Source of the DNA: Pseudomonas sp. P8_229
GTDB taxonomy: Bacteria; Pseudomonadota; Gammaproteobacteria; Pseudomonadales; Pseudomonadaceae
Direction of reading: 5' to 3'
Assembly (NCBI RefSeq): GCF_034008635.1
Contig: NZ_CP125378.1
Coordinates: forward strand, 1-64,000
DNA length: 64,000 nucleotides
Part shown: in pieces, positions 1 to 64,000 of the stretch
Layout of the letters: every line of letters begins with the position of its first letter
Position numbering within the stretch: position 1 is the stretch's first letter
The notes under the pieces: generated by a model
Told to the model about the DNA's origin: nothing
Database searches by the model: none
What the model saw: the letters and a program-made list of their open reading frames with translations, nothing else
Made by a program: the position numbers and the translations under genes

Positions 1-139
1 GGCGTCCCGCCTCGGCTTGTGAAAAGCGCCCCGTTGGGCCCCTCAAGCGCGTTACATAGGCATGACCGGACTGGCTATGTGCTACCGAACTTTTGTCATA
101 AAAGCTTCATTAATGACTTGGAGGAGAACCTGCAGGCGT

Positions 140-179
140 AAAAAACGTGGGATCGAGCCTGTTCGTTCCCACGGTTTTT
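140..179 (-). terminator. rho-independent terminator, probably bidirectional
   Basis: A CGTGGGA/TCCCACG stem with a loop of about 13 bases is flanked by an A-run on the left and a T-run on the right. It can therefore terminate in either direction. It sits 25 bases past the stop of the small hypothetical gene on the minus strand. Nothing else is recognisable in bases 1-139. Confidence 0.7.
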
Positions 180-203
180 GATATTGCAGAGAAATGCAGA
201 GAG

Positions 204-599
204 TCAGTTTTTCAGATCAAATACGCCATTGGTGATGCTGAGGGTTTTTGGCCCTTGTGAATCACTGTCAGGATCGGCGGTCATTTCAAAATTGAAGGTT
301 CCAGTAACGGCCACAGTCCCTCCCACACTCGTGGCCGTCAGAGAGCCAGACTTCGCGGTAAATCGAAAGGTGTAATCGTCATTAACAAAAACATACTTGA
401 CTGAGGTGAGCTCGGAACAGTCGAACTTGTTTGTGCCCTCACGCTTCGGGAAACCCAGATCGAACACTTCACGGTTTTTGCCAACTACTCTTTGCGCCCG
501 CACTTTGTACAGTGAGCCCTCCTCTTTCAGGTCGAGCGCATTCGCCTGCGTCGTCTTCCAGGCATCACTTGTGAATTCAAACTTTCCCATAGTCGCCAT
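204..599 (-). CDS. hypothetical protein, 131 aa
   Basis: I do not recognise the family. The protein is short, soluble and rich in predicted beta-strand, with T/V/F alternation in the second half. It has no signal peptide or membrane segment. I chose the ATG at 597-599 because AGGTGATGGA lies five bases upstream. The GTG at 608 and ATG at 605 in the same frame fall inside that ribosome-binding site. The gene is monocistronic, with a terminator directly downstream. Lysine and aspartate are frequent in the N-terminal half and there is a single cysteine. No function can be assigned from sequence alone. Confidence 0.6.
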   Translation of the reverse strand: MATMGKFEFTSDAWKTTQANALDLKEEGSLYKVRAQRVVGKNREVFDLGFPKREGTNKFDCSELTSVKYVFVNDDYTFRFTAKSGSLTATSVGGTVAVTGTFNFEMTADPDSDSQGPKTLSITNGVFDLKN

Positions 600-772
600 T
601 TCCATCACCTATCTATAAAAGGGATTTATGAACAACGCCTAAAGGTAATCCTCGCCCCTTCAACCACGACGCCATGAAACCGATTATTGCGCGCACCGCA
701 AACGCGCCGTCTACTGTCAGACCTGACAGTGGACGGGCTCTGATATTGGTCGCACGCTGCATGATTTGGCCC

Positions 773-2056
773 TCAGCTGTACACCGGCCAGGTGTCGACG
801 ATCTTGCCGCCACGCACCGCCAGCAGATCGCCGAATTGCAGGAGTACGGCTTCGGTCTGAGTCGGACGCAGGAACACTTGATCCTCAACGGTCAAACCCA
901 CGGCATTCGAACCGTTGACCATCTCCTGATTCGAACTGCGCCCGTACACACCGTTGCTCTGCAACCCCGGCGGCGATTCGAACTCGGCCATCCAGTTTCC
1001 GCCGTAGATGAAGAAGGTCTGACGCTGGTTGGTGTCCCACCACGAAAACAGCTTGGACTTGTCGTCCAGCGCCGGGATTTTCACCGCGCCGGTACTCTTC
1101 AGCACCGGCGTGGCGATGTAGGTCGCGGGGACGTGTTCGACCAATGACGGCAGGTCATAGTGAGTCGATTTAAGCATCGCCGTGCCTACCGAAACCTCGG
1201 TGCTCAGCTTCTCGTTTTCGTGAATGCGATAACTCGGGCTGCCAGCGGTGTTCAGGCACAGGCCGTCATGCCACAACGCCGGAAACTGCTGGCGAGTGAA
1301 ATCGACGCAGTGCTGATAAATCAGCATGACCTTGGCGAACAGCTCTTCAGGCGAGCCGAGAATCCCCGGCACGCCCATGCCCACGAACGGGTCGTAGCCC
1401 ATGAACCCGGCGAACTGCAGATGCTGCGGGTTGGCGCTGATCAGCGTGAGCATCTGCCCCAACACATTCACATCACTGACGCCGCCGCGATGCAGGCCGA
1501 CGTCCAGCTCGATGTTGATGCGCATCCGCGTGCCTAAACCCTGTGCGAGTTGCAGGTATTGCTGCAAACGCTCGGGGCCGTCGAGCAACCATTGCAGTTG
1601 CTTCGCGGGATCGAACGGGCCTTTGTGGGATTGATAAAACAGCTCTGCCGAACGCACCGGCAACGGCTTGCCGAGCAGAATGTCGGACTGGGGGAACGTG
1701 ACAGCATCGTGATTGAGAAAGGGCTGATGGAACGACATCAATTTTTGCGTCCCAGCACGTTGCGCGATGTAGTTCAACAGTCCCGGTGACGGCAGCGACT
1801 TCTCCACCAGCCGCAGTTGCTTGCCGCCACGCCTGACCGACTGCATCACCACATCGATGTTGTGGTCGAGGCGATCCAGATCGATCAACAGCACCGGGCG
1901 CATCGGGCCGTTTTCCTTTAACTCTTTGTTCAGCGCGCGGAAATATTCGCTGTACGGCGCACCGCGATCACCCGGCCGCAGCCACGCGCCAGCCCCCGCC
2001 AACAACGCACCGACACCCAGCGTACCCAGTAGAAAATTGCGTCGATTGACCGCCAT
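773..2056 (-). CDS. Tat-exported DSD1/D-threonine-aldolase-like PLP-fold protein
   Basis: This 427-aa protein has an alanine-racemase-type N-terminal barrel. The strand 'PVLLIDLDRLDHN' is followed by the candidate PLP lysine K86 in 'VEKS'. Its C-terminal beta domain ends in 'VRGGKIVDTWPV', typical of the DSD1/D-threonine aldolase family. Residues 5-6 are a twin arginine (RRNFLLG) before a hydrophobic stretch and a Gly/Ala-rich region, so the folded holoenzyme should be exported by Tat. In characterised relatives a His-x-Cys or His-x-Asp pair near the C-terminus binds the activating metal; the aligned positions here read Q400-T-E402. Its start overlaps the stop of the FAD oxidase gene by one base, so the two are translationally coupled. 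The substrate is unknown; the family acts on beta-hydroxy D-amino acids. Confidence 0.75.
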   Translation of the reverse strand: MAVNRRNFLLGTLGVGALLAGAGAWLRPGDRGAPYSEYFRALNKELKENGPMRPVLLIDLDRLDHNIDVVMQSVRRGGKQLRLVEKSLPSPGLLNYIAQRAGTQKLMSFHQPFLNHDAVTFPQSDILLGKPLPVRSAELFYQSHKGPFDPAKQLQWLLDGPERLQQYLQLAQGLGTRMRINIELDVGLHRGGVSDVNVLGQMLTLISANPQHLQFAGFMGYDPFVGMGVPGILGSPEELFAKVMLIYQHCVDFTRQQFPALWHDGLCLNTAGSPSYRIHENEKLSTEVSVGTAMLKSTHYDLPSLVEHVPATYIATPVLKSTGAVKIPALDDKSKLFSWWDTNQRQTFFIYGGNWMAEFESPPGLQSNGVYGRSSNQEMVNGSNAVGLTVEDQVFLRPTQTEAVLLQFGDLLAVRGGKIVDTWPVYS

Positions 2057-3450
2057 CAGCTCACCCCCAGAATCGACGACAGATGCGCGTTGAGAAACCG
2101 TCCGCTCGGATCAAGCGCCTGGCGCACCTCGACAAACTCGCGCCAGCGCGGATACAGCGGCTGCAGATTCTTCGCGTTGAGCGTGTGCAACTTGCCCCAA
2201 TGCGGGCGGCCGTTGTACTTCCAGAAGATCGGCTCGACTGCCGCAAAGAAGTTGTGATGATCCATCTGGTAATGCTGGTGCACCGAGATCGAACAGCTGT
2301 CGCGGCCCTCGAACATGCTCAGTGGAATGTCGTCGGCCTTGACGTAGCGATACTCGATGGGAAACCAGGTGCGCAGGTCCTTGTCCTGAATCAGCTTGAG
2401 GATTTCGCGCAGGCAGGCCGGGCCGTGTTCGGCAGGCACCGAGTATTCCATCTCGTTGAAACGCACGGTGCGCACGTTGGCGTAGATGTCGAACGAGTCG
2501 CCCACCCGGTCATCGAAACTCGCCAGATGACGCAGGCTGTTAAGCATCGTGCGGCGCAGTTCGGGGAAGTCGCTGCCGTACTTGTCGATCTTCTCGATCA
2601 GGGTCACGAACTCGTTACCGCCCTCCTCTTCGGGTGGAATCGGCGGCGTGGCCGGGTCGCTGGTTTCGTTGAGGGCGATGGACAACGCGTAATCGGAATG
2701 GGTGACCACGAGCATTTCCCAGTGCTGGTTCTCGCGAGTGTTCTTGTCGAGGTCTTCCAGCAGTTCTTCGGTCTTGGCGATCCACTGACGTTCGCGCAGG
2801 CGATAGGCCGGGCGGTTTTGCAGGCGGATTCGGGTGGCCACACCGAGGGCGCCGAGCGAAACGCGAGCCGCGTTGAACACTTCAGGGTGCCGTTGGCTGT
2901 CGCAATCCAGCACCTCGCCACTGGCCGTCACCAGTTGCATGCCGCAGACATGCGCCGAGTACGACTGAAAGGTTTTGCCGGTGCCATGGGTCGAAGTGGC
3001 AATCGCCCCGGCGAGGGTCTGGTAATCGATGTCGGCCATGTTCTGCAATGCCTGACCGATGTCTTTCAACGGCAGGCCCATGCGCGACATCGGCGTGCCC
3101 GCGGCAAATTCGGCCTGCAGGGTTTTCGGGTCGTGATCGAGCAGGCCGGTGAAGTAACTCAGCGACAGCAACGTACCGTCGGTGGGCACCAGCGCACTGA
3201 AGGAATGCGCCGAGCCGACCGGACGGATCTTGCCCTGAGCCTGGCGAATCGCTGAGGTCAATTCATCGAGATTTTTCGGTGCCAACCGCGCCGCCGGCAG
3301 GCAATTCTGCCCGCCCGACCAGTTGCGCCAGGGGATCAAGCGCGGTGCGCGCATCAATTGCCCCAGTGCGGGGTTGGCCGCCAGCGCACTGAATGCACCG
3401 ACGATACTTGCCCGATACAACAACTGACGCCGGGTCAGATCCATGGTCAT
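2056..3450 (-). CDS. FAD-linked oxidase, D-arabinono-1,4-lactone oxidase type, exported
   Basis: This 464-aa protein of the VAO/PCMH flavoprotein fold has an FAD-binding N-terminal domain with 'RPVGSAHSFS' around residue 80. H82 is at the position that carries covalent FAD in aldonolactone oxidases. The ALO C-terminal domain shows 'HWGK' and 'LDPSGRFLN'. The N-terminus 'TRRQLLYRAS' followed by a hydrophobic stretch and 'ALGQ' looks like a Tat signal peptide. I kept the start at 3450 because AAGGG is six bases upstream. The gene lies 10 bases after the cytochrome c gene and overlaps the PLP gene, so the three form one operon. The cytochrome is the obvious electron acceptor. The substrate is unknown, probably a sugar lactone, alditol or similar polyol. 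Confidence 0.8.
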   Translation of the reverse strand: MTMDLTRRQLLYRASIVGAFSALAANPALGQLMRAPRLIPWRNWSGGQNCLPAARLAPKNLDELTSAIRQAQGKIRPVGSAHSFSALVPTDGTLLSLSYFTGLLDHDPKTLQAEFAAGTPMSRMGLPLKDIGQALQNMADIDYQTLAGAIATSTHGTGKTFQSYSAHVCGMQLVTASGEVLDCDSQRHPEVFNAARVSLGALGVATRIRLQNRPAYRLRERQWIAKTEELLEDLDKNTRENQHWEMLVVTHSDYALSIALNETSDPATPPIPPEEEGGNEFVTLIEKIDKYGSDFPELRRTMLNSLRHLASFDDRVGDSFDIYANVRTVRFNEMEYSVPAEHGPACLREILKLIQDKDLRTWFPIEYRYVKADDIPLSMFEGRDSCSISVHQHYQMDHHNFFAAVEPIFWKYNGRPHWGKLHTLNAKNLQPLYPRWREFVEVRQALDPSGRFLNAHLSSILGVS

Positions 3451-3460
3451 GCGCGCGCCC

Positions 3461-3814
3461 TTATTGTGGGAGGGGCTGGTCGGCCATGAAGCCGATCAGT
3501 TGCAGGAATTGTTCTTCCGAGCACTCGACGCACTGGCCCATCGGCGGCATGCCGTTGTAGCCATTGATGGCGTGGTCAAGCAGCGTATCGACGCCCTGCT
3601 GAATGCGCGGTTCCCAGGCTTTGCGATCACCTGTCAGCGGCGCGTTGGCGGCCGGATTGGCGTGGCACAGCTGGCAGCTGTTGGTGTAGATCTGCGCCAG
3701 TGCGGGATCCTGGGGAATGGCTGTGTTGTGGGTGGCCGGGGGTTTGGGCTCTTCGCCGCAACCGGGCAGCACCATGGCCAGTGCCAGCAATAAAGAGAGT
3801 CGGATGGCCCGCAT
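3461..3814 (-). CDS. c-type cytochrome lipoprotein, cytochrome c5-like
   Basis: This 117-aa protein starts at 3814, where GAGG is well placed upstream; the longer in-frame start at 3853 lacks one. A lipoprotein signal ends in 'LPGC' with C19 as the lipidated cysteine. The haem-binding motif CQLCH is at residues 47-51, and 'GMPPMG' supplies the likely axial methionine. A following C-x-x-C ('CVEC') matches the extra disulfide of cytochrome c5. It is the first gene of the operon with the FAD oxidase and the PLP protein, and is the likely membrane-anchored periplasmic electron carrier for the oxidase. Confidence 0.85.
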   Translation of the reverse strand: MRAIRLSLLLALAMVLPGCGEEPKPPATHNTAIPQDPALAQIYTNSCQLCHANPAANAPLTGDRKAWEPRIQQGVDTLLDHAINGYNGMPPMGQCVECSEEQFLQLIGFMADQPLPQ

Positions 3815-3933
3815 AACAATCCTCGCGTGAGTGCCGCTTATTGTTGTGATCACACCTTAAGGCAGCGACGTCAGCGGGTTGAGGGCATTGCGGGACAGTG
3901 AGGGGGGCAAACGGGGCCAGCTCTCCCCCCCCG

Positions 3934-4042
3934 ATGATCGTTCCCACGCTCTGCGTGGGAATGCAGCCCCGGACGCTCTGCGTCCGCTTGGAACGCGGAG
4001 CGTCCCTTGAGGCATTCCTTTGCTGCGCGTGGGAACGATCAT
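3934..4042. repeat. Pseudomonas intergenic palindromic repeat
   Basis: A roughly 109-bp imperfect palindrome. The outer arms are ATGATCGTTCCCAC and its inverse GTGGGAACGATCAT. Inside are nested short inverted repeats built on CGTTCCCACGCTCTGCGTGGGA and GGACGCTCTGCGTCC. This is a well-known non-coding repeat type of fluorescent pseudomonads. It occupies most of the 380-bp space between the cytochrome operon and the gapN-like gene. The rest, including a C-rich run at 3924-3932, shows nothing else. Confidence 0.75.
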
Positions 4043-4193
4043 GAACCAGGGTTCCCGAATGTTCTTTGAAGCTCTGCTGTGCGCCTTGGCGTGACATTCG
4101 CGTGACATTCACGGGTTTAAATTTCGGCGCATTCAGGCGTATAACCTGTAAAGACTTTTGATCTGTATGCGGACATCAACACGGGGTAGCGAC

Positions 4194-5819
4194 ATGACCA
4201 CAGCAAACATCCTTGGCAACCTGTTCCCTTCTGTCAGCGACATCCCGGAAAAATACCGTCTCGACGGTCAGGTCGAGCAACGCGAATACCTCGTCGATGG
4301 CCAGTTGCGACGCTGGGACGGCCCCCTCGCCCAAGTGCGCAGCCCCGTCTACCTGCATGGCGAAAATGGCGATGAACAAGTGATTCTGGGCAGCACGCCG
4401 CTGCTCGACGCCGACACCGCCCTCACCGCTCTCGACGCCGCTGTACGAGCCTACGACCGTGGTCAGGGCCTGTGGCCGACCATGCGCGTGGCCGAACGTA
4501 TCCAGCACGTCGAAGCCTTCCTCGGACGCATGCGCCAGCAGCGCGATGCGGTGGTGAAACTGCTGATGTGGGAGATCGGCAAGAACCTCAAGGACTCGGA
4601 AAAAGAGTTCGACCGCACCTGCGACTACATCGTCGACACCATCAATGCCCTGAAAGAACTCGACCGTCGCTCCAGCCGTTTCGAGCTGGAACAGGACACC
4701 CTCGGCCAGATCCGCCGCGTACCGCTTGGCGTGGCGCTGTGCATGGGGCCTTACAACTATCCGTTGAACGAAACCTTCACCACGCTGATTCCAGCACTGA
4801 TCATGGGCAACACCGTGGTGTTCAAACCGGCCAAGCTCGGCGTGCTGCTGATCCGCCCGTTGCTCGAAGCGTTCCGCGATAGCTTCCCCACCGGCGTGAT
4901 CAACGTGATCTACGGCAGCGGCCGCGAGACCGTCAGCGCGCTGATGGCCAGCGGCAAGATCGACATCTTCGCTTTCATCGGCACCAACAAGGCTGCCAGC
5001 GACCTGAAGAAGCTGCACCCCAAACCGCACCGTTTGCGCGCCGCGCTGGGGCTGGACGCGAAGAATCCCGGGATCGTGCTGCCGGAAGTCGATCTGGACA
5101 ATGCCGTCAATGAAGCGGTGACCGGTTCGCTGTCGTTCAACGGCCAGCGTTGCACGGCGCTGAAGATCCTCTTCGTGCATGAAGACGTGGTCGACGCCTT
5201 CATCGAAAAGTTCAACGCCAAACTCGCCACGCTCAAGCCGGGCATGCCGTGGGACAGCGGTGTGGCGCTGACGCCATTGCCGGAGTCGGGCAAGGTCGAT
5301 TACCTGCACGGTCTGGTGGCCGACGCGCAGAGCAAGGGCGCGCAAGTGGTCAACCCGAACGGCGGCGAGAGTCGCGAATCGTTCTTCTACCCGGCCGTGC
5401 TGTACCCGGTCACGCCGCAAATGCGCGTGTACAACGAGGAGCAGTTCGGCCCGGTGGTGCCGATCGTGCCGTACCGTCACCTCGATACCGTGATCGATTA
5501 CGTGCTGGAATCGGATTTCGGTCAGCAGTTGAGTCTGTTCGGCACCAACCCGGTGGCGATCGGCCGGCTGGTCGATACGTTCGCCAATCAGGTCGGGCGA
5601 ATCAACCTCAACGCCCAGTGCCAACGCGGCCCGGACACCTATCCGTTCAACGGGCGCAAGAACTCCGCCGAGGGCACGCTGTCGGTACACGATGCCTTGC
5701 GGGTGTTTTCGATCCGCACGCTGGTGGCGACCAAGTTCCAGGACAGCAACAAGGACCTGATCAGCGAGATCATTCGCGGCCGCGATTCGAGCTTCCTGAC
5801 CACCGACTACATCTTCTGA
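4194..5819 (+). CDS. NADP-dependent glyceraldehyde-3-phosphate dehydrogenase (GapN-type aldehyde dehydrogenase)
   Basis: This 541-aa aldehyde dehydrogenase superfamily member is closest in type to non-phosphorylating NADP-GAPDH, which oxidises glyceraldehyde-3-phosphate to 3-phosphoglycerate. Visible motifs are 'MGPYNYPLNE' (substrate/cofactor channel), 'NTVVFKPAK' (cofactor lysine) and the catalytic cysteine C320 in 'NGQRC'. The position 34 residues before the cysteine, which carries the general-base glutamate in 'ELGGK' of most family members, is G286 in 'LGLDAKNP'. I chose the start at 4194 over the upstream TTG at 4158 because the upstream extension is uncharacteristic. GGGG seven bases upstream is a modest ribosome-binding site. 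The FUSC gene follows after 13 bases. Confidence 0.8.
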   Translation: MTTANILGNLFPSVSDIPEKYRLDGQVEQREYLVDGQLRRWDGPLAQVRSPVYLHGENGDEQVILGSTPLLDADTALTALDAAVRAYDRGQGLWPTMRVAERIQHVEAFLGRMRQQRDAVVKLLMWEIGKNLKDSEKEFDRTCDYIVDTINALKELDRRSSRFELEQDTLGQIRRVPLGVALCMGPYNYPLNETFTTLIPALIMGNTVVFKPAKLGVLLIRPLLEAFRDSFPTGVINVIYGSGRETVSALMASGKIDIFAFIGTNKAASDLKKLHPKPHRLRAALGLDAKNPGIVLPEVDLDNAVNEAVTGSLSFNGQRCTALKILFVHEDVVDAFIEKFNAKLATLKPGMPWDSGVALTPLPESGKVDYLHGLVADAQSKGAQVVNPNGGESRESFFYPAVLYPVTPQMRVYNEEQFGPVVPIVPYRHLDTVIDYVLESDFGQQLSLFGTNPVAIGRLVDTFANQVGRINLNAQCQRGPDTYPFNGRKNSAEGTLSVHDALRVFSIRTLVATKFQDSNKDLISEIIRGRDSSFLTTDYIF

Positions 5820-5832
5820 CGAGGACATCGCA

Positions 5833-6906
5833 CTGAGTACATTCAGCACCCCCCGACTGCCACCGCTGCTGCGGCGAATCCTGCGTCCGTTACTGGACCC
5901 ATACCGCCGCTACCAGCACGCCCGGCTGATTCACGCGGTGCGCGTGGCACTGGGGTTGCTGGCGACCATCCTGCTGACCACCGGCATCAACCTGCCCCAC
6001 GGTGAGTGGGCCTCGGTGACCATGCTGGTGGTGATCGGCGGCCTGCAACACCACGGCAACATCGGCAAGAAAGCCGCCGAACGCGCCACCGGCACCTTGA
6101 TCGGTGCCGGCGTCGGTCTGGTGCTGGTGGCGCAACAGGCGTGGCTGGGCCTGCCGTGGCTGACGTACTTTGCCATGGCAGTGGTCTGCGGATTTTTCTC
6201 CTATCACGCCATCGGCAAGGGCGGTTATACCGCCCTGCTCTCGGCGATCACCGTGTTCATTGTCGCCGGACATGGCGACAACCCGATCACCGACGGCTTG
6301 TGGCGCGGGGTCGACATCCTGATCGGTATTGCCCTGGCCCTGGCATTTTCCTTCGCCCTGCCGCTGTACGCGGTGTATTCGTGGCGCTACAACCTCGTCG
6401 ATGCCTTGCGCGACTGCGCCACGCTGTACGGACGAATCATCAGCGGCCAAGCGGTCAGCGCCGATGAACACCTGAAGCTGATGGGCCGGGTGACCTCGGT
6501 CATGGTGCAACTGCGCTCGTTGATGCCTTCGGTGTCCAAGGAAGTGAAGATTTCCATGACCGAGCTGGACGCGATCCAACGCAACCTGCGCATGTGCGTC
6601 AGTACTTTGGAAATCCTCGGCAACACCCGACCGGATGCCAACGATCCCGACGCCATGACCCACCTGCAATCGGCGCTGCGGGCCGAGCACCGGGTGATCC
6701 GTGTGCAACTGATCGGCATGGCCCGGGCCTTGAAGTCCGGCGCCACGCAACGCCTGGAGCGCCCGCTTGATTTGCCCGACGCCAGCCTCGACACACCGGT
6801 CTACAGCGCACTGGACGGTTACCGTCTGTTGACCCGACAACTGGCGGCCAACATCGGCGAACTGCGCCAGCGTCTGGCGAAAACCGCGCCACGCTGGAAT
6901 ATCTGA
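5833..6906 (+). CDS. FUSC family inner-membrane protein, putative CTG start
   Basis: A membrane protein of the FUSC (fusaric acid resistance/aromatic acid exporter-like) superfamily. It has about six hydrophobic segments in the first 160 residues ('VALGLLATILLTTG', 'VLVAQQAWLGLP' and others), followed by a mostly alpha-helical cytoplasmic half. The first canonical codon is a GTG at 5938, already inside the first membrane helix. The frame is open upstream, and a CTG at 5833 has GAGGA seven bases before it. That start adds 35 residues ('LSTFSTPRLPPLLRRIL...') resembling the usual N-terminus of this family, giving 357 aa. It is 13 bases behind the gapN-like gene and almost certainly cotranscribed. 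The function is inferred as efflux only at superfamily level. Confidence 0.75.
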   Translation: MSTFSTPRLPPLLRRILRPLLDPYRRYQHARLIHAVRVALGLLATILLTTGINLPHGEWASVTMLVVIGGLQHHGNIGKKAAERATGTLIGAGVGLVLVAQQAWLGLPWLTYFAMAVVCGFFSYHAIGKGGYTALLSAITVFIVAGHGDNPITDGLWRGVDILIGIALALAFSFALPLYAVYSWRYNLVDALRDCATLYGRIISGQAVSADEHLKLMGRVTSVMVQLRSLMPSVSKEVKISMTELDAIQRNLRMCVSTLEILGNTRPDANDPDAMTHLQSALRAEHRVIRVQLIGMARALKSGATQRLERPLDLPDASLDTPVYSALDGYRLLTRQLAANIGELRQRLAKTAPRWNI

Positions 6907-6986
6907 GCCCCAGGGAAAAACCCATGTAACAAAGCCGACATCATCATTACAATGCGCCGCACAAGGAATGTGACATGGACGCATAA

Positions 6987-8876
6987 ATGCAATTCAGGAA
7001 GAGTATCAACGCGCTTCGGGCACTGGCCGTCCTCTCGGTCGTGCTGTTCCATTTCAAGGTGCCAGGGTTCGAGGGCGGGTTCGCCGGGGTAGACGTGTTC
7101 TTCGTCATTTCCGGGTTTCTGATGACCGGCATCATCTTCAATGGCGTGCAACAGCAGAACTTCTCCCTCCTCGGTTTCTACGCCTCCCGCGCCCGGCGCA
7201 TCATTCCCGCCCTGCTGACCCTGTGCGTTGCGCTGCTGATCTTCGGCTACCTGTACCTGCCAATGGACGATTTGCGCGAGACGATCCGCACGATCAAGAG
7301 CAGCCTGCTGTTCAGCTCGAACTTCAGCTTCGCCCGGAGCGGCAACTACTTTGCGACACCGCTGCACGAAAACTGGTTGCTCCACACCTGGTCGCTGTCG
7401 GTCGAGTGGCAGTTCTACCTGCTGTATCCGGTGTTGATCATGGGCTTGCACAAGTTCTTTGGCAGCGACAAAACCCGCTTTGCCCTGATTGCCCTGGCGT
7501 TGATTTCGCTCGGTGCATCCATCGTCGTGACCCGCCTCAACCCGACGTTCGCGTTCTACATGCTGCCCACCCGGGCGTGGGAAATGATCGCTGGCGGACT
7601 GGTGTTTCTGTTTCCCCTGCGGCTGAGCCCGCGTGGCGGCGCGATCTGCGAGGGGCTTGGGTTGCTGGCGATTTTCGTCAGCGTACTGGGTTTTTCCGAG
7701 CAGGATCTGTGGCCGGGTTATCTGGCACTGGTGCCGGTACTGGGGACGATGCTGGTGATTCACGGCAATACCCGGTCGCTGTTCAGCACCCAGCCTGCAC
7801 TGCAGTTTGCCGGGAGCATTTCCTACTCGGTGTACCTGTGGCATTGGCCGCTGGTGGTGTTGCTGTACCTGTGCGGGCTGTTGAACAGTTGGCCGCACGT
7901 GATCGGCGCGATTGTCGCCTCGTTCGCCCTCGGCGCCCTGTCCTTTTATGGGGTTGAATCGAAGGTGAAAAAAGGTGCGACAGCGACACGGACCATGATC
8001 AGGTTCGCTTCGCTGACGGTGGGTGTGGTTGCCGTGTCGGCCGTGATGTCGTCGCTGGTCAAGCAACACCCCGATTGGCGCCCGGCGCTGGTCGAACTGG
8101 GCCAGCCGCAATACACCAGCAAGCTGTATCCGCAGGAGTGCTACCCCAACGCCTATTCAGCGGCAGATTGCAAACTGGGCACCGGCGAGGTGTCGGTGAT
8201 TCTGTATGGCGACAGCCACGCACAATCGACAGCCGCGGCAGTGCAGATGGAAAATCCTCAGGCGGCGCTGTCATGGTCACGAGGCGGTTGCCCGACCCTG
8301 GCCCATTTTGCAATGCACGACAAAACCGTCGAAAGCCAATGCCGGGGTTTCAATCAGGAAAAACTGCAACGGCTGAAAACCGATTACGCCGGCATCCCGG
8401 TGGTGCTGTTCAGCCGCGCGGCGCTGTACGCGGATGCTGGTCGGGAAAACAGCTACCGGATTTCCTTTCCCGAGCGCCAGGCTCCGTTCGCCGAGGCTTA
8501 CACCGAAGAGTACGTCAGCACCGTCTGCTCGATTGCTGAAAACCATCCTGTGTACATCGTCAAACCGATCCCGGAAATGCCATTCAGCGTTTACAAGGGT
8601 TTGAATCTGAATCAGCGATTATTTCGGCAAACCACCGACATTTCACTGCCGTTGCAGGCGTATGAAAAACGCAACCGAATCGCCATCGCGACGATTGAAG
8701 AAGCGGCCAGTCGCTGCCATGCAACGGTGATCGACCCGACGCCGTACCTGTGCCCCAACGGCAACTGCATGGGCTCCAGGGACGGCGTGCCGCTGTACTT
8801 CGACGACAATCATCTGGTGGATGCCGGCAATCAACAGTTGAAAGGACTGTTCCGCAATCTGCTCAAACCGATTTGA
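6987..8876 (+). CDS. acyltransferase-3 family protein with C-terminal SGNH domain (OafA-type)
   Basis: This 629-aa protein has an N-terminal acyltransferase-3 domain of about 10 membrane helices (residues 5-340). It contains 'LRALAVLSVVLFHF' and 'GVDVFFVISGF', with 'RARRIIPA' on the cytoplasmic side. The C-terminal part (about 370-629) is a periplasmic SGNH hydrolase-like domain with 'GDSH' at 408-411 and a D-x-x-H motif ending at H609. Proteins of this build O-acetylate O-antigen or other surface polysaccharides. The start follows directly after an in-frame TAA (ATG GAC GCA TAA ATG). The upstream AAGGA is better spaced for the aborted ATG at 6975. The 3' end overlaps the convergent EamA gene by 14 bases. 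The substrate is not determinable. Confidence 0.85.
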   Translation: MQFRKSINALRALAVLSVVLFHFKVPGFEGGFAGVDVFFVISGFLMTGIIFNGVQQQNFSLLGFYASRARRIIPALLTLCVALLIFGYLYLPMDDLRETIRTIKSSLLFSSNFSFARSGNYFATPLHENWLLHTWSLSVEWQFYLLYPVLIMGLHKFFGSDKTRFALIALALISLGASIVVTRLNPTFAFYMLPTRAWEMIAGGLVFLFPLRLSPRGGAICEGLGLLAIFVSVLGFSEQDLWPGYLALVPVLGTMLVIHGNTRSLFSTQPALQFAGSISYSVYLWHWPLVVLLYLCGLLNSWPHVIGAIVASFALGALSFYGVESKVKKGATATRTMIRFASLTVGVVAVSAVMSSLVKQHPDWRPALVELGQPQYTSKLYPQECYPNAYSAADCKLGTGEVSVILYGDSHAQSTAAAVQMENPQAALSWSRGGCPTLAHFAMHDKTVESQCRGFNQEKLQRLKTDYAGIPVVLFSRAALYADAGRENSYRISFPERQAPFAEAYTEEYVSTVCSIAENHPVYIVKPIPEMPFSVYKGLNLNQRLFRQTTDISLPLQAYEKRNRIAIATIEEAASRCHATVIDPTPYLCPNGNCMGSRDGVPLYFDDNHLVDAGNQQLKGLFRNLLKPI

Positions 8877-9759
8877 GCTGACGGCGGTTTTTCAGGCCCC
8901 AGCCTTGTTGCATCCCGGCGGCGGCCAGCAGAATCGCCGCCACACCGACCCATTGCAGGGGTTCCAGGCGATGGCCGAAGGCGAACCAGTCGACGAAAAT
9001 CGCCGCAATCGGATAGATGAAGGACAACGCGCCGGTCAGGGCAGTCGGCAGTTTCTGGATCGCGCCATACAACAGCACATACATCAGGCCGGTGTGGACG
9101 ATGCCCAGCGTCACCAGGCTGGCCCACGCACCGCCGGTTTGCGGCAGGCTATTGAGGTGCGCAAACGGCGCGAGCAACAGCACCCCGGTGCAGACCTGAA
9201 CCAGCGCGATCAGATGCGGCGGCGTGCCAGTCAGGCGCTTGATGATCAGCACCGCTATCGCGTAGAGCAACGCTGCGCCCAGCGCCAGCGCAATCCCCAA
9301 CAGATAATCGCCACCGCTCTCGCCCTGCCCGCCATGGGCGCTGACGATCGCCAACATGCCGAGAAACGAAATCGCCAGCCAGAACAGTTTCTGCGCAGTG
9401 ATTTTCTCGCCGAGGAACAGCGCGGCCAGACCGACCAGCATGAACGGCTGCACGTTATAGACCGCCGTGCCGATGGCAATCGAGGCCCGGGAATACGAGC
9501 CGAACAACAACACCCAGTTGCCGACAATCGCGACGCCACTGAGCACCGCCAACAGGAACGTGGTGCGAGTCAGAATGCCCGGGCGCAGGAAGCCGAACGC
9601 GGCGCAGATCAGCAGCAAGGTGCCGGCGCCGAACACGCAGCGCCAGAACACCACGTCCAGCACTGGTTGCCCGGACACCAGCACGAACCAACCGATGGTC
9701 CCGGAAATCAGCATGGCCGCGGTCATTTCGAACGAGCCACGGCGGATTGTGTTGTCCAT
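8863..9759 (-). CDS. EamA/DMT family transporter
   Basis: A 298-aa drug/metabolite transporter with ten predicted membrane helices in two EamA repeats (about residues 10-135 and 150-285). Typical features are 'GLAALFLGEKIT' at the end of the first repeat and 'LSFIYPIAAIFVDW' in the second. I chose the ATG at 9759 because GGAGA is six bases upstream; the adjacent ATG at 9762 is too close. It is divergent from an Lrp/AsnC-type regulator. This arrangement is common for amino-acid exporters, so an amino acid or related metabolite is the likely cargo (inference). Confidence 0.85.
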   Translation of the reverse strand: MDNTIRRGSFEMTAAMLISGTIGWFVLVSGQPVLDVVFWRCVFGAGTLLLICAAFGFLRPGILTRTTFLLAVLSGVAIVGNWVLLFGSYSRASIAIGTAVYNVQPFMLVGLAALFLGEKITAQKLFWLAISFLGMLAIVSAHGGQGESGGDYLLGIALALGAALLYAIAVLIIKRLTGTPPHLIALVQVCTGVLLLAPFAHLNSLPQTGGAWASLVTLGIVHTGLMYVLLYGAIQKLPTALTGALSFIYPIAAIFVDWFAFGHRLEPLQWVGVAAILLAAAGMQQGWGLKNRRQLKSV

Positions 9760-9909
9760 CATCGATCTCCCTAAGCGTGTGACGAAAGCGTGGCAAAAGT
9801 ATGCCAAGCCGACAGCGCACACCTCCAGCGCAAAAAGCAGGCTAAACTTGATTTCTACCTTTTTTATCGTGGGTGGTTTCCTTCAACTGCCTAATACCGG
9901 AGTTGCCCC

Positions 9910-10347
9910 ATGACCGACGATATCGACCAGATACTTATCAGTGCGTTGATGGAAGACTCGCGCCGCTCGCTCAAGGCGTTGGCGCAGATCAGCGGCCTGT
10001 CGTCGCCAAGCGTGGCCGAACGCCTGCGCCGATTGGAGGAGCGCGGTGTGCTCAAGGGCTATACCGTCGAGATCGACCCCAAATGCTTCGGCTATCAACT
10101 GCAGGCCATCGTCCGGGTACGACCGCTGCCAGGGCAATTGCAGGAAGTGGAGCGGCAGATCCTGTCGATCCCGGAATTCACCGAGTGCGACAAGGTCACG
10201 GGCGAAGACTGCTTTATCGCTCGCCTGCACGTACGTTCGATGGAGCAGTTGGACACCCTGCTCGACCGGCTCAATACGCTGGCCGAAACCAATACCGCTA
10301 TCGTCAAGAAGACTCCGGTCAAACGCCGGTTGCCGCCGATGGCGTGA
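9910..10347 (+). CDS. Lrp/AsnC family transcriptional regulator
   Basis: This 145-aa protein has an N-terminal winged HTH (residues 3-60, 'LKALAQISGLSSPSVAERLRR') and a C-terminal RAM ligand-binding domain ending in 'VKKTPVKRR'. The length is normal for the family. It is transcribed divergently from the EamA transporter at 8863-9759. The 150-bp space between them is the natural operator region, and the regulator probably controls the exporter in response to an amino acid. Confidence 0.9.
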   Translation: MTDDIDQILISALMEDSRRSLKALAQISGLSSPSVAERLRRLEERGVLKGYTVEIDPKCFGYQLQAIVRVRPLPGQLQEVERQILSIPEFTECDKVTGEDCFIARLHVRSMEQLDTLLDRLNTLAETNTAIVKKTPVKRRLPPMA

Positions 10348-10405
10348 GTGCTTTTTGCGCATGTTCGGCGTAGATTGAGGTTTTTCCGGCGAAGGATTGG
10401 CGGTG

Positions 10406-10732
10406 ATGAAAACCCTGGCAATACTCCTGGCAACAATGGTGCTCACCGCCTGCGGGACGGTGCAGACGGTTGTGAGCAGTGATCAGAAGACGGCAGAGCG
10501 GCTCAGGAACGAGAAAACCTACTGCGGCGCCGTACCACGGATCTACAGTGGCGTGACTTACGATTTTTGCCTGATGCACGCCGAACTCAAGGACGGCGTC
10601 GACGTGTTCGACTACAAGAATGCCAACCCCGGCGTGCTGATCGATGCCGCCGCATCGGGTGTGCTCGATACCTTGTTGCTGCCCTACACGATCTACAAAC
10701 AACAAGCGGACGGCAGCATCGTGATCAACTGA
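10406..10732 (+). CDS. YceK/YidQ family lipoprotein
   Basis: A 108-aa lipoprotein with signal 'MKTLAILLATMVLTAC' and lipidated cysteine C16. The mature part contains the family pattern 'YSGVTYD' and a C-terminal 'DTLLLPYTIYKQ'. I chose the ATG at 10406 because GAAGGA lies nine bases upstream; the in-frame TTG at 10397 does not fit. The function of the family is unknown. A strong terminator follows. Confidence 0.85.
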   Translation: MKTLAILLATMVLTACGTVQTVVSSDQKTAERLRNEKTYCGAVPRIYSGVTYDFCLMHAELKDGVDVFDYKNANPGVLIDAAASGVLDTLLLPYTIYKQQADGSIVIN

Positions 10733-10759
10733 TCGCGTTGGTACTTTTGCGCAGACAAC

Positions 10760-10786
10760 AAAAAACCCGCCTAGGCGGGTTTTTCG
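10760..10786. terminator. bidirectional rho-independent terminator
   Basis: A perfect AAAACCCGCC/GGCGGGTTTT hairpin with a two-base loop and T-runs on both strands. It lies between the convergent YceK-type gene and the BAX-inhibitor-type gene and serves both. Confidence 0.9.
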
Positions 10787-10804
10787 TTGATTCAGCAGCA
10801 GCGA

Positions 10805-11476
10805 TCAGTCGTCGCGGCTCATGATGCCGAAGATCTGCAACAAGCTGATGAACAGGTTGTAGATCGATACATACAGGCTGATGGTCGCCATGATGTAGTT
10901 GCGCTCACCACCCTGGATGATGGCGCTGGTCTGGAACAGAATGCAGACCGACGAGAACAGCACGAAACCTGCGCTGATCGCCAGTTGCAGGCCGCTGATC
11001 TGGAAGAACATGCTCGCCAGCGTCGCACCCAGCAACACGAAGAAACCGGCGGTGATGAAGCCACCGAGGAAGCTCATGTCCTTGCGGGTGATCAGCACGT
11101 AGGCCGACAGACCACCGAACACCAGCGCGGTCATCGCGAATGCCGAGCTGACCACTTCAGCGCCGCCCTGCATGCCCAGGTAACGGTTGAGGATCGGGCC
11201 GAGCAGGAAACCCATGAAACCGGTCAGCGCAAACGCGGACACCAGGCCCCAGGCCGAATCACGGAGTTTGTTGGTGAGGAAGAACAGCCCGTAGAAGCCG
11301 ATCAGCACCACGAAAATATTCGGGTAGCCGACCCGCATCTGCTGGGCCACGAAAGCCATCACACCGCTGAAAGCGAGGGTGAGCGCCAGCAAGCCGTATG
11401 TGTTGCGCAGGACGCGGCTAACCTCTAGCTGCTCAGCCTGCACGCTGTTGTGAACTGCGTAATCCTGTTCGCGCAT
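10805..11476 (-). CDS. BAX inhibitor-1/YccA family membrane protein
   Basis: A 223-aa protein with seven predicted membrane helices filling residues 25-220. It has the family signature region 'LGPILNRYLG' and a C-terminal polar end 'IFGIMSRDD' typical of TMBIM/YccA proteins. Bacterial members act as pH-sensitive cation channels or modulate FtsH. AGGAG is seven bases upstream of the start. It is monocistronic and followed downstream by the shared terminator. Confidence 0.9.
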   Translation of the reverse strand: MREQDYAVHNSVQAEQLEVSRVLRNTYGLLALTLAFSGVMAFVAQQMRVGYPNIFVVLIGFYGLFFLTNKLRDSAWGLVSAFALTGFMGFLLGPILNRYLGMQGGAEVVSSAFAMTALVFGGLSAYVLITRKDMSFLGGFITAGFFVLLGATLASMFFQISGLQLAISAGFVLFSSVCILFQTSAIIQGGERNYIMATISLYVSIYNLFISLLQIFGIMSRDD

Positions 11477-11599
11477 GGCGACACTCCTGTTGGTTTGAAA
11501 CGTTCAGTCGCAAAGATCATAACAGACGCTCTGTAACAAGCCATGCACAGAGTTTGACAGTGTGTTTCATTCAGGTATTATGGCGCCCGCAACGCAAAC

Positions 11600-11687
11600 G
11601 GAGGTGTGGCCGAGTGGTTTAAGGCAACGGTCTTGAAAACCGTCGACTGTAACAGGTCCATGAGTTCGAATCCCATCGCCTCCGCCA
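11600..11687 (+). tRNA. tRNA-Ser (anticodon UGA)
   Basis: An 88-nt gene whose acceptor stem GGAGGTG pairs with CGCCTCC (11677-11683, one G-T pair). The discriminator is G and the CCA is encoded. The D-arm is 'GGCCGAGTGGTTTAAGGC', and the anticodon loop CTTGAAA has TGA at 11634-11636. It has the long variable arm of class II tRNAs and the T-loop TTCGAAT. It reads UCA codons. Confidence 0.97.
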
Positions 11688-11697
11688 TCTTATGTAC

Positions 11698-11730
11698 GAC
11701 AAAGCCCTGATTATTCAGGGCTTTGTCGTT
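11698..11730 (+). terminator. terminator after tRNA-Ser
   Basis: A GACAAAGCCCTGA/TCAGGGCTTTGTC hairpin with a four-base loop is followed by GTTT. It lies 10 bases after the tRNA CCA end and is the likely end of the tRNA transcript. Confidence 0.8.
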
Positions 11731-11831
11731 TCTGGGGGTTGAGAATTTCTACGCCCTCCAGAATGTGTTCCATAACTTTTGTGGGCGAGTTCCATAGCTA
11801 TCCGTGCTTCAGCCACTTTCCCCGGCGTTCT

Positions 11832-12046
11832 GCCACCTGAAAAACCAACCGACCTGCTCCCTTCCCTGCTCTTCAAGATCAACGAAAACCAGCTCGCCCT
11901 CGAAGCCGCCATCATGGAACTGTCCAACTGGGTCGAGCAGCGCTGATCGGCCGATGTCGCCGAGAACGTCCGCGGTGCTCTGGACGATCGACAGAAATGA
12001 GGAATTCATCAAGATGACCTTGGCTGTCTTGATGAAGCCTGACTGA
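11832..12046 (+). pseudogene. decayed small ORF next to the tRNA
   Basis: Read as one protein, this stretch gives a plausible amphipathic sequence: '...TDLLPSLLFKINENQ', 'LALEAAIMELSNWVEQR', then a TGA at 11944-11946, then 'SADVAENVRGAL'. A one-base frameshift near 11980 leads into 'TIDRNEEFIKMTLAVLMKPD' and a stop at 12044-12046. Codon use on both sides of the lesions is coding-like. No start codon is evident. It resembles a small Pseudomonas hypothetical protein I recall only generally. The remaining bases 12047-12192 hold no feature except the ribosome-binding site of the next gene. Confidence 0.55.
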
Positions 12047-12192
12047 CAGCTTTCGGTTAGCAGTCAGGCAAAAATGAAAATATTTGGCCAGCGACGACCG
12101 TGTTTGAAATCGACGTTTGTTCTTATTGGAAGTTGTAAACCAACCACAAGGCTGGGAGGCTAGAGGGAGGTTTACCATAAGGACATGCTGAA

Positions 12193-12933
12193 ATGAGAAC
12201 ACCAAAAGTCCTGGTTACAGGTGCTGCGGGCCAGATCGGTAGCGCTTTTTGGGCAGCGCAAGACGATAAATCAAATTTGCGTTTAGCCGACATGGACGTC
12301 TCAAAACTTCCGGACTCGGCACAGCGTTTCTCTCTCGATATCAGGGATCAAGCCAGTTGTCTTGAAGCTTGCGCGGGCATACACACAGTGATTCATCTAG
12401 CGGCTGACCCTAACCCGGACGCCGATTTCACCACCTCCCTGCTCCCGGTGAATATTGTGGGCACCTACAACATGCTATTCGCCGCAAAGGCCCAAGGCTG
12501 CAAACGGTTCATATTTGCGAGCAGCGCCCAGGCGATTGAAGGTTATCCATTGGATGTCCAGATACAGGAATGTATGGCGCCTAGACCGGGCAATCTTTAC
12601 GGGGTCAGCAAAGCGTTTGGGGAAGCGCTGGCCTCGATGTATGCAAACGATGGACACATGACAACCATTGCAGTGCGTATTGCAAACGTCGCCAGATTTC
12701 ATCAAGGGGAAAGCCACAGCCCCAGGGACGTCGCTGCTTTTATCAGTTTCAGGGACGTTGTCACGCTACTTGAAAATTGCGTTGAGGCTGAACTGAGCGG
12801 GTTCCATGTTATCCACGGGGTCTCGGATAACAGATACAAGCGTCTTTCCATTGATAGCACCCGAAAAGTAGTGGGGTACGATCCCCTTGACGACGGATTT
12901 GCGATCTTGGAAGGACGCGCTCAACCGGATTGA
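12193..12933 (+). CDS. NAD(P)-dependent SDR, uronate-dehydrogenase-like
   Basis: A 246-aa extended short-chain dehydrogenase. The Rossmann motif 'GAAGQIG' is at residues 10-16, with an NAD-type acidic residue after beta-2 ('LRLADMD'), 'SSAQA' and the catalytic Y-x-x-x-K in 'YGVSK'. The C-terminal part ('ISFRDVVTLLENCVEAELSGF', 'HGVSDNR') resembles bacterial uronate dehydrogenases, which oxidise galacturonate or glucuronate to aldarolactone. It is about 20 residues shorter than those. AAGGA is nine bases upstream. Its last 13 bases overlap the end of a truncated regulator on the other strand. It has no sugar-acid pathway neighbours, so the substrate is uncertain. Confidence 0.65.
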   Translation: MRTPKVLVTGAAGQIGSAFWAAQDDKSNLRLADMDVSKLPDSAQRFSLDIRDQASCLEACAGIHTVIHLAADPNPDADFTTSLLPVNIVGTYNMLFAAKAQGCKRFIFASSAQAIEGYPLDVQIQECMAPRPGNLYGVSKAFGEALASMYANDGHMTTIAVRIANVARFHQGESHSPRDVAAFISFRDVVTLLENCVEAELSGFHVIHGVSDNRYKRLSIDSTRKVVGYDPLDDGFAILEGRAQPD

Positions 12934-13385
12934 ACGCAAGCACCCTGCATGGCCGCCAGAAATTCCCAATGCACACTGCACTCGTAGCCATCGAGCAACC
13001 CGGCTTTAGCGAGCGCCCAACTACCGGTGCACACCCCGCCCAAGCGCTTGGACTGTCGCGCCAAGGCTTGCAGCCAAGTCGTGTGCTCCCGGGTAATCGA
13101 GCTCTGAATGCCGACACCGCCGCAAACGATGACCGTGTCCACCACAGAGGGATTGCTCCACGGCGTATCCGGCGTATCCGGCGTGATCGGCACGCCGTCA
13201 CTGGCCCGGACCACCGCTCCATTGGGGCTGAAGGTATGCCAGCGATACAGCGTTCGCCCCGTCAGTTGATTGACCATTCGCAATGGCTCAACGGCGGACG
13301 CCAGAGACATGAGGGTGAATTTGTCCAACAGCAGAAACCCGACGGATTGGGTTGTACCGTCGGCCGCGGAAGGGGTCGATGACAT
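12921..13385 (-). pseudogene. truncated GlxA-family (DJ-1/PfpI-AraC) regulator
   Basis: This 154-aa ORF matches the N-terminal DJ-1/PfpI-like domain of GlxA-type regulators ('GFLLLDKFTLMSLASAVEPLR', 'VIVCGGVG', 'GVCTGSWALAKAGLL', 'CSVHWEFLAAMQ'). It stops right after that helix, where about 165 further residues with the AraC-type DNA-binding domain are expected. The last residues 'VQSG' come from the 3' end of the convergent SDR gene, so the break is at about 12934-12936. Without an HTH it cannot act as a regulator. The start at 13385 has GAGGA five bases upstream. Intact relatives (GbdR/CdhR type) control quaternary amine or amino-acid catabolism. Confidence 0.8.
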
Positions 13386-13473
13386 CATGTCCTCATAAAA
13401 AACGGTCTGCGATGCAGGCGTCTGTCAACTCCTCCGACATTCGTGAAGGGATTATCGGGTTCGGTTTAAACGT

Positions 13474-14874
13474 CTACCCCACCGATGTGACCCTCGCAAC
13501 CGGCGTGGGATGACGCGACGTCGCGAGACCAACAAGAGAAATCGCCAATGCCAGGCCTATAGTAGTGGTGACTTCAGTGCGGTGTTGCGGGGTGATCATC
13601 ATGACCGCCAGCGCTGCGCAGATGAACACAATCACCAGCCACGTCAGCCATGGAAACAACCACATGCGAAAGGTCAGTTCGACGTTGCGCTGACGCAGTA
13701 TCCGCCGCATCCGCAACTGCGACACCGCGATGGCCAGGTACACCAACAAGGCAATCGCCCCGGAGCTGGCTAACAGAAACTCGAACAGTCCGTCGGGCAT
13801 GAAGTAGCTCCACACGGTGATCGACGCGCCGAGCACCGTGCTGGCGATTACAGCCGCCCGTGGCACGCCTTCCGAGGAGGTGGCCTTCAACATTTTCGGT
13901 GCATCACCACGCCGGCCCAGCGAGTACAACATCCGAGAGGCAATGTAGATCGAAGAGTTCATGCAACTGGCCACGGCGATCAGGACGACGATGTCGACCA
14001 TGAACTTGGCGTGAGGGATATTCATGATTTCCAGGGCGCGCTGATAAGAGCCGACCGAGGCCAGCAACGGATCGTTCCAGGGCACCACGGAGATCACCAC
14101 GAAGATCGACAGCAGGTAAAACACGCCGATACGCCAGATTACCGAACGCGTGGCCTTGGCAATGTTTCGCGACGGGTCGTTCGATTCGGCCGCCGCAATA
14201 GTCACCGCTTCAGTACCGATGAAGCTGAACATGATGGTGATGAACGCGCCAACCACCGCTGACAATCCGTTAGGCGCGAATCCGCCGTGCTCGGCCATCA
14301 GCCCGCTCAACCCGCTGACTTCACGATCGGGCACCCAACCCATCAACACGGCAAAACCGACGCCGATAAAACCGATGATCGCCACGACCTTGGCCATGGC
14401 AAACCAGAACTCGAATTCACCATACTTGGACACGCTGAACAGGTTGGTCACCACCAGCGCAATGATCGAGCCCAGCGCGAACATCCAGGCATCGACTTGC
14501 GCAAACCATTGGTGCAACACATGCCCGGCCGCCAGCGCTTCGATCGGAATGACCAGAACCCAGAACCACCAGTACAACCAACCGATGGTAAAACCAGCCC
14601 AGCGGCCGATGGCCTGGTCGGCATAGGTGGAGAACGAACCGGTATCCGGATTGGCCACCGCCATCTCACCGAGCATGCGCATGACCAGAACGACGAGCAA
14701 ACCTGAAAACAGATAGGCGAGAAGCACCGCCGGCCCTGCTGCGGCAATGGCGTGTCCTGAACCTACGAACAAACCGGCGCCAATAATCCCGGCGATGGAC
14801 AGCATTGTGACGTGACGAGGCTTGAAGCCCTGCGCCAATTGGCTACTCGAATCCATGGAGTTCGGGCTGATCAT
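13474..14874 (-). CDS. amino acid permease, APC family (GabP/AnsP type)
   Basis: A 466-aa amino acid/polyamine/organocation transporter with 12 predicted membrane helices. The APC signature in helix 1 is 'IAGIIGAGLFVGSGHAI', followed by 'MRMLGEMAVANPDTGSF' and 'YWWFWVLVIPIEA'. 'FSFIGTEAVTIAAAESNDP' in helix 6 and 'SRMLYSLGRRGDAP' are also typical. The overall pattern is closest to GABA and related proton symporters. I chose the start at 14874; no strong ribosome-binding site is visible. It is 86 bases from the truncated GlxA regulator, its probable former controller. Confidence 0.85.
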   Translation of the reverse strand: MISPNSMDSSSQLAQGFKPRHVTMLSIAGIIGAGLFVGSGHAIAAAGPAVLLAYLFSGLLVVLVMRMLGEMAVANPDTGSFSTYADQAIGRWAGFTIGWLYWWFWVLVIPIEALAAGHVLHQWFAQVDAWMFALGSIIALVVTNLFSVSKYGEFEFWFAMAKVVAIIGFIGVGFAVLMGWVPDREVSGLSGLMAEHGGFAPNGLSAVVGAFITIMFSFIGTEAVTIAAAESNDPSRNIAKATRSVIWRIGVFYLLSIFVVISVVPWNDPLLASVGSYQRALEIMNIPHAKFMVDIVVLIAVASCMNSSIYIASRMLYSLGRRGDAPKMLKATSSEGVPRAAVIASTVLGASITVWSYFMPDGLFEFLLASSGAIALLVYLAIAVSQLRMRRILRQRNVELTFRMWLFPWLTWLVIVFICAALAVMMITPQHRTEVTTTIGLALAISLVGLATSRHPTPVARVTSVG

Positions 14875-15245
14875 TGGTTTTTTTGTTCTCTGCTGATCGA
14901 CATTCAAGCAAAATTGACCGGGCAGACGATCGATCACCATCGTTGCCTGCAGAAACTCCCGAAAGAAGCCCGTTCAACCGCCGCAGTTCTTATCAACCCC
15001 ATGATTTGAGTGGGGTTATTTTGATACGAAGACACGTCACCTTAGCCGGCCTTCCCAACGATCCAGTAGCCTGATTGCGCCATGATCGTGTCTGATATCG
15101 ACACGCCAATACCTGGAGGTCGTGTTGGAGACTCGTGAGTCACGGAGAACCTAAGACCATTCCCGAAACCCTGCCTCTGCGGCGCACCGCACTCCGTTCA
15201 AGACAAAACAGGGGGTTTTGACGGTTTCCGAACGCCCTCCCGTCG
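14875..15245. other. intergenic region with two small inverted repeats
   Basis: These 371 bases lie upstream of the permease and downstream of the WYL regulator. An inverted repeat AACCCCA-N9-TGGGGTT sits at 14995-15017, about 120 bases before the permease start, followed on the plus strand by ATTTT. A second, CGTGTC-N7-GACACG, is at 15087-15105. Either could be an operator or a weak terminator. No coding signal is visible. Confidence 0.4.
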
Positions 15246-15950
15246 TCAACAAATTTCACCCTCGCTGTTGCAGGGCCGCACCTCCTGGGAACGCCACTCC
15301 TTGACGAGCTGGCGGCGACTTCGAGAGTAGCGCTCTGCAAGTACCACCGCGCTCGCAATGTCATCCATGCCGATCACCCGAAATCTACTGTCCAGCTCAC
15401 ACCATGCAGCTATGAACCGCCTGGATTCTATGAAGCCCAGCATGATCGGCCAGATCACTTGTTCGTCCTCCGGTGCATGTGCGATCGAAAGTGTAATGCG
15501 CAGCTTGCGCTGCTCCCGAAGTGCCCCGCGTATTTGACTCAGATCGAGAGGCATCAAACCCTTCATAGGGTGGCCCACGTAGACCGTGTCGTCGTCCAGG
15601 GCCGAGCGCATATCAGCGGGAAGAACGGCATTGATCTTGGCCAGTGCGTTCGTTACGGCGAGGGTGAGTGAATCGTCGGCTTGGCGACTCACCCACTGGG
15701 CGCCGATTGCCAGCGCATATATTTCCTCTTCGGTGAAAGACAGTGGGGGCAGAAGAAATCCTGGTCGCAGAATGTAGCCGACACCTGGTTCGCCCTCGAT
15801 GTCGGCGCCCATCTCCTGAAGTGTGGCGACGTCACGGCGGATGGTGCGCAAAGACACACCCAGCTCATGCGCAAGCGCTTTGCCTGACACCGTCCTGCGG
15901 TGTCGGCGAAGTGCTTGCATCAGGTCAAATAATCGATGACTTCTGGTCAT
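15246..15950 (-). CDS. YafY-type HTH/WYL-domain transcriptional regulator
   Basis: This 234-aa protein has an N-terminal DeoR-like winged helix (residues 3-60, 'ALAHELGVSLRTIRRDVATLQ') and a C-terminal WYL domain (about 130-225, 'RKLRITL', 'WPIMLGFIESRRFIAAWCELDSRFR'). WYL domains bind ligands or nucleic acids in bacterial regulators. Its ATG overlaps the TGA of the preceding oxidoreductase gene (ATGA at 15947-15950), so the two are translationally coupled and the regulator probably controls its own operon. Confidence 0.85.
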   Translation of the reverse strand: MTRSHRLFDLMQALRRHRRTVSGKALAHELGVSLRTIRRDVATLQEMGADIEGEPGVGYILRPGFLLPPLSFTEEEIYALAIGAQWVSRQADDSLTLAVTNALAKINAVLPADMRSALDDDTVYVGHPMKGLMPLDLSQIRGALREQRKLRITLSIAHAPEDEQVIWPIMLGFIESRRFIAAWCELDSRFRVIGMDDIASAVVLAERYSRSRRQLVKEWRSQEVRPCNSEGEIC

Positions 15951-16894
15951 TCCGGCTCCATCGCGACGATGCCTTTACCGCCAAGCTTGCGCCCTTTTTC
16001 AAGTTCTGTGATTAGCTGGATCGCTGCGTTCAGCGAAACGATTTCTCCAATGGGCATTCTGAGGTTGTTCTCCCGGGCAGCATCCGCAAGCTTCTCGAGA
16101 ATATCGGCACGTGGCGAACCGATAACAGGCTTCAGCCGTCGATCGAAGATCGCCCGGATGAACTTGCCCGGGCCGGGATTCAGATCCAGCAACACGCCGC
16201 TTTGCCGCAGCATGGCCATCCCCGCCGACATTTTCATTGTCGCGGCGGTATCGAAGACCACGTCGAAGCGCGTAGTGATCGTTGAGAGATCCATCGTGCG
16301 GTAGTCGTAGACGGTCTGCACGCCGAGTGCTCTGGCCCGTTCCATGTCCCGGGCGCTACAGCTACCGGAGACAACGGCACCGAAAAGCCGTGCGATCTGC
16401 ACAGCGGCTTCGCCGACCGCCCCGGCACACCCGTTGATGAAGACATGCTGATCAGCACGCAGCTTTGCCTTGTCGATCAGCCCGTTCCACGCGGTAACGC
16501 CTGGAGTGCCCAAACATGCCGCATCCTCGAAGGAAACACTGTCGGGCTTTTTGGCAAGGAACGTCTCCTTTGTCACCACCGCCTGGCCGAGCGCGCCACT
16601 TTCCTTGAAGCGGGCAAGACCAAATACGGCGTCACCTACCCGAAGCCGCGTTACACCGTGACCGACGGCCGTGACGATCCCGGAGAAGTCCATCCCCATC
16701 GCCCGGGGAAAAGCCCTGCCAGTCACGATTTTCATTTGTCCGTCGCGCAGCTTCCAGTCGATTGGATTGATGGCGGCGAACTTTACCCGCACCGCCACTT
16801 CCCCGTTGCCAGGTGCGAGCAGTTCGAAATCTTCGATCCGCATCACCTCCGGGCCACCATAGTTGTTGTACTGAATACGTTCAAATCCGGGCAT
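15947..16894 (-). CDS. zinc-independent MDR-family NADP-dependent oxidoreductase
   Basis: This 315-aa medium-chain dehydrogenase/reductase of the quinone oxidoreductase type has no structural-zinc cysteine cluster. It has an N-terminal GroES-like fold ('INPIDWKLRDGQ', 'GMDFSGIVTAVG', 'RVGDAVFGLA') and a Rossmann domain with 'INGCAGAVGEAAVQIARL'. The end 'GRKLGGKGIV' is typical. It is first in a two-gene operon with the WYL regulator. Such pairs often detoxify electrophilic carbonyls or quinones (family-level inference). Confidence 0.85.
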   Translation of the reverse strand: MPGFERIQYNNYGGPEVMRIEDFELLAPGNGEVAVRVKFAAINPIDWKLRDGQMKIVTGRAFPRAMGMDFSGIVTAVGHGVTRLRVGDAVFGLARFKESGALGQAVVTKETFLAKKPDSVSFEDAACLGTPGVTAWNGLIDKAKLRADQHVFINGCAGAVGEAAVQIARLFGAVVSGSCSARDMERARALGVQTVYDYRTMDLSTITTRFDVVFDTAATMKMSAGMAMLRQSGVLLDLNPGPGKFIRAIFDRRLKPVIGSPRADILEKLADAARENNLRMPIGEIVSLNAAIQLITELEKGRKLGGKGIVAMEPE

Positions 16895-17049
16895 GGCGCA
16901 GTTCCTTCACAGAGCAGGCAGCGACGAGACTGGATGGGTATATCTGCCTGAGAAGCGCAGCATAAAACCCGGTGGTGCCAATTTATGGCACCATTTGTGA
17001 AAGTCGTTTTGTGTGCTCCACAGGTTCAGGATCCTGGCGTACTCACGCG

Positions 17050-17217
17050 AGTGCCGATCAGGTAAGCGAACTCAATGCTCAAAGCAACGAAGATCAATGG
17101 TGGGAGCGGGCTTGCTCGCGAAGACGTCGGCCCGGCAAACATTGATGTTGACTGCCCCACCGCTTTCGCGAGCAAGCCCGCTCCCACAGGGGATCTGCGC
17201 TTGACTGATCGGCATTA
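17050..17217 (+). mobile_element. miniature inverted-repeat element with REP-pair core, copy 1
   Basis: A non-coding element of about 168 bp whose ends are near-inverted (TGCCGATCAGGTAAGCG ... CGCTTGACTGATCGGCATTA). The centre holds two facing REP sequences, GTGGGAGCGGGCTTGCTCGC at 17100-17119 and its inverse at 17167-17186. The whole unit is repeated in opposite orientation at 21922-22090, including the segment CTCAATGCTCAAAGCAACGA between the left end and the core. The left end is more degraded than that of copy 2. It directly precedes an amidohydrolase remnant. Bases 16895-17049 show no feature. Confidence 0.75.
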
Positions 17218-17283
17218 GACTAGTGGGCCTGCCCTTCTCCGCTATCGAGTAGATGGCGAGCACGCCGGGTTCAACGCGGATGG

Positions 17284-17570
17284 ATTCCCCAGCTGTTGCC
17301 TGCGCAAGAAGCCATCGACCTGAACCGTGCCGCCAACGATTGGTTAGCCGCAGCTGCGCAAGCTCATCCCGAGCGCTTCGCCGGTTTTGCAACCCTGCCG
17401 TGGCAGCCGCCGGAAGCGGACGCACTTTCAGTTCATTCACACGCTGATGGGTGCCGAGCGCATCCTGTATTCCATCGACTATCCCTTTCAGAGCCTGGAT
17501 GGGGCGCGAGCCTTTATCGATGCACTTCCCGTGAGCGATGCCGAGAAAGCACTCATAGCCCACGGCAGCT
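17284..17570 (+). pseudogene. amidohydrolase remnant with internal deletion
   Basis: The first part reads 'LLPAQEAIDLNRAANDWLA', 'HPERFAGFATLPWQPPEA', typical of an inner segment of amidohydrolase-2 (ACMSD-like) enzymes. After a frame change near 17420 a second part reads 'HTLMGAERILYSIDYPF', 'GARAFIDALPVSDAEKALIAHG', the C-terminal segment of the same family. The N-terminal half, about 120 middle residues and the true C-terminus are missing. The metal ligands of the missing segments are lost, so it is inactive. Confidence 0.7.
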
Positions 17571-17573
17571 ACG

Positions 17574-17966
17574 GCACCGAGCTACCTGGAACGGTTTGGA
17601 ACACCTGAACACCCGGATGACCTGTTGAATCATCGCTGCATCAGCAACCGTCTTGGAGATGATCGGGTGTATCGGTGGGAGCTGGAGCGCGACGGTGAGG
17701 CATTACAAATCACCGTTCCGACGTCCATCACTGTCGACCAGGCCGAGACGGGGCTCATTGCAGTACTCGGTGGTGCTGGCTTGATGTATTTGCCGGAACC
17801 TCTTGTCGCGCCTTATGTGAAGGACGGGCGGCTCCGTCTGGTGCTGACGGAGTGGGCGCCTCTGGAAGATGGCTTTCATATCTACTATTCCAGCCGGCGG
17901 CAACTGCCAACCGGGTTGCGCTTGCTCATTGAATTCATCCAGCAAATCAAGCCGCTGAGCGGGTAG
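17574..17966 (+). pseudogene. LysR-type regulator C-terminal remnant
   Basis: The frame opening 'APSYLERFGTPEHPDDLLNH' and continuing 'RCISNRLGDDRVYRWELERDG' to 'LIEFIQQIKPLSG' is the last 130 residues of a LysR substrate-binding domain. The HTH domain and first half of the effector domain are absent. It joins the amidohydrolase remnant directly at about 17571. This shows a deletion between two once separate genes, probably a catabolic gene and its regulator or a neighbour. Confidence 0.75.
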
Positions 17967-17987
17967 CCCGACGCCGCATCATCTTCC

Positions 17988-19154
17988 TCACACCACAGCG
18001 GCTTCAATCGTTCTGGAGCGCCAGGCAAAAGCCAACACCATCAGCAGCCCCAGGCCGGCCATCGCCGCTGCGGCCAGGGAAATCGCCGGATAACCCAGAC
18101 CAGCGTTGATCACCGCTCCGCCCAGCGCTGCGCCAATCGCGTTGCCAAAATTGAACGCGCCAATGTTCACCGCAGAGGCCAGATTGGGCGCGTCCTTCGC
18201 AGCTTCCATGACGCGCATCTGTAGCGGCGGCACCAGGGCGAAACTGGCGACACCCCATATCAGGATGGCGACGGCGGCCGGCAGCGGCCAACGCATCAGT
18301 ACGGTGAACGCCAGCAAGACGAGAATCAGCACGCTCAGCGAGATGATCAGAGTGCGATCAATCGAGTGGTCAGCGGCCTTGCCGCCCCACATGTTGCCCA
18401 GCGTCAACCCGACACCGTAGAGCACCAGCATGGCGGTGATGAAGGCGGTGGACGCATGGGTCTCGCTGCTGAGGATCGGCGCGATGTAGGTGAAGACGGT
18501 GAACATGGCACTCGAGCCGACGACGGTCAGGGCCAGCGCGCCCAACACCGGGCCACGCCCCAATACCCGAATTTCCGCCATTACACCGACGCTTTGCGGC
18601 GCCTTCAGGTCAGGCAGGGCGAACCACAACGCGGCCATGGTCGCCACGCCCAGCCCGGTAATACCCCAGAAAGCGGTGCGCCAACCGAACAGTTCACCAA
18701 ACCAGGCGGCCAGCGGCACACCGCCAATGGTCGCCAGAGTCAGGCCCATGAACATCGCCGCCACCGCCCCGGCACGTTTCTCCGGGGCGACCACGCTGGC
18801 GGCGACGATGGAGCCAACGCCAAAAAATGCACCATGGTTCAGTGAGGTCACCACCCTGGCGACCATGAGGCTGTAGTAATCGGTAGCCAGAGCTGACATC
18901 AGATTACCCAGGGTGAAAATCGCCATGAGCCCGATCAGCAGATAGCGCCGGGGGATCCTGCCGGTGGTCAGGGTCATCAGCGGTGCGCCGAGCAATACGC
19001 CCAGCGCATAAGCACTGACCAGCAAACCGGCGGCGGGAATGGAAACGCCCAGGTCCGCAGCGATACCCGGCAACATGCCCATGGGGGCGAACTCTGTAAC
19101 GCCGATGCCAAAGGCACCGATGGCGAGTGCGACAAGTGGTGGATTGATACGCAT
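17988..19154 (-). CDS. MFS transporter, DHA1 family (AraJ/YdhP-like)
   Basis: A 388-aa major facilitator with 12 predicted helices. The N-terminal motif 'GIGVTEFAPMGMLPGIAADLGVS' and 'GAPLMTLTTGRIPRR' (motif A) fit the AraJ/YdhP group of sugar or drug exporters. The true start is the ATG at 19154 with AAGGAG six bases upstream; a longer reading frame extends 117 codons further up but overlaps the divergent regulator. It is divergent from a LysR gene 94 bases away, its probable controller. Confidence 0.88.
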   Translation of the reverse strand: MRINPPLVALAIGAFGIGVTEFAPMGMLPGIAADLGVSIPAAGLLVSAYALGVLLGAPLMTLTTGRIPRRYLLIGLMAIFTLGNLMSALATDYYSLMVARVVTSLNHGAFFGVGSIVAASVVAPEKRAGAVAAMFMGLTLATIGGVPLAAWFGELFGWRTAFWGITGLGVATMAALWFALPDLKAPQSVGVMAEIRVLGRGPVLGALALTVVGSSAMFTVFTYIAPILSSETHASTAFITAMLVLYGVGLTLGNMWGGKAADHSIDRTLIISLSVLILVLLAFTVLMRWPLPAAVAILIWGVASFALVPPLQMRVMEAAKDAPNLASAVNIGAFNFGNAIGAALGGAVINAGLGYPAISLAAAAMAGLGLLMVLAFAWRSRTIEAAVV

Positions 19155-19248
19155 GGAAGGCTCCTTATCTATGCCGCAGATGCTACGATCCTGTCTTTTC
19201 AAGCGGTAGATAGCATTTTTGGTAATCACCTTTGCGCGGGAGGCACAA

Positions 19249-20142
19249 GTGGATTTCAACGGCAGGTCAGGTGAAATGAGCGTGTTCACCACCGTGGCGC
19301 AGGAAGGCAGCCTGTCGGCCGCCGCACGTGCACTGGGCCTGACACCCTCGGCAGTCAGTCGGATCATCGCGCGTACCGAACAACGTCTTGGCACCCGCCT
19401 GCTGTTGCGCACCACCCGGGCGATCACCTTCACTGCCGAGGGCGAAGCGTTCCTGCGCGGCGCCCGGCGTATCCTCGCCGACATGGACGAGGTCGAAGAA
19501 GCCATCGCCGATCAGGGCGTACCCAGGGGACGATTGCGCGTCAGTGCCGCCCTTGGTCATGGGCGGCTGGCCATCGTTCCCTTGGTCGCAGCATTCAGCG
19601 CCCGTTACCCGAACATCGTCGTCGACCTCACCCTCGGCGACGAAGTGGTCGACATTCTCGGCGGGCAGGCCGACGTCGCGGTCCGCTTTGGCCATCTGCC
19701 CGACAGCCCGCTGACCGCGCGCAAGATCGGCAACACCGGCCAGGTAGTGGTGGCATCGCCCGAGTATCTGCAGCGCCACGGCATCCCCCAGCAACCGGAG
19801 GATCTGCTACAGCACAACTGCCTGCGCTTCAACTTCCGGCGTGCCGAACCCAACTGGCCGTTCATCCGCGATGGAAACGAGTTTTCCCTGAAGGTCAGCG
19901 GCAACATCGAATGCAGCAGTGGTGAAGCGCTGGCACAACTCGCGCGAGTCGGCGCCGGCATTGCACGTATCGGTGAATTCAGCGTGAGCGAAGATCTGCA
20001 GCGCGGCGACCTGATTGCGCTGTTGGAAGCCTGGAACCCCGGCGACCAGGAACCGATTCATGCAGTGTTCGTCGGTGGAGCGGCAATGCCGGCGCGGGTG
20101 CGATTGTTCGTGGACTTCTTGCTGGAACATCACCGGATGTAA
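19249..20142 (+). CDS. LysR family transcriptional regulator
   Basis: This 297-aa protein has an N-terminal winged HTH (residues 8-65, 'GSLSAAARALGLTPSAVSRII') and a LysR substrate-binding domain. The latter has 'GRLRVSAALGHGRLAIVPL' and 'DVAVRFGHLPDSPL'. I chose the GTG at 19249 because GGGAGG is five bases upstream. It is divergently oriented to the MFS exporter and likely regulates it. It belongs to the CrgA-like/aromatic-compound subgroup by overall pattern. Confidence 0.88.
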   Translation: MDFNGRSGEMSVFTTVAQEGSLSAAARALGLTPSAVSRIIARTEQRLGTRLLLRTTRAITFTAEGEAFLRGARRILADMDEVEEAIADQGVPRGRLRVSAALGHGRLAIVPLVAAFSARYPNIVVDLTLGDEVVDILGGQADVAVRFGHLPDSPLTARKIGNTGQVVVASPEYLQRHGIPQQPEDLLQHNCLRFNFRRAEPNWPFIRDGNEFSLKVSGNIECSSGEALAQLARVGAGIARIGEFSVSEDLQRGDLIALLEAWNPGDQEPIHAVFVGGAAMPARVRLFVDFLLEHHRM

Positions 20143-20290
20143 GCGCAGGCGAAAGCTGATATTTCCGGGCACTCGCGATGTTGAGGTGTCCGAAACATTT
20201 TTCGGTGTACGCAAGGTTTCAGAAAATGCGTAAGCGACGGGCTTGAAACTGGAGGCAGGCCGCAGCGTCCGTTACCCGGACGCTGACAGT

Positions 20291-20680
20291 TCAGTGGGAA
20301 GCGTTGCTCTGCTGCTGAAGCTCAAGTTGCCTGGCAGCACTGGCTTGGAGGGTTGCGCGCTCTTGATCCAGATACCGATAAATGCTTTGGAGGTTGGCAA
20401 TTTTCTGTTTGATTTCTGCCATTTTCTTTTCAATCAGCTTCGCGCCGTCAGCACAATCGATCAGCTTGTTCCGCTGCGCATCCAGAATCTCGCCTATTTC
20501 CCCCAGAGAAAACCCCATGCTTTGCGCGCGCTGGATAAAGTCCAGATCCTGCAGAGTCTGCTCGGTGTAAACGCGATAGTTGTTGGTTTGCCGCAGCGGT
20601 GAGATCAGGCCGATTTGTTCGTAGTAACGCAGCGTATGGCGGCTGGCACCGCTGCGGGCCTCGAGGTCGCCGATTTTCAT
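20291..20680 (-). CDS. MerR family transcriptional regulator
   Basis: This 129-aa protein has the MerR HTH at residues 1-70 ('MKIGDLEARSGASRHTLRYYEQIGL', 'SLGEIGEILD'), a dimerisation coiled coil (75-115) and a Gln/Ser-rich tail. There is no cysteine cluster for metal or [2Fe-2S] sensing; its single cysteine is in the coiled-coil start. It is divergent from an SDR gene. A dyad in the 74-bp space between them (20695-20716) is its likely operator. It probably activates the SDR gene and itself. Confidence 0.88.
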   Translation of the reverse strand: MKIGDLEARSGASRHTLRYYEQIGLISPLRQTNNYRVYTEQTLQDLDFIQRAQSMGFSLGEIGEILDAQRNKLIDCADGAKLIEKKMAEIKQKIANLQSIYRYLDQERATLQASAARQLELQQQSNASH

Positions 20681-20691
20681 GAAAACACCGC

Positions 20692-20720
20692 TTGACTGTA
20701 GAGTTGGGTCGATAGTTTAC
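20692..20720 (+). promoter_or_regulatory. candidate MerR operator/promoter for the SDR gene
   Basis: An interrupted palindrome ACTGTAGA-N6-TCGATAGT (20695-20716, seven of eight positions matched) overlaps a -35-like TTGACT at 20692-20697. MerR regulators bind such dyads between widely spaced -35 and -10 boxes. The -10 box here is poor, which fits an activator-dependent promoter. The SDR start is at 20755. Confidence 0.45.
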
Positions 20721-20754
20721 GCTTGATTTCTCACCTTCAACAAGGAACAGGGAA

Positions 20755-21834
20755 ATGAGCGTGGAGTGCTTTGTCACGGGCGGAACTGGCTTCATCGGTC
20801 AACATTTGGTGGCGAACCTGAGTGCAAAAGGTCACACCATTCGGGTGTTGATGCGTCGCCCGGAGCGACTGGCTGCGTTGCGCGAGCAAGTCGATAATCT
20901 GGGAGGGTGCGCAACCCGGGTATTTGCCGTAGCTGGCGATCTGGAACGGGACAACCTCGGACTGAGTCTTGCTGACCGGGAAGTGCTAAGGCGTGCCCGC
21001 GTCATATTCCACCTGGGCGCCCATTTCGCATGGGGGCTTTCAGTGGAGCACGCTCGTGCGGTGAATGTGGAAGGGGCAAAGCGCGTGGCGCTGTTGGCGG
21101 CTGAGCAAAAAAGCCGTTTAGTGATGATCGGCGGCTACATGCTGAAAAATCATCAACATCTGCAACGTATCGGCATTGATCCTCGTCATCCGGAGTTGAC
21201 GAACTGGTCTGCCGTCTACCGGCGTGTCGGCGGTTACGAGGGAAGCAAGCTGGAGGCGCATTTTGCGACTCTGGAGGTCATGTCCGCCAAGGGTGGGGAG
21301 ATGACCGTTGTCCACCCTGCGACTGTCTGTGGCCATAGCCGCACAGGGCATATCCTTGACGGTCAGCCGCTGGTGGAGCTGATACGCAACCTTGTGCAGG
21401 GAAAGCTGACTGCGGTGCCCGGTACCGCCGAACACTGGCTGCCACTGGTCACCGTGGACTACCTGGTTGAGCTGGTGGCAGTTTGTGCTTTTGATCCTGC
21501 CATGGTGGGCCAGGAACTGCTGGCGCTTGATGACCAAACTCCAAACTTGCGAGAACTCCTGATTCAGGTGGCACAACCTTTGGGCTTAAAGTCTCCCAAG
21601 CATCACATTTCACTCCGATTGCTGAAGTTGCTACTGAGCATTCCTCCCGTCGCGTGGTTTTTGAATACAAAACCCGAAGCCCTGGACTTTATCCAGACCA
21701 CTCGTTTTGATACAGCCGCGGTCGAACAATTTGCCAACAGGCATGGAATAGCCAAACCGGATATACGTCAGTCTTTGCAGCACACTGCAACGTTCGTCAA
21801 CTCATATTGCATAGCCAAGGGCCAGGCCCTCTGA
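20755..21834 (+). CDS. extended SDR / NAD-dependent epimerase-dehydratase family protein
   Basis: A 359-aa extended short-chain dehydrogenase with nucleotide-binding 'GGTGFIGQHLV' at residues 9-19 and an NADP-type arginine cluster after beta-2 ('VLMRRPERL'). It has 'HLGAHFAWGL' and the Y-x-x-x-K in 'YEGSK'. The C-terminal 100 residues include a hydrophobic segment ('LLKLLLSIPPVAWFL') that suggests membrane association, as in fatty-acyl reductase-like or sterol dehydrogenase-like relatives. AAGGAACAGGGAA precedes the ATG. It is divergent from, and probably controlled by, the MerR gene. The substrate is unknown. Confidence 0.8.
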   Translation: MSVECFVTGGTGFIGQHLVANLSAKGHTIRVLMRRPERLAALREQVDNLGGCATRVFAVAGDLERDNLGLSLADREVLRRARVIFHLGAHFAWGLSVEHARAVNVEGAKRVALLAAEQKSRLVMIGGYMLKNHQHLQRIGIDPRHPELTNWSAVYRRVGGYEGSKLEAHFATLEVMSAKGGEMTVVHPATVCGHSRTGHILDGQPLVELIRNLVQGKLTAVPGTAEHWLPLVTVDYLVELVAVCAFDPAMVGQELLALDDQTPNLRELLIQVAQPLGLKSPKHHISLRLLKLLLSIPPVAWFLNTKPEALDFIQTTRFDTAAVEQFANRHGIAKPDIRQSLQHTATFVNSYCIAKGQAL

Positions 21835-21921
21835 CCTCTCCCCTGGCGGCGACAAGAAGGCGAATAACAACCTGCTGGGCGATCCAGCGCCTGTGTCAGA
21901 ATAAATACCGGGGTTAGCGGG

Positions 21922-22090
21922 TAATGCCGATCAGTTAAGCGCAGATCCCCTGTGGGAGCGGGCTTGCTCGCGAATGCGGTGTGGCAGTCAACATCAATGT
22001 TTGCCGGGCCGACGTCTTCGCGAGCAAGCCCGGTCCCACACTTGATCTTCGTTGCTTTGAGCATTGAGTTCGCTTAACTGATCGGCATTA
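21922..22090 (-). mobile_element. miniature inverted-repeat element with REP-pair core, copy 2
   Basis: A 169-bp element with perfect 20-bp terminal inverted repeats TAATGCCGATCAGTTAAGCG (21922-21941 and 22071-22090). The centre has facing REP sequences GTGGGAGCGGGCTTGCTCGC (21952-21971) and an inverse copy at 22019-22038 carrying one change. It is inverted relative to copy 1 at 17050-17217. It lies in the 349-bp space between the SDR and EamA genes, which otherwise holds nothing recognisable. The sequence GGGTTA occurs six bases outside the left end and immediately outside the right end. Confidence 0.8.
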
Positions 22091-22183
22091 GGGTTACTGG
22101 GATCTTCATATCCTCAAACTTGGCGCCGTCGATACAGGGCGGCATTCTATCGAACGACCATTCAGCGACAGGGATCGTCATCA

Positions 22184-23083
22184 ATGCAATCCACTTTCAG
22201 CAAAGGCGTCATATTTGCACTCTGCGCTGCGGCACTGAACGCAACGATCGGTGTACTCAGCAAAATACTCATGAGTAATGGTTTCAGCGCCAGCAGTGTC
22301 GCTCTCATCAAGACTGTACTGGGTTGCGTGCTTCTCTCGACCCTATTGTTTTTTCTCAAGCGCCCGGTGGCGTCGACCAAATGGACTCAGGCGGCTATCT
22401 GCGCATTCCTTGGCATCTTTGTGCTGTTCCATTTCGAAACATCCGCCTATCGACACTATGCTGCAGCAGGTGTGGTGGTGGTGCTGATGGCCAGTGCCTC
22501 GATTTCCTCGATCATTCTGGGGCGCATTTTCCTCAAGGATGCCATCACCGCGAACGCTACCGTGGGTGCCGCTCTGGCTATCGCCGGAATCTCGGTGATC
22601 TTCGGCGGCGACCTGCAGCAGGGCTTTACCCTGCAAGGTGCTGCCCTCGCCTCCGTGGCTGGCTCCGGTTATGGGGCCTTTTCGGTTGCGATGAAGCGTA
22701 TGGGGGTTTCGGGAGGGCTGCACTTCACCCGACAATTGTTGTTCTTTGGCAGCCTGTACTTGCTGATGCCAGCTGCCGCCGATGGTTTCGCGATGGGCGA
22801 GTTGTCACCGCTGGCGATCGCCGCGCTACTGGCGCTGGCCACGCTACCGACGATCCTGGGCTTCTTCTGCACCACCAAGGCCATCGAGTATCTCAAGCCA
22901 TCCCAAGTGCAAGCGCTGGAGCTGACCGAGCCACTGTTCGCCGCGCTGCTGGCGTTTGTGGCGCTCAACGAAGTACCGCGCGAAAGCCTGTACGCAGGAG
23001 CGGCACTGATCATCGTCGGTCTGTGTTTCTCCAATGAACTCATCCGCTTGGGCAGCAAAGCAGCCGTGCCTTCGACCGAGTGA
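22184..23083 (+). CDS. EamA/DMT family transporter
   Basis: A 299-aa drug/metabolite transporter with ten helices in two EamA repeats. 'ALNATIGVLSKILMSNG' is in helix 1, and 'YGAFSVAMKRMG' lies between repeats. The end of repeat 2 reads 'LELTEPLFAALLAFVALNE', the usual DMT signature. It is monocistronic and flanked upstream by the second miniature element. The substrate is unknown. Bases 23084-23303 after it show no gene. Confidence 0.85.
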   Translation: MQSTFSKGVIFALCAAALNATIGVLSKILMSNGFSASSVALIKTVLGCVLLSTLLFFLKRPVASTKWTQAAICAFLGIFVLFHFETSAYRHYAAAGVVVVLMASASISSIILGRIFLKDAITANATVGAALAIAGISVIFGGDLQQGFTLQGAALASVAGSGYGAFSVAMKRMGVSGGLHFTRQLLFFGSLYLLMPAAADGFAMGELSPLAIAALLALATLPTILGFFCTTKAIEYLKPSQVQALELTEPLFAALLAFVALNEVPRESLYAGAALIIVGLCFSNELIRLGSKAAVPSTE

Positions 23084-23303
23084 GCTGTTTTCGAACCCTG
23101 ACTTTAGCAATCAGTAGTTTTTCAAGTGTTTTGAGCGACCGACCACTGGCCGATTTCAGCCCTTCCCCGAAGGGCAGATTCGGGTCGTCTGCCGCTCATT
23201 ACCAGGGGCGTGCAGCACAATGGGGTGATGACCTGGAGGCAGAGCGCGGCTGCGAAGTTGTCGAGCCGGCTTTTGCGCCGTGACACCCAGGTAGCCTGGT
23301 CTG

Positions 23304-24839
23304 CTACACAGCGGCAAGCTGGACTTGATCTCTACCACTTGATTTAGCACTGTACATCGCGGTATCGGCACGCCGAATGAAGGCGTCAAACGATTCTGAT
23401 GGAATCCACGTCGCAACGCCGAAGCTACAAGTCGCCTGTCCAATATCATCAAATGGCAGAGTGCTTATCAGCGCTCGAAGTTTTTCTGCCAGCAGCCTTG
23501 TATCGTTCAGTTGGGTATCCGGGCAGATCAATGCAAACTCTTCTCCGCCTGTTCTGCACAGTAGATCGGTTTTGCGCGTTGCCGAACGTATTCGTGTGCA
23601 CAACGACTTCAGAACGTTATCACCACACTGATGGCCCCAGCGGTCGTTGATCTGTTTGAAGTGATCGACGTCAAACATGATCAGCGACAGAGAGCGGTGT
23701 TGCACGCTAGCCTCGATGAGCAGGCGTTCCATCAACTCTTCGAAGTATCGGCGGTTATAGACGCCGGTCAGGTGATCGGTAATGTTCAACAAACGCAAGT
23801 CTTGCGTGCGTTCATCAACCAGCGAGAGCGCGCGGGAGCGCTGCGTAATCAGCAAGTACACCATCAAGGTCAGCAGCAGCGTCAACCCTGCTCCGAACAC
23901 GATAATCAGGCTGATGGACAGTGCGTAGCTGTTGGCGACCAGAAAGGTTGAGCTGGGTCTGAACTGGATCAGGTAATTCTGGTCGGCTACTTTCAGCAGC
24001 CGCTGCGCATACAGCGTTGAAGGGGCAGCAGGGGCCGAGCTCTGATAAATGGTTTCCCCTTGATGCTGCGTGTCGATCAATGAAAGCGTCACGTTCAGTC
24101 GTTGCAGACTTGGCAATGGAATGCCTTGTTCCATCAAAGAAGCCAAGCGTACGGTAGAGACAACGAACCCCTGCAAGTTGTCATCGTTCAATGCAACCTC
24201 AGGGGACTCCCGGAATACCGGTGCGACAAAGAAAATCCCCGACTGCCCATTGGTCATTTTCAATGGTTCCGACACAACTATTTGCCGCGTTTCTCGTGCC
24301 TTGCTCATCAAGGCCTGGCGACCCGGGCGAGCCAGAACATCCATGCCGGGTATGACCTTTACGTCATCGCGCTTCAATATGTAGAGCAATATCCAGTGTT
24401 CCGGCCGGCTGCTGAGGGGGACTCTTTCGCCGGTGACGGGGTTGATTTCATGATATGAAAAATCACCGGTGCCGTTGCGAAGCGCCGTGGCGCGAAACGC
24501 CTGGAGATCCTTCTCGATAATCCTGGGGACCCAGCTACAGGCTTCGTCCTCTTCAACCAGAGGCGTAACGAATCCCAGAAACTCCTTTTCAGTGACATCG
24601 TCGGCGTTGATAAAGAAACGCCTCACAACGTCCAGTTTCAGGACCTGAGTATTAAAGCGTCGTTGCAGGCGACTGAATCTTTCGTCGACCTCCAGCTGAA
24701 AAGCAACGCTGACGGTACGCTGCTCTGACCTTTCGAATAGCGTCAGTACCAAGAATGTGACGGCCACCCCTGCCAGGCACACCAGACCGCAAAGGGTCAC
24801 GTCTGATGCTTTGAGAGCGTTCTGACGAGTAGACATCAT
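23304..24839 (-). CDS. CHASE-domain diguanylate cyclase
   Basis: This 511-aa inner-membrane protein has one helix near residues 15-37, a periplasmic CHASE sensor domain (about 70-270, 'FSRLQRRFNTQVLKLDVVRRFF', 'SWVPRI') and a second membrane helix about 295-325. A C-terminal GGDEF domain (345-511) follows. The active site reads GGEEF at 431-435 and an inhibitory I-site R-x-x-D ('RKTD') precedes it by five residues, so it should make c-di-GMP from two GTP with product feedback. I chose the ATG at 24839 because AAGGA lies seven bases upstream; the longer starts have no such site. CHASE domains sense small molecules such as cytokinin-like or other ligands. Confidence 0.88.
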   Translation of the reverse strand: MMSTRQNALKASDVTLCGLVCLAGVAVTFLVLTLFERSEQRTVSVAFQLEVDERFSRLQRRFNTQVLKLDVVRRFFINADDVTEKEFLGFVTPLVEEDEACSWVPRIIEKDLQAFRATALRNGTGDFSYHEINPVTGERVPLSSRPEHWILLYILKRDDVKVIPGMDVLARPGRQALMSKARETRQIVVSEPLKMTNGQSGIFFVAPVFRESPEVALNDDNLQGFVVSTVRLASLMEQGIPLPSLQRLNVTLSLIDTQHQGETIYQSSAPAAPSTLYAQRLLKVADQNYLIQFRPSSTFLVANSYALSISLIIVFGAGLTLLLTLMVYLLITQRSRALSLVDERTQDLRLLNITDHLTGVYNRRYFEELMERLLIEASVQHRSLSLIMFDVDHFKQINDRWGHQCGDNVLKSLCTRIRSATRKTDLLCRTGGEEFALICPDTQLNDTRLLAEKLRALISTLPFDDIGQATCSFGVATWIPSESFDAFIRRADTAMYSAKSSGRDQVQLAAV

Positions 24840-25077
24840 GTTGTGTTCCTTGCTCATCGCCAAAAACAGTGTGCAGTGACCTGAAGTGCTTTTGGAGTAT
24901 CGGCACGCTTGTCGTTATCTTTATGAACAAGGTGTTAGAGCAAGGGGTTTATATGAAGGATTCCAAGCAGTTAACGGTTCAAATCCAGTGCTGTCGTGGC
25001 AAATCGGTCTGCGAACCTTATAGACACCTTCGCCGATCCTCCGCAGTCTTCGTCCGGCAGGCATAGGTCAGCCAGTC
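24840..25077. other. intergenic region upstream of the diguanylate cyclase
   Basis: These 238 bases hold the ribosome-binding site of the cyclase gene and little else. A TTCAAATCC string near 24977 recalls a tRNA T-loop, but no stems form around it. Short reading frames lack coding character. Confidence 0.3.
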
Positions 25078-25272
25078 TTCGGCCGATTCTGTTGAAAAAG
25101 TCGGCCATGGTTTTCACAGCTGTAAAGTACGCGCGCGAGATTGAAATCTTTGCTTGCGGCAAAGGTTTCCAGAAGCAGATTTCACGCAGCAACGTGCAAA
25201 AAAAGGCGTTTTCACCAGTCAATGATTAGGCCGTTTTGGATGACCGGTTTTTTTCAACAGAATCAGCCAGAA
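25078..25272. mobile_element. paired IS-like inverted ends without transposase
   Basis: The left end CTTCGGCCGATTCTGTTGAAAAA (25078-25100) and right end, the inverse of CTTCTGGCTGATTCTGTTGAAAAA (25249-25272), are inverted repeats differing at two positions. They enclose about 150 bases without a transposase. The motif GATTCTGTTGAAAAA is common at the ends of transposons of the IS1182/IS5 types as I recall them. This looks like an internally deleted or miniature derivative. A short reading frame inside ('CGKGFQKQISRSNVQKKAF') may be a transposase scrap. Confidence 0.55.
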
Positions 25273-25338
25273 GTGGCCACTCGCGAGTGCCTGCTACGCC
25301 CCTATACGGCGAGCACACGAGTCTGGCTTAAATAAGGT

Positions 25339-26214
25339 CTATCCCCTTAGAACAAGCGACATGTCTGAATATTTGTCACATATGAAGTCGACGAATGCGC
25401 GAACCTTTGGCGCCGCGAGCCGCCTGGAAGTGTGCAACACCCAAAGCGCTGGCTCTACGCCTGACACCGTTCCCCACTGAACCAAGTCGCCACGAGCGAG
25501 CTGGTTCCAGGCGATGGACTGGGGGATTAGAGCGGCACCGCCACCGGCGATAGCTGCATCGCGGACCATCAGTAGCGAAGAGAGTCGCATCTTCGGGATC
25601 GGCTCCAAGACCAACTGCCCGCCATCAAGACTCCATTGCGTTGGCTGGAAAGCCGACGTCACGATAGCGGGAACGGGTCTGATCGCGCCGGCCATCGGCC
25701 TGAGAATTTGAGGCGCCGCCACCACTATCAGCCGGTCCTTGGCGAAGCACCGTCCGACCAGGCTGCTGTCCGGGCTTGGGTTGATTCGAATGGCGACGTC
25801 AAATTGCTCTTCCACCAGATCCACCCTGCGATCTTCCGACACAACCTCGATGAATACCTCCGGATAGGCCGCACAGAACTCGGCGCCGATACGTCCCATT
25901 GCGAGCTGCGAGAACAGAATCGGGGCCGCGACTCGCAGGCGTCCGCGAGGCGTTGAAACGCCCTCACGTGCTGCTGCCATGGCATCGGTCACTTCACTCA
26001 GCGGGCCTTCGGTTCGAGACATCAGCGCCTCACCCGCGTCGGTCAGCTTCAGACCACGTGCGCTGCGCTCTACCAGCCTCACGCCCAGTTGATCTTCAAG
26101 ATCGCAGATTCGGCGCGACAACGTGGCTTTGGAAATACCGCTCGCACGGCTTGCCTTTCCCAACCCCTCATTGCTGGCGACGAGGATGAAATCAATCAGC
26201 GCATTAAGGTTCAT
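25339..26214 (-). CDS. LysR family transcriptional regulator
   Basis: This 291-aa protein has an N-terminal winged HTH (residues 3-60, 'GLGKASRASGISKATLSRRI') and a LysR effector-binding domain. The latter has 'GRLRVAAPILFSQLAMGRI' and 'FDVAIRINPSPDSSLVGR'. It is divergent from a two-gene oxidoreductase operon (MDR plus NmrA) that starts 103 bases away and is its likely target. LysR members of this subgroup often respond to electrophiles or aromatic compounds. Confidence 0.88.
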   Translation of the reverse strand: MNLNALIDFILVASNEGLGKASRASGISKATLSRRICDLEDQLGVRLVERSARGLKLTDAGEALMSRTEGPLSEVTDAMAAAREGVSTPRGRLRVAAPILFSQLAMGRIGAEFCAAYPEVFIEVVSEDRRVDLVEEQFDVAIRINPSPDSSLVGRCFAKDRLIVVAAPQILRPMAGAIRPVPAIVTSAFQPTQWSLDGGQLVLEPIPKMRLSSLLMVRDAAIAGGGAALIPQSIAWNQLARGDLVQWGTVSGVEPALWVLHTSRRLAAPKVRAFVDFICDKYSDMSLVLRG

Positions 26215-26316
26215 GGTGTTCCATATATGAAACGAGGTGTATGAATTTTGCGGTCTTCGTTTTGCATGTGCAACAGGTTAATTTCTCGTCATCGGAACAC
26301 GATATGAGGAATTGCC

Positions 26317-27252
26317 ATGAACACCCTTCAACGTGCTGTATTGATACGCGACTACGGTGGTGCGCAAGCCGCAAGAATTTCCGAGATCGAGAAACCGGCA
26401 CCCGAGCAAGGCCAGGTTCTGGTTCGGGTTCGGGCCGCGGGCGTCAATGGCATCGACTGGAAGGTTCGCGAAGGTCTTGTGCGCAATGCATTCGCACTGC
26501 CATTGCCCATCGTACTGGGCGCCGAGATGGCCGGAGTGATTGATGCGGTGGGGCCCGGCGCCTCTCGTTTCAATGTTGGCGACCGTGTCATGGGAGCGAT
26601 GGGCGCATTGGGCGCTTACGCTGAATTCGTGACTGTCAACGAAGCGAGTCTTTCTCTGACGCCTGAGGCTCTGGACGACGTCCATGCGGCCGCCATGCCT
26701 GTGGCAGCCGTTGCGGCGTGGAACAGTCTTCATCACGCGGGGCCGATCCTCGCGGGTCAGCGAGTCCTGATTCATGGCGCCGCAGGTGGGCTAGGCGCTT
26801 ATGCCGTGCAGTATGCCAAGCGGGCAGGCGCCGAGGTCTTTGCAACGGCGGGCGCTGCGGACCTGGATTACGTGCGAAGCCTCGGCGCCGATTTTGTCTT
26901 TGACTACCACTCTCAACGTTTCGAAAACATCGTCCGGAATATTGCGCTGGTGCTCGACTACGTCGGTGGTGAGGTCCTGGATCGGTCGTGGCAGGTGTTG
27001 GCGCCGGACGGTGTGATTGTCGGCACGTCATCTCCCGAAATTCTTGCCCGGACGCCGACGGATCGCCGTGGCCTCTGGTTCATGAACAAGCCTGATCCTC
27101 ACTTGCTGGAGCAGTTGGCCAGGGAAGTCGCCAACGGCACGCTTCAATCGAGGATCGGCGACGTAGTTGGTTTTTCTGATATTCCCAGGGCGATCGAACG
27201 CAATCGCACCGTTTCACGGACGGGCAAGGTTGTTGCGGATTTCACTCGCTGA
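26317..27252 (+). CDS. MDR-family NADP-dependent quinone oxidoreductase
   Basis: A 311-aa zinc-independent medium-chain reductase. The GroES-like domain contains 'VNGIDWKVREGL', 'LGAEMAGVIDAVGPG' and 'VGDRVMGAMGALGAYAEFV'. The NADPH-binding Rossmann domain starts at 'VLIHGAAGGLGAYAVQYAK' (about 150). The start has GAGGA eight bases upstream. It is first in an operon with the NmrA-like gene (32-base gap) and divergent from LysR. It likely reduces quinones or enones. Confidence 0.87.
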   Translation: MNTLQRAVLIRDYGGAQAARISEIEKPAPEQGQVLVRVRAAGVNGIDWKVREGLVRNAFALPLPIVLGAEMAGVIDAVGPGASRFNVGDRVMGAMGALGAYAEFVTVNEASLSLTPEALDDVHAAAMPVAAVAAWNSLHHAGPILAGQRVLIHGAAGGLGAYAVQYAKRAGAEVFATAGAADLDYVRSLGADFVFDYHSQRFENIVRNIALVLDYVGGEVLDRSWQVLAPDGVIVGTSSPEILARTPTDRRGLWFMNKPDPHLLEQLAREVANGTLQSRIGDVVGFSDIPRAIERNRTVSRTGKVVADFTR

Positions 27253-27284
27253 TCCACTCTAAATCCCATGCAGGAGTTTCAAAC

Positions 27285-28154
27285 ATGAGCATTCTGGTTA
27301 TTGGCGCCACCGGCACCATTGGTTCACTGATCACTCAAGGCCTTGCTGGCGCGGGCGCCGAGGTCAAAGCCCTGGTGCGCCAAGCGGGTAAGCGGGAGTT
27401 TCCGGCTGGTGTCACTGAAGTTGTCGCAGACCTCACCGACGTAGCGTCGATGCGCGTTGCGCTCGCGTCGGTGCGTAGCCTGTTCCTGCTCAATGCCGTG
27501 ACGCCCGACGAGGTCACTCAAGCCCTCATCACGCTGAATCTGGCTCGTGAGGCGGGTATCGAACGCATCGTTTATCTGTCGGTGATCCATGCCGACAAAC
27601 TCACCAATGTCCCGCACTTCACCGGCAAACATACGGTTGAACGCATGATCGAGAGTCTGGACATGCCTGCCACGATTCTGCGTCCGGCTTACTTCATGCA
27701 AAACGACCGCATGGTCCAACAGACTATTCAGAACTACTCGGTTTACCCAATGCCGATCGGCGCGGCGGGCGTGTCGATGATTGACGCGCGCGATATCGCT
27801 GATGTCGCGGTCGCAGAACTGCTGCGACGCGATAAGGCCCCCTCTGCGCTGCGTCGTGAAACGCTGGAACTGGTTGGGCCGCACGCGCTTACCGGTGCGT
27901 CAGTGGCGAAAATATGGAGTGCGGCTCTGGGCCGCGAGATCGCCTATGGGGGTGATGACGTGGCAGCTTTCGAAGCACAGCTGGCTTCGTATGGCCCCAC
28001 CTGGCTGGCTTATGACATGCGCCTGATGATGTCGGGTATCCAGACCTTCGGCATGCAGTCAGTTGAGGGAACTGTAGAACGGCTGCAGACCCTCATGGGG
28101 CACCCACTGCGCACCTATGAAGACTTTGTGCGCGAGGCCGTTTCCGAGGCATAA
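27285..28154 (+). CDS. NmrA-like NAD(P)-binding protein
   Basis: A 289-aa atypical SDR of the NmrA/QOR2 type. The N-terminal 'VIGATGTIGSLIT' binds NAD(P), followed by 'LVRQAGKREFPAG', 'LTDVASMRVAL', 'RIVYLSVIHADK' and 'TILRPAYFMQN'. It lacks the Y-x-x-x-K catalytic pair, as usual in NmrA-like proteins, some of which are redox sensors and others quinone reductases. It sits in an operon with the upstream MDR reductase under the divergent LysR gene. Confidence 0.85.
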   Translation: MSILVIGATGTIGSLITQGLAGAGAEVKALVRQAGKREFPAGVTEVVADLTDVASMRVALASVRSLFLLNAVTPDEVTQALITLNLAREAGIERIVYLSVIHADKLTNVPHFTGKHTVERMIESLDMPATILRPAYFMQNDRMVQQTIQNYSVYPMPIGAAGVSMIDARDIADVAVAELLRRDKAPSALRRETLELVGPHALTGASVAKIWSAALGREIAYGGDDVAAFEAQLASYGPTWLAYDMRLMMSGIQTFGMQSVEGTVERLQTLMGHPLRTYEDFVREAVSEA

Positions 28155-28188
28155 ACCGCCATACCGAGAGGGCGACGCTTGAGCAGTC

Positions 28189-28249
28189 CTGCTGGCGCAC
28201 ACCGCCTCACCTCGCGCGTTATCGAGGCAGGTTCGGCGGGCGCCAGCAG
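28189..28249. other. long-stem inverted repeat between convergent genes
   Basis: CTGCTGGCGC (28189-28198) is repeated inverted as GCGCCAGCAG (28240-28249), and the stem can extend partly through GCC/GGC pairs. It lies in the 101-bp space between the NmrA-like gene and the receptor gene, which converge here. It could act as a transcription stop for both, although no T-run follows. Confidence 0.35.
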
Positions 28250-28255
28250 ATCGCA

Positions 28256-30382
28256 CTACAAGGTGTAAGAAACACCGACCTGCACGGTTCGCGGCGCCCC
28301 CGGATAGGCATAGACGTTGCCGAATGCGCCCTCTTCATAATCGCGGTCAAACAGGTTTTTCACGTCGAGATTGAGTCGCACCTTGTCGTTGATCTTGTAG
28401 AAGCTCAGCAAGTCGACAACGGTGTAGCTGCCCATCGAAAACGCGGTGTTGGCGGTTTGTCCGGCGCGCTCGTCAACGTATTTGAGGCCGGTGCCCAGGC
28501 CCAACCCCTTGAGGGTTCCGTCCTGGAACTCATACATATTCAGCAGGCTGAAGCTGTTTTTCGGGATGTTCAGCAACCGCGTACCAGAGCGCAGCACGTT
28601 GTCCTTGGTCACTTCGGCATCGACATAGGCGTAGCCGCCAATCACGCGCCATTCGGGCGTGAGGTTGCCGGCAACGTTAACGTCGAAACCACGGCTGCGC
28701 ACCTCACCGGCCGCAACGCTGAAGGTCGAATCAACAGGGTCGGTGGTCAACACGTTACGTTTTTCGATCTGATAGACCGCCGCATCGACACTCAACTGCT
28801 GATCCAGCGCTTCCCACTTGATACCCATTTCGTAAGACTTGCCCTTCTCCGGCTCGAACCCTCCACCCTGGCGACTGGCGCCGGTGTTCGGCTTGAAAGA
28901 GCGCGCGGTATCGGCATAGACCGCCAAGGTCTCGGTCAGGTCGTAGGTCACGCCGATGCGCGGAGTCACCGCGTTGTCACTTGCCTGCCAACTCTTGGCG
29001 CCGGGCACATAGGTTTCGTAGTCATGTTCGAAGCGTTCGAAACGTGCCCCGGCCAGCACCTTCAATTTGTCGGTCAATGCCACTTGATCCTGCACGAACG
29101 CGGCATACGTCTTGAGGTTTTCCTTATCGTCGGTCGGCGTGCGGGTGAGCGCCGGACGCGGCTGGCCGTACACCGGATCGAAGATGTCGATCGGGTACGC
29201 ACTGACAGCACCACTGGAGCGTTGAATGATCGACTTGTAGTCGTAATCCTCATACTCGATGCCAGTGAGCAACGTGTGCTGCAATCCAGCGGTCTCGAAA
29301 TGGCCGGTCAGATTGAGCTGGGTATCCTTGTCGGTCCACTCCAGCTTGCGATAGTTGAAGTTGCGACCCAGGGTGCGGCCGTCCGCGGCAATACCGTTGG
29401 CCTCGACTGCGTTGCCCTTGAGCGAACCATCGAGCCACTGGAAGCCGCCCCCCAGCGTCCAGTCGTCGTTGAGCATGTGCTCGAAACGCAGTTGCGCCAT
29501 GTTGTTGTCGTTATGCAGCTTTCCAGCGTCTTTTTCGCCAAAAAAACTGTCGCGAGAGGCGGTACCGGTCTGTTTCGCGTAACGGGTAACGCCTCGATCC
29601 AGAGGTGCGTTGTTACGCATGAAATCGCCTTCGAAAATCAGCCTGGTCGCATCGGTTGCCTGCCAGGTGAGCACCGGCGCGATGCCGTAGCGCTCAGTTT
29701 CGACATGATCACGGAAGGTGTCGCCGCCCTCGCCCACTACGTTCAGTCTATAGGCCAGGCGCCCCTCATCATCGAGCGGGCCGGAAGCATCCAGCGTGCC
29801 ACGCTTCATGCCCTGATCGTTGAGTTGACTGCCCAGGGTGACGGAGCGCTCGGGCAACGGCTGTTTGGAAACCACGTTGAAGGTGCCGCCAGGATCACCT
29901 CGACCGTAGAGCATGGTGGCCGGGCCGCGCAGCACTTCGAGGCGCTCAATCGTGTTGGCATCCGGCATGTTCGGGTAGCCACGGTTGATCGGAAAACCGT
30001 TGCGATAAAACTCGCCGGTGGTGAAGCCACGCACGGTGAACGTGGTCAGGCCCTGGCCACCAAAATTGTTCGCCCGTCCCACACCCCCGGCGTAGTCCAG
30101 TGCGTCCTGCAAACGAGTGGCGCCCAGATCCTCGACCACATCCTTCGAGACCACACTGATCGATTGCGGGGTTTCGTGGATCGATGTGTCGGTACGTGTG
30201 GCGCTGGCCGAGCGCGTCGCCCGATAACCCTGCACCGGCCCGTCCGCCCTTTCGTAATTCGCAGTACCGATCACATCGGTTGCGTCCAGCTCGAGCGTTG
30301 AGGGCGATCCCTCTGTTTGTTCAGCCCATGAGGCAGGCGACAACGCTTGCAGGACACAAATGGAAAGCAGGGTTCGACGCAT
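28256..30382 (-). CDS. TonB-dependent siderophore receptor
   Basis: This 708-aa outer-membrane receptor has signal peptide 'MRRTLLSICVLQALSPASWA'. The plug domain is at about residues 75-185 ('ETPQSISVVSKDVVEDLGA', 'TIERLEVLRGPATMLYGRGD', 'GGTFNVVSKQP'), and a 22-strand barrel ends in 'RTVQVGVSYTL'. The terminal family signature is typical of ferric-siderophore receptors. There is no N-terminal STN signalling domain and no sigma/anti-sigma pair beside it, so it is probably controlled by Fur rather than by cell-surface signalling. I chose the ATG at 30382; an upstream frame to 30484 gives no signal peptide. The ligand is unknown. Confidence 0.88.
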   Translation of the reverse strand: MRRTLLSICVLQALSPASWAEQTEGSPSTLELDATDVIGTANYERADGPVQGYRATRSASATRTDTSIHETPQSISVVSKDVVEDLGATRLQDALDYAGGVGRANNFGGQGLTTFTVRGFTTGEFYRNGFPINRGYPNMPDANTIERLEVLRGPATMLYGRGDPGGTFNVVSKQPLPERSVTLGSQLNDQGMKRGTLDASGPLDDEGRLAYRLNVVGEGGDTFRDHVETERYGIAPVLTWQATDATRLIFEGDFMRNNAPLDRGVTRYAKQTGTASRDSFFGEKDAGKLHNDNNMAQLRFEHMLNDDWTLGGGFQWLDGSLKGNAVEANGIAADGRTLGRNFNYRKLEWTDKDTQLNLTGHFETAGLQHTLLTGIEYEDYDYKSIIQRSSGAVSAYPIDIFDPVYGQPRPALTRTPTDDKENLKTYAAFVQDQVALTDKLKVLAGARFERFEHDYETYVPGAKSWQASDNAVTPRIGVTYDLTETLAVYADTARSFKPNTGASRQGGGFEPEKGKSYEMGIKWEALDQQLSVDAAVYQIEKRNVLTTDPVDSTFSVAAGEVRSRGFDVNVAGNLTPEWRVIGGYAYVDAEVTKDNVLRSGTRLLNIPKNSFSLLNMYEFQDGTLKGLGLGTGLKYVDERAGQTANTAFSMGSYTVVDLLSFYKINDKVRLNLDVKNLFDRDYEEGAFGNVYAYPGAPRTVQVGVSYTL

Positions 30383-30454
30383 GGAGAGAGCAACCTTTAC
30401 GAATAGGCCAATACAGGGAGTGAAACCGCCAAAAACTCCCGCGCATGCTATACA

Positions 30455-30488
30455 CAACCATTCGCAATTAACACAAATTCCCATTATC
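30455..30488 (-). promoter_or_regulatory. candidate Fur-binding region of the receptor gene
   Basis: On the minus strand the sequence reads GATAATGGGAAT (30488-30477) and then GCGAATGGTTG (30464-30454). Both are imperfect halves of the Fur pattern GATAATGATAAT. The site is about 75-105 bases before the receptor start. The match is weak. The rest of the 357-bp space to the next gene (30383-30739) shows nothing further. Confidence 0.3.
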
Positions 30489-30739
30489 CCCGTTTGTCAT
30501 TGACGATCGCGACACCGTTGCCAAGTGCCCTTCCCCGTACAGTTCCATGTGCTGCCCGAAAGCCCCTCAGTGGCCTGCGCAAATTTCGATCCACCTTCAC
30601 CAACCGGACATGTGCGACTTTTCGTTCAGGCCCTGATTTACACAACAGGACTTATGTAAGCCGACGAGATGCCGATACCGTGCAGCGGCACGCAAGCACG
30701 CAAGCAGCACTTACTCCATAGAAGGCAGGAACCTGAACA

Positions 30740-31201
30740 ATGTTGGAACACATCTGGCGCAGCATCCATTCCCCGGGCTACTTCCCCAACGTACTGGAGT
30801 GGATGGTCAATATTCTCCTCAACCCGTTCATGGTGATTATGTGCCTGATGGTCGGGGCGCTGGCGGGCAAGTGGTGGAGAGCCGTCCCCTACGGCGGCCT
30901 CACTTGTTATGTGGTGTTCCTGAGCCGGTCGCCATTCTATCGCTGGGGAAGCATTTTTCCCGAAGCCGGCCTGCCTGCGTTATTGATCGATGGCGCACTG
31001 CTTGCCCTCCTAGGCTTCTATTTGAAAGGCGTACTCGGAACCCGGTCAGAAGCAAGACCCGAGGGCCACTGGCTGCGAAAGCTGTATCAAAGCCTCAAGG
31101 TCGTCATGGTGACCGTCGTGTCGATGTTCTGGACACTTGTCGTGCTGTTTATTCTGATCTTCACCGTCTCGATCGCAACCCAGCCGTCATTGGCGCACTG
31201 A
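30740..31201 (+). CDS. hypothetical membrane protein, 153 aa
   Basis: I do not recognise the family. The protein has about four hydrophobic segments: residues 20-42 ('WMVNILLNPFMVIMCLMVG'), 48-60, 75-95 ('LPALLIDGALLALLGFYL') and 118-145. A basic loop ('RSEARPEGHWLRK') lies between the third and fourth. AGGAA is nine bases before the ATG. It stands alone between the receptor and a DUF4337-type gene. Codon use is typical of the surroundings. Confidence 0.65.
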   Translation: MLEHIWRSIHSPGYFPNVLEWMVNILLNPFMVIMCLMVGALAGKWWRAVPYGGLTCYVVFLSRSPFYRWGSIFPEAGLPALLIDGALLALLGFYLKGVLGTRSEARPEGHWLRKLYQSLKVVMVTVVSMFWTLVVLFILIFTVSIATQPSLAH

Positions 31202-31362
31202 CCCACCTGCCGCTCGGGATACCTGTTGAACATTCACGTTCTCCCCATCAAGTAGCGTATTGAGCAACTGAAGATCAGGCGCGACCACTCACTGGTGTCT
31301 AAAAAACCTGCCACCACTCATAATGCCGCTCCTCCCGACTCCCTCATCAAAGTTCGACAGCC

Positions 31363-31941
31363 ATGCCTGAAGAGTTCGAAGTACCAAGCCCTCACGAGCA
31401 ACATATTGAGCACACGACCCACCATGCCCATGCACAAGGCGATCGCTTTGCCAGCAAGATTGCGGTGATGACGGCAATCATGGCGACTGTCGGTGCCTTG
31501 ATGAGCTATCAGGCAGGTTCCACGGAGAGTGAGGCGGCGATGGACAAGAACAACGCCGCCATCCAGAAGACCGAAGCCGCTAACGAATGGAACTACTACC
31601 AGGCCAAGTCCAGCCGGCAGAACCTGTCGGAGCTGGCCAGCCATCTGCCGGGGCTGGATTCTGCCCATTATGTTGCCGAGGCGCAGCGCTACGGGGGGCA
31701 GAAAGAGGAAGCGCGCAAGAAGGCCGAAGCCCTTGAGCAACAGGCGCACGAATGGGAGGAGAAGTCAGAGCAGATGCTGCATCAGCATCACCGCTGGGCC
31801 CAGGCCATGACCGCGATTCAAATCGCCATTTCACTGGCGGCCATCACCTTGCTGACGCGCAAGGAATGGCTCAGGCGCGTGTCTTTTGGGGCTGCGGGTT
31901 TGGGGGTCATGCTGGGTTCGCTGGCCTGGCTGCATATTTGA
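31363..31941 (+). CDS. DUF4337-type membrane protein
   Basis: A 192-aa protein that fits the DUF4337 pattern. It has a His/Glu-rich N-terminus ('EQHIEHTTHHAHAQGD'), a first membrane segment at 33-50, and a charged helical middle ('EAANEWNYYQAKSSRQNL', 'EEARKKAEALEQQAHEWEEK') predicted as coiled coil. Two further membrane segments lie at the C-terminus (147-192). The function of the family is unknown. The histidine-rich start could bind metal (speculative). Confidence 0.75.
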   Translation: MPEEFEVPSPHEQHIEHTTHHAHAQGDRFASKIAVMTAIMATVGALMSYQAGSTESEAAMDKNNAAIQKTEAANEWNYYQAKSSRQNLSELASHLPGLDSAHYVAEAQRYGGQKEEARKKAEALEQQAHEWEEKSEQMLHQHHRWAQAMTAIQIAISLAAITLLTRKEWLRRVSFGAAGLGVMLGSLAWLHI

Positions 31942-32245
31942 GCGAGGTGGCCAGACGCTCGACGGTTGCATCCACAGCCAGAAACGGACATTCCCATTAG
32001 AGTGTCTTGCGCTCTACAACAGAAAGCCCGGCCCAGATCCAAAGACAAAGGCCATTTTCCTGGCCCCGGACGCGTCCGTGGCTCCCCCGTCACGACCGTC
32101 CAAGGCTGCCCGACGCTATCCGGCCCGAGACCCGCGCGCCTCCGGCTTCTTCCTGGCGATTACAGGTTTTTTAGCTACGCTTGCCAGCATGTGAATGGCG
32201 TACCTGCGACCACTCCTTAATTGTCAGGCAAGGGAGCCAACTTCA
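31942..32245. other. intergenic region with an orphan coding-like tail
   Basis: These 304 bases precede the HD-GYP gene. In the plus frame ending at 32194 there is a stretch reading '...RDPRASGFFLAITGFLATLASM' before the stop, with a hydrophobic, coding-like end but no good start or ribosome-binding site. It may be the tail of a lost gene or chance. AGGGAG at 32231-32236 is the ribosome-binding site of the next gene. Confidence 0.35.
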
Positions 32246-33403
32246 ATGGATAGTATTCAGGGCGTTTATCCAATGGCAACGGTTCTGGTGGTCGACGACA
32301 CTCCCGACAACCTGATGTTGATCGCCGAGTTGCTCAAGGACAAATATCGGGTCAAGGCCGCCAACAGCGGCGAGAAAGCCTTGCGTCTTCTGCAGGCTGA
32401 CCCGCTTCCCGATCTGATCCTGCTGGACATCATGATGCCGGGCCTGTCCGGTTATGACGTGGCCGAGCAGCTCAAGCGTGATGCTCGCATTCACCCTATA
32501 CCGATCATTTTCCTGACCTCGATGACCGCCACGGAAGACGAGATTCGCGGCCTGAGCCTGGGCGCTGCGGATTACATCACCAAACCGATCATCCCCCCGG
32601 TGCTCATGGCCAGGGTCGAAACTCAGATCAAGCTCAAGGCCGTTGCCGATTTCCTGCGCAATCAGAACGATTTTCTGGAGCAGGAAGTGCAACGTCGTAC
32701 CCGTGAGGTGATCGCCATCCAGGATGTCACGATCCACGCCATGGCCTCGCTGGCCGAAACCCGAGACAACGAAACCGGCAACCACATTCGCCGCACCCAG
32801 CACTACATAAAACTCCTCGCCGAACTGCTGCGCGAGCACCCGCGCTTCCGTCACTTCCTCGACGAGGAAACCATCAAACTGCTATTCAAATCGGCACCGC
32901 TGCATGACATCGGCAAGATTGGCATTCCTGATCGCATCCTGCTCAAACCGGGTCGGCTCACTGCCGAAGAGTTCGAGATCATGAAGACCCACACCACATT
33001 GGGCCGCGACGCGATCCAGCACGCAGAGGATCAGTTAGGCATAGACGTCGATTTCCTTCAGCTGGCCAAGGAAATTGCCTACGGCCACCAGGAAAAGTGG
33101 GATGGCAGTGGCTATCCGCAAGGTGTGGTCGCCGACGACATCCCGATCAGCGCCCGGTTAATGGCCGTGGCAGATGTCTACGATGCACTGATCAGCCGCC
33201 GCGTGTACAAGCCCGGCATGCCCCATGAGCAGGCGGTGGAAATCATCCGCGAAGGCCGGGGCTCGCATTTTGATCCGGACATCTGTGACGCGTTTCTCGC
33301 CAATGCCGAGCAGTTCCGCGAAATTGCCGCGCGGTTCGCCGACAGCGACCAGGACATGGCCAGGCAGTTAGCCCAGCTTGAGCAGATCGCCGACCTTCCC
33401 TGA
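32246..33403 (+). CDS. RpfG-type response regulator with HD-GYP phosphodiesterase domain
   Basis: This 385-aa cytoplasmic protein has a receiver domain (residues 9-130, acidic pocket 'VVDDTPDN', phosphoacceptor D61 in 'LLDIMMPG', 'TKP' lysine) and a short coiled coil (130-160). The HD-GYP domain (165-365) has 'HDIGKIG' with H220-D221 and 'DGSGYP'. HD-GYP proteins hydrolyse c-di-GMP at a metal centre. The usual H-H-E motif before DGSGYP is H281-Q282-E here, a subfamily variant. I chose the ATG at 32246 because AGGGAG is ten bases upstream. The hybrid kinase gene follows after 42 bases; they are very likely cotranscribed partners. Confidence 0.9.
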   Translation: MDSIQGVYPMATVLVVDDTPDNLMLIAELLKDKYRVKAANSGEKALRLLQADPLPDLILLDIMMPGLSGYDVAEQLKRDARIHPIPIIFLTSMTATEDEIRGLSLGAADYITKPIIPPVLMARVETQIKLKAVADFLRNQNDFLEQEVQRRTREVIAIQDVTIHAMASLAETRDNETGNHIRRTQHYIKLLAELLREHPRFRHFLDEETIKLLFKSAPLHDIGKIGIPDRILLKPGRLTAEEFEIMKTHTTLGRDAIQHAEDQLGIDVDFLQLAKEIAYGHQEKWDGSGYPQGVVADDIPISARLMAVADVYDALISRRVYKPGMPHEQAVEIIREGRGSHFDPDICDAFLANAEQFREIAARFADSDQDMARQLAQLEQIADLP

Positions 33404-33445
33404 GCCACGCGCATCACTCTGCACATCCAGTTAAAGAGGCCGTTT

Positions 33446-36400
33446 ATGAACAGACTGTTCGAGATGCTCGAGCGCCTGTCTCTGCGCAGTAAATTGATCA
33501 TCGGCTTCGCTGCGCTGCTGATATTGATCCTGATACTGGGCGTGCAAAGCCTGCGCACCCAGTATTCACTCAGAAATGAAATGCAGCAGTTGTACCAACA
33601 GGATCTGGTGGGGATCCAGCATGTGCAGGAGGTTCGGGTGCAGTTGCCGCATCTGTTGCTGGCAATGCAACGCGCGATCGCGACCAACAATGCAGACATC
33701 CGCATCAGCGCCAGAGCCCAGATGGATGCCGCCCAGGAGCGACTCCATGAAGCGCTGGAGCAGGTTCGTCCAACGCTGCGCAGACAGAGCAGTATCAGCA
33801 GCCTGCTGGAGTTCGAAGTGGTATTGCAGCGCCTGCAAAAAGATGGCGATGAGGCGCTGGAACTGGCCGGCAAGGGCTCCCTGGGGCAGGCCTTGATGTT
33901 GCTCAACAGTAAGGATTTTCTTGAGCTGGAACAGGGAGGCGACGGGCTGCTCACCCAGATTGAAAAGAACAAGGAAACCGACATCCACGATACGGCAAAG
34001 AACCTCGCGGAGTACGCACAGCGCAGCACTACGATCACGTACATCTTGCTGCTGGGCGGCTCGGCGCTGGCCTTGCTGTTGACCTGGCTGGTCAGCTATT
34101 CCATTCGCGTTCCGCTGAACCGCGTGCGTGTGGCCGTGGACGAATTGGCGTCGGGCAAGCTGGATGGTCAGATCCCTCACACCGACCTTCGCAACGAAAC
34201 CGGCGACCTGGCGCGCGCCATCGCCACGTTGCAGCAGGAGGCTTGTCAACTTGAGCGCCAGCGTTGGGTGAAGACCCACGCCTCACTCCTGCAAGTCGAT
34301 CTGCAACAGGCCGAGACGCCGCAACAATTGGCCCAGGCTTTTTTCAGCCATATCGCGCCCCAGTTGGGCATGTGCCAGGGGGCGCTTTACGTTCTCTATG
34401 AAGGCGCATCACGTCTGCGATTGGTCGGCGGTTATGCGGTGGACAGTGCGCACCCACTGCCCGTTGATCTTGAGCTCGGTGAAGGGTTGCTCGGCCAGTG
34501 TGCGCTGGATCGCCAACCCCGCCAGCTCAAGGATCTGCCCGAACAGTTCTGGCATGTGCATGCGCAGTTGGGCGCAGCCCCCGCCAGCCACCTGCTGGTT
34601 CAGCCCGTGCTGCGTGGCGAGCGCTTGCTCGGAGTTGTGGAAATGGCTGGCTTTCGCTCGCTGGAGGAGAACGAGGCGTTGCTCTTGCAAGAAGTCCTGC
34701 CCAGGCTGGCCGGTGCGATGGCCATTATGGAACGCAGCGAGGCGGCCCAGGCGTTGCTCCAGGAAACACGGCGCCAGGCTGACGAAATGGGAGCGCAAGC
34801 CTTGCAGCTGGAACACCAGGCCAGAGAGCTGGAGGCCCAGCAGGCAGCATTGCGCGCCACCGAGGCCTGGTACCGCGGCATCATCGAGGCGGCACCGGAC
34901 GGCATGCTGGTGCTGGGAGCCGACGGCCGCATCCTGATGACCAACCCGCAAATGGACAGCCTGTTTGGCTACGCCCCCGGCGAGCTGATTGGCGCCAGCA
35001 TCGAGCGCCTGGTACCGCAGGCTGCCCGCGAGCGGCACGTCAGGTTACGCGACGGGTTCATTGCCAGCGGCGGAACCCGGCAGATGGGTGGCGATCTTGA
35101 CGATTTGAGCGGGGTACGCAAAGACGGCAGTCTGTTCTCCGTGGAAATCGGCCTTTCGCACCTGCCGCGTCTGGAGGGACGTGGTGTCTGCGTATGTGCC
35201 TCGGTGCGCGACGTGAGTGAGCGCCGGGCGATGGAGGCAAAGCTGCGGACCGCCAGCGATCGCCTGAACCTGGCGCAGGAGTCCGGTGACATCGGTCTGT
35301 TCGACGTTGATCTGGTCAGCGGCACAAACTATTGGACGCCACAGCTCGAAACACTGTTCGGGCTGGAGCCTGGCCGATTCGGTGGCACGCTGGCGCACTG
35401 GAAGGCGCTGGTGCATCCCGAGGACGTGGCACGGGTCAGCAGCACGTTCGAGAACGCCGTTCAGAGTGGCGATGATCGCGTCGAGTTCGACTTCCGGATC
35501 GTGCGCAAAAACGATGGGCTGGTGCGCACGCTCCGGTCGCTGAACCGCTTCTCACGCACGCCAGACGGTAAGCCATTGCGCGCAACCGGCATCAACATCG
35601 ACGTGACAGCACTGGCAGAGGCAAGGGCTGCGGCCGAAGAAGCCACGCTGGCCAAGAGCGAATTCCTCGCCAACATGAGCCATGAAATCCGTACGCCGAT
35701 GAACGCCATCATCGGTATGAGCCACCTGGCACTGCGTACCGAACTGGACAAACGCCAGCGCAACTACATTGAAAAGGTACATCGCTCGGCGGAAAACCTG
35801 CTGGGGATCATCAACGACATCCTCGACTTCTCCAAGATCGAGGCCGGCAGGATGAGCCTCGAACAAGCGCCTTTCCGCCTGGAGGACGTACTCGACAGTT
35901 TTGCTGCCATGATTGGCCTGAAGACCGAGGACAAGGGCCTCGAGTTGCTGTTCCAGATCCCGCCCGACTTGCCCACGGCACTGCTGGGCGATCCCCTGCG
36001 GCTGGGACAGGTGCTGATCAACCTGGGCAACAACGCTGCCAAATTCACCGAGCGCGGTGAAATCGTGGTCGGCGTGGAGGAAGTGGCTACGCACACGGAC
36101 AGTGTGCAACTGCATTTCTGGGTGCGCGACACGGGCATCGGCATGACCGTCGAGCAGTGTTCACGCCTGTTTCAGTCATTCAGTCAGGCGGACAGTTCGA
36201 TCACCCGCAAATACGGGGGCACCGGGTTGGGCTTGTCTATCTCGAAGAAGCTGGTGGAGCTGATGGCCGGCCGAATCTGGGTTGAGAGCGAGCCGGGGGT
36301 CGGTTCCACGTTCCATTTCCAGGTACAACTCAGCGTGCAGCACGACGTTCAGCCGCGTCGGATGTTCAAGGCCAACGAACTGCTGGGCATGCGGTTATTG

Positions 36401-37825
36401 GTCGTGGATGACAACGCCAGTGCCCGTGAAATTCTCTCGGGCATGGCGCGCAGCTTTGGCCTGGAAGTGGATGTCGCGCAGAGTGGTCGGCTGGCGTTGC
36501 ACATGTTGGACGACGCCGAGCACAAGGCGCTGCCTTACGATCTGGTCCTGATGGACTGGCGGATGCCCGGCATGGATGGCATGGAGGCCGTGAGCAAAAT
36601 GCATTCCGCCAGCCTGATGCATACGCCGCCGGTCATCATGGTGACCGCTTTCGGCCGCGAAGAAGCCCGCGAAGAAGCCGAACGCCAGGGCATCCAGTTG
36701 CCGGTGGTACTGACCAAACCGGTCACCCCCTCCTCTCTGCTCGAGGCCATCGGTGTGGTGCTGGGTAAAGACCCGGAGGGCGATACCCGTGCCGGCGAGC
36801 GTTCGCAACAGAATGCCGGCACCGTGGCCAGCCTGAGTGGCGCGCGTCTGCTGCTGGTGGAAGACAACGAGCTGAATCAGGAACTGGCCTGCGAGCTGCT
36901 CGAGAGTGTCGGAATAAGCCTGCGACTGGCCTGTCATGGCAAGGAAGCCTTGGACATCCTGGCCGAGGATGACAACTTCGACGGTGTGCTGATGGATTGC
37001 CAGATGCCTGTAATGGATGGCTACACCGCCACCCGGCGGATTCGCCAGCAGCCGAGCCTCGACGCTTTGCCGGTGATCGCGATGACAGCCAACGCCATGG
37101 ACGGTGACCGCGAGCGCGCACTGAGCAGTGGCATGAACGACCATATCTCCAAGCCCCTCAACGTCGAGGCCATGTTCGCCACCCTGGCAAAATGGATCAA
37201 GCCACGGCCTGCTCAGACCTTGCTGAGTACAGGTTTCTCCGATGGTTTGCCAGATCGTCTCGAGGGCATTGACCTGGCAGCGGGTCTCGCCACCTGCATG
37301 GGCCGGCGGGACCTCTATTTACGGCTGCTGTGCAAGTTTCGCGACACTCAGACCGGCTTTACCGAACAATTCCAGGCCGCACGGATCGATCCGGATGTGG
37401 GCGCCGCCGAACGGCTGGCTCACAGTTTGCGCGGCACGGCCGGCACCATCGGCGCCAAAGCCCTGGCTCAGGCCTGCGCTTTGCTGGAGCAGGCCTGCCA
37501 GAACGGTGAGTCCGCAACGCAGCTGAAGGCGCTGGCGACACAGGTCGAGCACTGCCTGCTCCCGATCCTGACGGCTCTGGCCGACCTCAAGGCAAACACA
37601 CCGACCGCCACCGGTGACGGCCTGCTGGAGGGTTCGGCAATCAGCCCGCAACTGAACAGGCTCAAAGAGCTGTTGGCCGAGGGTGACACGGCGGCTTTGG
37701 ACACACTTGCCGGATTGCGCAACATGCCACTCGATCGGGTGTTGGCAGAACGTCTGGAACGGGTCGCGGTGCAAGTGGAACGGTTCGACTTCGACCGTGC
37801 CTTGAAGCTTTTGCAGGATGAATGA
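33446..37825 (+). CDS. hybrid sensor histidine kinase with GAF, two PAS, two receivers and Hpt
   Basis: This 1459-aa inner-membrane kinase has, in order: TM1 at 17-36, a helical periplasmic sensor (37-195), TM2 at 197-219, HAMP (220-270), GAF (about 285-425) and a coiled coil (430-470). PAS1 (475-595, 'AAPDGMLVLGADGRI') and a PAS/PAC (605-725) follow. HisKA has the phosphoaccepting histidine in 'NMSHEIRTPMN' (about 748) and HATPase_c has 'NLGNNAAKF', 'DTGIGM' and 'GGTGLGLSI' (855-970). REC1 (985-1105, 'LMDWRMPGMDG'), REC2 (1135-1255, 'LMDCQMPVMDG') and Hpt (about 1290-1390, 'HSLRGTAGTIG') complete it. All phosphotransfer residues look intact. A final 60-residue helical tail follows. The likely outputs are the HD-GYP regulator upstream and the LuxR-type regulator downstream. 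Confidence 0.92.
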   Translation: MNRLFEMLERLSLRSKLIIGFAALLILILILGVQSLRTQYSLRNEMQQLYQQDLVGIQHVQEVRVQLPHLLLAMQRAIATNNADIRISARAQMDAAQERLHEALEQVRPTLRRQSSISSLLEFEVVLQRLQKDGDEALELAGKGSLGQALMLLNSKDFLELEQGGDGLLTQIEKNKETDIHDTAKNLAEYAQRSTTITYILLLGGSALALLLTWLVSYSIRVPLNRVRVAVDELASGKLDGQIPHTDLRNETGDLARAIATLQQEACQLERQRWVKTHASLLQVDLQQAETPQQLAQAFFSHIAPQLGMCQGALYVLYEGASRLRLVGGYAVDSAHPLPVDLELGEGLLGQCALDRQPRQLKDLPEQFWHVHAQLGAAPASHLLVQPVLRGERLLGVVEMAGFRSLEENEALLLQEVLPRLAGAMAIMERSEAAQALLQETRRQADEMGAQALQLEHQARELEAQQAALRATEAWYRGIIEAAPDGMLVLGADGRILMTNPQMDSLFGYAPGELIGASIERLVPQAARERHVRLRDGFIASGGTRQMGGDLDDLSGVRKDGSLFSVEIGLSHLPRLEGRGVCVCASVRDVSERRAMEAKLRTASDRLNLAQESGDIGLFDVDLVSGTNYWTPQLETLFGLEPGRFGGTLAHWKALVHPEDVARVSSTFENAVQSGDDRVEFDFRIVRKNDGLVRTLRSLNRFSRTPDGKPLRATGINIDVTALAEARAAAEEATLAKSEFLANMSHEIRTPMNAIIGMSHLALRTELDKRQRNYIEKVHRSAENLLGIINDILDFSKIEAGRMSLEQAPFRLEDVLDSFAAMIGLKTEDKGLELLFQIPPDLPTALLGDPLRLGQVLINLGNNAAKFTERGEIVVGVEEVATHTDSVQLHFWVRDTGIGMTVEQCSRLFQSFSQADSSITRKYGGTGLGLSISKKLVELMAGRIWVESEPGVGSTFHFQVQLSVQHDVQPRRMFKANELLGMRLLVVDDNASAREILSGMARSFGLEVDVAQSGRLALHMLDDAEHKALPYDLVLMDWRMPGMDGMEAVSKMHSASLMHTPPVIMVTAFGREEAREEAERQGIQLPVVLTKPVTPSSLLEAIGVVLGKDPEGDTRAGERSQQNAGTVASLSGARLLLVEDNELNQELACELLESVGISLRLACHGKEALDILAEDDNFDGVLMDCQMPVMDGYTATRRIRQQPSLDALPVIAMTANAMDGDRERALSSGMNDHISKPLNVEAMFATLAKWIKPRPAQTLLSTGFSDGLPDRLEGIDLAAGLATCMGRRDLYLRLLCKFRDTQTGFTEQFQAARIDPDVGAAERLAHSLRGTAGTIGAKALAQACALLEQACQNGESATQLKALATQVEHCLLPILTALADLKANTPTATGDGLLEGSAISPQLNRLKELLAEGDTAALDTLAGLRNMPLDRVLAERLERVAVQVERFDFDRALKLLQDE

Positions 37826-38093
37826 GGGTGGAATTATTTCCTGCACCCATGGCGACAGGCGCTCAAAGAGCCGCTAGCGAGAACCGGCAAGGTATTTGGA
37901 AACAAAATGAAAAACGCTTCAATGCAGATCAGAACTGAGGATTTTACCCAAGCAATCAATGGATTGGGCACCGACCTGAGTACGTTAATTCACTAGTAGT
38001 CAGTAAAGTCTGCGAAGCAAGGCATTGGTGGTGTAAGAGAATTAGAAGCTGGCGGACGACAAAGCATTTTGATTTTAGGGAAAGGATGACCTT
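37826..38093. other. intergenic region between the kinase and the LuxR-type regulator
   Basis: These 268 bases contain a 29-codon reading frame at 37907-37996 ('MKNASMQIRTEDFTQAING...') with only a weak GGA upstream. AAAGGA at 38081-38086 serves the small ORF at 38094. AT content is higher than in the neighbouring genes, in line with acquired or decayed DNA. No terminator is evident after the kinase gene. Confidence 0.35.
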
Positions 38094-38285
38094 ATGCATG
38101 ACAACTTGTGGCTGGTATTCAATCGCCGTTCTGGACGATCGAAGGGTAAAGCTTCAAAAGCAGTTCCGTTGCTCAACTTATCCATAATTGCTGAGGCTGA
38201 AATCAGCAATCCGCCGTGGGTCAAATTTCAATTGGCAGGGTGGGTCAATTTTCCATCAGCGCCAACAGCACGATGGCTGGAGTAG
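38094..38285 (+). CDS. possible 63-aa leader ORF before the response regulator
   Basis: The ATG has an excellent AAGGA seven bases upstream, and the stop is four bases before the ATG of the regulator gene, so translation could be coupled. The first 40 residues are basic then hydrophobic ('NRRSGRSKG', 'VPLLNLSII'). The last 25 are encoded by an IS-end-like tandem repeat, so the present ORF may be an accident of insertion. It matches no family I know. Confidence 0.35.
   Translation: MHDNLWLVFNRRSGRSKGKASKAVPLLNLSIIAEAEISNPPWVKFQLAGWVNFPSAPTARWLE
38216..38263 (+). mobile_element. IS21-like terminal repeat remnant
   Basis: Two tandem imperfect copies of a 22-24-base unit, GTGGGTCAAATTTCAATTGG (from 38216) and GTGGGTCAATTTTCCATCAG (from 38240), abut each other. 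Multiple short tandem binding sites with the core GGGTCAATTTT are, as I recall, a feature of IS21-family ends. No transposase is nearby, so this would be a leftover end. It lies directly upstream of the LuxR-type regulator start. Confidence 0.4.
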
Positions 38286-38289
38286 AAAA

Positions 38290-39012
38290 ATGGCCTTTTT
38301 GTTGGTAGACGATCAGCCCATTATCACCTACGCCTTGAGTGAGTTGCTCAAGGATGCATTCCCCAACGCAGCCCACATCGACGCGGCTGGCGATAGTCTG
38401 GCAATGCTCAAATGTTTGACGAGTAAACATTACGACTTTCTCATTCTGGATCTGATTATGCCTGGCGTCGGACAAAGTATCGCCATGCTACGGGCGGCAC
38501 TGAGTGAAGCGCCGAATCTCGGGGTGGTGATCTTTTCGGGGAATAAGTCACCATGCCTGGCGCTCGCTGCACTGGAACAGGGCGCTAGTGCCTACGTCTG
38601 CAAATCCAGCGGATATCATCTGATCATCGAGGCCATCCAAACGCTCAAAGCCGGGAAGGTTTTTTGCGATCCGGTGATCGACCTTGGCAGCGCCCACATG
38701 CATCCTTGGTACTCACTCAGCGACCTCGAGTGGCATGTGCTGCTGTCACTGGCCCGTGGCGAATGCTTGCAAGTGGTAGCCAAACGCCAGAGCCGCGACT
38801 ACAAGACCATCGCCGCTCACAAATACAACGCCCTGAATAAACTCGGACTGAGTGCCGGTGTCGAACTGGCGAATTATCTCGTTACGCAAGGATTGGGCTA
38901 TCTACTCAACGATCTGACGCTCGACTGCACAGATCCAAGCGGCTTAACACGAACACTACAGAACGTTTCTACAGCCAGCCGCAAGAGTTTCCACCCGTCA
39001 CGAGGGCAGTAG
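38290..39012 (+). CDS. LuxR/NarL-type response regulator
   Basis: This 240-aa protein has a receiver domain (1-120, 'LLVDDQPII', phosphoacceptor D54 in 'LILDLIMPG', 'CKSSG' lysine) and a LuxR-type HTH (about 140-205, 'YSLSDLEWHVLLSLARGE', 'VVAKRQSRDYKTIAAHKYNALNKLGL'). The HTH fits the BvgA/RcsB group, though 'RQSRDYKTIAAHK' departs from the usual 'S.KTV..H'. I chose the ATG at 38290 (GGAG eight bases upstream). It lies between the hybrid kinase and the giant adhesin gene and is convergent with the latter, so it is the best candidate for a local transcriptional activator of the adhesin. Confidence 0.88.
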   Translation: MAFLLVDDQPIITYALSELLKDAFPNAAHIDAAGDSLAMLKCLTSKHYDFLILDLIMPGVGQSIAMLRAALSEAPNLGVVIFSGNKSPCLALAALEQGASAYVCKSSGYHLIIEAIQTLKAGKVFCDPVIDLGSAHMHPWYSLSDLEWHVLLSLARGECLQVVAKRQSRDYKTIAAHKYNALNKLGLSAGVELANYLVTQGLGYLLNDLTLDCTDPSGLTRTLQNVSTASRKSFHPSRGQ

Positions 39013-39065
39013 CGCTGTGGCTGCTTTTCTGCACTTGGTGTGAGGCGCGATAGTTCTGGAACCGA

Positions 39066-39380
39066 TTACCAGACCCCGCGCAGGCCGACTCTGGCTTGAC
39101 GCAGATCTGTATCACCACCGCCCAGACTTTCTCCGATGAGCGCGTCCCGAACGCGCTCACTCCACGTGTTCTGCTGCCCCACGTCGTCGCTTTCCTCGTT
39201 AGCCGAGCCGCTATAGTCGCCGTAGACGTTCAGGTGGTGCCGTCGGCGACAATCAGCGTGACTGGCTGATCAAAGGTCGGACCGGTTTCATGCCCTGGGG
39301 GGGGCGCATAAGCGTAAGTTCTTTTTGTTATCGACCCGTGTCAGACCGTAGTCAGAACTTACGCGCATTGAGGTCTCGGC
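39066..39380 (-). pseudogene. C-terminal remnant, probably of an outer-membrane beta-barrel protein
   Basis: Reading the minus strand gives 'SAETSMRVSSDYGLTRVDN', then (after a frameshift at a run of eight C's) 'GHETGPTFDQPVTLIVADG', then (after another shift near 39230) 'HLNVYGDYSGSANEESDD'. It ends in 'TDLRQARVGLRGVW' and a stop at 39066-39068. Alternating residues and a terminal aromatic residue are typical of the last barrel strand of autotransporters and related proteins. It lies just downstream of the intact adhesin gene, in the same orientation. The remaining bases to 39440 hold no gene. Confidence 0.4.
39312..39364. repeat. 11-bp perfect inverted repeat
   Basis: GCGTAAGTTCT (39312-39322) and AGAACTTACGC (39354-39364) are separated by 31 bases. 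There is no T-run as expected for a terminator. It lies in the decayed segment downstream of the adhesin gene and could be an insertion footprint or a weak transcript end for the adhesin. Confidence 0.45.
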
Positions 39381-39440
39381 ACTTTCACCATCACTGTTAC
39401 AGGGCAGAGATGTCGTAGCCTCGCAACTCGTCAGCCTCCC

Positions 39441-42400
39441 CTACCAAGACCAGCGCACTCCGACAGTAACCTGCTGCTGACTGACATCGCTGCCTCCCAG
39501 GTTCACGCCTATTACCGAAGCCGTGCCAAACACCCTCAGATCCTGAGTTACCTGGGCCTCCAGCCCCACATCCAGCGTTGCATTCAATCCCAGGTCATGC
39601 CCGGAGAAGTTCTGCCGTGTCCCGCCCGGCAGAGTGACTTCCAGATTTGTTGAGTTCTCCCCGAGGGTGTCCTGCAACCCTGCGGCCAGCCAAGGCTTTA
39701 GGGTCGCGCCGCCATCCGTCTTGATGGTCTTTTCGACGCGTACCGCAGTCCTCACTAACCCCAGTACATCGTCCTTTATGTTCAGTTGCTTACCGCTTGA
39801 GTCGGTCTTGTCGTCCCAGCGCATGTGGATGGCACTCGCCTGGAACTGTGGCTCTACTACCCAGCCGTTGCTCAAGGGATACCTGTGCCCCACTTGTCCA
39901 CTGAGACTCAAAATGTCGCCGTGCACCTGCTCGCGGAAACCATCGGATGAGCGGATATGCGCATCGGGAAGCAGAGCCGTCAGGCTCAGGTCGACATAGG
40001 TACCGCTCTGCCAATCCAGGCTTCCATAGGCGCCAAACGCCAGTGCGTCCATGTCCACGTTGGATCTGCCCACACTCACCTGACCGGTCGAACTCTCGCC
40101 TGTGGTCGAGTAATTGCCCCGCTGCTGGCCGATGAACAGACCACCACGCATACGGTAAGCCTGTTCGTTCACGAACAGGTGGTCATAGCCGGCATAGAGT
40201 CCCGTGCTGTTGCCATCGAACTCGAACCCTGGATTCGACTCCATCGACAAGTGACTGCCGATGGTGGCCAGCCACAACCCTTCGCAGGTGCCGAACCACT
40301 CCAGACCAATGCGCGTGCGTTCTTCTTCGCTGCGATTGCAGTAGGGGTTATCTCCACGGCCTCCGGCCATGCGGTCAAACAGCAGTCGGTTGTTATCCAG
40401 AGTCATGCTATAGCCGATATCCGGCACCACTGTATAGCCGGGAATCTCCGGCAACAGCAGCTTGTCGGCCGAACTCAAATACCAGCCCGAGTCATTCTTG
40501 CCCTGAGCGAAATTCCAGGCAAGGACACTACCATTTAAACGCACGGTTTTGTCCGACACGAAGCCTCCGGCGGTTGACGGATTGTCATTGGGACTGCCGA
40601 TGACTCGGATCGTTGTCCCCGGCTTGGCCTCGGTACCATCGTTGGCGAAATTGACGCGTGTCGTACCGACCACATCACCGCCTATGTCCAACCCACCAGA
40701 CGTACCGGCGGACGCAGCGACCTGCACGTCGAGGGCGCCGTTACCGCTGTAGTCTCCGCTGATCGCCAGACGGTGCGATCCGACATTAATCAGGCCGTCG
40801 TTATGAACGCTTCCTCCAACGCTTGCACCGGAGCGGGCGAGCAGGCGTGAAGTGCTGTCGATGGTCAATAGACCACCGTTCAGGTCGAGTGGACTGGCCA
40901 GCGAGAAAGCGCTGCCGTCGAGTAATTCGACCCGCTCCCAATTGTTCAGCGCAGGAGCGCCGGTACTGAAGTCCAGGCCGCTGAAACTGAGGTGGTCATT
41001 GCCATCCCCCCCATCCAGACCGCGCAGACCGCTCAGATCGCCACCGATGAAACTAGCCGAGTCATTACCGGCACCGAAGTCCAGCATGCCGCGCACGGTG
41101 CCTCTCGAGGTGAAGCTGTCATCTGCGGCGGTCCCCGTGTAACTGCCCTGCACGGCGAGCGTGGCACCGGCGGCGACCGTCGTGTTCTGTGCCATGACGC
41201 TGCCGTTGGCGCCCACGTTCAAGGTGCCGGCGAGCACATTGACCGTGGCGAATTCCGACCCCAACGGGCCGTTGATGTTGAGCACGCCGACATTGGTCTT
41301 GCTCAGGGTTTCGAAGCTCTGCACGGCGCCCAGGTCGGCGCTCACCGCGATGTCGGCATTGAAGATGTCGTTACCTGCTCCTGCAGCCACCGTACCCAGG
41401 ATTTTGCTGCCGTCGTGGATGATCAGCGTGTCGTCGCCATCACCCAGGGCAAAGATCCCGCCCCGGGTATCGAGTGTGCCGGCGACATCCAGCACGTCGT
41501 TGCCCGCGCCCAGGTCGCCATTCGCCAGCAACGTGCCGCCCGCACCGATCGACACTGTATTGGTGCCGGAGCTACCGGTGAGCGTCGCCGCCGTACCGCC
41601 GACCGCCTGCAACCTGCCGTCGACATTCAGCGTGGTGTTGTCACCCAGCGCGACGGTTGGTGTATTCAACGTGCCAGCCACGTCCAAAGTGCCCGCATTG
41701 AGCGCGGTCCCACCGGAGAAGGTGCTGGTGCCGACCAGGGTCGCAACGCCGACGTTGTCCTTGGTGAGAAACTCGAAGTTGATCGTATGGCTGCTATCGA
41801 ACGTCATCGCCGCGGCATTGTTCAACATGACGGTGTCGCCTGCACCGTTCGCACCACCGTCGATGACATTGTTCAGCACCGCGCCATCGTTGAGGGTCAA
41901 CGTGTCGTCACCGGCACACAAGTCGATGGTGCCACTACCACTTACGGTGCCCGACACGCTCATCGTGTCATTTCCCGCGCCGCAGCCGTAACTGCCGTTC
42001 ACATTTAACGTCGCACCGCTGCCCACTACGGTGGCAAGCGTGCTGCCAGCGGTCGCCACCACACTGGCGTCGGAGCCGACATTCAAAGTACCACCCAGCA
42101 CGCTGACTTCCTGGAGATCGGTCGCGCCCGGCCCGTTGATGTTGAGCACGCCAGCCCCGGTCTTGGTCACACCCTCGAAGCTCACCAATTCGCCGAGGTC
42201 GGCGGTCAGGTTGATGTCGTAAACGCGGGTATCCAGCCCGGCGCCGCCATCGATCGTGCCCAGCACCACGGAGGCGTCGTGCACCACGAAGGTGTCGTCG
42301 CCATCCCCCAGGGCAAAGATCCCGCCCCGGGTATCGAGTGTGCCGGCGACATCCAGCACGTCGTTGCCCGCGCCCAGATCGCCACTCGCCAGCAGCGTGC

Positions 42401-45400
42401 CGCCCGCACCGATCGACACCGTATTGGTGCCGGTGCTACCGGTGAGCGTCGCCGCCGTACCGCCGACCGCCTGCAACCTGCCGTCGACATTCAGCGTGGT
42501 GTTGTCACCCAGCGCGACGGTTGGTGTATTCAACGTGCCAGCCACGTCCAAAGTGCCCGCATTGAGCGCGGTCCCACCGGAGAAGGTGCTGGTGCCGACC
42601 AGGGTCGCAACGCCGACGTTGTCCTTGGTGAGAAACTCGAAGTTGATCGTATGGCTGCTATCGAACGTCATCGCCGCGGCATTGTTCAACATGACGGTGT
42701 CGCCTGCACCGTTCGCACCACCGTCGATGACGTTGTTCAGCACCGCGCCATCGTTGAGGGTCAGCGTGTCGTCGCCGCCGGCCAGGTCGATGATGCCACT
42801 GCCGCTGACCGTACCGGACACGTCGAAGCTGTCGTTGCCCGCGCTGCCCGTGTAGCCGCCGTCGACATTCAAGGTTGTGCCGCTCGCCACCGTCGTGGTG
42901 ACCGCGCCGTTGATCGCACCGCCGGCACCGATGTCCAGCGTGCCACCCTCCACATTGACGACAGTGAAGCTCGAGCTCGCCGGCCCATCGACATGGAGCG
43001 TGCCTGTGTTGGTCTTGGTCAGGGTCTCGAAATTGATCGCGCCGCCCAGCGTCGCGCTGCCTGCGATATCCGCCAGGAAGGTATCGGTGCCCGCCCCTCC
43101 GTCCACGGCATTCGCCAAGCCCGACAGATCGGCACCGTCCCGGACAGTGAAGGTGTCGTCGCCTTCGAGCAGGTCCACGGTGCCCGTGCCGGTCAGCGTA
43201 CCGGCTACGGTCATTGTGTCGTTCCCGCTCGTGCCGGTGAAGCTGCCGTCCACGTTCAACGTCGCGCCGTTGCCGACCGTGGTGTCCTGCACCGATACCG
43301 TGGCGCTTGGCCCGATATTCAGCGTGCCGCCGAGCACGTCGACTTGCAGCAGGTCGGTCGCGGCGGGACCGTTGATGTCGAGGGTGCCGACGCCGGTTTT
43401 GGTCACGCCTTCGAAGTTGACCAATGCGCCCAGATCGGCGGCCAGGTTGATGTCGTAGACGCGGGTGTCCAGACCGGCCCCCCCGTCGATGGTGCCGATG
43501 ATATTGGTGCCGTCGCGCACGATGAAGGTATCGTTGCCATCCCCCAGCGCGAAGGTTCCCCCCTGCGTGTCGAGCGTGCCGATCACATCGAGTACATCGT
43601 TGCCGGCGCCCAGGTCGCCGCTGGCGAGCAAGGTCCCGCCCGCTCCCACGGTGACGGTATTAGTGCCCACACTACCGATGATCGTCGCGGCCGTACCGCC
43701 CGCTCCCTGCAGCGAACCATCGACATTGAGCGTCGTGTTGTCGGCCAGCGTCACGGTCGGCGTGCTCAGTGCACCGTCCACGTCCAGCGTGCCGCCGTTG
43801 ATCGTGGTGCCGCTGCTGAAGCCCTGTGTCCCGGTCAGCGTCGCCGTGCCAGTGTTGTCCTTCTGAAGGAATTCGAAATTGATCGTATCGCTGGCGTCGA
43901 AGCTCAGTGTGTTGGCGTTGTTCAGCACGACGGTGTCGCCTGCGCCATGCGCGCCGCCGTCGATGACGTTGCTCAGCACCGCGCCGTCGTTGAGTGTCAG
44001 CGTGTCGTCACCGGCGGCCAGGTCGATGGTGCCACTGCCGCTGACCGTGCCGGACACGTCGAAGCTGTCGTTGCCCGCGCTGCCCGTGTAGCCGCCGTCG
44101 ACATTCAAGGTCGCACCGCTTGCCACCGTCGTGGTGACCACGCCGTTTATCGCACCGGCAGCACCGATATCCAGCGTGCCGCCCAGGACGTTGACCGTAG
44201 TGAACGACGAAGAAGCCGGGCCATCGACGTTGAGCGTGCCGATGTTGGTCTTGGTCAGCGTCTCGAAGTTGACTACGCCCCCCAGGACCACACTGCCGGC
44301 GATGTCAGCCAACACTGTATCCGTTCCATCTCCGCCACTCAGCGCGTTGACCAGACCCGACAGATTCGCGCCGTCGTTTAAGATCAGCGTGTCGTCGCCG
44401 TCACACAGATCGATGGTGCCGCTGCCCCTCACCGTGCCGCCCACGGTCATCGTGTCGTTGCCGGAGCCACAGCCGTAGCTGCCGTCCACGTTGAGGGTGG
44501 CGCCACTCGCGACGAGCGTATTGAGCGGACTACCGTCGGCGGGCCCGTCCACGATGCCATCCGGCCCGATGTTCAATGTGCCCTCCAGCACGTTGACGTT
44601 CTGGATGGTGGACGGGAATAACACGCCGACGGTATCGCCGTTAATGTTGAGGGTGCCGCCACCGGTCTTGGTCAGGACTTCAAACTGAGCCAGTGCGCCG
44701 AGATTGGCAGTCAGGTTGATATCGGCGATGGCGGTGTCGGTGCCATCGCCGCCGTAGACGACGCCATCCACCACAGCCCCGTCGTGCAGGGTGAACAGAT
44801 CGTCGCCGTCGCCCAGCGAGAGCACGCCACTGAAGTCATTGCCATTGGTGTTGAGTTCACCGAACACGTCCAACACGTCGTTGCCGCCCGCCAGGTCGCC
44901 TGTCGCGAACAGCAAACCGCCAGCCCCGATCGTTATCGTGTTGACGTCATCGTCACCGACGATGACCGCTTCGGCGCCATTGAAGCCTCGTACCACGCCG
45001 TCAACGTTGAGCGTCGTACCGCCAAATAGAACCATATCCGACGTCTCCAGCGTGCCGTCCACATCCAGCGTGCCCGCCGCCACATTGACGTTGTTGAAAC
45101 CCTGGGCTCCGATCAGGGTCGCGATACCCGTGTTTTCCTTCTGCAGGAACTCGAAGTTGGTCGTTTTGCCAGCGTCGAACGTAAAGGCGTTGGCGTTGTT
45201 CAACACCACGGTATCGCCGTTTATAGAGTCTCCGCCGCTGACGACGTTGCTCAGCACCGCGCCATCGTTGAGGGTCAGCGTGTCATCGCCGCCACACAGG
45301 TCGATGGTGCCGGTGCCCGACACCGTGCCGGACACCGTCATGGCATCGTTGCCGTCGCCGCAACCGTAGCTGCCGTCAACGTTCAAGGTCGCACCACTGC

Positions 45401-48400
45401 CCACTACCGTGGTGAGCGTGCTGCCCGGGGTCGCCACCACGCTGCCGGCGGGTCCGATGTTCAACGTACCGCCCAGCACGCTGACTTCTTGCAGATCGGT
45501 CGCACCGGGGCCGTTGAGGTTGAGCGTGCCGGTTCCGGTCTTGGTCACGCCTTCGAAGTTGACCAACTGGCCGAGGTCGGCGTTCAGATTGATATCGTAG
45601 ACGCGGGTATCCACGCCGGCGCCACCGTCAATGGTGCCGATGATATGGGTGCCGTCGTGCACGGTGAAGGTATCGTCGCCATCGCCCAGCGCGAAGGTTC
45701 CGCCCAGTGTGTCGAGCGTGCCAACCACGTCTAGCACATCGTCGCTGGCCCCAAGGTCGCCGGTCGCGACCAGCGTGCCATTGACTGTCACCGTATTGAT
45801 GCCGGCGCTGCCAGTAATCGTCGCGGCTGTACCGCCCGCGCCCTGCAGCGAACCATCGACATTGAGCGTCGTGTTGTCGGCAAGCGTTACGGTCGGCGTA
45901 TTCATTGCACCGTCCACATCCAGCGTGCCACCACTGATGGCGGTGCCGCCGCTGAAGCTCTGTGTCCCGGTCAGCGTCGCCGTGCCGGTGTTGTCCTTCT
46001 GCAGGAATTCGAAGTTGACGATGTTGCCGCCGTTGAGGGCCAGTGCGCCGGCGTTGTTCAATATGACCGTGTCGCCTGCGCCATGCGCGCCACCGTCGAG
46101 TGGATTGGCCAGCCCACTCAGGTCAGCGCCGTCGTTCAAGGTCAGTACGTCGTCGCCGCCGAGCAGGTTGATCGTGCCCGTGCCATTGACCGTGCCTGAC
46201 ACCGTGAACGTGTCGTTGCCTGCGGTGCCTTGGTACGTCCCATCCACGGTCATGGTCGCGCCCGAGGACACCACGGTGGTCTGCGGATCGACGATGGTGC
46301 CCGCGGCGATATGCAGCGTCCCGCCCCGCACCAGCACCGTATCGAACTGAGAAGTCACCGGGCCTGTGAGGTTGAGCGTGCCGACATTGGATTTGATCAG
46401 TGTTTCGAAATTGACCGCGCCACCCAGGGCAGCGGTGGTGGCGATGTCAGCCGTCAGCGTATCGATGCCGAGGCCACCGTTGATCGCGGTCGTCAGACCG
46501 CTTAGATCAGCGCCATCCTGTAGCGTTAACTGATCATCGCCGTCGAGCATGTCGACGGTGCCCGTCCCCGCCACATTGCCTGCAACGGTGAAACTGTCAG
46601 AGCCTGTGGTAAAACCCAGGCTGCCATTGACGTTCAGCGCCGCGCCGCTGGCGACCGTCGCGCTGAATACACCGGTAAGGCTGGCAGCGGCATTGATGTT
46701 CAAAATGCCGGCCAGCACGTTGACGGTCGTGAAGTCCGAACCCGTCGGGCCATTGAAGTTGAGTGAGCCGACGCCAGTCTTGGTCAGGGTTTCAAACCCT
46801 TGCACGGCGCCCACGTCTGCGCTGGTATTGATATCAGTGGCGAAAGTATCGGTGCCCGCGCCCGCCGTCACGGCGCCGATGATGTGGGTGCCATCATGGA
46901 TGATCAGGGTGTCATCACCGTCGCCGAGTGCGAAAGTACCACCGCCGGTGTCGAGCGTGCCGGCCACGTCCAGGAAATCGTCGCCGCCACCCAGATCGCC
47001 ACTGGCGACCAGGTGGCCGCCAGCACCTACCGTCAAGGTATTCGCGCCGGCACTGCCGGTGACCGTGGTCGCGGCTCCGCCAACACCCTGCAGTGAGCCA
47101 TCGACATTGAGCGTCACACTGTCAGCCAGATTCACTGATGGCGTTTCCAGCGCACCCACCACATTAAGCGCGCCGCCGTTGATTGTGGTACCGACACTGA
47201 AGCTCTGACTGCCGGTCAGGGTGGTGACGCCGCCGTTCTGTTTGAGCAGACTCTCGAAACCCGCAGTCGCGCCTCCGTTGAAAGTCAGCGCCAGGGCATT
47301 GTCGAGCACCAACTGGTCGTTGCCGGTTCCGGCGTTGATGCCCACGCCACTGATTACAGCGCCGTCATGCAGGATCACGGTTTCGTCCCCCGCACCCAGG
47401 TCCAGGGCGGCAGCGCCCGTGTTAAGCGTACCTGCGAGGGTGACGTTGTCGGTGCCGCCGCCAAGGCTGCCGCTTGCTTGCAGCGTCGCCCCGCTGTTGA
47501 TGTTGAGGGTGTTGGCGCCGGCGCTGCCGGTGAGGATGGCAGTCGTCCCGCCCATGCCTCGCACTGTGCCAACCACATTCAAGGTGGTGGCGTCCGCCAT
47601 CGAGACGGTTGATGTATCTAGCGAGCCGCCCACATTCAGCGCGCCGCCATTGATCGCGGTACCGGCACTGTAACTCTGGTTGCCGGTCAAGGTCAGCGTG
47701 CCCACGTTCTGCTTGGTCAGTTGTTCGAAGCCACTGAAACCACCGAAGGTCTTCGCCAGGGCGTTGTTGATCACCAGGCTGTCGGCGGTGCCGGCACCCG
47801 CGTCGACACCGGCGCCGTTGATCACTCCGTCATTGATGGTCAGCGTGTCGTTGCCAGCGCCCAGGTTCAACACCGTGGCACCCGTATCCAGCGTGCCCGT
47901 CACGTTGAGCGCATCGCTGCCATCGCCCAAGTCGCCATTAACGCGCAGGGTCGCACCGCTGTTAACGTTGATCGTGCTGGCGCCTGCGTCGCCGGTGATC
48001 GCAGCAGTCGTTCCGCCCGCCGCTTGCACGGTACCGTCCACGTTGAGGGTGGAGGTGCTACTCATGGCAATGGAGCCGGTATTCAGCACGCCGTTCACGT
48101 CCAGTGTGCCCGCGCTCACCGTGGCGCCACCGATGCTGTTGCCTGCAGTCAGCGTAGTGGTGCCGGTGCCGACCTGCGCGAAGGTGCCCGGACCACTCAT
48201 GGCGGCATTGAAGATGACCGTGTCACTGCGGTTCATCGACAACGTCGAAGTCGCCGAATCAACGATCACATTGCCGGTGCCGAGATTGCCCGACGTGTTG
48301 CCGTCGCCGATTGTCAGGTTGCCGTCGTTGACGACGGTGTTCCCGGTGTACGTGTTGTTGCCGATCAGTACCCAAGTGCCGCTGCCGTTTTTGGCCAGTG

Positions 48401-51400
48401 TGGTGATACCGGTGCCGCTGTTGCCGATCACGCCGGCCACAGTGTTGTTGCCAGTGTTGGTACCACCTAGGGCGACGGTGCGTGCCACGTTGGGATTCGA
48501 TAGCCCGATTGTGCCGGAATTAGTGAAGTTGATCGCGCCTGTCCCCGACGATTCGATGAACGAAACGCCGCCCGCCAGCGTGAACAGTCGATTGCTGCTG
48601 TCGCCCGAGCCGGTGTAGCGCAGGGCTGAGTCGTTGCCAATCACCAGGTTGGAGGCCGCACTGGACGCAGCGCCGATACCGCTGGCCGTGCCGCCATTGC
48701 TGAGTTTGCTAACTCCGAGCACGCCACCGCTGATGGTGGTGACACCGGTGTAGCTGCTGCTGTTGTTGGTCAGGATCCAGGTGCCGGTGCCGGTCTTGGT
48801 TAACGAGCTGACACCCGTACCGTTGTTGTCGAGCTGCGCCGACAGAGTGTTGTTGCCGGTGTTGGTACCGTTGAGCGTCAACGTGCGCGCGATGCCGTTA
48901 CCGGTCAATGCAATGGCGCCGACGTTGGTCAGGTTCAATGCTCCTGTGCCCGAGGAATCCAGCGAGCCACCGCCCGCGCCGAGCGTGAACAGGCGGTCGC
49001 TGCTTTGGCCCGCGCCACCGTACGACAGAGTGGCGCCATTGTTGATGACCAGGTTGCTTGCGGCCGCGCTGCTGGCGCCGGTGCCACTGTTGCTGCCGCC
49101 GTCGGCCAGGCAGTCGACGGCCAGGGTGCCGCCGTTGATGGTGGTGGTGCCGGTGTAGCCGTTGTTGCATCCGGTCATTTGCTGGACCTGCACACCACTC
49201 TTGACCAGGTTGCCGGTGCCATTGATGTTGCCTGCATAGGCAACGCCAGCCGTATTGTTGCCGGTGCTGACCGTCAGCGTCTGCCCGCCAAGGTTGATGT
49301 TGCCGCCCGTGGTGCCGCCACCTTGCAACCAGGTGAACGACGGATTGAAACCGTTGGCATCCAGCGTGGCGCCGGCCACGTTGCCCATGTTCAGGTAGCC
49401 GTTGCCAAAGGCCGTGGCTGAGCCGGCGCGCAGGATGCCGGCCTGATCAACCACTGTGCCGCCGGTATACGTATTGTTGCCGGATAGCACCAGCGTGCCG
49501 GGCCCTCTCTTGTACAGGGTGCCGGCGCCGCCCACCACCCCACTGATGCCCAGGGTGGTCGTCGCACCAGTGACGTTAAGCACGCCATACCCGCCCTGCA
49601 ACGTGAATCCGTGATCGGTGCTGACGCTGCCACCGGTGTAATTGAGATAACCGCTATTGAACAGCAGGTTGGAAGCAGCGCTAGACGATGCGCCGATACC
49701 GCTTGCCTGCCCGCCATTGGCCAGACAATCGACGGTAATCTGGCTGTTGTTGTTGATGGCGGTGGCGCCGGTGTAGGTATTGTTGCAACCGGACATGATC
49801 TGGGTGCCACCCGCCTGTGTATAGCCGCCGCTACCGCTGATGATTCCGCTGAAGCTCCCGCCGGCGAGCGCCGTTAGCGTGGCGGAGCCCAGGGTCACGT
49901 TGCCGACGCCCTGGAGCGCCCCGATCGAGGTGTTGAAACCATTGAGATCTGCCGTGGCTCCGCTCGCCACGCTCAGGTTGTTATTTGTGCTGCCAAAAGC
50001 CTGGGTAGACCCTGCGCGCAGCGTGCCGGCAGTGACCGAGGTACCGCCCGAGTAGGTATTGGTGCCGGAGAGCACCAGGGTGCCCGCCCCGTCCTTGCGA
50101 AAACCATCATCACCCACTGCCGTACCGCTGACAGTCAAGGTGGTGGCCGCGTTGCTGACACCAATGGCACCAACGCTGCCGCCAGCACCGGGGGTGCCGA
50201 CGGTGAAACCACGGTCGGTGCTGGACGTACCACCGAGGTAAGCGAGCGTGCCGCCATTGAGGACGAGATTGCCCGAGGCATTGCTGGACGCACCGATGCC
50301 GCTGACCAGACCGCCATTGGCCAGGGTGTTGACCGCCAGCGTGCCGCCGGTGACGGAGGTGATGCCGGTGTAGTCGTTGCCCGCGTTGCCCAGCGTCAGC
50401 ATGCCGACGCCGGTCTTGGTGAAACTGGCGCCATCGGTGCTGGTGACCAGGCCGTTGAACGTCAGGTCGCTGGCGGCACCGGTGACATCGATGGTACTGC
50501 CCAGGATCGCGCCGGATTTGGCGATGGTGAAACCGCGGTCACTGGTCGTCGTGGCACCGGTGTACCGCAGTGTGCTGCCTTCCAGCAACAGGTTGGACGA
50601 CGTTGCGGACGAGGAACCGATGCCGCTGGCCGTGCCGCCGTTGGTGATGTTGCCGACCGAGAGGATCCCCTGCGACACGATGGTGGCGCCAGTGTAGGTG
50701 TTGTTGGCGTTGGTCAGCGTGACCAGCCCGGCACCGGCCTTGGTGAAGCCGACTCCGCCGCCGTTGTCGACGATCTGGGACGCTATGGTGAAGTTGCCGG
50801 TGCCATTTTGCTGAACGCCCAGTACACCACCTCCGGAGGTACCGGTGAGCGAACCGCCCGTGATCGTCTGATTGTTGGCCCCGACCGACGGCGCAACGAT
50901 GATCGTGCCATCCACCCCTAGAATATTACCGGCGCCCACAGTCACGGTGGAGTTGGCTGCCGCGGTGTACTGCAAGCCGCCGATCTGCTTGCTGCCGCTC
51001 ACCGTGCCAAAATAGGGCGAGTTCGCAGTGCCACCGGCATCGCTGAGGATCTCGTTGTTCAGCCAGGTGGACGCATTGTCCTTGTTGACATAGTCCGCTG
51101 TGGTGAAGGCAAGGATGTTGCCACCGACCACCTTGGCGTAATTGGTGCCGTTGACCGTGGCCCAACCGCCCAGGGTGCTATTTGTGGTGGTGATGTTGCC
51201 GCTGCCCGGCAGGTTGAAGTTGACCAGGCCACTGGTGCGGGTGATCGCCCCCAGGTTGAGCGCCATGCTGCCGCCGGTGCCGGATGTCGCGCCGATCGTG
51301 TTGTTGCCTCCAGTGACGAGGAGACCATTGAACGTCTGCGTGTTGGCCTTGCCAGCAGCACCGATCGCATTGAGCACCCCGCCGCCCATTTTCAGGGTCG

Positions 51401-53369
51401 AGGCGCTGGAAATGATGTTGCTGGTGGGCGCGGTGGCTGCACCGTAGTCCAACCGCAGCGTGCCGCCGTTGATCGTGGTCGCACCCGTATAGGTGTTGGC
51501 CCCGGTGAGGGTCTGCGTGCTGGCCCCGGTCTTGGTGAGGCCACCGCTGCCGGTGATGTTGCCGGCGTAGGCGGTACTGATACCCGCAGCATCGTTCAGG
51601 GTAAGCGTCCCCGATCCCAGGTCGACGGTGCCGCCCGTACCGGCCAACGAGGAAAGCGTGATGTTCAGATCATTAATATCCAGCGTGGCGCCGCTGTTCA
51701 CAACGACCCCATTGGTTGCCCCAAAGGCCGTGGTGCTGCCGGCACGGAGTGTGCCGCTGTTGACAATAGTGCTGCCGGTGTAGGTATTGGCGCCGCTGAG
51801 TGTCCAGGTGGACGCGCCGCCCTTGCTCAACCCTCCCGTGCCGGAAATGACGCCCGAGAACAGGTTGTCGGCGCCAATGTAGCTGCCGCCGAGCGTGCCG
51901 GTGTTGGTGAGTGCCAAGGTGCCACTGAGCGCAAGCGTGCCAGTGCCATCGTTGTTGATCGCGCCGCCGTTTAGCCCCCATGTCCGATTGCTGCTGTCGC
52001 CAGCGCCGGTGTAGGTCACGGCGCCATTGGTGATGCCGATGCCATTCCCCACCGCGCCGGCGCCAAAGGAACTGGCGGTGCCGATGTCCTTGAACGAACC
52101 GGCCCGTACGGTTACACCGTTGATGCCGGTCGCGGTCGTATACGTATTGACGTTGCCAAGCGTGATGGTTCTTCCGGCGCTACCGGTATAGGAGACCAAG
52201 CCATTGCCTGAAATGATGCCCAGCAATGACATGTCGGCCGAATTGGCATTGAAGTTAGTTCCATAGGTGCTGCCACCCGACACGACCATGTTGCCGGTCA
52301 GTGTCAACGTGCCTGTCCCTATGTTGCGAAAGGTGAGCGGTGCCACGGTGCCCGCGGCGTTGAATTGCCAGTTGCGGTTGGAACTGCTGCCGGCACCGAA
52401 ATAGCTCAGGGTTGCAGGAACGCCACCGCCGGACCCAAGCGTGATGGTGCCATTGGCCACCGTCGTTGGCGCACCCAGGGAACTGGCCACGCCCAGATCG
52501 GCGACGGAGTTGAACGAAAAGCTGCCGCCATTCCCGTTGCCGAAAATGGTCGCCCCGGTATAGTTGCTAGCGGCGTTGGTGAGGCTGACACCGCTATTGA
52601 GCCTGAGTCCACCAGCACCGGTGAAGCGGGCCGAGCCCACGCCGGCGCCGTTCAGCAGGACGCTGCCGCTGGTGAGGGTAATGTTCCGGCTCGCTGCGAG
52701 GGCACCAGTGCTGCTCAAGCTTGTGCCGCCGGCGATGGTGATGCCGTTGCCCGCCGCACCCAGCGCGGAATCGCCATTGAGGGACAAGCCGCCGGCATTG
52801 ACCACGACACCACCGCTGAAGATGTTGGCACCGTTGAGGTTGAGGGTACCGGCCCCCGCCTTGATCAGACCCGCGCTGCCAGCCAGGATCGAGTTGATGC
52901 TGGCTGCGCCAGTGACGGTGATGGTGGGCGTGATCCCCCCCAGAGTCAGGGTGCTGCCGTTGAGCGTGTAACCGGTGGTCAGGAAGGTGAGGTTGTGCAC
53001 GGTGATCGGCGTGCCCAGGGTTATGGTGCCGGCGGTGCCGCCGAAAAAAGCGTCGTCGAGGGTGGCATTGTTCCAGGCGCTATAGGGGCCGCTGACGCCG
53101 TCGCTGTTGGGGCTCCAGAATGCGCTGGAAAGATTCCAGGTGCCGGTACCACCCGAGCCCAGTGCCGTGCCGTTGGTATCCCAATACCGATCGGCTGCCT
53201 GCAACAACGGGCTGAACGCCATGCCCGCCGACAGCAACAAGGGCAGTATCCGGAGCCTGCGCCCCCGCCGCCCGCCGCTGCGACCTTTGCCATGAGATTT
53301 CGCATATTCGCTGACTGCTACGAAAGTACCTGCACGTCCACTCCAGACAATGCGAAATACATGATTCAT
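39441..53369 (-). CDS. giant type Va autotransporter adhesin, 4642 aa
   Basis: The protein starts with an extended signal peptide (ESPR: 'MNHVFRIVWSG', 'FVAVSEYAKSHGKG'), then a hydrophobic core and cleavage after 'LLQA' near residue 59. Residues about 60-1760 are PATR beta-helix repeats ('TLSGANTYTGSTIVNSGTL'). Residues 1770-4110 are a different repeat array, 'TLNVDGSLQG', 'GDLGAGNDVLDV', 'FALGDGDDTF', 'NFEFLQKDN', with about seventeen acidic Gly/Asp motifs of RTX appearance. A linker (4110-4340) leads to the autotransporter barrel ending in 'VTVGVRWSW'. All 12 cysteines form six pairs 18-22 residues apart. AAGGGAAA precedes the ATG. It should be exported by Sec, inserted by BAM and displayed as a very long fibre for attachment or aggregation. 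No protease or kinase domain is seen. Confidence 0.9.
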   Translation of the reverse strand: MNHVFRIVWSGRAGTFVAVSEYAKSHGKGRSGGRRGRRLRILPLLLSAGMAFSPLLQAADRYWDTNGTALGSGGTGTWNLSSAFWSPNSDGVSGPYSAWNNATLDDAFFGGTAGTITLGTPITVHNLTFLTTGYTLNGSTLTLGGITPTITVTGAASINSILAGSAGLIKAGAGTLNLNGANIFSGGVVVNAGGLSLNGDSALGAAGNGITIAGGTSLSSTGALAASRNITLTSGSVLLNGAGVGSARFTGAGGLRLNSGVSLTNAASNYTGATIFGNGNGGSFSFNSVADLGVASSLGAPTTVANGTITLGSGGGVPATLSYFGAGSSSNRNWQFNAAGTVAPLTFRNIGTGTLTLTGNMVVSGGSTYGTNFNANSADMSLLGIISGNGLVSYTGSAGRTITLGNVNTYTTATGINGVTVRAGSFKDIGTASSFGAGAVGNGIGITNGAVTYTGAGDSSNRTWGLNGGAINNDGTGTLALSGTLALTNTGTLGGSYIGADNLFSGVISGTGGLSKGGASTWTLSGANTYTGSTIVNSGTLRAGSTTAFGATNGVVVNSGATLDINDLNITLSSLAGTGGTVDLGSGTLTLNDAAGISTAYAGNITGSGGLTKTGASTQTLTGANTYTGATTINGGTLRLDYGAATAPTSNIISSASTLKMGGGVLNAIGAAGKANTQTFNGLLVTGGNNTIGATSGTGGSMALNLGAITRTSGLVNFNLPGSGNITTTNSTLGGWATVNGTNYAKVVGGNILAFTTADYVNKDNASTWLNNEILSDAGGTANSPYFGTVSGSKQIGGLQYTAAANSTVTVGAGNILGVDGTIIVAPSVGANNQTITGGSLTGTSGGGVLGVQQNGTGNFTIASQIVDNGGGVGFTKAGAGLVTLTNANNTYTGATIVSQGILSVGNITNGGTASGIGSSSATSSNLLLEGSTLRYTGATTTSDRGFTIAKSGAILGSTIDVTGAASDLTFNGLVTSTDGASFTKTGVGMLTLGNAGNDYTGITSVTGGTLAVNTLANGGLVSGIGASSNASGNLVLNGGTLAYLGGTSSTDRGFTVGTPGAGGSVGAIGVSNAATTLTVSGTAVGDDGFRKDGAGTLVLSGTNTYSGGTSVTAGTLRAGSTQAFGSTNNNLSVASGATADLNGFNTSIGALQGVGNVTLGSATLTALAGGSFSGIISGSGGYTQAGGTQIMSGCNNTYTGATAINNNSQITVDCLANGGQASGIGASSSAASNLLFNSGYLNYTGGSVSTDHGFTLQGGYGVLNVTGATTTLGISGVVGGAGTLYKRGPGTLVLSGNNTYTGGTVVDQAGILRAGSATAFGNGYLNMGNVAGATLDANGFNPSFTWLQGGGTTGGNINLGGQTLTVSTGNNTAGVAYAGNINGTGNLVKSGVQVQQMTGCNNGYTGTTTINGGTLAVDCLADGGSNSGTGASSAAASNLVINNGATLSYGGAGQSSDRLFTLGAGGGSLDSSGTGALNLTNVGAIALTGNGIARTLTLNGTNTGNNTLSAQLDNNGTGVSSLTKTGTGTWILTNNSSSYTGVTTISGGVLGVSKLSNGGTASGIGAASSAASNLVIGNDSALRYTGSGDSSNRLFTLAGGVSFIESSGTGAINFTNSGTIGLSNPNVARTVALGGTNTGNNTVAGVIGNSGTGITTLAKNGSGTWVLIGNNTYTGNTVVNDGNLTIGDGNTSGNLGTGNVIVDSATSTLSMNRSDTVIFNAAMSGPGTFAQVGTGTTTLTAGNSIGGATVSAGTLDVNGVLNTGSIAMSSTSTLNVDGTVQAAGGTTAAITGDAGASTINVNSGATLRVNGDLGDGSDALNVTGTLDTGATVLNLGAGNDTLTINDGVINGAGVDAGAGTADSLVINNALAKTFGGFSGFEQLTKQNVGTLTLTGNQSYSAGTAINGGALNVGGSLDTSTVSMADATTLNVVGTVRGMGGTTAILTGSAGANTLNINSGATLQASGSLGGGTDNVTLAGTLNTGAAALDLGAGDETVILHDGAVISGVGINAGTGNDQLVLDNALALTFNGGATAGFESLLKQNGGVTTLTGSQSFSVGTTINGGALNVVGALETPSVNLADSVTLNVDGSLQGVGGAATTVTGSAGANTLTVGAGGHLVASGDLGGGDDFLDVAGTLDTGGGTFALGDGDDTLIIHDGTHIIGAVTAGAGTDTFATDINTSADVGAVQGFETLTKTGVGSLNFNGPTGSDFTTVNVLAGILNINAAASLTGVFSATVASGAALNVNGSLGFTTGSDSFTVAGNVAGTGTVDMLDGDDQLTLQDGADLSGLTTAINGGLGIDTLTADIATTAALGGAVNFETLIKSNVGTLNLTGPVTSQFDTVLVRGGTLHIAAGTIVDPQTTVVSSGATMTVDGTYQGTAGNDTFTVSGTVNGTGTINLLGGDDVLTLNDGADLSGLANPLDGGAHGAGDTVILNNAGALALNGGNIVNFEFLQKDNTGTATLTGTQSFSGGTAISGGTLDVDGAMNTPTVTLADNTTLNVDGSLQGAGGTAATITGSAGINTVTVNGTLVATGDLGASDDVLDVVGTLDTLGGTFALGDGDDTFTVHDGTHIIGTIDGGAGVDTRVYDINLNADLGQLVNFEGVTKTGTGTLNLNGPGATDLQEVSVLGGTLNIGPAGSVVATPGSTLTTVVGSGATLNVDGSYGCGDGNDAMTVSGTVSGTGTIDLCGGDDTLTLNDGAVLSNVVSGGDSINGDTVVLNNANAFTFDAGKTTNFEFLQKENTGIATLIGAQGFNNVNVAAGTLDVDGTLETSDMVLFGGTTLNVDGVVRGFNGAEAVIVGDDDVNTITIGAGGLLFATGDLAGGNDVLDVFGELNTNGNDFSGVLSLGDGDDLFTLHDGAVVDGVVYGGDGTDTAIADINLTANLGALAQFEVLTKTGGGTLNINGDTVGVLFPSTIQNVNVLEGTLNIGPDGIVDGPADGSPLNTLVASGATLNVDGSYGCGSGNDTMTVGGTVRGSGTIDLCDGDDTLILNDGANLSGLVNALSGGDGTDTVLADIAGSVVLGGVVNFETLTKTNIGTLNVDGPASSSFTTVNVLGGTLDIGAAGAINGVVTTTVASGATLNVDGGYTGSAGNDSFDVSGTVSGSGTIDLAAGDDTLTLNDGAVLSNVIDGGAHGAGDTVVLNNANTLSFDASDTINFEFLQKDNTGTATLTGTQGFSSGTTINGGTLDVDGALSTPTVTLADNTTLNVDGSLQGAGGTAATIIGSVGTNTVTVGAGGTLLASGDLGAGNDVLDVIGTLDTQGGTFALGDGNDTFIVRDGTNIIGTIDGGAGLDTRVYDINLAADLGALVNFEGVTKTGVGTLDINGPAATDLLQVDVLGGTLNIGPSATVSVQDTTVGNGATLNVDGSFTGTSGNDTMTVAGTLTGTGTVDLLEGDDTFTVRDGADLSGLANAVDGGAGTDTFLADIAGSATLGGAINFETLTKTNTGTLHVDGPASSSFTVVNVEGGTLDIGAGGAINGAVTTTVASGTTLNVDGGYTGSAGNDSFDVSGTVSGSGIIDLAGGDDTLTLNDGAVLNNVIDGGANGAGDTVMLNNAAAMTFDSSHTINFEFLTKDNVGVATLVGTSTFSGGTALNAGTLDVAGTLNTPTVALGDNTTLNVDGRLQAVGGTAATLTGSTGTNTVSIGAGGTLLASGDLGAGNDVLDVAGTLDTRGGIFALGDGDDTFVVHDASVVLGTIDGGAGLDTRVYDINLTADLGELVSFEGVTKTGAGVLNINGPGATDLQEVSVLGGTLNVGSDASVVATAGSTLATVVGSGATLNVNGSYGCGAGNDTMSVSGTVSGSGTIDLCAGDDTLTLNDGAVLNNVIDGGANGAGDTVMLNNAAAMTFDSSHTINFEFLTKDNVGVATLVGTSTFSGGTALNAGTLDVAGTLNTPTVALGDNTTLNVDGRLQAVGGTAATLTGSSGTNTVSIGAGGTLLANGDLGAGNDVLDVAGTLDTRGGIFALGDGDDTLIIHDGSKILGTVAAGAGNDIFNADIAVSADLGAVQSFETLSKTNVGVLNINGPLGSEFATVNVLAGTLNVGANGSVMAQNTTVAAGATLAVQGSYTGTAADDSFTSRGTVRGMLDFGAGNDSASFIGGDLSGLRGLDGGDGNDHLSFSGLDFSTGAPALNNWERVELLDGSAFSLASPLDLNGGLLTIDSTSRLLARSGASVGGSVHNDGLINVGSHRLAISGDYSGNGALDVQVAASAGTSGGLDIGGDVVGTTRVNFANDGTEAKPGTTIRVIGSPNDNPSTAGGFVSDKTVRLNGSVLAWNFAQGKNDSGWYLSSADKLLLPEIPGYTVVPDIGYSMTLDNNRLLFDRMAGGRGDNPYCNRSEEERTRIGLEWFGTCEGLWLATIGSHLSMESNPGFEFDGNSTGLYAGYDHLFVNEQAYRMRGGLFIGQQRGNYSTTGESSTGQVSVGRSNVDMDALAFGAYGSLDWQSGTYVDLSLTALLPDAHIRSSDGFREQVHGDILSLSGQVGHRYPLSNGWVVEPQFQASAIHMRWDDKTDSSGKQLNIKDDVLGLVRTAVRVEKTIKTDGGATLKPWLAAGLQDTLGENSTNLEVTLPGGTRQNFSGHDLGLNATLDVGLEAQVTQDLRVFGTASVIGVNLGGSDVSQQQVTVGVRWSW
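41430..41905 (-). repeat. intragenic near-identical duplication in the adhesin, copy A
   Basis: About 475 bases are nearly identical (a handful of differences) to 42294-42769, offset by 864 bases, exactly 288 codons. The encoded 155 residues differ at only two positions (S/T and N/S). Other repeat units of the gene are far more divergent. Confidence 0.85.
42294..42769 (-). repeat. intragenic near-identical duplication in the adhesin, copy B
   Basis: Partner of 41430-41905. The two copies flank a module containing a cysteine pair ('SYGCGAGND ... IDLCAGDD'). The match suggests recent tandem duplication or gene conversion that keeps the frame. Confidence 0.85.
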
Positions 53370-54100
53370 GGTCTTTCCCTTTTTTCTTATTGGTTGTGCC
53401 CCTGTCGAGTTACCCGCTCAACAGTTGCGCGCTGGCCCCTACACACGCAGCAAATGCACGCCGGTACATCAAATCTAGTCAGGAATATCACTAAGAAAAT
53501 TCTGAAAGTGCGCAAATTACCGTAGCGTCGCCCAACAGACGGTCAAGGAAATTCCCGGCAGCACATGAATTGACGGGCTAGAGTTTGCGAGCGTTCTGGA
53601 GAACGCGCGGGTCGTACGCGGGCAGATCCATGGAGCATTTGGCGATGGCGACGTTCGGAGAAACGTCTGCACACATTGGTTAGGCGTACGGCCCCCGCAA
53701 TTGTCAGAATGGAGCAGCGCGGCAAGAGTGATCGGTCCGCCAAGACTCGTCCCGCACTGACCTTGCCCGGATCGATATGAGGCACCCATCTCAAGGGAAA
53801 GCTTTGTGCAATTCACCATCACTTGGGCAATGAAATAAAAGCAGGGCGAACTGCATCAGAGCGGCGCAATGCCGAAAAATGACGCTATCCGGCATGCGGT
53901 GCAACTCAAGTCAAGGGTAACAACGACCTAGCACACAATGTTTATCCGTGCGCAGTTTGGAAAGCATCCATTTTGCATGCTGCCAAGAAAAATCTTATCC
54001 GAGTAGTCAATATTTTTTCGACGCACGTATTTCCTGACAGACTAACCTATGAAGTGTTCCGCTCCGCTATGCCCCCAGTTGGCTTTGTCGAGATTTCATC
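53370..54100. other. 731-bp divergent regulatory region between the adhesin and the GGDEF-EAL gene
   Basis: No convincing gene lies here. A 101-codon minus frame at 53517-53822 has poor codon use, many cysteines and no ribosome-binding site. The right-hand 200 bases are AT-rich (for example CAATATTTTTTCGACG near 54008). Both flanking genes are transcribed outward, so their promoters must lie here. I could not single out a convincing -35/-10 pair. Confidence 0.5.
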
Positions 54101-56764
54101 ATGCCATGGCGATCACATTCCTTGATGGTCCGTCTTACGACAGGTATTGCTTCCTTCATGTTGTTTGTCTATGTGCTGGCAGGTTTGGCGCTCTACCAGA
54201 GTAAAAAACAGCATGAGCTTCAAGCCGCCATCACAGCGGAGAACCTGGCGCGATCCTTGGCGATCAATGTCACTGGCGTCCTTGATAAAGTTGATGTGGG
54301 CCTGTTCGCTGTGGCAAGGGAAGTGGAGCGGCAAATGGCTGCTGGAGGCATCAATGAGACATTGCTGGATGGATATCTAACACAACAGCAGACAGCGATT
54401 AGAGATTGCGAAGGGCTATGGGTAGCTGATGAAAAAGGCGATGTCCCTTGGGGAACAATATTGACCGCCGGCAAAACGAATATTGCCGACAGAGAGTATT
54501 TCCAACGCTTGCATGAGAATTCGCATCTTGGAATGGTTATATCCAAACCTGTGATAGGACGCACCACAAAAACCTGGTCGGTCCTTCTGTCCAGACGCAT
54601 CAACCACATTGATGGCTCCTTTGCAGGCGTGGCGCTGGGCTCGTTACGCATGGTGGATTATTTTACCGAGATATTCTCCACTTTTGATGTTGGAAAACAA
54701 GGAGTCATCGCAATTCGTGATGATGAGATGGCACTCATAGCCCGGTATCCGAAAGTAGCGAGTGAAAGTGGAAAAGTTGGCTCCAAGTTGGTGTCAGCCA
54801 AGGCTACAGAAACTATTCGTGCGTTCCCGAATGATGGGAGCTACACCGCAGTTGCTCCACTAGACGGCATTGAGCGACTCTACAGCTATCGAAAAATTGC
54901 TAATTACCCTCTCTATATCATCGTCGCAACGAGCACCGACGAGTTTCTCGCTCCTTGGCGAAAGGAAGCAGCCATAACACTGTTACTGATAACAATTTTC
55001 ACCCTGACTATTCTTGTTTACACGCGTAACAGTTATAGACGTGAAACTGAAGTTCTTAAGGCTAAAAGAATGGGGCGCTTTCGGACCGCATTCCGCGCCA
55101 GCCCAGATAGTCAGGTCATCACCCGCCTTGACGATGGGAGCCTTCTTGAGGTCAATGATGGATTTACCCGCATATTTGGCTGGACACGGGAAGAGACTTT
55201 TGGAAAAACAGTATTTGATATCGACATTTGGCGTTATCCGGAAGAGCGTCACGAATCAGTTCGACTCTTACAGCAACAAGGATACTTCATTGATCATGAA
55301 GCTGAATTTGTAAGCAAGGATGGCCGCACTTGGCCCGGCCTGATTTCGGCGCACATAATGACCCTGGATGACACTCAATGTATTCAAGGTATCATCCGCG
55401 ACATCAGCGACCGGAAAGATGCCGAACAACAGATCCAAAGACTGTCATTCTCTGACCAGTTAACAGGGTTACCAAATCGCCGACTCTTTATGGATCGGCT
55501 GGAACAAGCATTGATTTCGAGTATTCGCCATCAATGGATAGGCGCATTGATGTTTGTCGATCTCGATGACTTCAAGTCCATCAACGAAACTCAGGGGCAT
55601 GGCCAAGGCGACTTGTTTCTAAATGAAATAGCCCAACGATTGAGGAGTTGTGTGCCGGAGGGCAACACCGTCGCCCGCCTTGGAGGCGACAAATTCGCTC
55701 TTATTCTGGAGAGCAAGAGCGCCAATCCGCAAGAGGCGGCGAACCATGCTGAAACCATTGGCGAAAAAACCCTGCGGGAGATCGAGCAGCCTTATGAGTT
55801 GTGTACATCGACACTGCACCGAACCTGCAGCATAGGTATTACTCTGTTCGGCGAGCGGGATGAGGATGCAAGCGAGCCCCTGAAACGCGCCGAGTTGGCC
55901 ATGTACCAAGCCAAAGCCTGCGGACGCAATGTCTTGTGTTTTTTCGACCCCGAGATGCAGACGGTCGTCAGCGCTCGAATCGCACTGGAGGAAGGACTGC
56001 GCAAAGCTATCAAGCAACACCACATCCTGTTGCACTATCAACCGCAGGTCACGAAGGAAGGTCGCATTACAGGCGTGGAGGCGTTAGTGCGCTGGAAAGA
56101 CACGCGCGGCGGCATGATTTCTCCGGCAGAGTTCATTCCAATGGCAGAGGCGTCGGGCTTGATTTTCCCGCTAGGCCAGCAGGTGCTCGAAATAGCTTGT
56201 AAGCAGTTGGCCGTATGGGCGTATAGACCGAAGTTCTCTCACCTGACCATCGCCGTCAACGTCAGTGCTCGGCAGTTTAATCAGGATGGTTTTGTCGAAC
56301 AAATACAGTCTGTGCTCGAGCTCTCCGGTGCCAATCCTCATCGTCTCAAGCTGGAAATTACTGAAAGTATGCTGGTCTCCAGCATCGAGGACGTAATAGC
56401 CAAGATGAATGCGTTGAAATCCATCGGCGTCGGCTTTTCGCTGGACGACTTTGGCACCGGTTACTCCTCCCTCTCGTATCTCAAGCGCCTGCCGCTGGAC
56501 CAACTCAAGATCGACCAGGGATTCGTACGCGATATCCTGGTGGACCCAAACGACGCTGCAATCGCCAGGACAGTGGTTGCGCTGGCAAACAGTATGAGCT
56601 TGTCGGTCATTGCTGAGGGGGTTGAAACACGCGCACAGCGTGACATGCTGGCTGCCTTGGGTTGCCATAACTTCCAAGGATATTTATTTGGTTGCCCCAT
56701 GGCCATAGAAGCATTGGAGGCTTACATCGATACAGGGATTCGCCACGCTCTTCCAGGCCGGTAG
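54101..56764 (+). CDS. PAS-GGDEF-EAL protein, likely c-di-GMP phosphodiesterase
   Basis: This 887-aa inner-membrane protein has TM1 at about 13-32, a periplasmic dCache/CHASE-like sensor (33-285, 'DREYFQRLHENSHLGMVIS', 'SRRINHIDGSFAGVALGSL') and TM2 at about 290-310. PAS (325-445), GGDEF (450-610) and EAL (625-880) domains follow. The GGDEF motif is GGDKF at 528-532 with no I-site R-x-x-D, so cyclase activity is unlikely. The EAL domain keeps E660 in 'EALVRW', 'ITESML', 'DDFGTGYSSL', 'KIDQGFV' and 'AEGVET', so it should hydrolyse c-di-GMP to pGpG. It is divergent from the giant adhesin gene across a shared 731-bp region, which suggests it tunes adhesion. Confidence 0.88.
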   Translation: MPWRSHSLMVRLTTGIASFMLFVYVLAGLALYQSKKQHELQAAITAENLARSLAINVTGVLDKVDVGLFAVAREVERQMAAGGINETLLDGYLTQQQTAIRDCEGLWVADEKGDVPWGTILTAGKTNIADREYFQRLHENSHLGMVISKPVIGRTTKTWSVLLSRRINHIDGSFAGVALGSLRMVDYFTEIFSTFDVGKQGVIAIRDDEMALIARYPKVASESGKVGSKLVSAKATETIRAFPNDGSYTAVAPLDGIERLYSYRKIANYPLYIIVATSTDEFLAPWRKEAAITLLLITIFTLTILVYTRNSYRRETEVLKAKRMGRFRTAFRASPDSQVITRLDDGSLLEVNDGFTRIFGWTREETFGKTVFDIDIWRYPEERHESVRLLQQQGYFIDHEAEFVSKDGRTWPGLISAHIMTLDDTQCIQGIIRDISDRKDAEQQIQRLSFSDQLTGLPNRRLFMDRLEQALISSIRHQWIGALMFVDLDDFKSINETQGHGQGDLFLNEIAQRLRSCVPEGNTVARLGGDKFALILESKSANPQEAANHAETIGEKTLREIEQPYELCTSTLHRTCSIGITLFGERDEDASEPLKRAELAMYQAKACGRNVLCFFDPEMQTVVSARIALEEGLRKAIKQHHILLHYQPQVTKEGRITGVEALVRWKDTRGGMISPAEFIPMAEASGLIFPLGQQVLEIACKQLAVWAYRPKFSHLTIAVNVSARQFNQDGFVEQIQSVLELSGANPHRLKLEITESMLVSSIEDVIAKMNALKSIGVGFSLDDFGTGYSSLSYLKRLPLDQLKIDQGFVRDILVDPNDAAIARTVVALANSMSLSVIAEGVETRAQRDMLAALGCHNFQGYLFGCPMAIEALEAYIDTGIRHALPGR

Positions 56765-56955
56765 CCGGGCAACTGCTGCTACAGCAGTGTGTCTCGGCCT
56801 GACGCTCTCAACGTGAGGGATCCTTGCATTAGAGACCGCTCAACTCCGTCACCGACTTTTTTCGGAACGGGGCGCTGCCAATGGGGGTTCATTCACCTCT
56901 AAACGCGCACTGGCTCTCGTTTCATCCCCCATTCGCTGAGCATATTCCAACTTCT

Positions 56956-58152
56956 TCAGGCAGCCGCCTTCGACTCGGCAAGATCAACCTCAGTCGCACT
57001 GCGCCCCGCCAGCCAGGCGACCACAGACGCCACCACCAACACCGCTGCACTCAGTTCGAAGGTGGCTTTGTAACCACTCAGATCAAATGCCAGGCCGCCG
57101 ACAATTGCCCCGGCGGCGATAGCCAGTTGCACGATGGCCACCAGCAACCCTCCGCCGGCTTCAGCATCCTCCGGGAGCGTCTGCGCCAGCCAGGTCCACC
57201 AGCCTACGGGCGCCGCCGTAGCGACCAGGCCCCATAGGCCGAGCAGCACTGCGGTCAGCAACGGCGAGGCGCCGAAGTTGACCAGCGCCAGCGCGATGAC
57301 CGCCATGATCAGCGGGATCACTGTCAGTGTGCGGTAGAGGCCATTGCCGATGAATCTTTCGATCAGAAAAGTCCCGATGAAACCGGCAAGGCCAAGGCCC
57401 AGTAGCATGAACGACAATGTTGAAACGCTGACGCCGGTGACGCCCTCAAGGAACGGGCGCAGGTAGGTGAACAACATGAACTGCCCCATGAAAAATACGC
57501 TGACGGCGATCATCCCCAAAGCGACGGGCAGCCGCTGCATCAGCCGCAGGGCGTTGCCGCTGCCGGTCTGGCGCTCGACCTTGAAGGACGGCAGGCTGAT
57601 CAGCAGCCACACGGCCGCCAGCGCTGCGACCGGTACAACACAGAAGAATGCGCCGCGCCAGCCAATCAGCGAACCAAGGAAGCTGCCCGCGGGGGCGGCG
57701 ATGACCGTCGCCAGCGCGTTACCGCCATTGACGATGGCCAGTGCTCGGGAAACCTGATCGGGCTGCACCAGACGCATGGCGGTCGCCGCCGACAATGACC
57801 AGAACCCGCCGATGGCGATGCCAATCAAGGCGCGTCCAAACATGAATGACGGGTAGCCCGGCGCGAATGCGACGACCGTACCCGAGACGATCATCAACAA
57901 GGTCAGGCACAGCAGCAGCTTCTTGCGCTCGACACGCGCGGCGACTGCAGCAATCACCAGACTGGTGAGCAAGGCGAAGCCACCGGAGACGGCAATCCCC
58001 TGCCCGGCCTGGCCTTCGGTAATGTGCAGTTCTGCCGCGATGGGCGTCAGCAGGCTGACGGGCATGAACTCTGAAGCGACCAGGGCGAATGCGGCCAACG
58101 ACATGGCCAGCACGGCGCTCCAGCCGCGTTTTTCTGTAGAAAGGGAAGTCAT
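56956..58152 (-). CDS. MFS transporter, DHA1 family (NepI/YdhP-like)
   Basis: A 398-aa major facilitator with 12 predicted helices. 'FALVASEFMPVSLLTPIAAEL' is in helix 1, 'ARVERKKLLLCLTLL' forms motif A, and 'GRALIGIAIGGFWSLSAATAMRLV' is in helix 4, as in the purine-nucleoside exporter NepI and related proteins. AGGTAG is seven bases upstream. It lies 55 bases behind the alcohol dehydrogenase gene on the same strand, so the two form an operon. The cargo is uncertain. Bases 56765-56955 between it and the convergent GGDEF-EAL gene show nothing notable. Confidence 0.87.
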   Translation of the reverse strand: MTSLSTEKRGWSAVLAMSLAAFALVASEFMPVSLLTPIAAELHITEGQAGQGIAVSGGFALLTSLVIAAVAARVERKKLLLCLTLLMIVSGTVVAFAPGYPSFMFGRALIGIAIGGFWSLSAATAMRLVQPDQVSRALAIVNGGNALATVIAAPAGSFLGSLIGWRGAFFCVVPVAALAAVWLLISLPSFKVERQTGSGNALRLMQRLPVALGMIAVSVFFMGQFMLFTYLRPFLEGVTGVSVSTLSFMLLGLGLAGFIGTFLIERFIGNGLYRTLTVIPLIMAVIALALVNFGASPLLTAVLLGLWGLVATAAPVGWWTWLAQTLPEDAEAGGGLLVAIVQLAIAAGAIVGGLAFDLSGYKATFELSAAVLVVASVVAWLAGRSATEVDLAESKAAA

Positions 58153-58207
58153 TGGAACTACCTGTATTGCGAGAGGCGTCCGGGCGATTGCCCGGACGCG
58201 CTGTTTT

Positions 58208-59257
58208 TCACTGCGCCAGCGTCGCGTTGTCGATCACGAACCGGTATTTGACGTCACCTTTGAGCATGCGCTCGTACGCCTCATTGATCTGCTCGGCGCG
58301 GATCAACTCGATGTCCGAAACGATGCCGTGCTCGGCGCAGAAATCGAGCATCTCCTGGGTCTGCGGGATACCGCCGATCATCGACCCCGCCAGAGTGCGA
58401 CGCTTCATGATCAGATTGAACACGTTGGGCGACGGATGCGGTGAGGCTGGCGCGCCGACCAGGGTCATCGCGCCGTCACGCTTGAGCAGGATCAACAAGG
58501 CATCGAGGTCGTGCGGCGCGGCGACGGTGTTGATGATCAGGTCGAAGCTCTTCAGGTGCGCCGCCATTTGCTGCGCATCGCTTGAGACCACCACTTCATC
58601 GGCACCCAGGCTTTTCGCGGCTTCACGCTTCGATTCGGAGGTGGTGAATGCCACCACATGCGCGCCCAGCGCATGGGCCAGTTTGATGCCCATGTGACCG
58701 AGGCCTCCGATGCCCACCACGCCGACTTTCTTGCCGGGGCCAGCGTTCCAGTGCCGCAGCGGCGACCAGGTGGTGATGCCCGCGCACAGCAGCGGCGCAA
58801 CGGCAGCCAACTGCGCCTCGGGGTGACGAATGCGCAATGCGTAGCGCTGGTGCACGACGATTGCCTGTGAGTAGCCACCGAGGGTCCAGCCAGGTGCGTC
58901 CGGGGTCGGAAAATTGTAGGTGCCGATCATGCCGTCGCAGTAGTTTTCGAGGCCTTCGGCACACTCTTCGCAATGCTTGCAGCTGTCGACGATGCAGCCG
59001 ACGCCGACCAGATCACCCGGGGCGAACCCGGTGACTTTTTGGCCTACCGCCGTGACACGACCGACAATTTCGTGACCGGGCACACAAGGGTATTGCGTAC
59101 CCTCCCATTCGGCGCGCACCTGGTGCAGGTCCGAGTGGCAGATACCGCAATAGGCAATCTCGATCTGCACATCTTCCTGGCCGGGATCGCGACGCGTGAT
59201 GCGCAGGGGTTCAAGCGGTTTATCGCCCGCATGGGCGCCATAAGCGAAGACTTGCAT
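58208..59257 (-). CDS. zinc-dependent alcohol/aldehyde reductase (YahK/CAD type)
   Basis: A 349-aa medium-chain alcohol dehydrogenase. The catalytic zinc ligands are C37 ('CGICHSD'), H62 ('GHE') and a cysteine near 160 ('LLCAGITTWSPL'). The structural zinc cluster is C93-x2-C96-x2-C99-x7-C107, and the Rossmann motif is 'GIGGLGHMG' at about 177. YahK/cinnamyl-alcohol-dehydrogenase relatives reduce a broad range of aldehydes with NADPH. It is first in an operon with the MFS gene and divergent from an AraC regulator. Upstream lies a short tandem repeat that multiplies its AGGA ribosome-binding site. Confidence 0.9.
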   Translation of the reverse strand: MQVFAYGAHAGDKPLEPLRITRRDPGQEDVQIEIAYCGICHSDLHQVRAEWEGTQYPCVPGHEIVGRVTAVGQKVTGFAPGDLVGVGCIVDSCKHCEECAEGLENYCDGMIGTYNFPTPDAPGWTLGGYSQAIVVHQRYALRIRHPEAQLAAVAPLLCAGITTWSPLRHWNAGPGKKVGVVGIGGLGHMGIKLAHALGAHVVAFTTSESKREAAKSLGADEVVVSSDAQQMAAHLKSFDLIINTVAAPHDLDALLILLKRDGAMTLVGAPASPHPSPNVFNLIMKRRTLAGSMIGGIPQTQEMLDFCAEHGIVSDIELIRAEQINEAYERMLKGDVKYRFVIDNATLAQ

Positions 59258-59265
59258 AGGGACTC

Positions 59266-59303
59266 TCCTGTAAGGGCTTTTCCTGTAAGGGCTTTCCTGT
59301 AAC
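59266..59303 (-). repeat. 15-bp tandem repeat carrying the AGGA ribosome-binding site
   Basis: TCCTGTAAGGGCTTT occurs twice in tandem (59266-59280, 59281-59295), and a third partial copy, CCTGTAA, follows. On the minus strand each copy contains ACAGGA, so three Shine-Dalgarno-like sites line up before the alcohol dehydrogenase ATG at 59257. The nearest one is properly spaced. Confidence 0.75.
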
Positions 59304-59446
59304 AGTTCGACACATTCTCCCGGTCGATCCGCCTCTGCCCTAGCGCATTCCTCTTGAATGCTTGCCTGATCCTCTGAGGATGCAGGGTGATGGATAGGAA
59401 ACGCCTCGGCAGCGGATTAGAGTTCGGTCAACAGGAGTGACCCGAC

Positions 59447-60379
59447 ATGATCCCTACCCCCCTGCGCCATGAATCGCCTTTGGCGTCGAACATTGACTCG
59501 CGCGTGAGCGTACCGGGCGACTTCGCCACCTCTATTCCCGGGCTGTCGCTGTTTCGTCGCGATCAGCCGGCACCTCCCGCCGTGTGCATGGTCGAGCCAA
59601 GCCTGATTCTGGTGGGCCGTGGTGAAAAGCGCTTGTGGGTCGGTGGTGAGGGTTACTGCTACGACCCGTCGCGATTTCTGGTCACCTCGCTGGACCTGCC
59701 CGCCAACTCCGAGGTGATGCTTGCCAGTCCCCAACAACCCTGTGTCGGGCTGGTGCTGAAACTGGATGTCGGCATGCTCGCCGAGGTCCTCAGCAAGGGT
59801 GGCTTGCCTGCCAGACGCCATCCTTCGATGAGCACAGGCGCGGGTATTGGCAGTATGTCGTCGGCCCTCGAAGGCGCCCTTGATCGCCTGTTGGCATTGC
59901 TCGATGAGCCCGAGGCAATCCCGGTGCTGGCGCCGCTGATCCTGCGGGAAATTCACTATCGGCTGCTCAATACCGATCAAGGCGCGCGGCTGCGGCAGAT
60001 CATCGCCGTGGATGGCCAGGGTTATCGCATCGCCAAAGCCATCGACTGGCTCAAGGTCAACTACACCGAGGCCCTGCGCATCGAAGAGCTGGCAGCGCGG
60101 GTGCAGATGAGCACGCCGACCTTTCACCATCATTTCCGCCAGCTCACTGGCATGAGCCCGCTGCAGTACCAGAAGTGGCTGCGGCTGAACGAGGCCCGCC
60201 GGCTGATGTTGACCGAACACCTGGACGTCTCGCGGGCAGCGTTTGCGGTCGGCTACGAAAGCCCTTCGCAGTTCAGTCGCGAATATGCCCGCTTGTTCGG
60301 CACCGCGCCGAGCCGTGACATCGCCCTGATGCGCGGGCAGCCACTCGAGGCAGAAGCGCCCGGCGCCGTAGCGAACTGA
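59447..60379 (+). CDS. AraC family transcriptional regulator
   Basis: This 310-aa protein has an AraC_N ligand-binding cupin-like domain (about 20-175, 'GLSLFRRDQPAPPAVCMVEPSLILVGRG') and a C-terminal double HTH (about 195-300, 'EELAARVQMSTPTFHHHFRQLTGMSP', 'AFAVGYESPSQFSREYARLFG'). AGGAG is nine bases upstream. It is divergent from the alcohol dehydrogenase/MFS operon and followed in the same direction by the molybdenum hydroxylase genes. This type commonly activates adjacent aldehyde reductase genes, and both sets are plausible targets. Confidence 0.88.
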   Translation: MIPTPLRHESPLASNIDSRVSVPGDFATSIPGLSLFRRDQPAPPAVCMVEPSLILVGRGEKRLWVGGEGYCYDPSRFLVTSLDLPANSEVMLASPQQPCVGLVLKLDVGMLAEVLSKGGLPARRHPSMSTGAGIGSMSSALEGALDRLLALLDEPEAIPVLAPLILREIHYRLLNTDQGARLRQIIAVDGQGYRIAKAIDWLKVNYTEALRIEELAARVQMSTPTFHHHFRQLTGMSPLQYQKWLRLNEARRLMLTEHLDVSRAAFAVGYESPSQFSREYARLFGTAPSRDIALMRGQPLEAEAPGAVAN

Positions 60380-60456
60380 ACGAAAGCCGGTGATGCGCCT
60401 TGCCGCGTGTCACCGTTTATAACAATGCACGTCAACCGATGATCAGCGGGTGAACC

Positions 60457-60912
60457 ATGGAACTACGAATCAACCAGAAGACCTATCAGGTCGATGCCGA
60501 CGCCGATACGCCCTTGCTGTGGGTGATCCGCGATGACTTGGGCATGACCGGCACCAAATACGGCTGCGGCCTGGCGCAGTGCGGCGCCTGTTCGGTGCTG
60601 GTGGACGGCAATGTGGTGCGCTCGTGCGTCACGCCGGTGGCCGGCGTGGTCGGCCGCGAGGTCACCACGATTGAGGCCATCGAGGCCGATGACGTGGGCA
60701 AACGGGTCGTCTCCACTTGGGTCGATCTGCAGGTCGCGCAGTGCGGTTACTGCCAGTCAGGGCAAGTGATGGCCGCTACTGCGTTGCTCAAACAGAACCC
60801 CAAGCCGAGTGATGCGCAGATCGAGGCGGCGATGGTCAATCTGTGCCGTTGCGGTACTTACAACGCCATTCATGCCGCCGTGCATGAGCTTGCCGGCAAG
60901 GGAGATGCCTGA
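60457..60912 (+). CDS. 2Fe-2S subunit of a molybdenum hydroxylase (IorA/PaoA-like)
   Basis: This 151-aa protein has a plant-type ferredoxin domain with cluster ligands C37, C42, C45 and C57 ('YGCGLAQCGAC'). A helical domain with the second cluster ligands C96, C99, C130 and C132 ('CGYCQSG', 'CRCG') follows. These pass electrons from the molybdopterin site. It has no signal peptide and would be exported as a complex with the Tat-tagged large subunit. Its TGA overlaps the ATG of the large-subunit gene by one base. The complex resembles isoquinoline 1-oxidoreductase and periplasmic aldehyde dehydrogenases. Confidence 0.92.
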   Translation: MELRINQKTYQVDADADTPLLWVIRDDLGMTGTKYGCGLAQCGACSVLVDGNVVRSCVTPVAGVVGREVTTIEAIEADDVGKRVVSTWVDLQVAQCGYCQSGQVMAATALLKQNPKPSDAQIEAAMVNLCRCGTYNAIHAAVHELAGKGDA

Positions 60913-63164
60913 TGAACGTTCGAATCGATCCTACGCTGGAAGCAGCAGCACTGGCTCTGCATGATCCGGTCAACCTATCGCGCAGACGTTTCCTGACCGG
61001 CACCGCCGTCGGCGCACTGGTGCTCGGCTTCGGCCTGCCGCTGGGTGCGACACGCGTGCAAGCGGCAGCGGCGGCAACGACTGCCGAGCGCGGCACGCAG
61101 GTGCCGGCGTTTCTGGAAATCCGCCCGGACAACCGCGTGCGTCTGCTCTGCCCGTTCATGGAAGGCGGACAAGGCACGTTCACCGCGATGGCGCAAATCG
61201 TCGGTGAAGAACTGGATGCCGACCCGGCGACCTTCCTGGTTGAAGCGGCACCGCCCGGCGAAGCCTATGTGGTGATGGAAAACGGCATGCGCATCACCGG
61301 CGGCAGCATGTCGGTGCGCATGAGTTACCCGGTCATGCGCCGCCTCGGCGCCCTCGCCCGCGCCATGCTGCTGCAGGCCGGCGCGCAGAAGCTTGGGGTG
61401 TCGGTGGGCGAATTGACCACCGAGCCTGGCAAAGTCGTGCACGCCAAGTCTGGCCGCTCGCTGGCCTACGGTGAACTGGCCGAGCACGCGATGGACCTGC
61501 CGGTTCCCGATCCGGCCTCTGTGCAGCTGCGTGATCCAAGTCAGTTCCGCTGGATCGGCAAACCGGTCAAACGCCTCGATGCTTACGACAAGTCCACGGG
61601 CAAGGCGCTCTACAGCATCGATCTGAAGGTCGACGACATGCTGCATGCCGCCGTTCAGCATGCCCCGCGCCTGGGGATGACGGTGGGCAACCTGCGCAAC
61701 GAAGACCAGGTCAAGGCGATGAAAGGCGTGCATTCCGTGCATCGTCTGCCGGGCGCCGTGGCGGTGGTCGCCGAACGTTGGTGGCACGCCAAACGTGCGG
61801 TCGAAGCGATTCAGGTCGACTGGCAGGAGCCCACGGCAGACAGCACCGTGCGGCCGATGCCCGCTGACTTTTCCAGCGATGCCTGGCTCAAGCGACTCGC
61901 TGCAGACAAAGGCCCCGCCAAAGATGATGAACATGAAGGCGACGTGGCGTCGATTCTCAAGGAGGCCAAGACCCGGATCGACGCCACTTACCACAACCAA
62001 TACCTGAACCACGGGCAACTGGAGCCGCCTTCTGCGCTGGCCCGCTTCAATCCGGACGGCTCGCTGGAGGTCTGGTTGCCGAATCAGGCGCCGGACATGT
62101 TCCGTGCGGACATCGCCAAACGCACGGGGCTGGATCCGTCGCGCATTACCTTGCATTCACCGTTGCTGGGTGGATTCTTCGGTCGGCATTTTCTCTACGA
62201 CGCGGCCAGCCCCTATCCGCAGGCAATCGCGCTGGCGAAAGCGGTTGGCCGCCCGGTCAAGCTGATCTGGAGTCGCGAGGAAGAGTTCCTGCGTGACGTG
62301 CTGCGTCCGGTTGCTGCGGTGAACTTCCGCGCGGCGCTGGACAACGATGGCTGGCCGCTGGCAATCGAAGCGATCAGTGCCACCGAAGGCCCGACCGAAG
62401 CCCTCGCCGGCAAGCAGGGTGAGAAGCTCGACCCGACGGCGCTTGAAGGGTTGTCGGGCAAGTCCTACGCGATCCCCAACAAGCGCATCGCGCAGATCTA
62501 CGTCAAAGGCCCGGCGATGTTGGGTTACTGGCGTTCGGTGGGCAATTCCCTCAACGACTTCTTCTATGAATCGTTCCTCGACGAACTGGCCGACAAGGGC
62601 GGCAAGGACCCGTTCGACCTGCGCCTGCATCTGCTGCGTGGCAACCAGCGACTGACCACGCTGCTGCAAGCGGTGGGTGAGCTGTCGGGCGGCTGGAAGC
62701 GCGGGCCGTTTACCGCCGAGGACGGCAGCAAACGTGCGCGAGGTGTGGCGATGGCTTCGCCGTTCGGTACCCAGACGGCGGTGATCGCCGAGGTGTCCAT
62801 CGAGAACGGCCAGGTCAGGGTGCACGACATCTGGCAGGCGATTGACCCGGGCAGCATCGTCAATCCGGCGATTGTCGAAGCGCAGGTCAATGGCGCCGTG
62901 GCGTTGGGACTGTCGCAGACACTGGTGGAGGAATCTGTCTGGGTGGATGGCAAACCCCGGGCGCGCAACTACGACTTGTATCCGATCCTGCCGCCTGCGC
63001 GGATGGCCCGGGTCCACGTGCGTGTCGTCGAGAGCGGGGAAAAAATGGGTGGCATTGGCGAGCCGCCATTGCCCGCCGTCGCGCCAGCCGTCGCCAATGC
63101 GGTGGCAACGCTGACGGGGCAGCGGGTGCGCAGCCTGCCCATGAGCCGACACACCTTCACTTGA
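60912..63164 (+). CDS. molybdopterin-binding subunit of a periplasmic aldehyde/N-heterocycle dehydrogenase (IorB-like)
   Basis: This 750-aa protein has a Tat signal 'SRRRFLTG' at residues 23-30 with a hydrophobic core and 'RVQA' cleavage near 50. The xanthine dehydrogenase family a/b hammerhead domain is at about 200-320 and molybdenum-cofactor domains run from 340 to 745. The C-terminal 'GEKMGGIGEPPLPAVAPAVANA' contains the catalytic glutamate motif G-E-P. Members lacking an FAD subunit transfer electrons from Mo through 2Fe-2S clusters to a cytochrome c, which is encoded next. The substrate could be an aldehyde or N-heterocycle; context with an alcohol dehydrogenase favours aldehyde. Confidence 0.9.
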   Translation: MNVRIDPTLEAAALALHDPVNLSRRRFLTGTAVGALVLGFGLPLGATRVQAAAAATTAERGTQVPAFLEIRPDNRVRLLCPFMEGGQGTFTAMAQIVGEELDADPATFLVEAAPPGEAYVVMENGMRITGGSMSVRMSYPVMRRLGALARAMLLQAGAQKLGVSVGELTTEPGKVVHAKSGRSLAYGELAEHAMDLPVPDPASVQLRDPSQFRWIGKPVKRLDAYDKSTGKALYSIDLKVDDMLHAAVQHAPRLGMTVGNLRNEDQVKAMKGVHSVHRLPGAVAVVAERWWHAKRAVEAIQVDWQEPTADSTVRPMPADFSSDAWLKRLAADKGPAKDDEHEGDVASILKEAKTRIDATYHNQYLNHGQLEPPSALARFNPDGSLEVWLPNQAPDMFRADIAKRTGLDPSRITLHSPLLGGFFGRHFLYDAASPYPQAIALAKAVGRPVKLIWSREEEFLRDVLRPVAAVNFRAALDNDGWPLAIEAISATEGPTEALAGKQGEKLDPTALEGLSGKSYAIPNKRIAQIYVKGPAMLGYWRSVGNSLNDFFYESFLDELADKGGKDPFDLRLHLLRGNQRLTTLLQAVGELSGGWKRGPFTAEDGSKRARGVAMASPFGTQTAVIAEVSIENGQVRVHDIWQAIDPGSIVNPAIVEAQVNGAVALGLSQTLVEESVWVDGKPRARNYDLYPILPPARMARVHVRVVESGEKMGGIGEPPLPAVAPAVANAVATLTGQRVRSLPMSRHTFT

Positions 63165-63181
63165 TCAGCGCCGGAGCCTTC

Positions 63182-64000
63182 ATGAATAACAGCCGATTCG
63201 CAAGAACCGCTGGCTGGCTGGCCGTGCCGTGCCTGGTCGCGGCAGGCCTGCTGGCCTGGTATGTCACCCGCGAGCCTGTTTCGCGCCTGGAAAACCATCA
63301 GATCGCTGTGGCCGACATCGACCCGGCGCTGGTCGCCCGTGGCGAATACGTTGCCAGGCTCAGCGATTGCGTGGCCTGTCACAGCGTGCCGGGCGGCGCA
63401 CCGTTCGCCGGTGGCCTGGAAATGGCCACACCGCTGGGTGCGATCCATGCGACCAATATCACCCCGGACACGCAAACCGGCATCGGCCATTACAGCCTGG
63501 CGGACTTCGACCGAGCCGTGCGCCACGGTGTAACACCTGACAGTCGCCGCCTGTATCCGGCGATGCCCTACCCGTCTTACGTCAAGCTCAGTGACGACGA
63601 TGTGCGTGCGCTGTATGCGTTCTTCATGAAAGGCGTGGCGCCGGTGAAACAGGCGAACATCCCGAGTGCGATTGCGTGGCCGTTGAACCTGCGCTGGCCG
63701 ATTGCAATGTGGAACGGCGTGTTCGTCGACGCCGAACCCTACGCAGCCAAACCGTCGCAGGACGAAGTATGGAACCGTGGCGCGTACCTCGTTCAAGGCG
63801 CGGGGCACTGCGGCAGTTGCCATACGCCGCGTGGTCTGGCGTTCAACGAAAAGGCACTGGATGAGACCGGTCAGCCGTACCTCGCCGGCGCCTTGCTCGA
63901 TGGCTGGTACGCGCCGAGCCTGCGTGATGATCACAACACCGGGCTGGGCCGCTGGAGCGAACCGCAGATCGTGCAGTTCCTCAAGACCGGGCGCAACCAA
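63182..64000 (+). CDS. multiheme cytochrome c, partial (cut by window end)
   Basis: The first 273 residues of a membrane-anchored cytochrome c: an N-terminal uncleaved helix at about 10-27 ('TAGWLAVPCLVAAGLLAWY'), haem 1 motif CVACH at 63-67 and haem 2 motif CGSCH at 210-214. A third haem is expected beyond the edge, as in alcohol/gluconate dehydrogenase cytochrome subunits of about 400-450 residues. It starts 17 bases after the large-subunit stop. It would pass electrons from the molybdenum hydroxylase to the respiratory chain. Confidence 0.88.
   Translation, partial: MNNSRFARTAGWLAVPCLVAAGLLAWYVTREPVSRLENHQIAVADIDPALVARGEYVARLSDCVACHSVPGGAPFAGGLEMATPLGAIHATNITPDTQTGIGHYSLADFDRAVRHGVTPDSRRLYPAMPYPSYVKLSDDDVRALYAFFMKGVAPVKQANIPSAIAWPLNLRWPIAMWNGVFVDAEPYAAKPSQDEVWNRGAYLVQGAGHCGSCHTPRGLAFNEKALDETGQPYLAGALLDGWYAPSLRDDHNTGLGRWSEPQIVQFLKTGRNQ

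Follow-up and report, generated by a model that had tools for sequence, protein, structure and literature searches.

What holds together the genes around a giant adhesin gene in Pseudomonas sp. P8_229? Five genes lie side by side there, encoding an HD-GYP response regulator, a hybrid histidine kinase, a LuxR-type response regulator, the adhesin, and a GGDEF-EAL protein (table 1). A preliminary description of the window (the whole stretch of 64,000 nucleotides that was analyzed) proposed that one kinase signals to two outputs, c-di-GMP breakdown and transcription, to switch display of the adhesin. All five reading frames are present and open and, as that description stated, no further gene is recognized between them. 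Genes inherited together have to be distinguished from genes that are merely adjacent, and signaling genes around an adhesin need not form one circuit. We consider it rather more probable than the contrary that three modules, lying together in this lineage, make up this locus as a mosaic: a kinase relay, a regulator–adhesin cassette, and an EAL phosphodiesterase.

Table 1. Features of the locus (window positions; empty strand cell, no strand assigned)
Feature	Position	Strand	Basis
Segment missing where the flanking genes join in three of four close kin	31202-56970		blastn; orf30740 and MFS gene abut there
HD-GYP and kinase DNA block, 89-90% identical in four close kin	32152-37813	+	blastn
REC-HD-GYP response regulator	32195-33403	+	Pfam Response_reg, HD_5
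Hybrid histidine kinase, 1459 aa	33446-37825	+	Pfam, two receivers and Hpt
Apparent regulator–adhesin cassette common to Leaf48, broken by 39061-39437	38264-53515		DNA comparison
RcsB-like LuxR-type response regulator, start at ATG 38290, 240 aa	38290-39012	+	Homolog starts; PDB matches RcsB
Giant type Va autotransporter, predicted adhesin, 4642 aa	39441-53369	-	ESPR, PATR, Autotransporter beta-domain
Autotransporter beta-barrel domain	39519-40277	-	PF03797, E 2e-25 on C-terminal 350 aa
ESPR extended signal peptide	53226-53369	-	PF13018, residues 1-48
Adhesin leader common to Leaf48, 128/154 alignment columns identical	53365-53515	-	Homology ends at leader 5' end
RcsAB-box-like palindrome TAAGAAAATTCTGA / TCAGAATTTTCTTA, 13/14 bases kept in Leaf48	53492-53505		DNA comparison
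dCache-PAS-GGDEF(GGDKF)-EAL protein, predicted phosphodiesterase	54101-56764	+	Pfam, motif, homologs

Neighborhoods were read in 11 genomes, one per species: this one, nine relatives with a full-length kinase homolog, and Pseudomonas sp. Leaf48. The five genes stand together in one of the 11, the present genome, and conserved five-gene linkage, whose absence from related genomes the preliminary description itself had named as refuting its proposal, is ruled out for the genomes read. In the nine relatives (32-40 kb each; best piece per gene and locus, E 1e-10), the HD-GYP gene always adjoins the kinase gene, and the LuxR-type regulator, the adhesin, and the GGDEF-EAL protein were all missing from the 32-40 kb read around it; the regulator is absent from the nine whole genomes as well (best E-value per genome). 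Leaf48 has all five genes on three contigs (G149:C23, C32, and C20), grouped as kinase with HD-GYP, regulator with adhesin, and GGDEF-EAL; as this is a draft assembly, the separation is judged by contigs. DNA homology with Leaf48 ends at 38264, 53515, 53959, and 56730 (part of this comparison excluded pieces starting inside the adhesin), and the Leaf48 stretches compared contain nothing that matches 37826-38263, 39061-39437, or 53516-53958. Among four close kin compared by blastn (pieces >60 bp counted), blocks 30636-31201 and 56971/56975-58172 adjoin in three, G019, G111, and G055, with 25.8 kb missing between the flanks, and the kinase and HD-GYP genes lie 19-21 kb away. In G055 the MFS gene match at the junction covers only 180 bp, and the 40 kb of G062 that were compared did not show the junction. 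Four translated pieces from the filler DNA between the five genes gave no Pfam match, leaving the idea of gene relics there unsupported. By eye, piece 39069-39269 may resemble the final strands of an outer-membrane barrel.

The kinase has the architecture previously described, two receivers and an Hpt domain included: Pfam domains 4HB_MCP, HAMP, GAF, two PAS regions, HisKA, and HATPase precede them, and the H-box, the Asp motifs of both receivers, and the Hpt His motif are all present. Full-length matches occur in at least 10 of 149 genomes, this one included (three best candidates scored per genome). Since they are also paired in Leaf48, as in the nine relatives, the kinase and HD-GYP genes form a conserved gene pair and probably an operon; this conservation makes signaling from the kinase to the HD-GYP protein a well-supported prediction. 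The membrane hybrid kinase would pass phosphate through its own receivers and Hpt domain to the REC-HD-GYP protein, whose best solved match in the PDB search, the HD-GYP domain 4r8z, we take to be PA4781. PA4781 is active only when phosphorylated, and in 2013 the search for its kinase was still under way (PMC3774798). By analogy with PA4781, phosphorylation would open the catalytic site, and c-di-GMP or pGpG would fall. Like PA4781-type phosphodiesterases, the protein has its receiver ahead of the HD-GYP domain, and its HD and GYP motifs align with those of 4mcw and 4r8z. It differs in that its gene is the conserved neighbor of a likely kinase and in that the HHE motif reads HQE, here and in all 10 relatives. 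The pair would offer a natural kinase partner for a phosphodiesterase of this type.

The LuxR-type response regulator is present on the plus strand. Its 274-aa frame opens at TTG 38188, and all 11 homologs returned (207-240 aa; one is the window's own cluster) start at the Met of the ATG in table 1. The protein is of RcsB type, with a receiver carrying the phospho-acceptor Asp, a LuxR-type HTH domain, and RcsB as its three best PDB matches. Against this, the GerE match reaches 21.1 bits, under the Pfam cut-off of 23.5, and the NCBIfam models PRK15369 and MctR outscore RcsB, although all 25 NCBIfam models listed stay below their cut-offs. Receiver residues DD, D, S, and K are kept in homologs P0004 and P0006-P0011; in the PDB match alignment, K180 of RcsB has a counterpart, but S184 is replaced by Ala (RcsB residues as in PMC5829831). 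The regulator has no ortholog in 397 other genomes of the genus (six candidates scored each), nor in 94 other genomes drawn as Leaf48 relatives, a draw overlapping the genus set. Absence in such searches is judged on the best E-value per genome, and a relative may be missed because few candidates per genome were scored. Carriage of close relatives on plasmids was not supported, the 339 matching plasmid records all being at 60% identity or less. The Lysobacter niastensis relative (47%) has no adhesin relative within the 20.6 kb fetched.

The preliminary description of the adhesin as a type V protein holds up. Profile searches found ESPR and 12 PATR stretches, and a separate scan of the C-terminal 350 aa brings out the Autotransporter beta-domain; signal peptide, PATR passenger, and C-terminal barrel in one chain make it type Va, adhesion being predicted. 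No barrel ortholog was found in 148 other genomes (best E-value per genome). The regulator and adhesin genes are convergent neighbors here and in the Leaf48 draft and, on the strength of these two genomes, look like a second pair, a rare cassette.

The adhesin promoters of both genomes have in common a 27-bp block containing the RcsAB-box-like palindrome, with three mismatches in each genome to the box consensus. An equal score was reached by 31 of 2,000 leader shuffles and by two of 397 window tiles, one being the leader site; three matches (two being both strands of that site) were counted against 0.63 expected, and three of 100 shuffles reach three, a modest statistic. One pattern was drawn from the site itself, and its zero mismatches carry no meaning. 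RcsB contacts bases in the half-sites TTAGGAA and TCTAAGA (PMC5829831); in the leader palindrome the half-site is ACTAAGA. A genome-wide search gave four sites versus three for a reversed-pattern control, and therefore no wider regulon is evident. Control of the adhesin by the LuxR-type regulator, part of the circuit first proposed, is moderately supported by conservation of the gene pair. The RcsB-like regulator would bind the palindrome ahead of the giant autotransporter gene and turn it on; because the cassette in Leaf48 is not accompanied by a kinase, it may be phosphorylated in trans or active unphosphorylated. With one regulator, one adhesin, and a candidate binding site already named, the pair is a system open to testing.

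Could the hybrid kinase phosphorylate the LuxR-type regulator as well as the HD-GYP protein, setting c-di-GMP and adhesin display jointly? Such joint control is possible: the Hpt kinase and the regulator adjoin on one strand here, the kinase has receiver and Hpt motifs, Leaf48 too carries all five genes, and RcsC-RcsB and PvrS of P. aeruginosa provide a precedent (PMC3842833). However, the nine relatives keep the kinase and HD-GYP genes in genomes that lack the regulator, in Leaf48 the regulator and adhesin do not share a contig with the kinase, and kinase and regulator are separated here by 464 bp, of which 37826-38263 is unmatched in the Leaf48 stretch; we regard the shared kinase as distinctly unlikely. 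Because the kinase pairs with HD-GYP and the regulator with the adhesin, GGDEF-EAL standing apart, the links of the proposed circuit fare differently. The kinase-to-HD-GYP arm is well supported; for the arm from kinase to regulator, and for c-di-GMP acting on adhesin display, comparison offers the co-occurrence of the five genes in Leaf48 and nothing more. The likeliest arrangement is direct switching of the adhesin by the regulator, whose own kinase acts from elsewhere, with the kinase and HD-GYP protein of this locus as a separate c-di-GMP relay.

The third module encodes a protein with dCache, PAS, GGDEF, and EAL domains; its GGDEF motif reads GGDKF, as in all nine homologs at ≥80% (one is the window's own cluster). 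Its block, 53959-56730, matches a separate Leaf48 contig at 83% identity. Placed apart from the other modules, this phosphodiesterase would lower c-di-GMP in response to a periplasmic ligand. One might instead see the regulator, adhesin, and GGDEF-EAL protein as one functional set that has come apart in Leaf48, the EAL phosphodiesterase working against the regulator in the way that PvrR counteracts RcsB. Both parts are rare and co-occur here and in Leaf48, orthologs of GGDEF-EAL being found in none of 148 other genus genomes (best E-value per genome, six candidates scored each), and close homologs of the regulator and of GGDEF-EAL are both named from P. kilonensis (7,995 candidates scored in one search). 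Yet these two entries may come from different source strains, base composition differs (GC 0.497 at 54001-56000 versus mostly 0.61-0.65 in the adhesin), and the protein, having no receiver, is not a PvrR-like response regulator. The RcsAB-like box ahead of its gene (53984-53997) is absent in Leaf48 and therefore treated as chance. A single set appears somewhat unlikely.

Proximity is weak evidence here because EAL-domain genes are abundant: this genome has 23 matches, about one per 277 kb, and we estimate a chance of a few per cent that an EAL gene lies no more than about 5 kb from one end or the other of any given gene. A chance pile-up of neighbors at an insertion site, the regulator controlling something else, would fit this abundance, the patchy distribution, the distinct GC, and filler 53500-53980, which matches one of 149 genomes, this one. 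It is nevertheless an unlikely account, as the regulator and adhesin genes are still convergent neighbors in Leaf48, with the leader palindrome kept.

The mosaic that we favor can be set against two known arrangements. The preliminary description turned to the Lap system (LapA/LapD/LapG), also a large Pseudomonas adhesin with c-di-GMP enzymes close by, but with type I export where the adhesin here has type V signals. The LapG-type cleavage motif is TAAG, PAAG, or AAAG; none of these occurs in the 4642 aa, and a looser AAG[SVT] pattern falls at residues 338, 2355, and 2764. A nearer precedent had been missed: the closest is control of Cup fimbriae in P. aeruginosa by RocS1-RocA1-RocR and RcsCB-PvrSR, in which an adhesive fimbria already goes together with an HTH-type regulator and a response regulator of EAL type (PMC2696094, PMC3842833). 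The adhesin here is a type Va autotransporter, whereas theirs is a fimbria of the chaperone-usher kind; among the c-di-GMP enzymes here, the one with a receiver is HD-GYP instead of EAL, the EAL protein has no receiver, and a regulator with an Hpt kinase beside the adhesin is found neither in Leaf48 nor in any of the nine relatives. It is very unlikely that a kinase-less "plug-in" cassette, in which an RcsB-like regulator serves a single giant autotransporter, moves among Pseudomonas genomes and takes phosphate from a host Hpt relay, its neighbors here being a rare EAL phosphodiesterase and the BarA-like kinase with its HD-GYP partner, so that a Roc-like two-output circuit is assembling from unrelated parts. 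The likenesses to the Roc and Rcs-Pvr systems (PMC2696094, PMC3842833) extend to the accessory location, to the closeness of a kinase with an Hpt domain and of a protein that degrades c-di-GMP, to adhesin genes adjoining an oppositely oriented RcsB-type HTH-output response regulator, as at cupD (PAPI-1), cupB, and cupC, and to an RcsAB-like site in the adhesin promoter, here a candidate kept in two genomes.

All five genes of the preliminary description were found as open reading frames in the window. For the LuxR-type gene, ATG 38290 is taken as the start codon, since each of the 11 homologues returned begins at that methionine. The kinase keeps its H-box, the Asp motifs of both receivers and the Hpt His motif, according to a motif check, and the Autotransporter barrel of the adhesin was detected on scanning the C-terminal 350 residues alone.

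Genes of the adhesin locus and two genes to its left (window coordinates)
Feature	Position	Strand	Remarks
CHASE-GGDEF protein	23304-24863	-	Outside the described locus, 7 kb to its left; predicted diguanylate cyclase, a predicted activity opposite to that of the HD-GYP and EAL proteins
DUF4337 protein	31363-31941	+	Immediately 5' of the HD-GYP gene, within the segment that close kin lack; at E 1e-10, unmatched in the stretches fetched from the relatives
REC-HD-GYP response regulator	32195-33403	+	Leftmost of the five
Hybrid kinase, 1459 aa	33446-37825	+	4HB_MCP, HAMP, GAF, two PAS regions, HisKA, HATPase, two receivers, Hpt
LuxR-type response regulator	38290 (likely start)-39012	+	Between kinase and adhesin
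Autotransporter adhesin, 4642 aa	39441-53369	-	ESPR, 12 PATR stretches, Autotransporter barrel
dCache-PAS-GGDEF-EAL protein	54101-56764	+	Divergent from adhesin

We searched for the kinase in 149 genomes of the genus Pseudomonas including the window's own, one per species and with the window's species represented by this genome, scoring three candidates per genome. A full-length relative is present in ten, the window's own among them. Within the 32-40 kb fetched around the kinase in each of the other nine, the HD-GYP gene adjoins it in every case (68-94% identity), and orthologues of the LuxR-type regulator, the adhesin and the GGDEF-EAL protein were found in none; matches to the latter were partial only (36% and 30%). 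Among the matches listed in whole-genome searches of 397 other genomes of the genus, the regulator has no relative above 32% identity (best E 1e-21, versus 6e-185 to itself). Among those listed in 148 other genomes, identity does not exceed 31% for the adhesin barrel or 56%, over a partial match, for the GGDEF-EAL protein.

Of the genomes that could be read, only that of Pseudomonas sp. Leaf48 encodes a close relative of the regulator (79%). Adhesin and regulator are likewise convergent in Leaf48, both on contig C32. The kinase (a 1336-aa frame, 66% and 55% identity over two parts) and the HD-GYP protein (75%) are encoded at about 205-210 kb of contig C23. The GGDEF-EAL gene (82%) is on the 18.6-kb contig C20, where its neighbours are a gene for a RecD-like helicase and a frame containing a LysR-family regulator. 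In this draft assembly the three are distinct contigs. Beyond the adhesin, C32 continues with a gene for a glutamate symporter, so the GGDEF-EAL gene is not adjacent to the Leaf48 adhesin. With HD-GYP, alone of the other four genes, beside nine of nine kinase relatives and the Leaf48 modules on three contigs, the proposal of five genes forming one linked unit is not supported. The kinase/HD-GYP and regulator/adhesin pairs both appear genuine; among the genomes read, the window genome alone combines the two.

The Leaf48 homologues also differ in structure. The adhesin homologue is about 18.4 kb long, exceeding the 13.9 kb of the window gene, and its frame is divided among three overlapping ORFs (L023:10866-20719, L054:672-9251 in the Leaf48 stretches), which may reflect frameshifts or assembly errors. 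The kinase (L051:5040-9047) is about 123 aa shorter; residues 515-725 of the window kinase, which take in the second PAS region and a portion of the first, are unaligned and replaced by about 78 aa. The regulator-adhesin gap is 377 bp in the window (39061-39437) versus about 70 bp in Leaf48; a translated piece of it resembles, by eye, the terminal strands of an outer-membrane barrel and has no Pfam match.

In three close kin (G019, G111, G055), orf30740 and the MFS gene, which flank 31202-56970 in the window, directly abut and this segment is absent between them; the G055 junction is read from just 180 bp of matching MFS gene. In all three, the HD-GYP-kinase block (window 32152-37813; DNA identity 89-90%) is located about 19-21 kb from this junction. 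In a fourth, G062, the junction was not seen within the fetched 40 kb. Over a 7-kb rpoB region, identity is 98.1-98.4% to the four close kin and 94.6% to Leaf48. The regulator is absent from these four, whereas the more distant Leaf48 carries the cassette, which implies either horizontal gain in the window lineage or repeated loss. GC content is 0.497 at 54001-56000, in the GGDEF-EAL part, versus mostly 0.61-0.65 in the adhesin, and 53500-53980 matches one of 149 genomes, the window's own.

The GGDEF motif of the GGDEF-EAL protein reads GGDKF, a form not known to be active, as in 9/9 homologues at 80% or more (P0017-P0025, P0017 being the window's own cluster). The EAL and DDFGTG motifs are retained. 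These motifs predict that the protein is likely a phosphodiesterase with a non-catalytic GGDEF domain. The HD-GYP domain matches those of solved structures 4r8z and 4mcw, and HHE is changed to HQE in the window and in 10/10 relatives; activity is predicted as likely, not certain. According to the available part of PMC3774798, the receiver of PA4781 covers the active site when unphosphorylated and exposes it upon phosphorylation; the cognate kinase was then still being sought.

Including the window's own each time, there are nine clusters at 80% or more for the GGDEF-EAL protein and five for the regulator. P. kilonensis is represented in both sets. Since both proteins are rare and both occur in P. 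kilonensis, the cassette and the EAL protein may be functionally tied despite lying on different contigs in Leaf48. The window has a box-like site upstream of the GGDEF-EAL gene, which is not conserved in Leaf48.

The three best solved relatives of the regulator are RcsB. In the region preceding the adhesin gene, the window and Leaf48 agree at 128 of 154 alignment columns (83%). This homology has a sharp start, with a one-base difference in the initial 27 bp, TTGCGCACTTTCAGAATYTTCTTAGTG. This block contains a palindrome with three mismatches to the RcsAB-box consensus. When the 161-bp leader was shuffled 2000 times, 31 shuffles gave a match of this quality, as did 2 of 397 window tiles of that length, one being the palindrome itself. 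The window holds three box matches (two are both strands of the palindrome) versus 0.63 expected, a number reached in 3/100 shuffles. The P. aeruginosa cupD1 promoter requires the GAA bases of an RcsAB-type site (PMC3842833). In alignment with RcsB (residues from the available part of PMC5829831), K180 is retained and S184 is replaced by Ala, which would count against RcsB-like action at the palindrome. No further box site stands out genome-wide, also counting against RcsB-like control. In P0012, a 54% regulator homologue named Pseudomonas resinovorans, Asn-Glu replaces the Asp-Asp pair and Ala occupies the phospho-acceptor column, suggesting a phosphorylation-independent form.

The main yield is a rare cassette that pairs an RcsB-like regulator with a giant autotransporter and carries a candidate operator. 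None of the titles and abstract openings listed describes such a cassette; PMC13090378, according to its listing, concerns a Lap-like system. In P. aeruginosa, RcsCB-PvrSR and RocS1-RocA1-RocR link an adhesive fimbria to sensor kinases, an HTH regulator and a response regulator that degrades c-di-GMP (PMC2696094, PMC3842833). RcsB increases both cupD and pvrR (PMC3842833). Rather than the parallel design to Lap initially suggested, the proposed circuit would be a variant of these two systems, which already join such parts.
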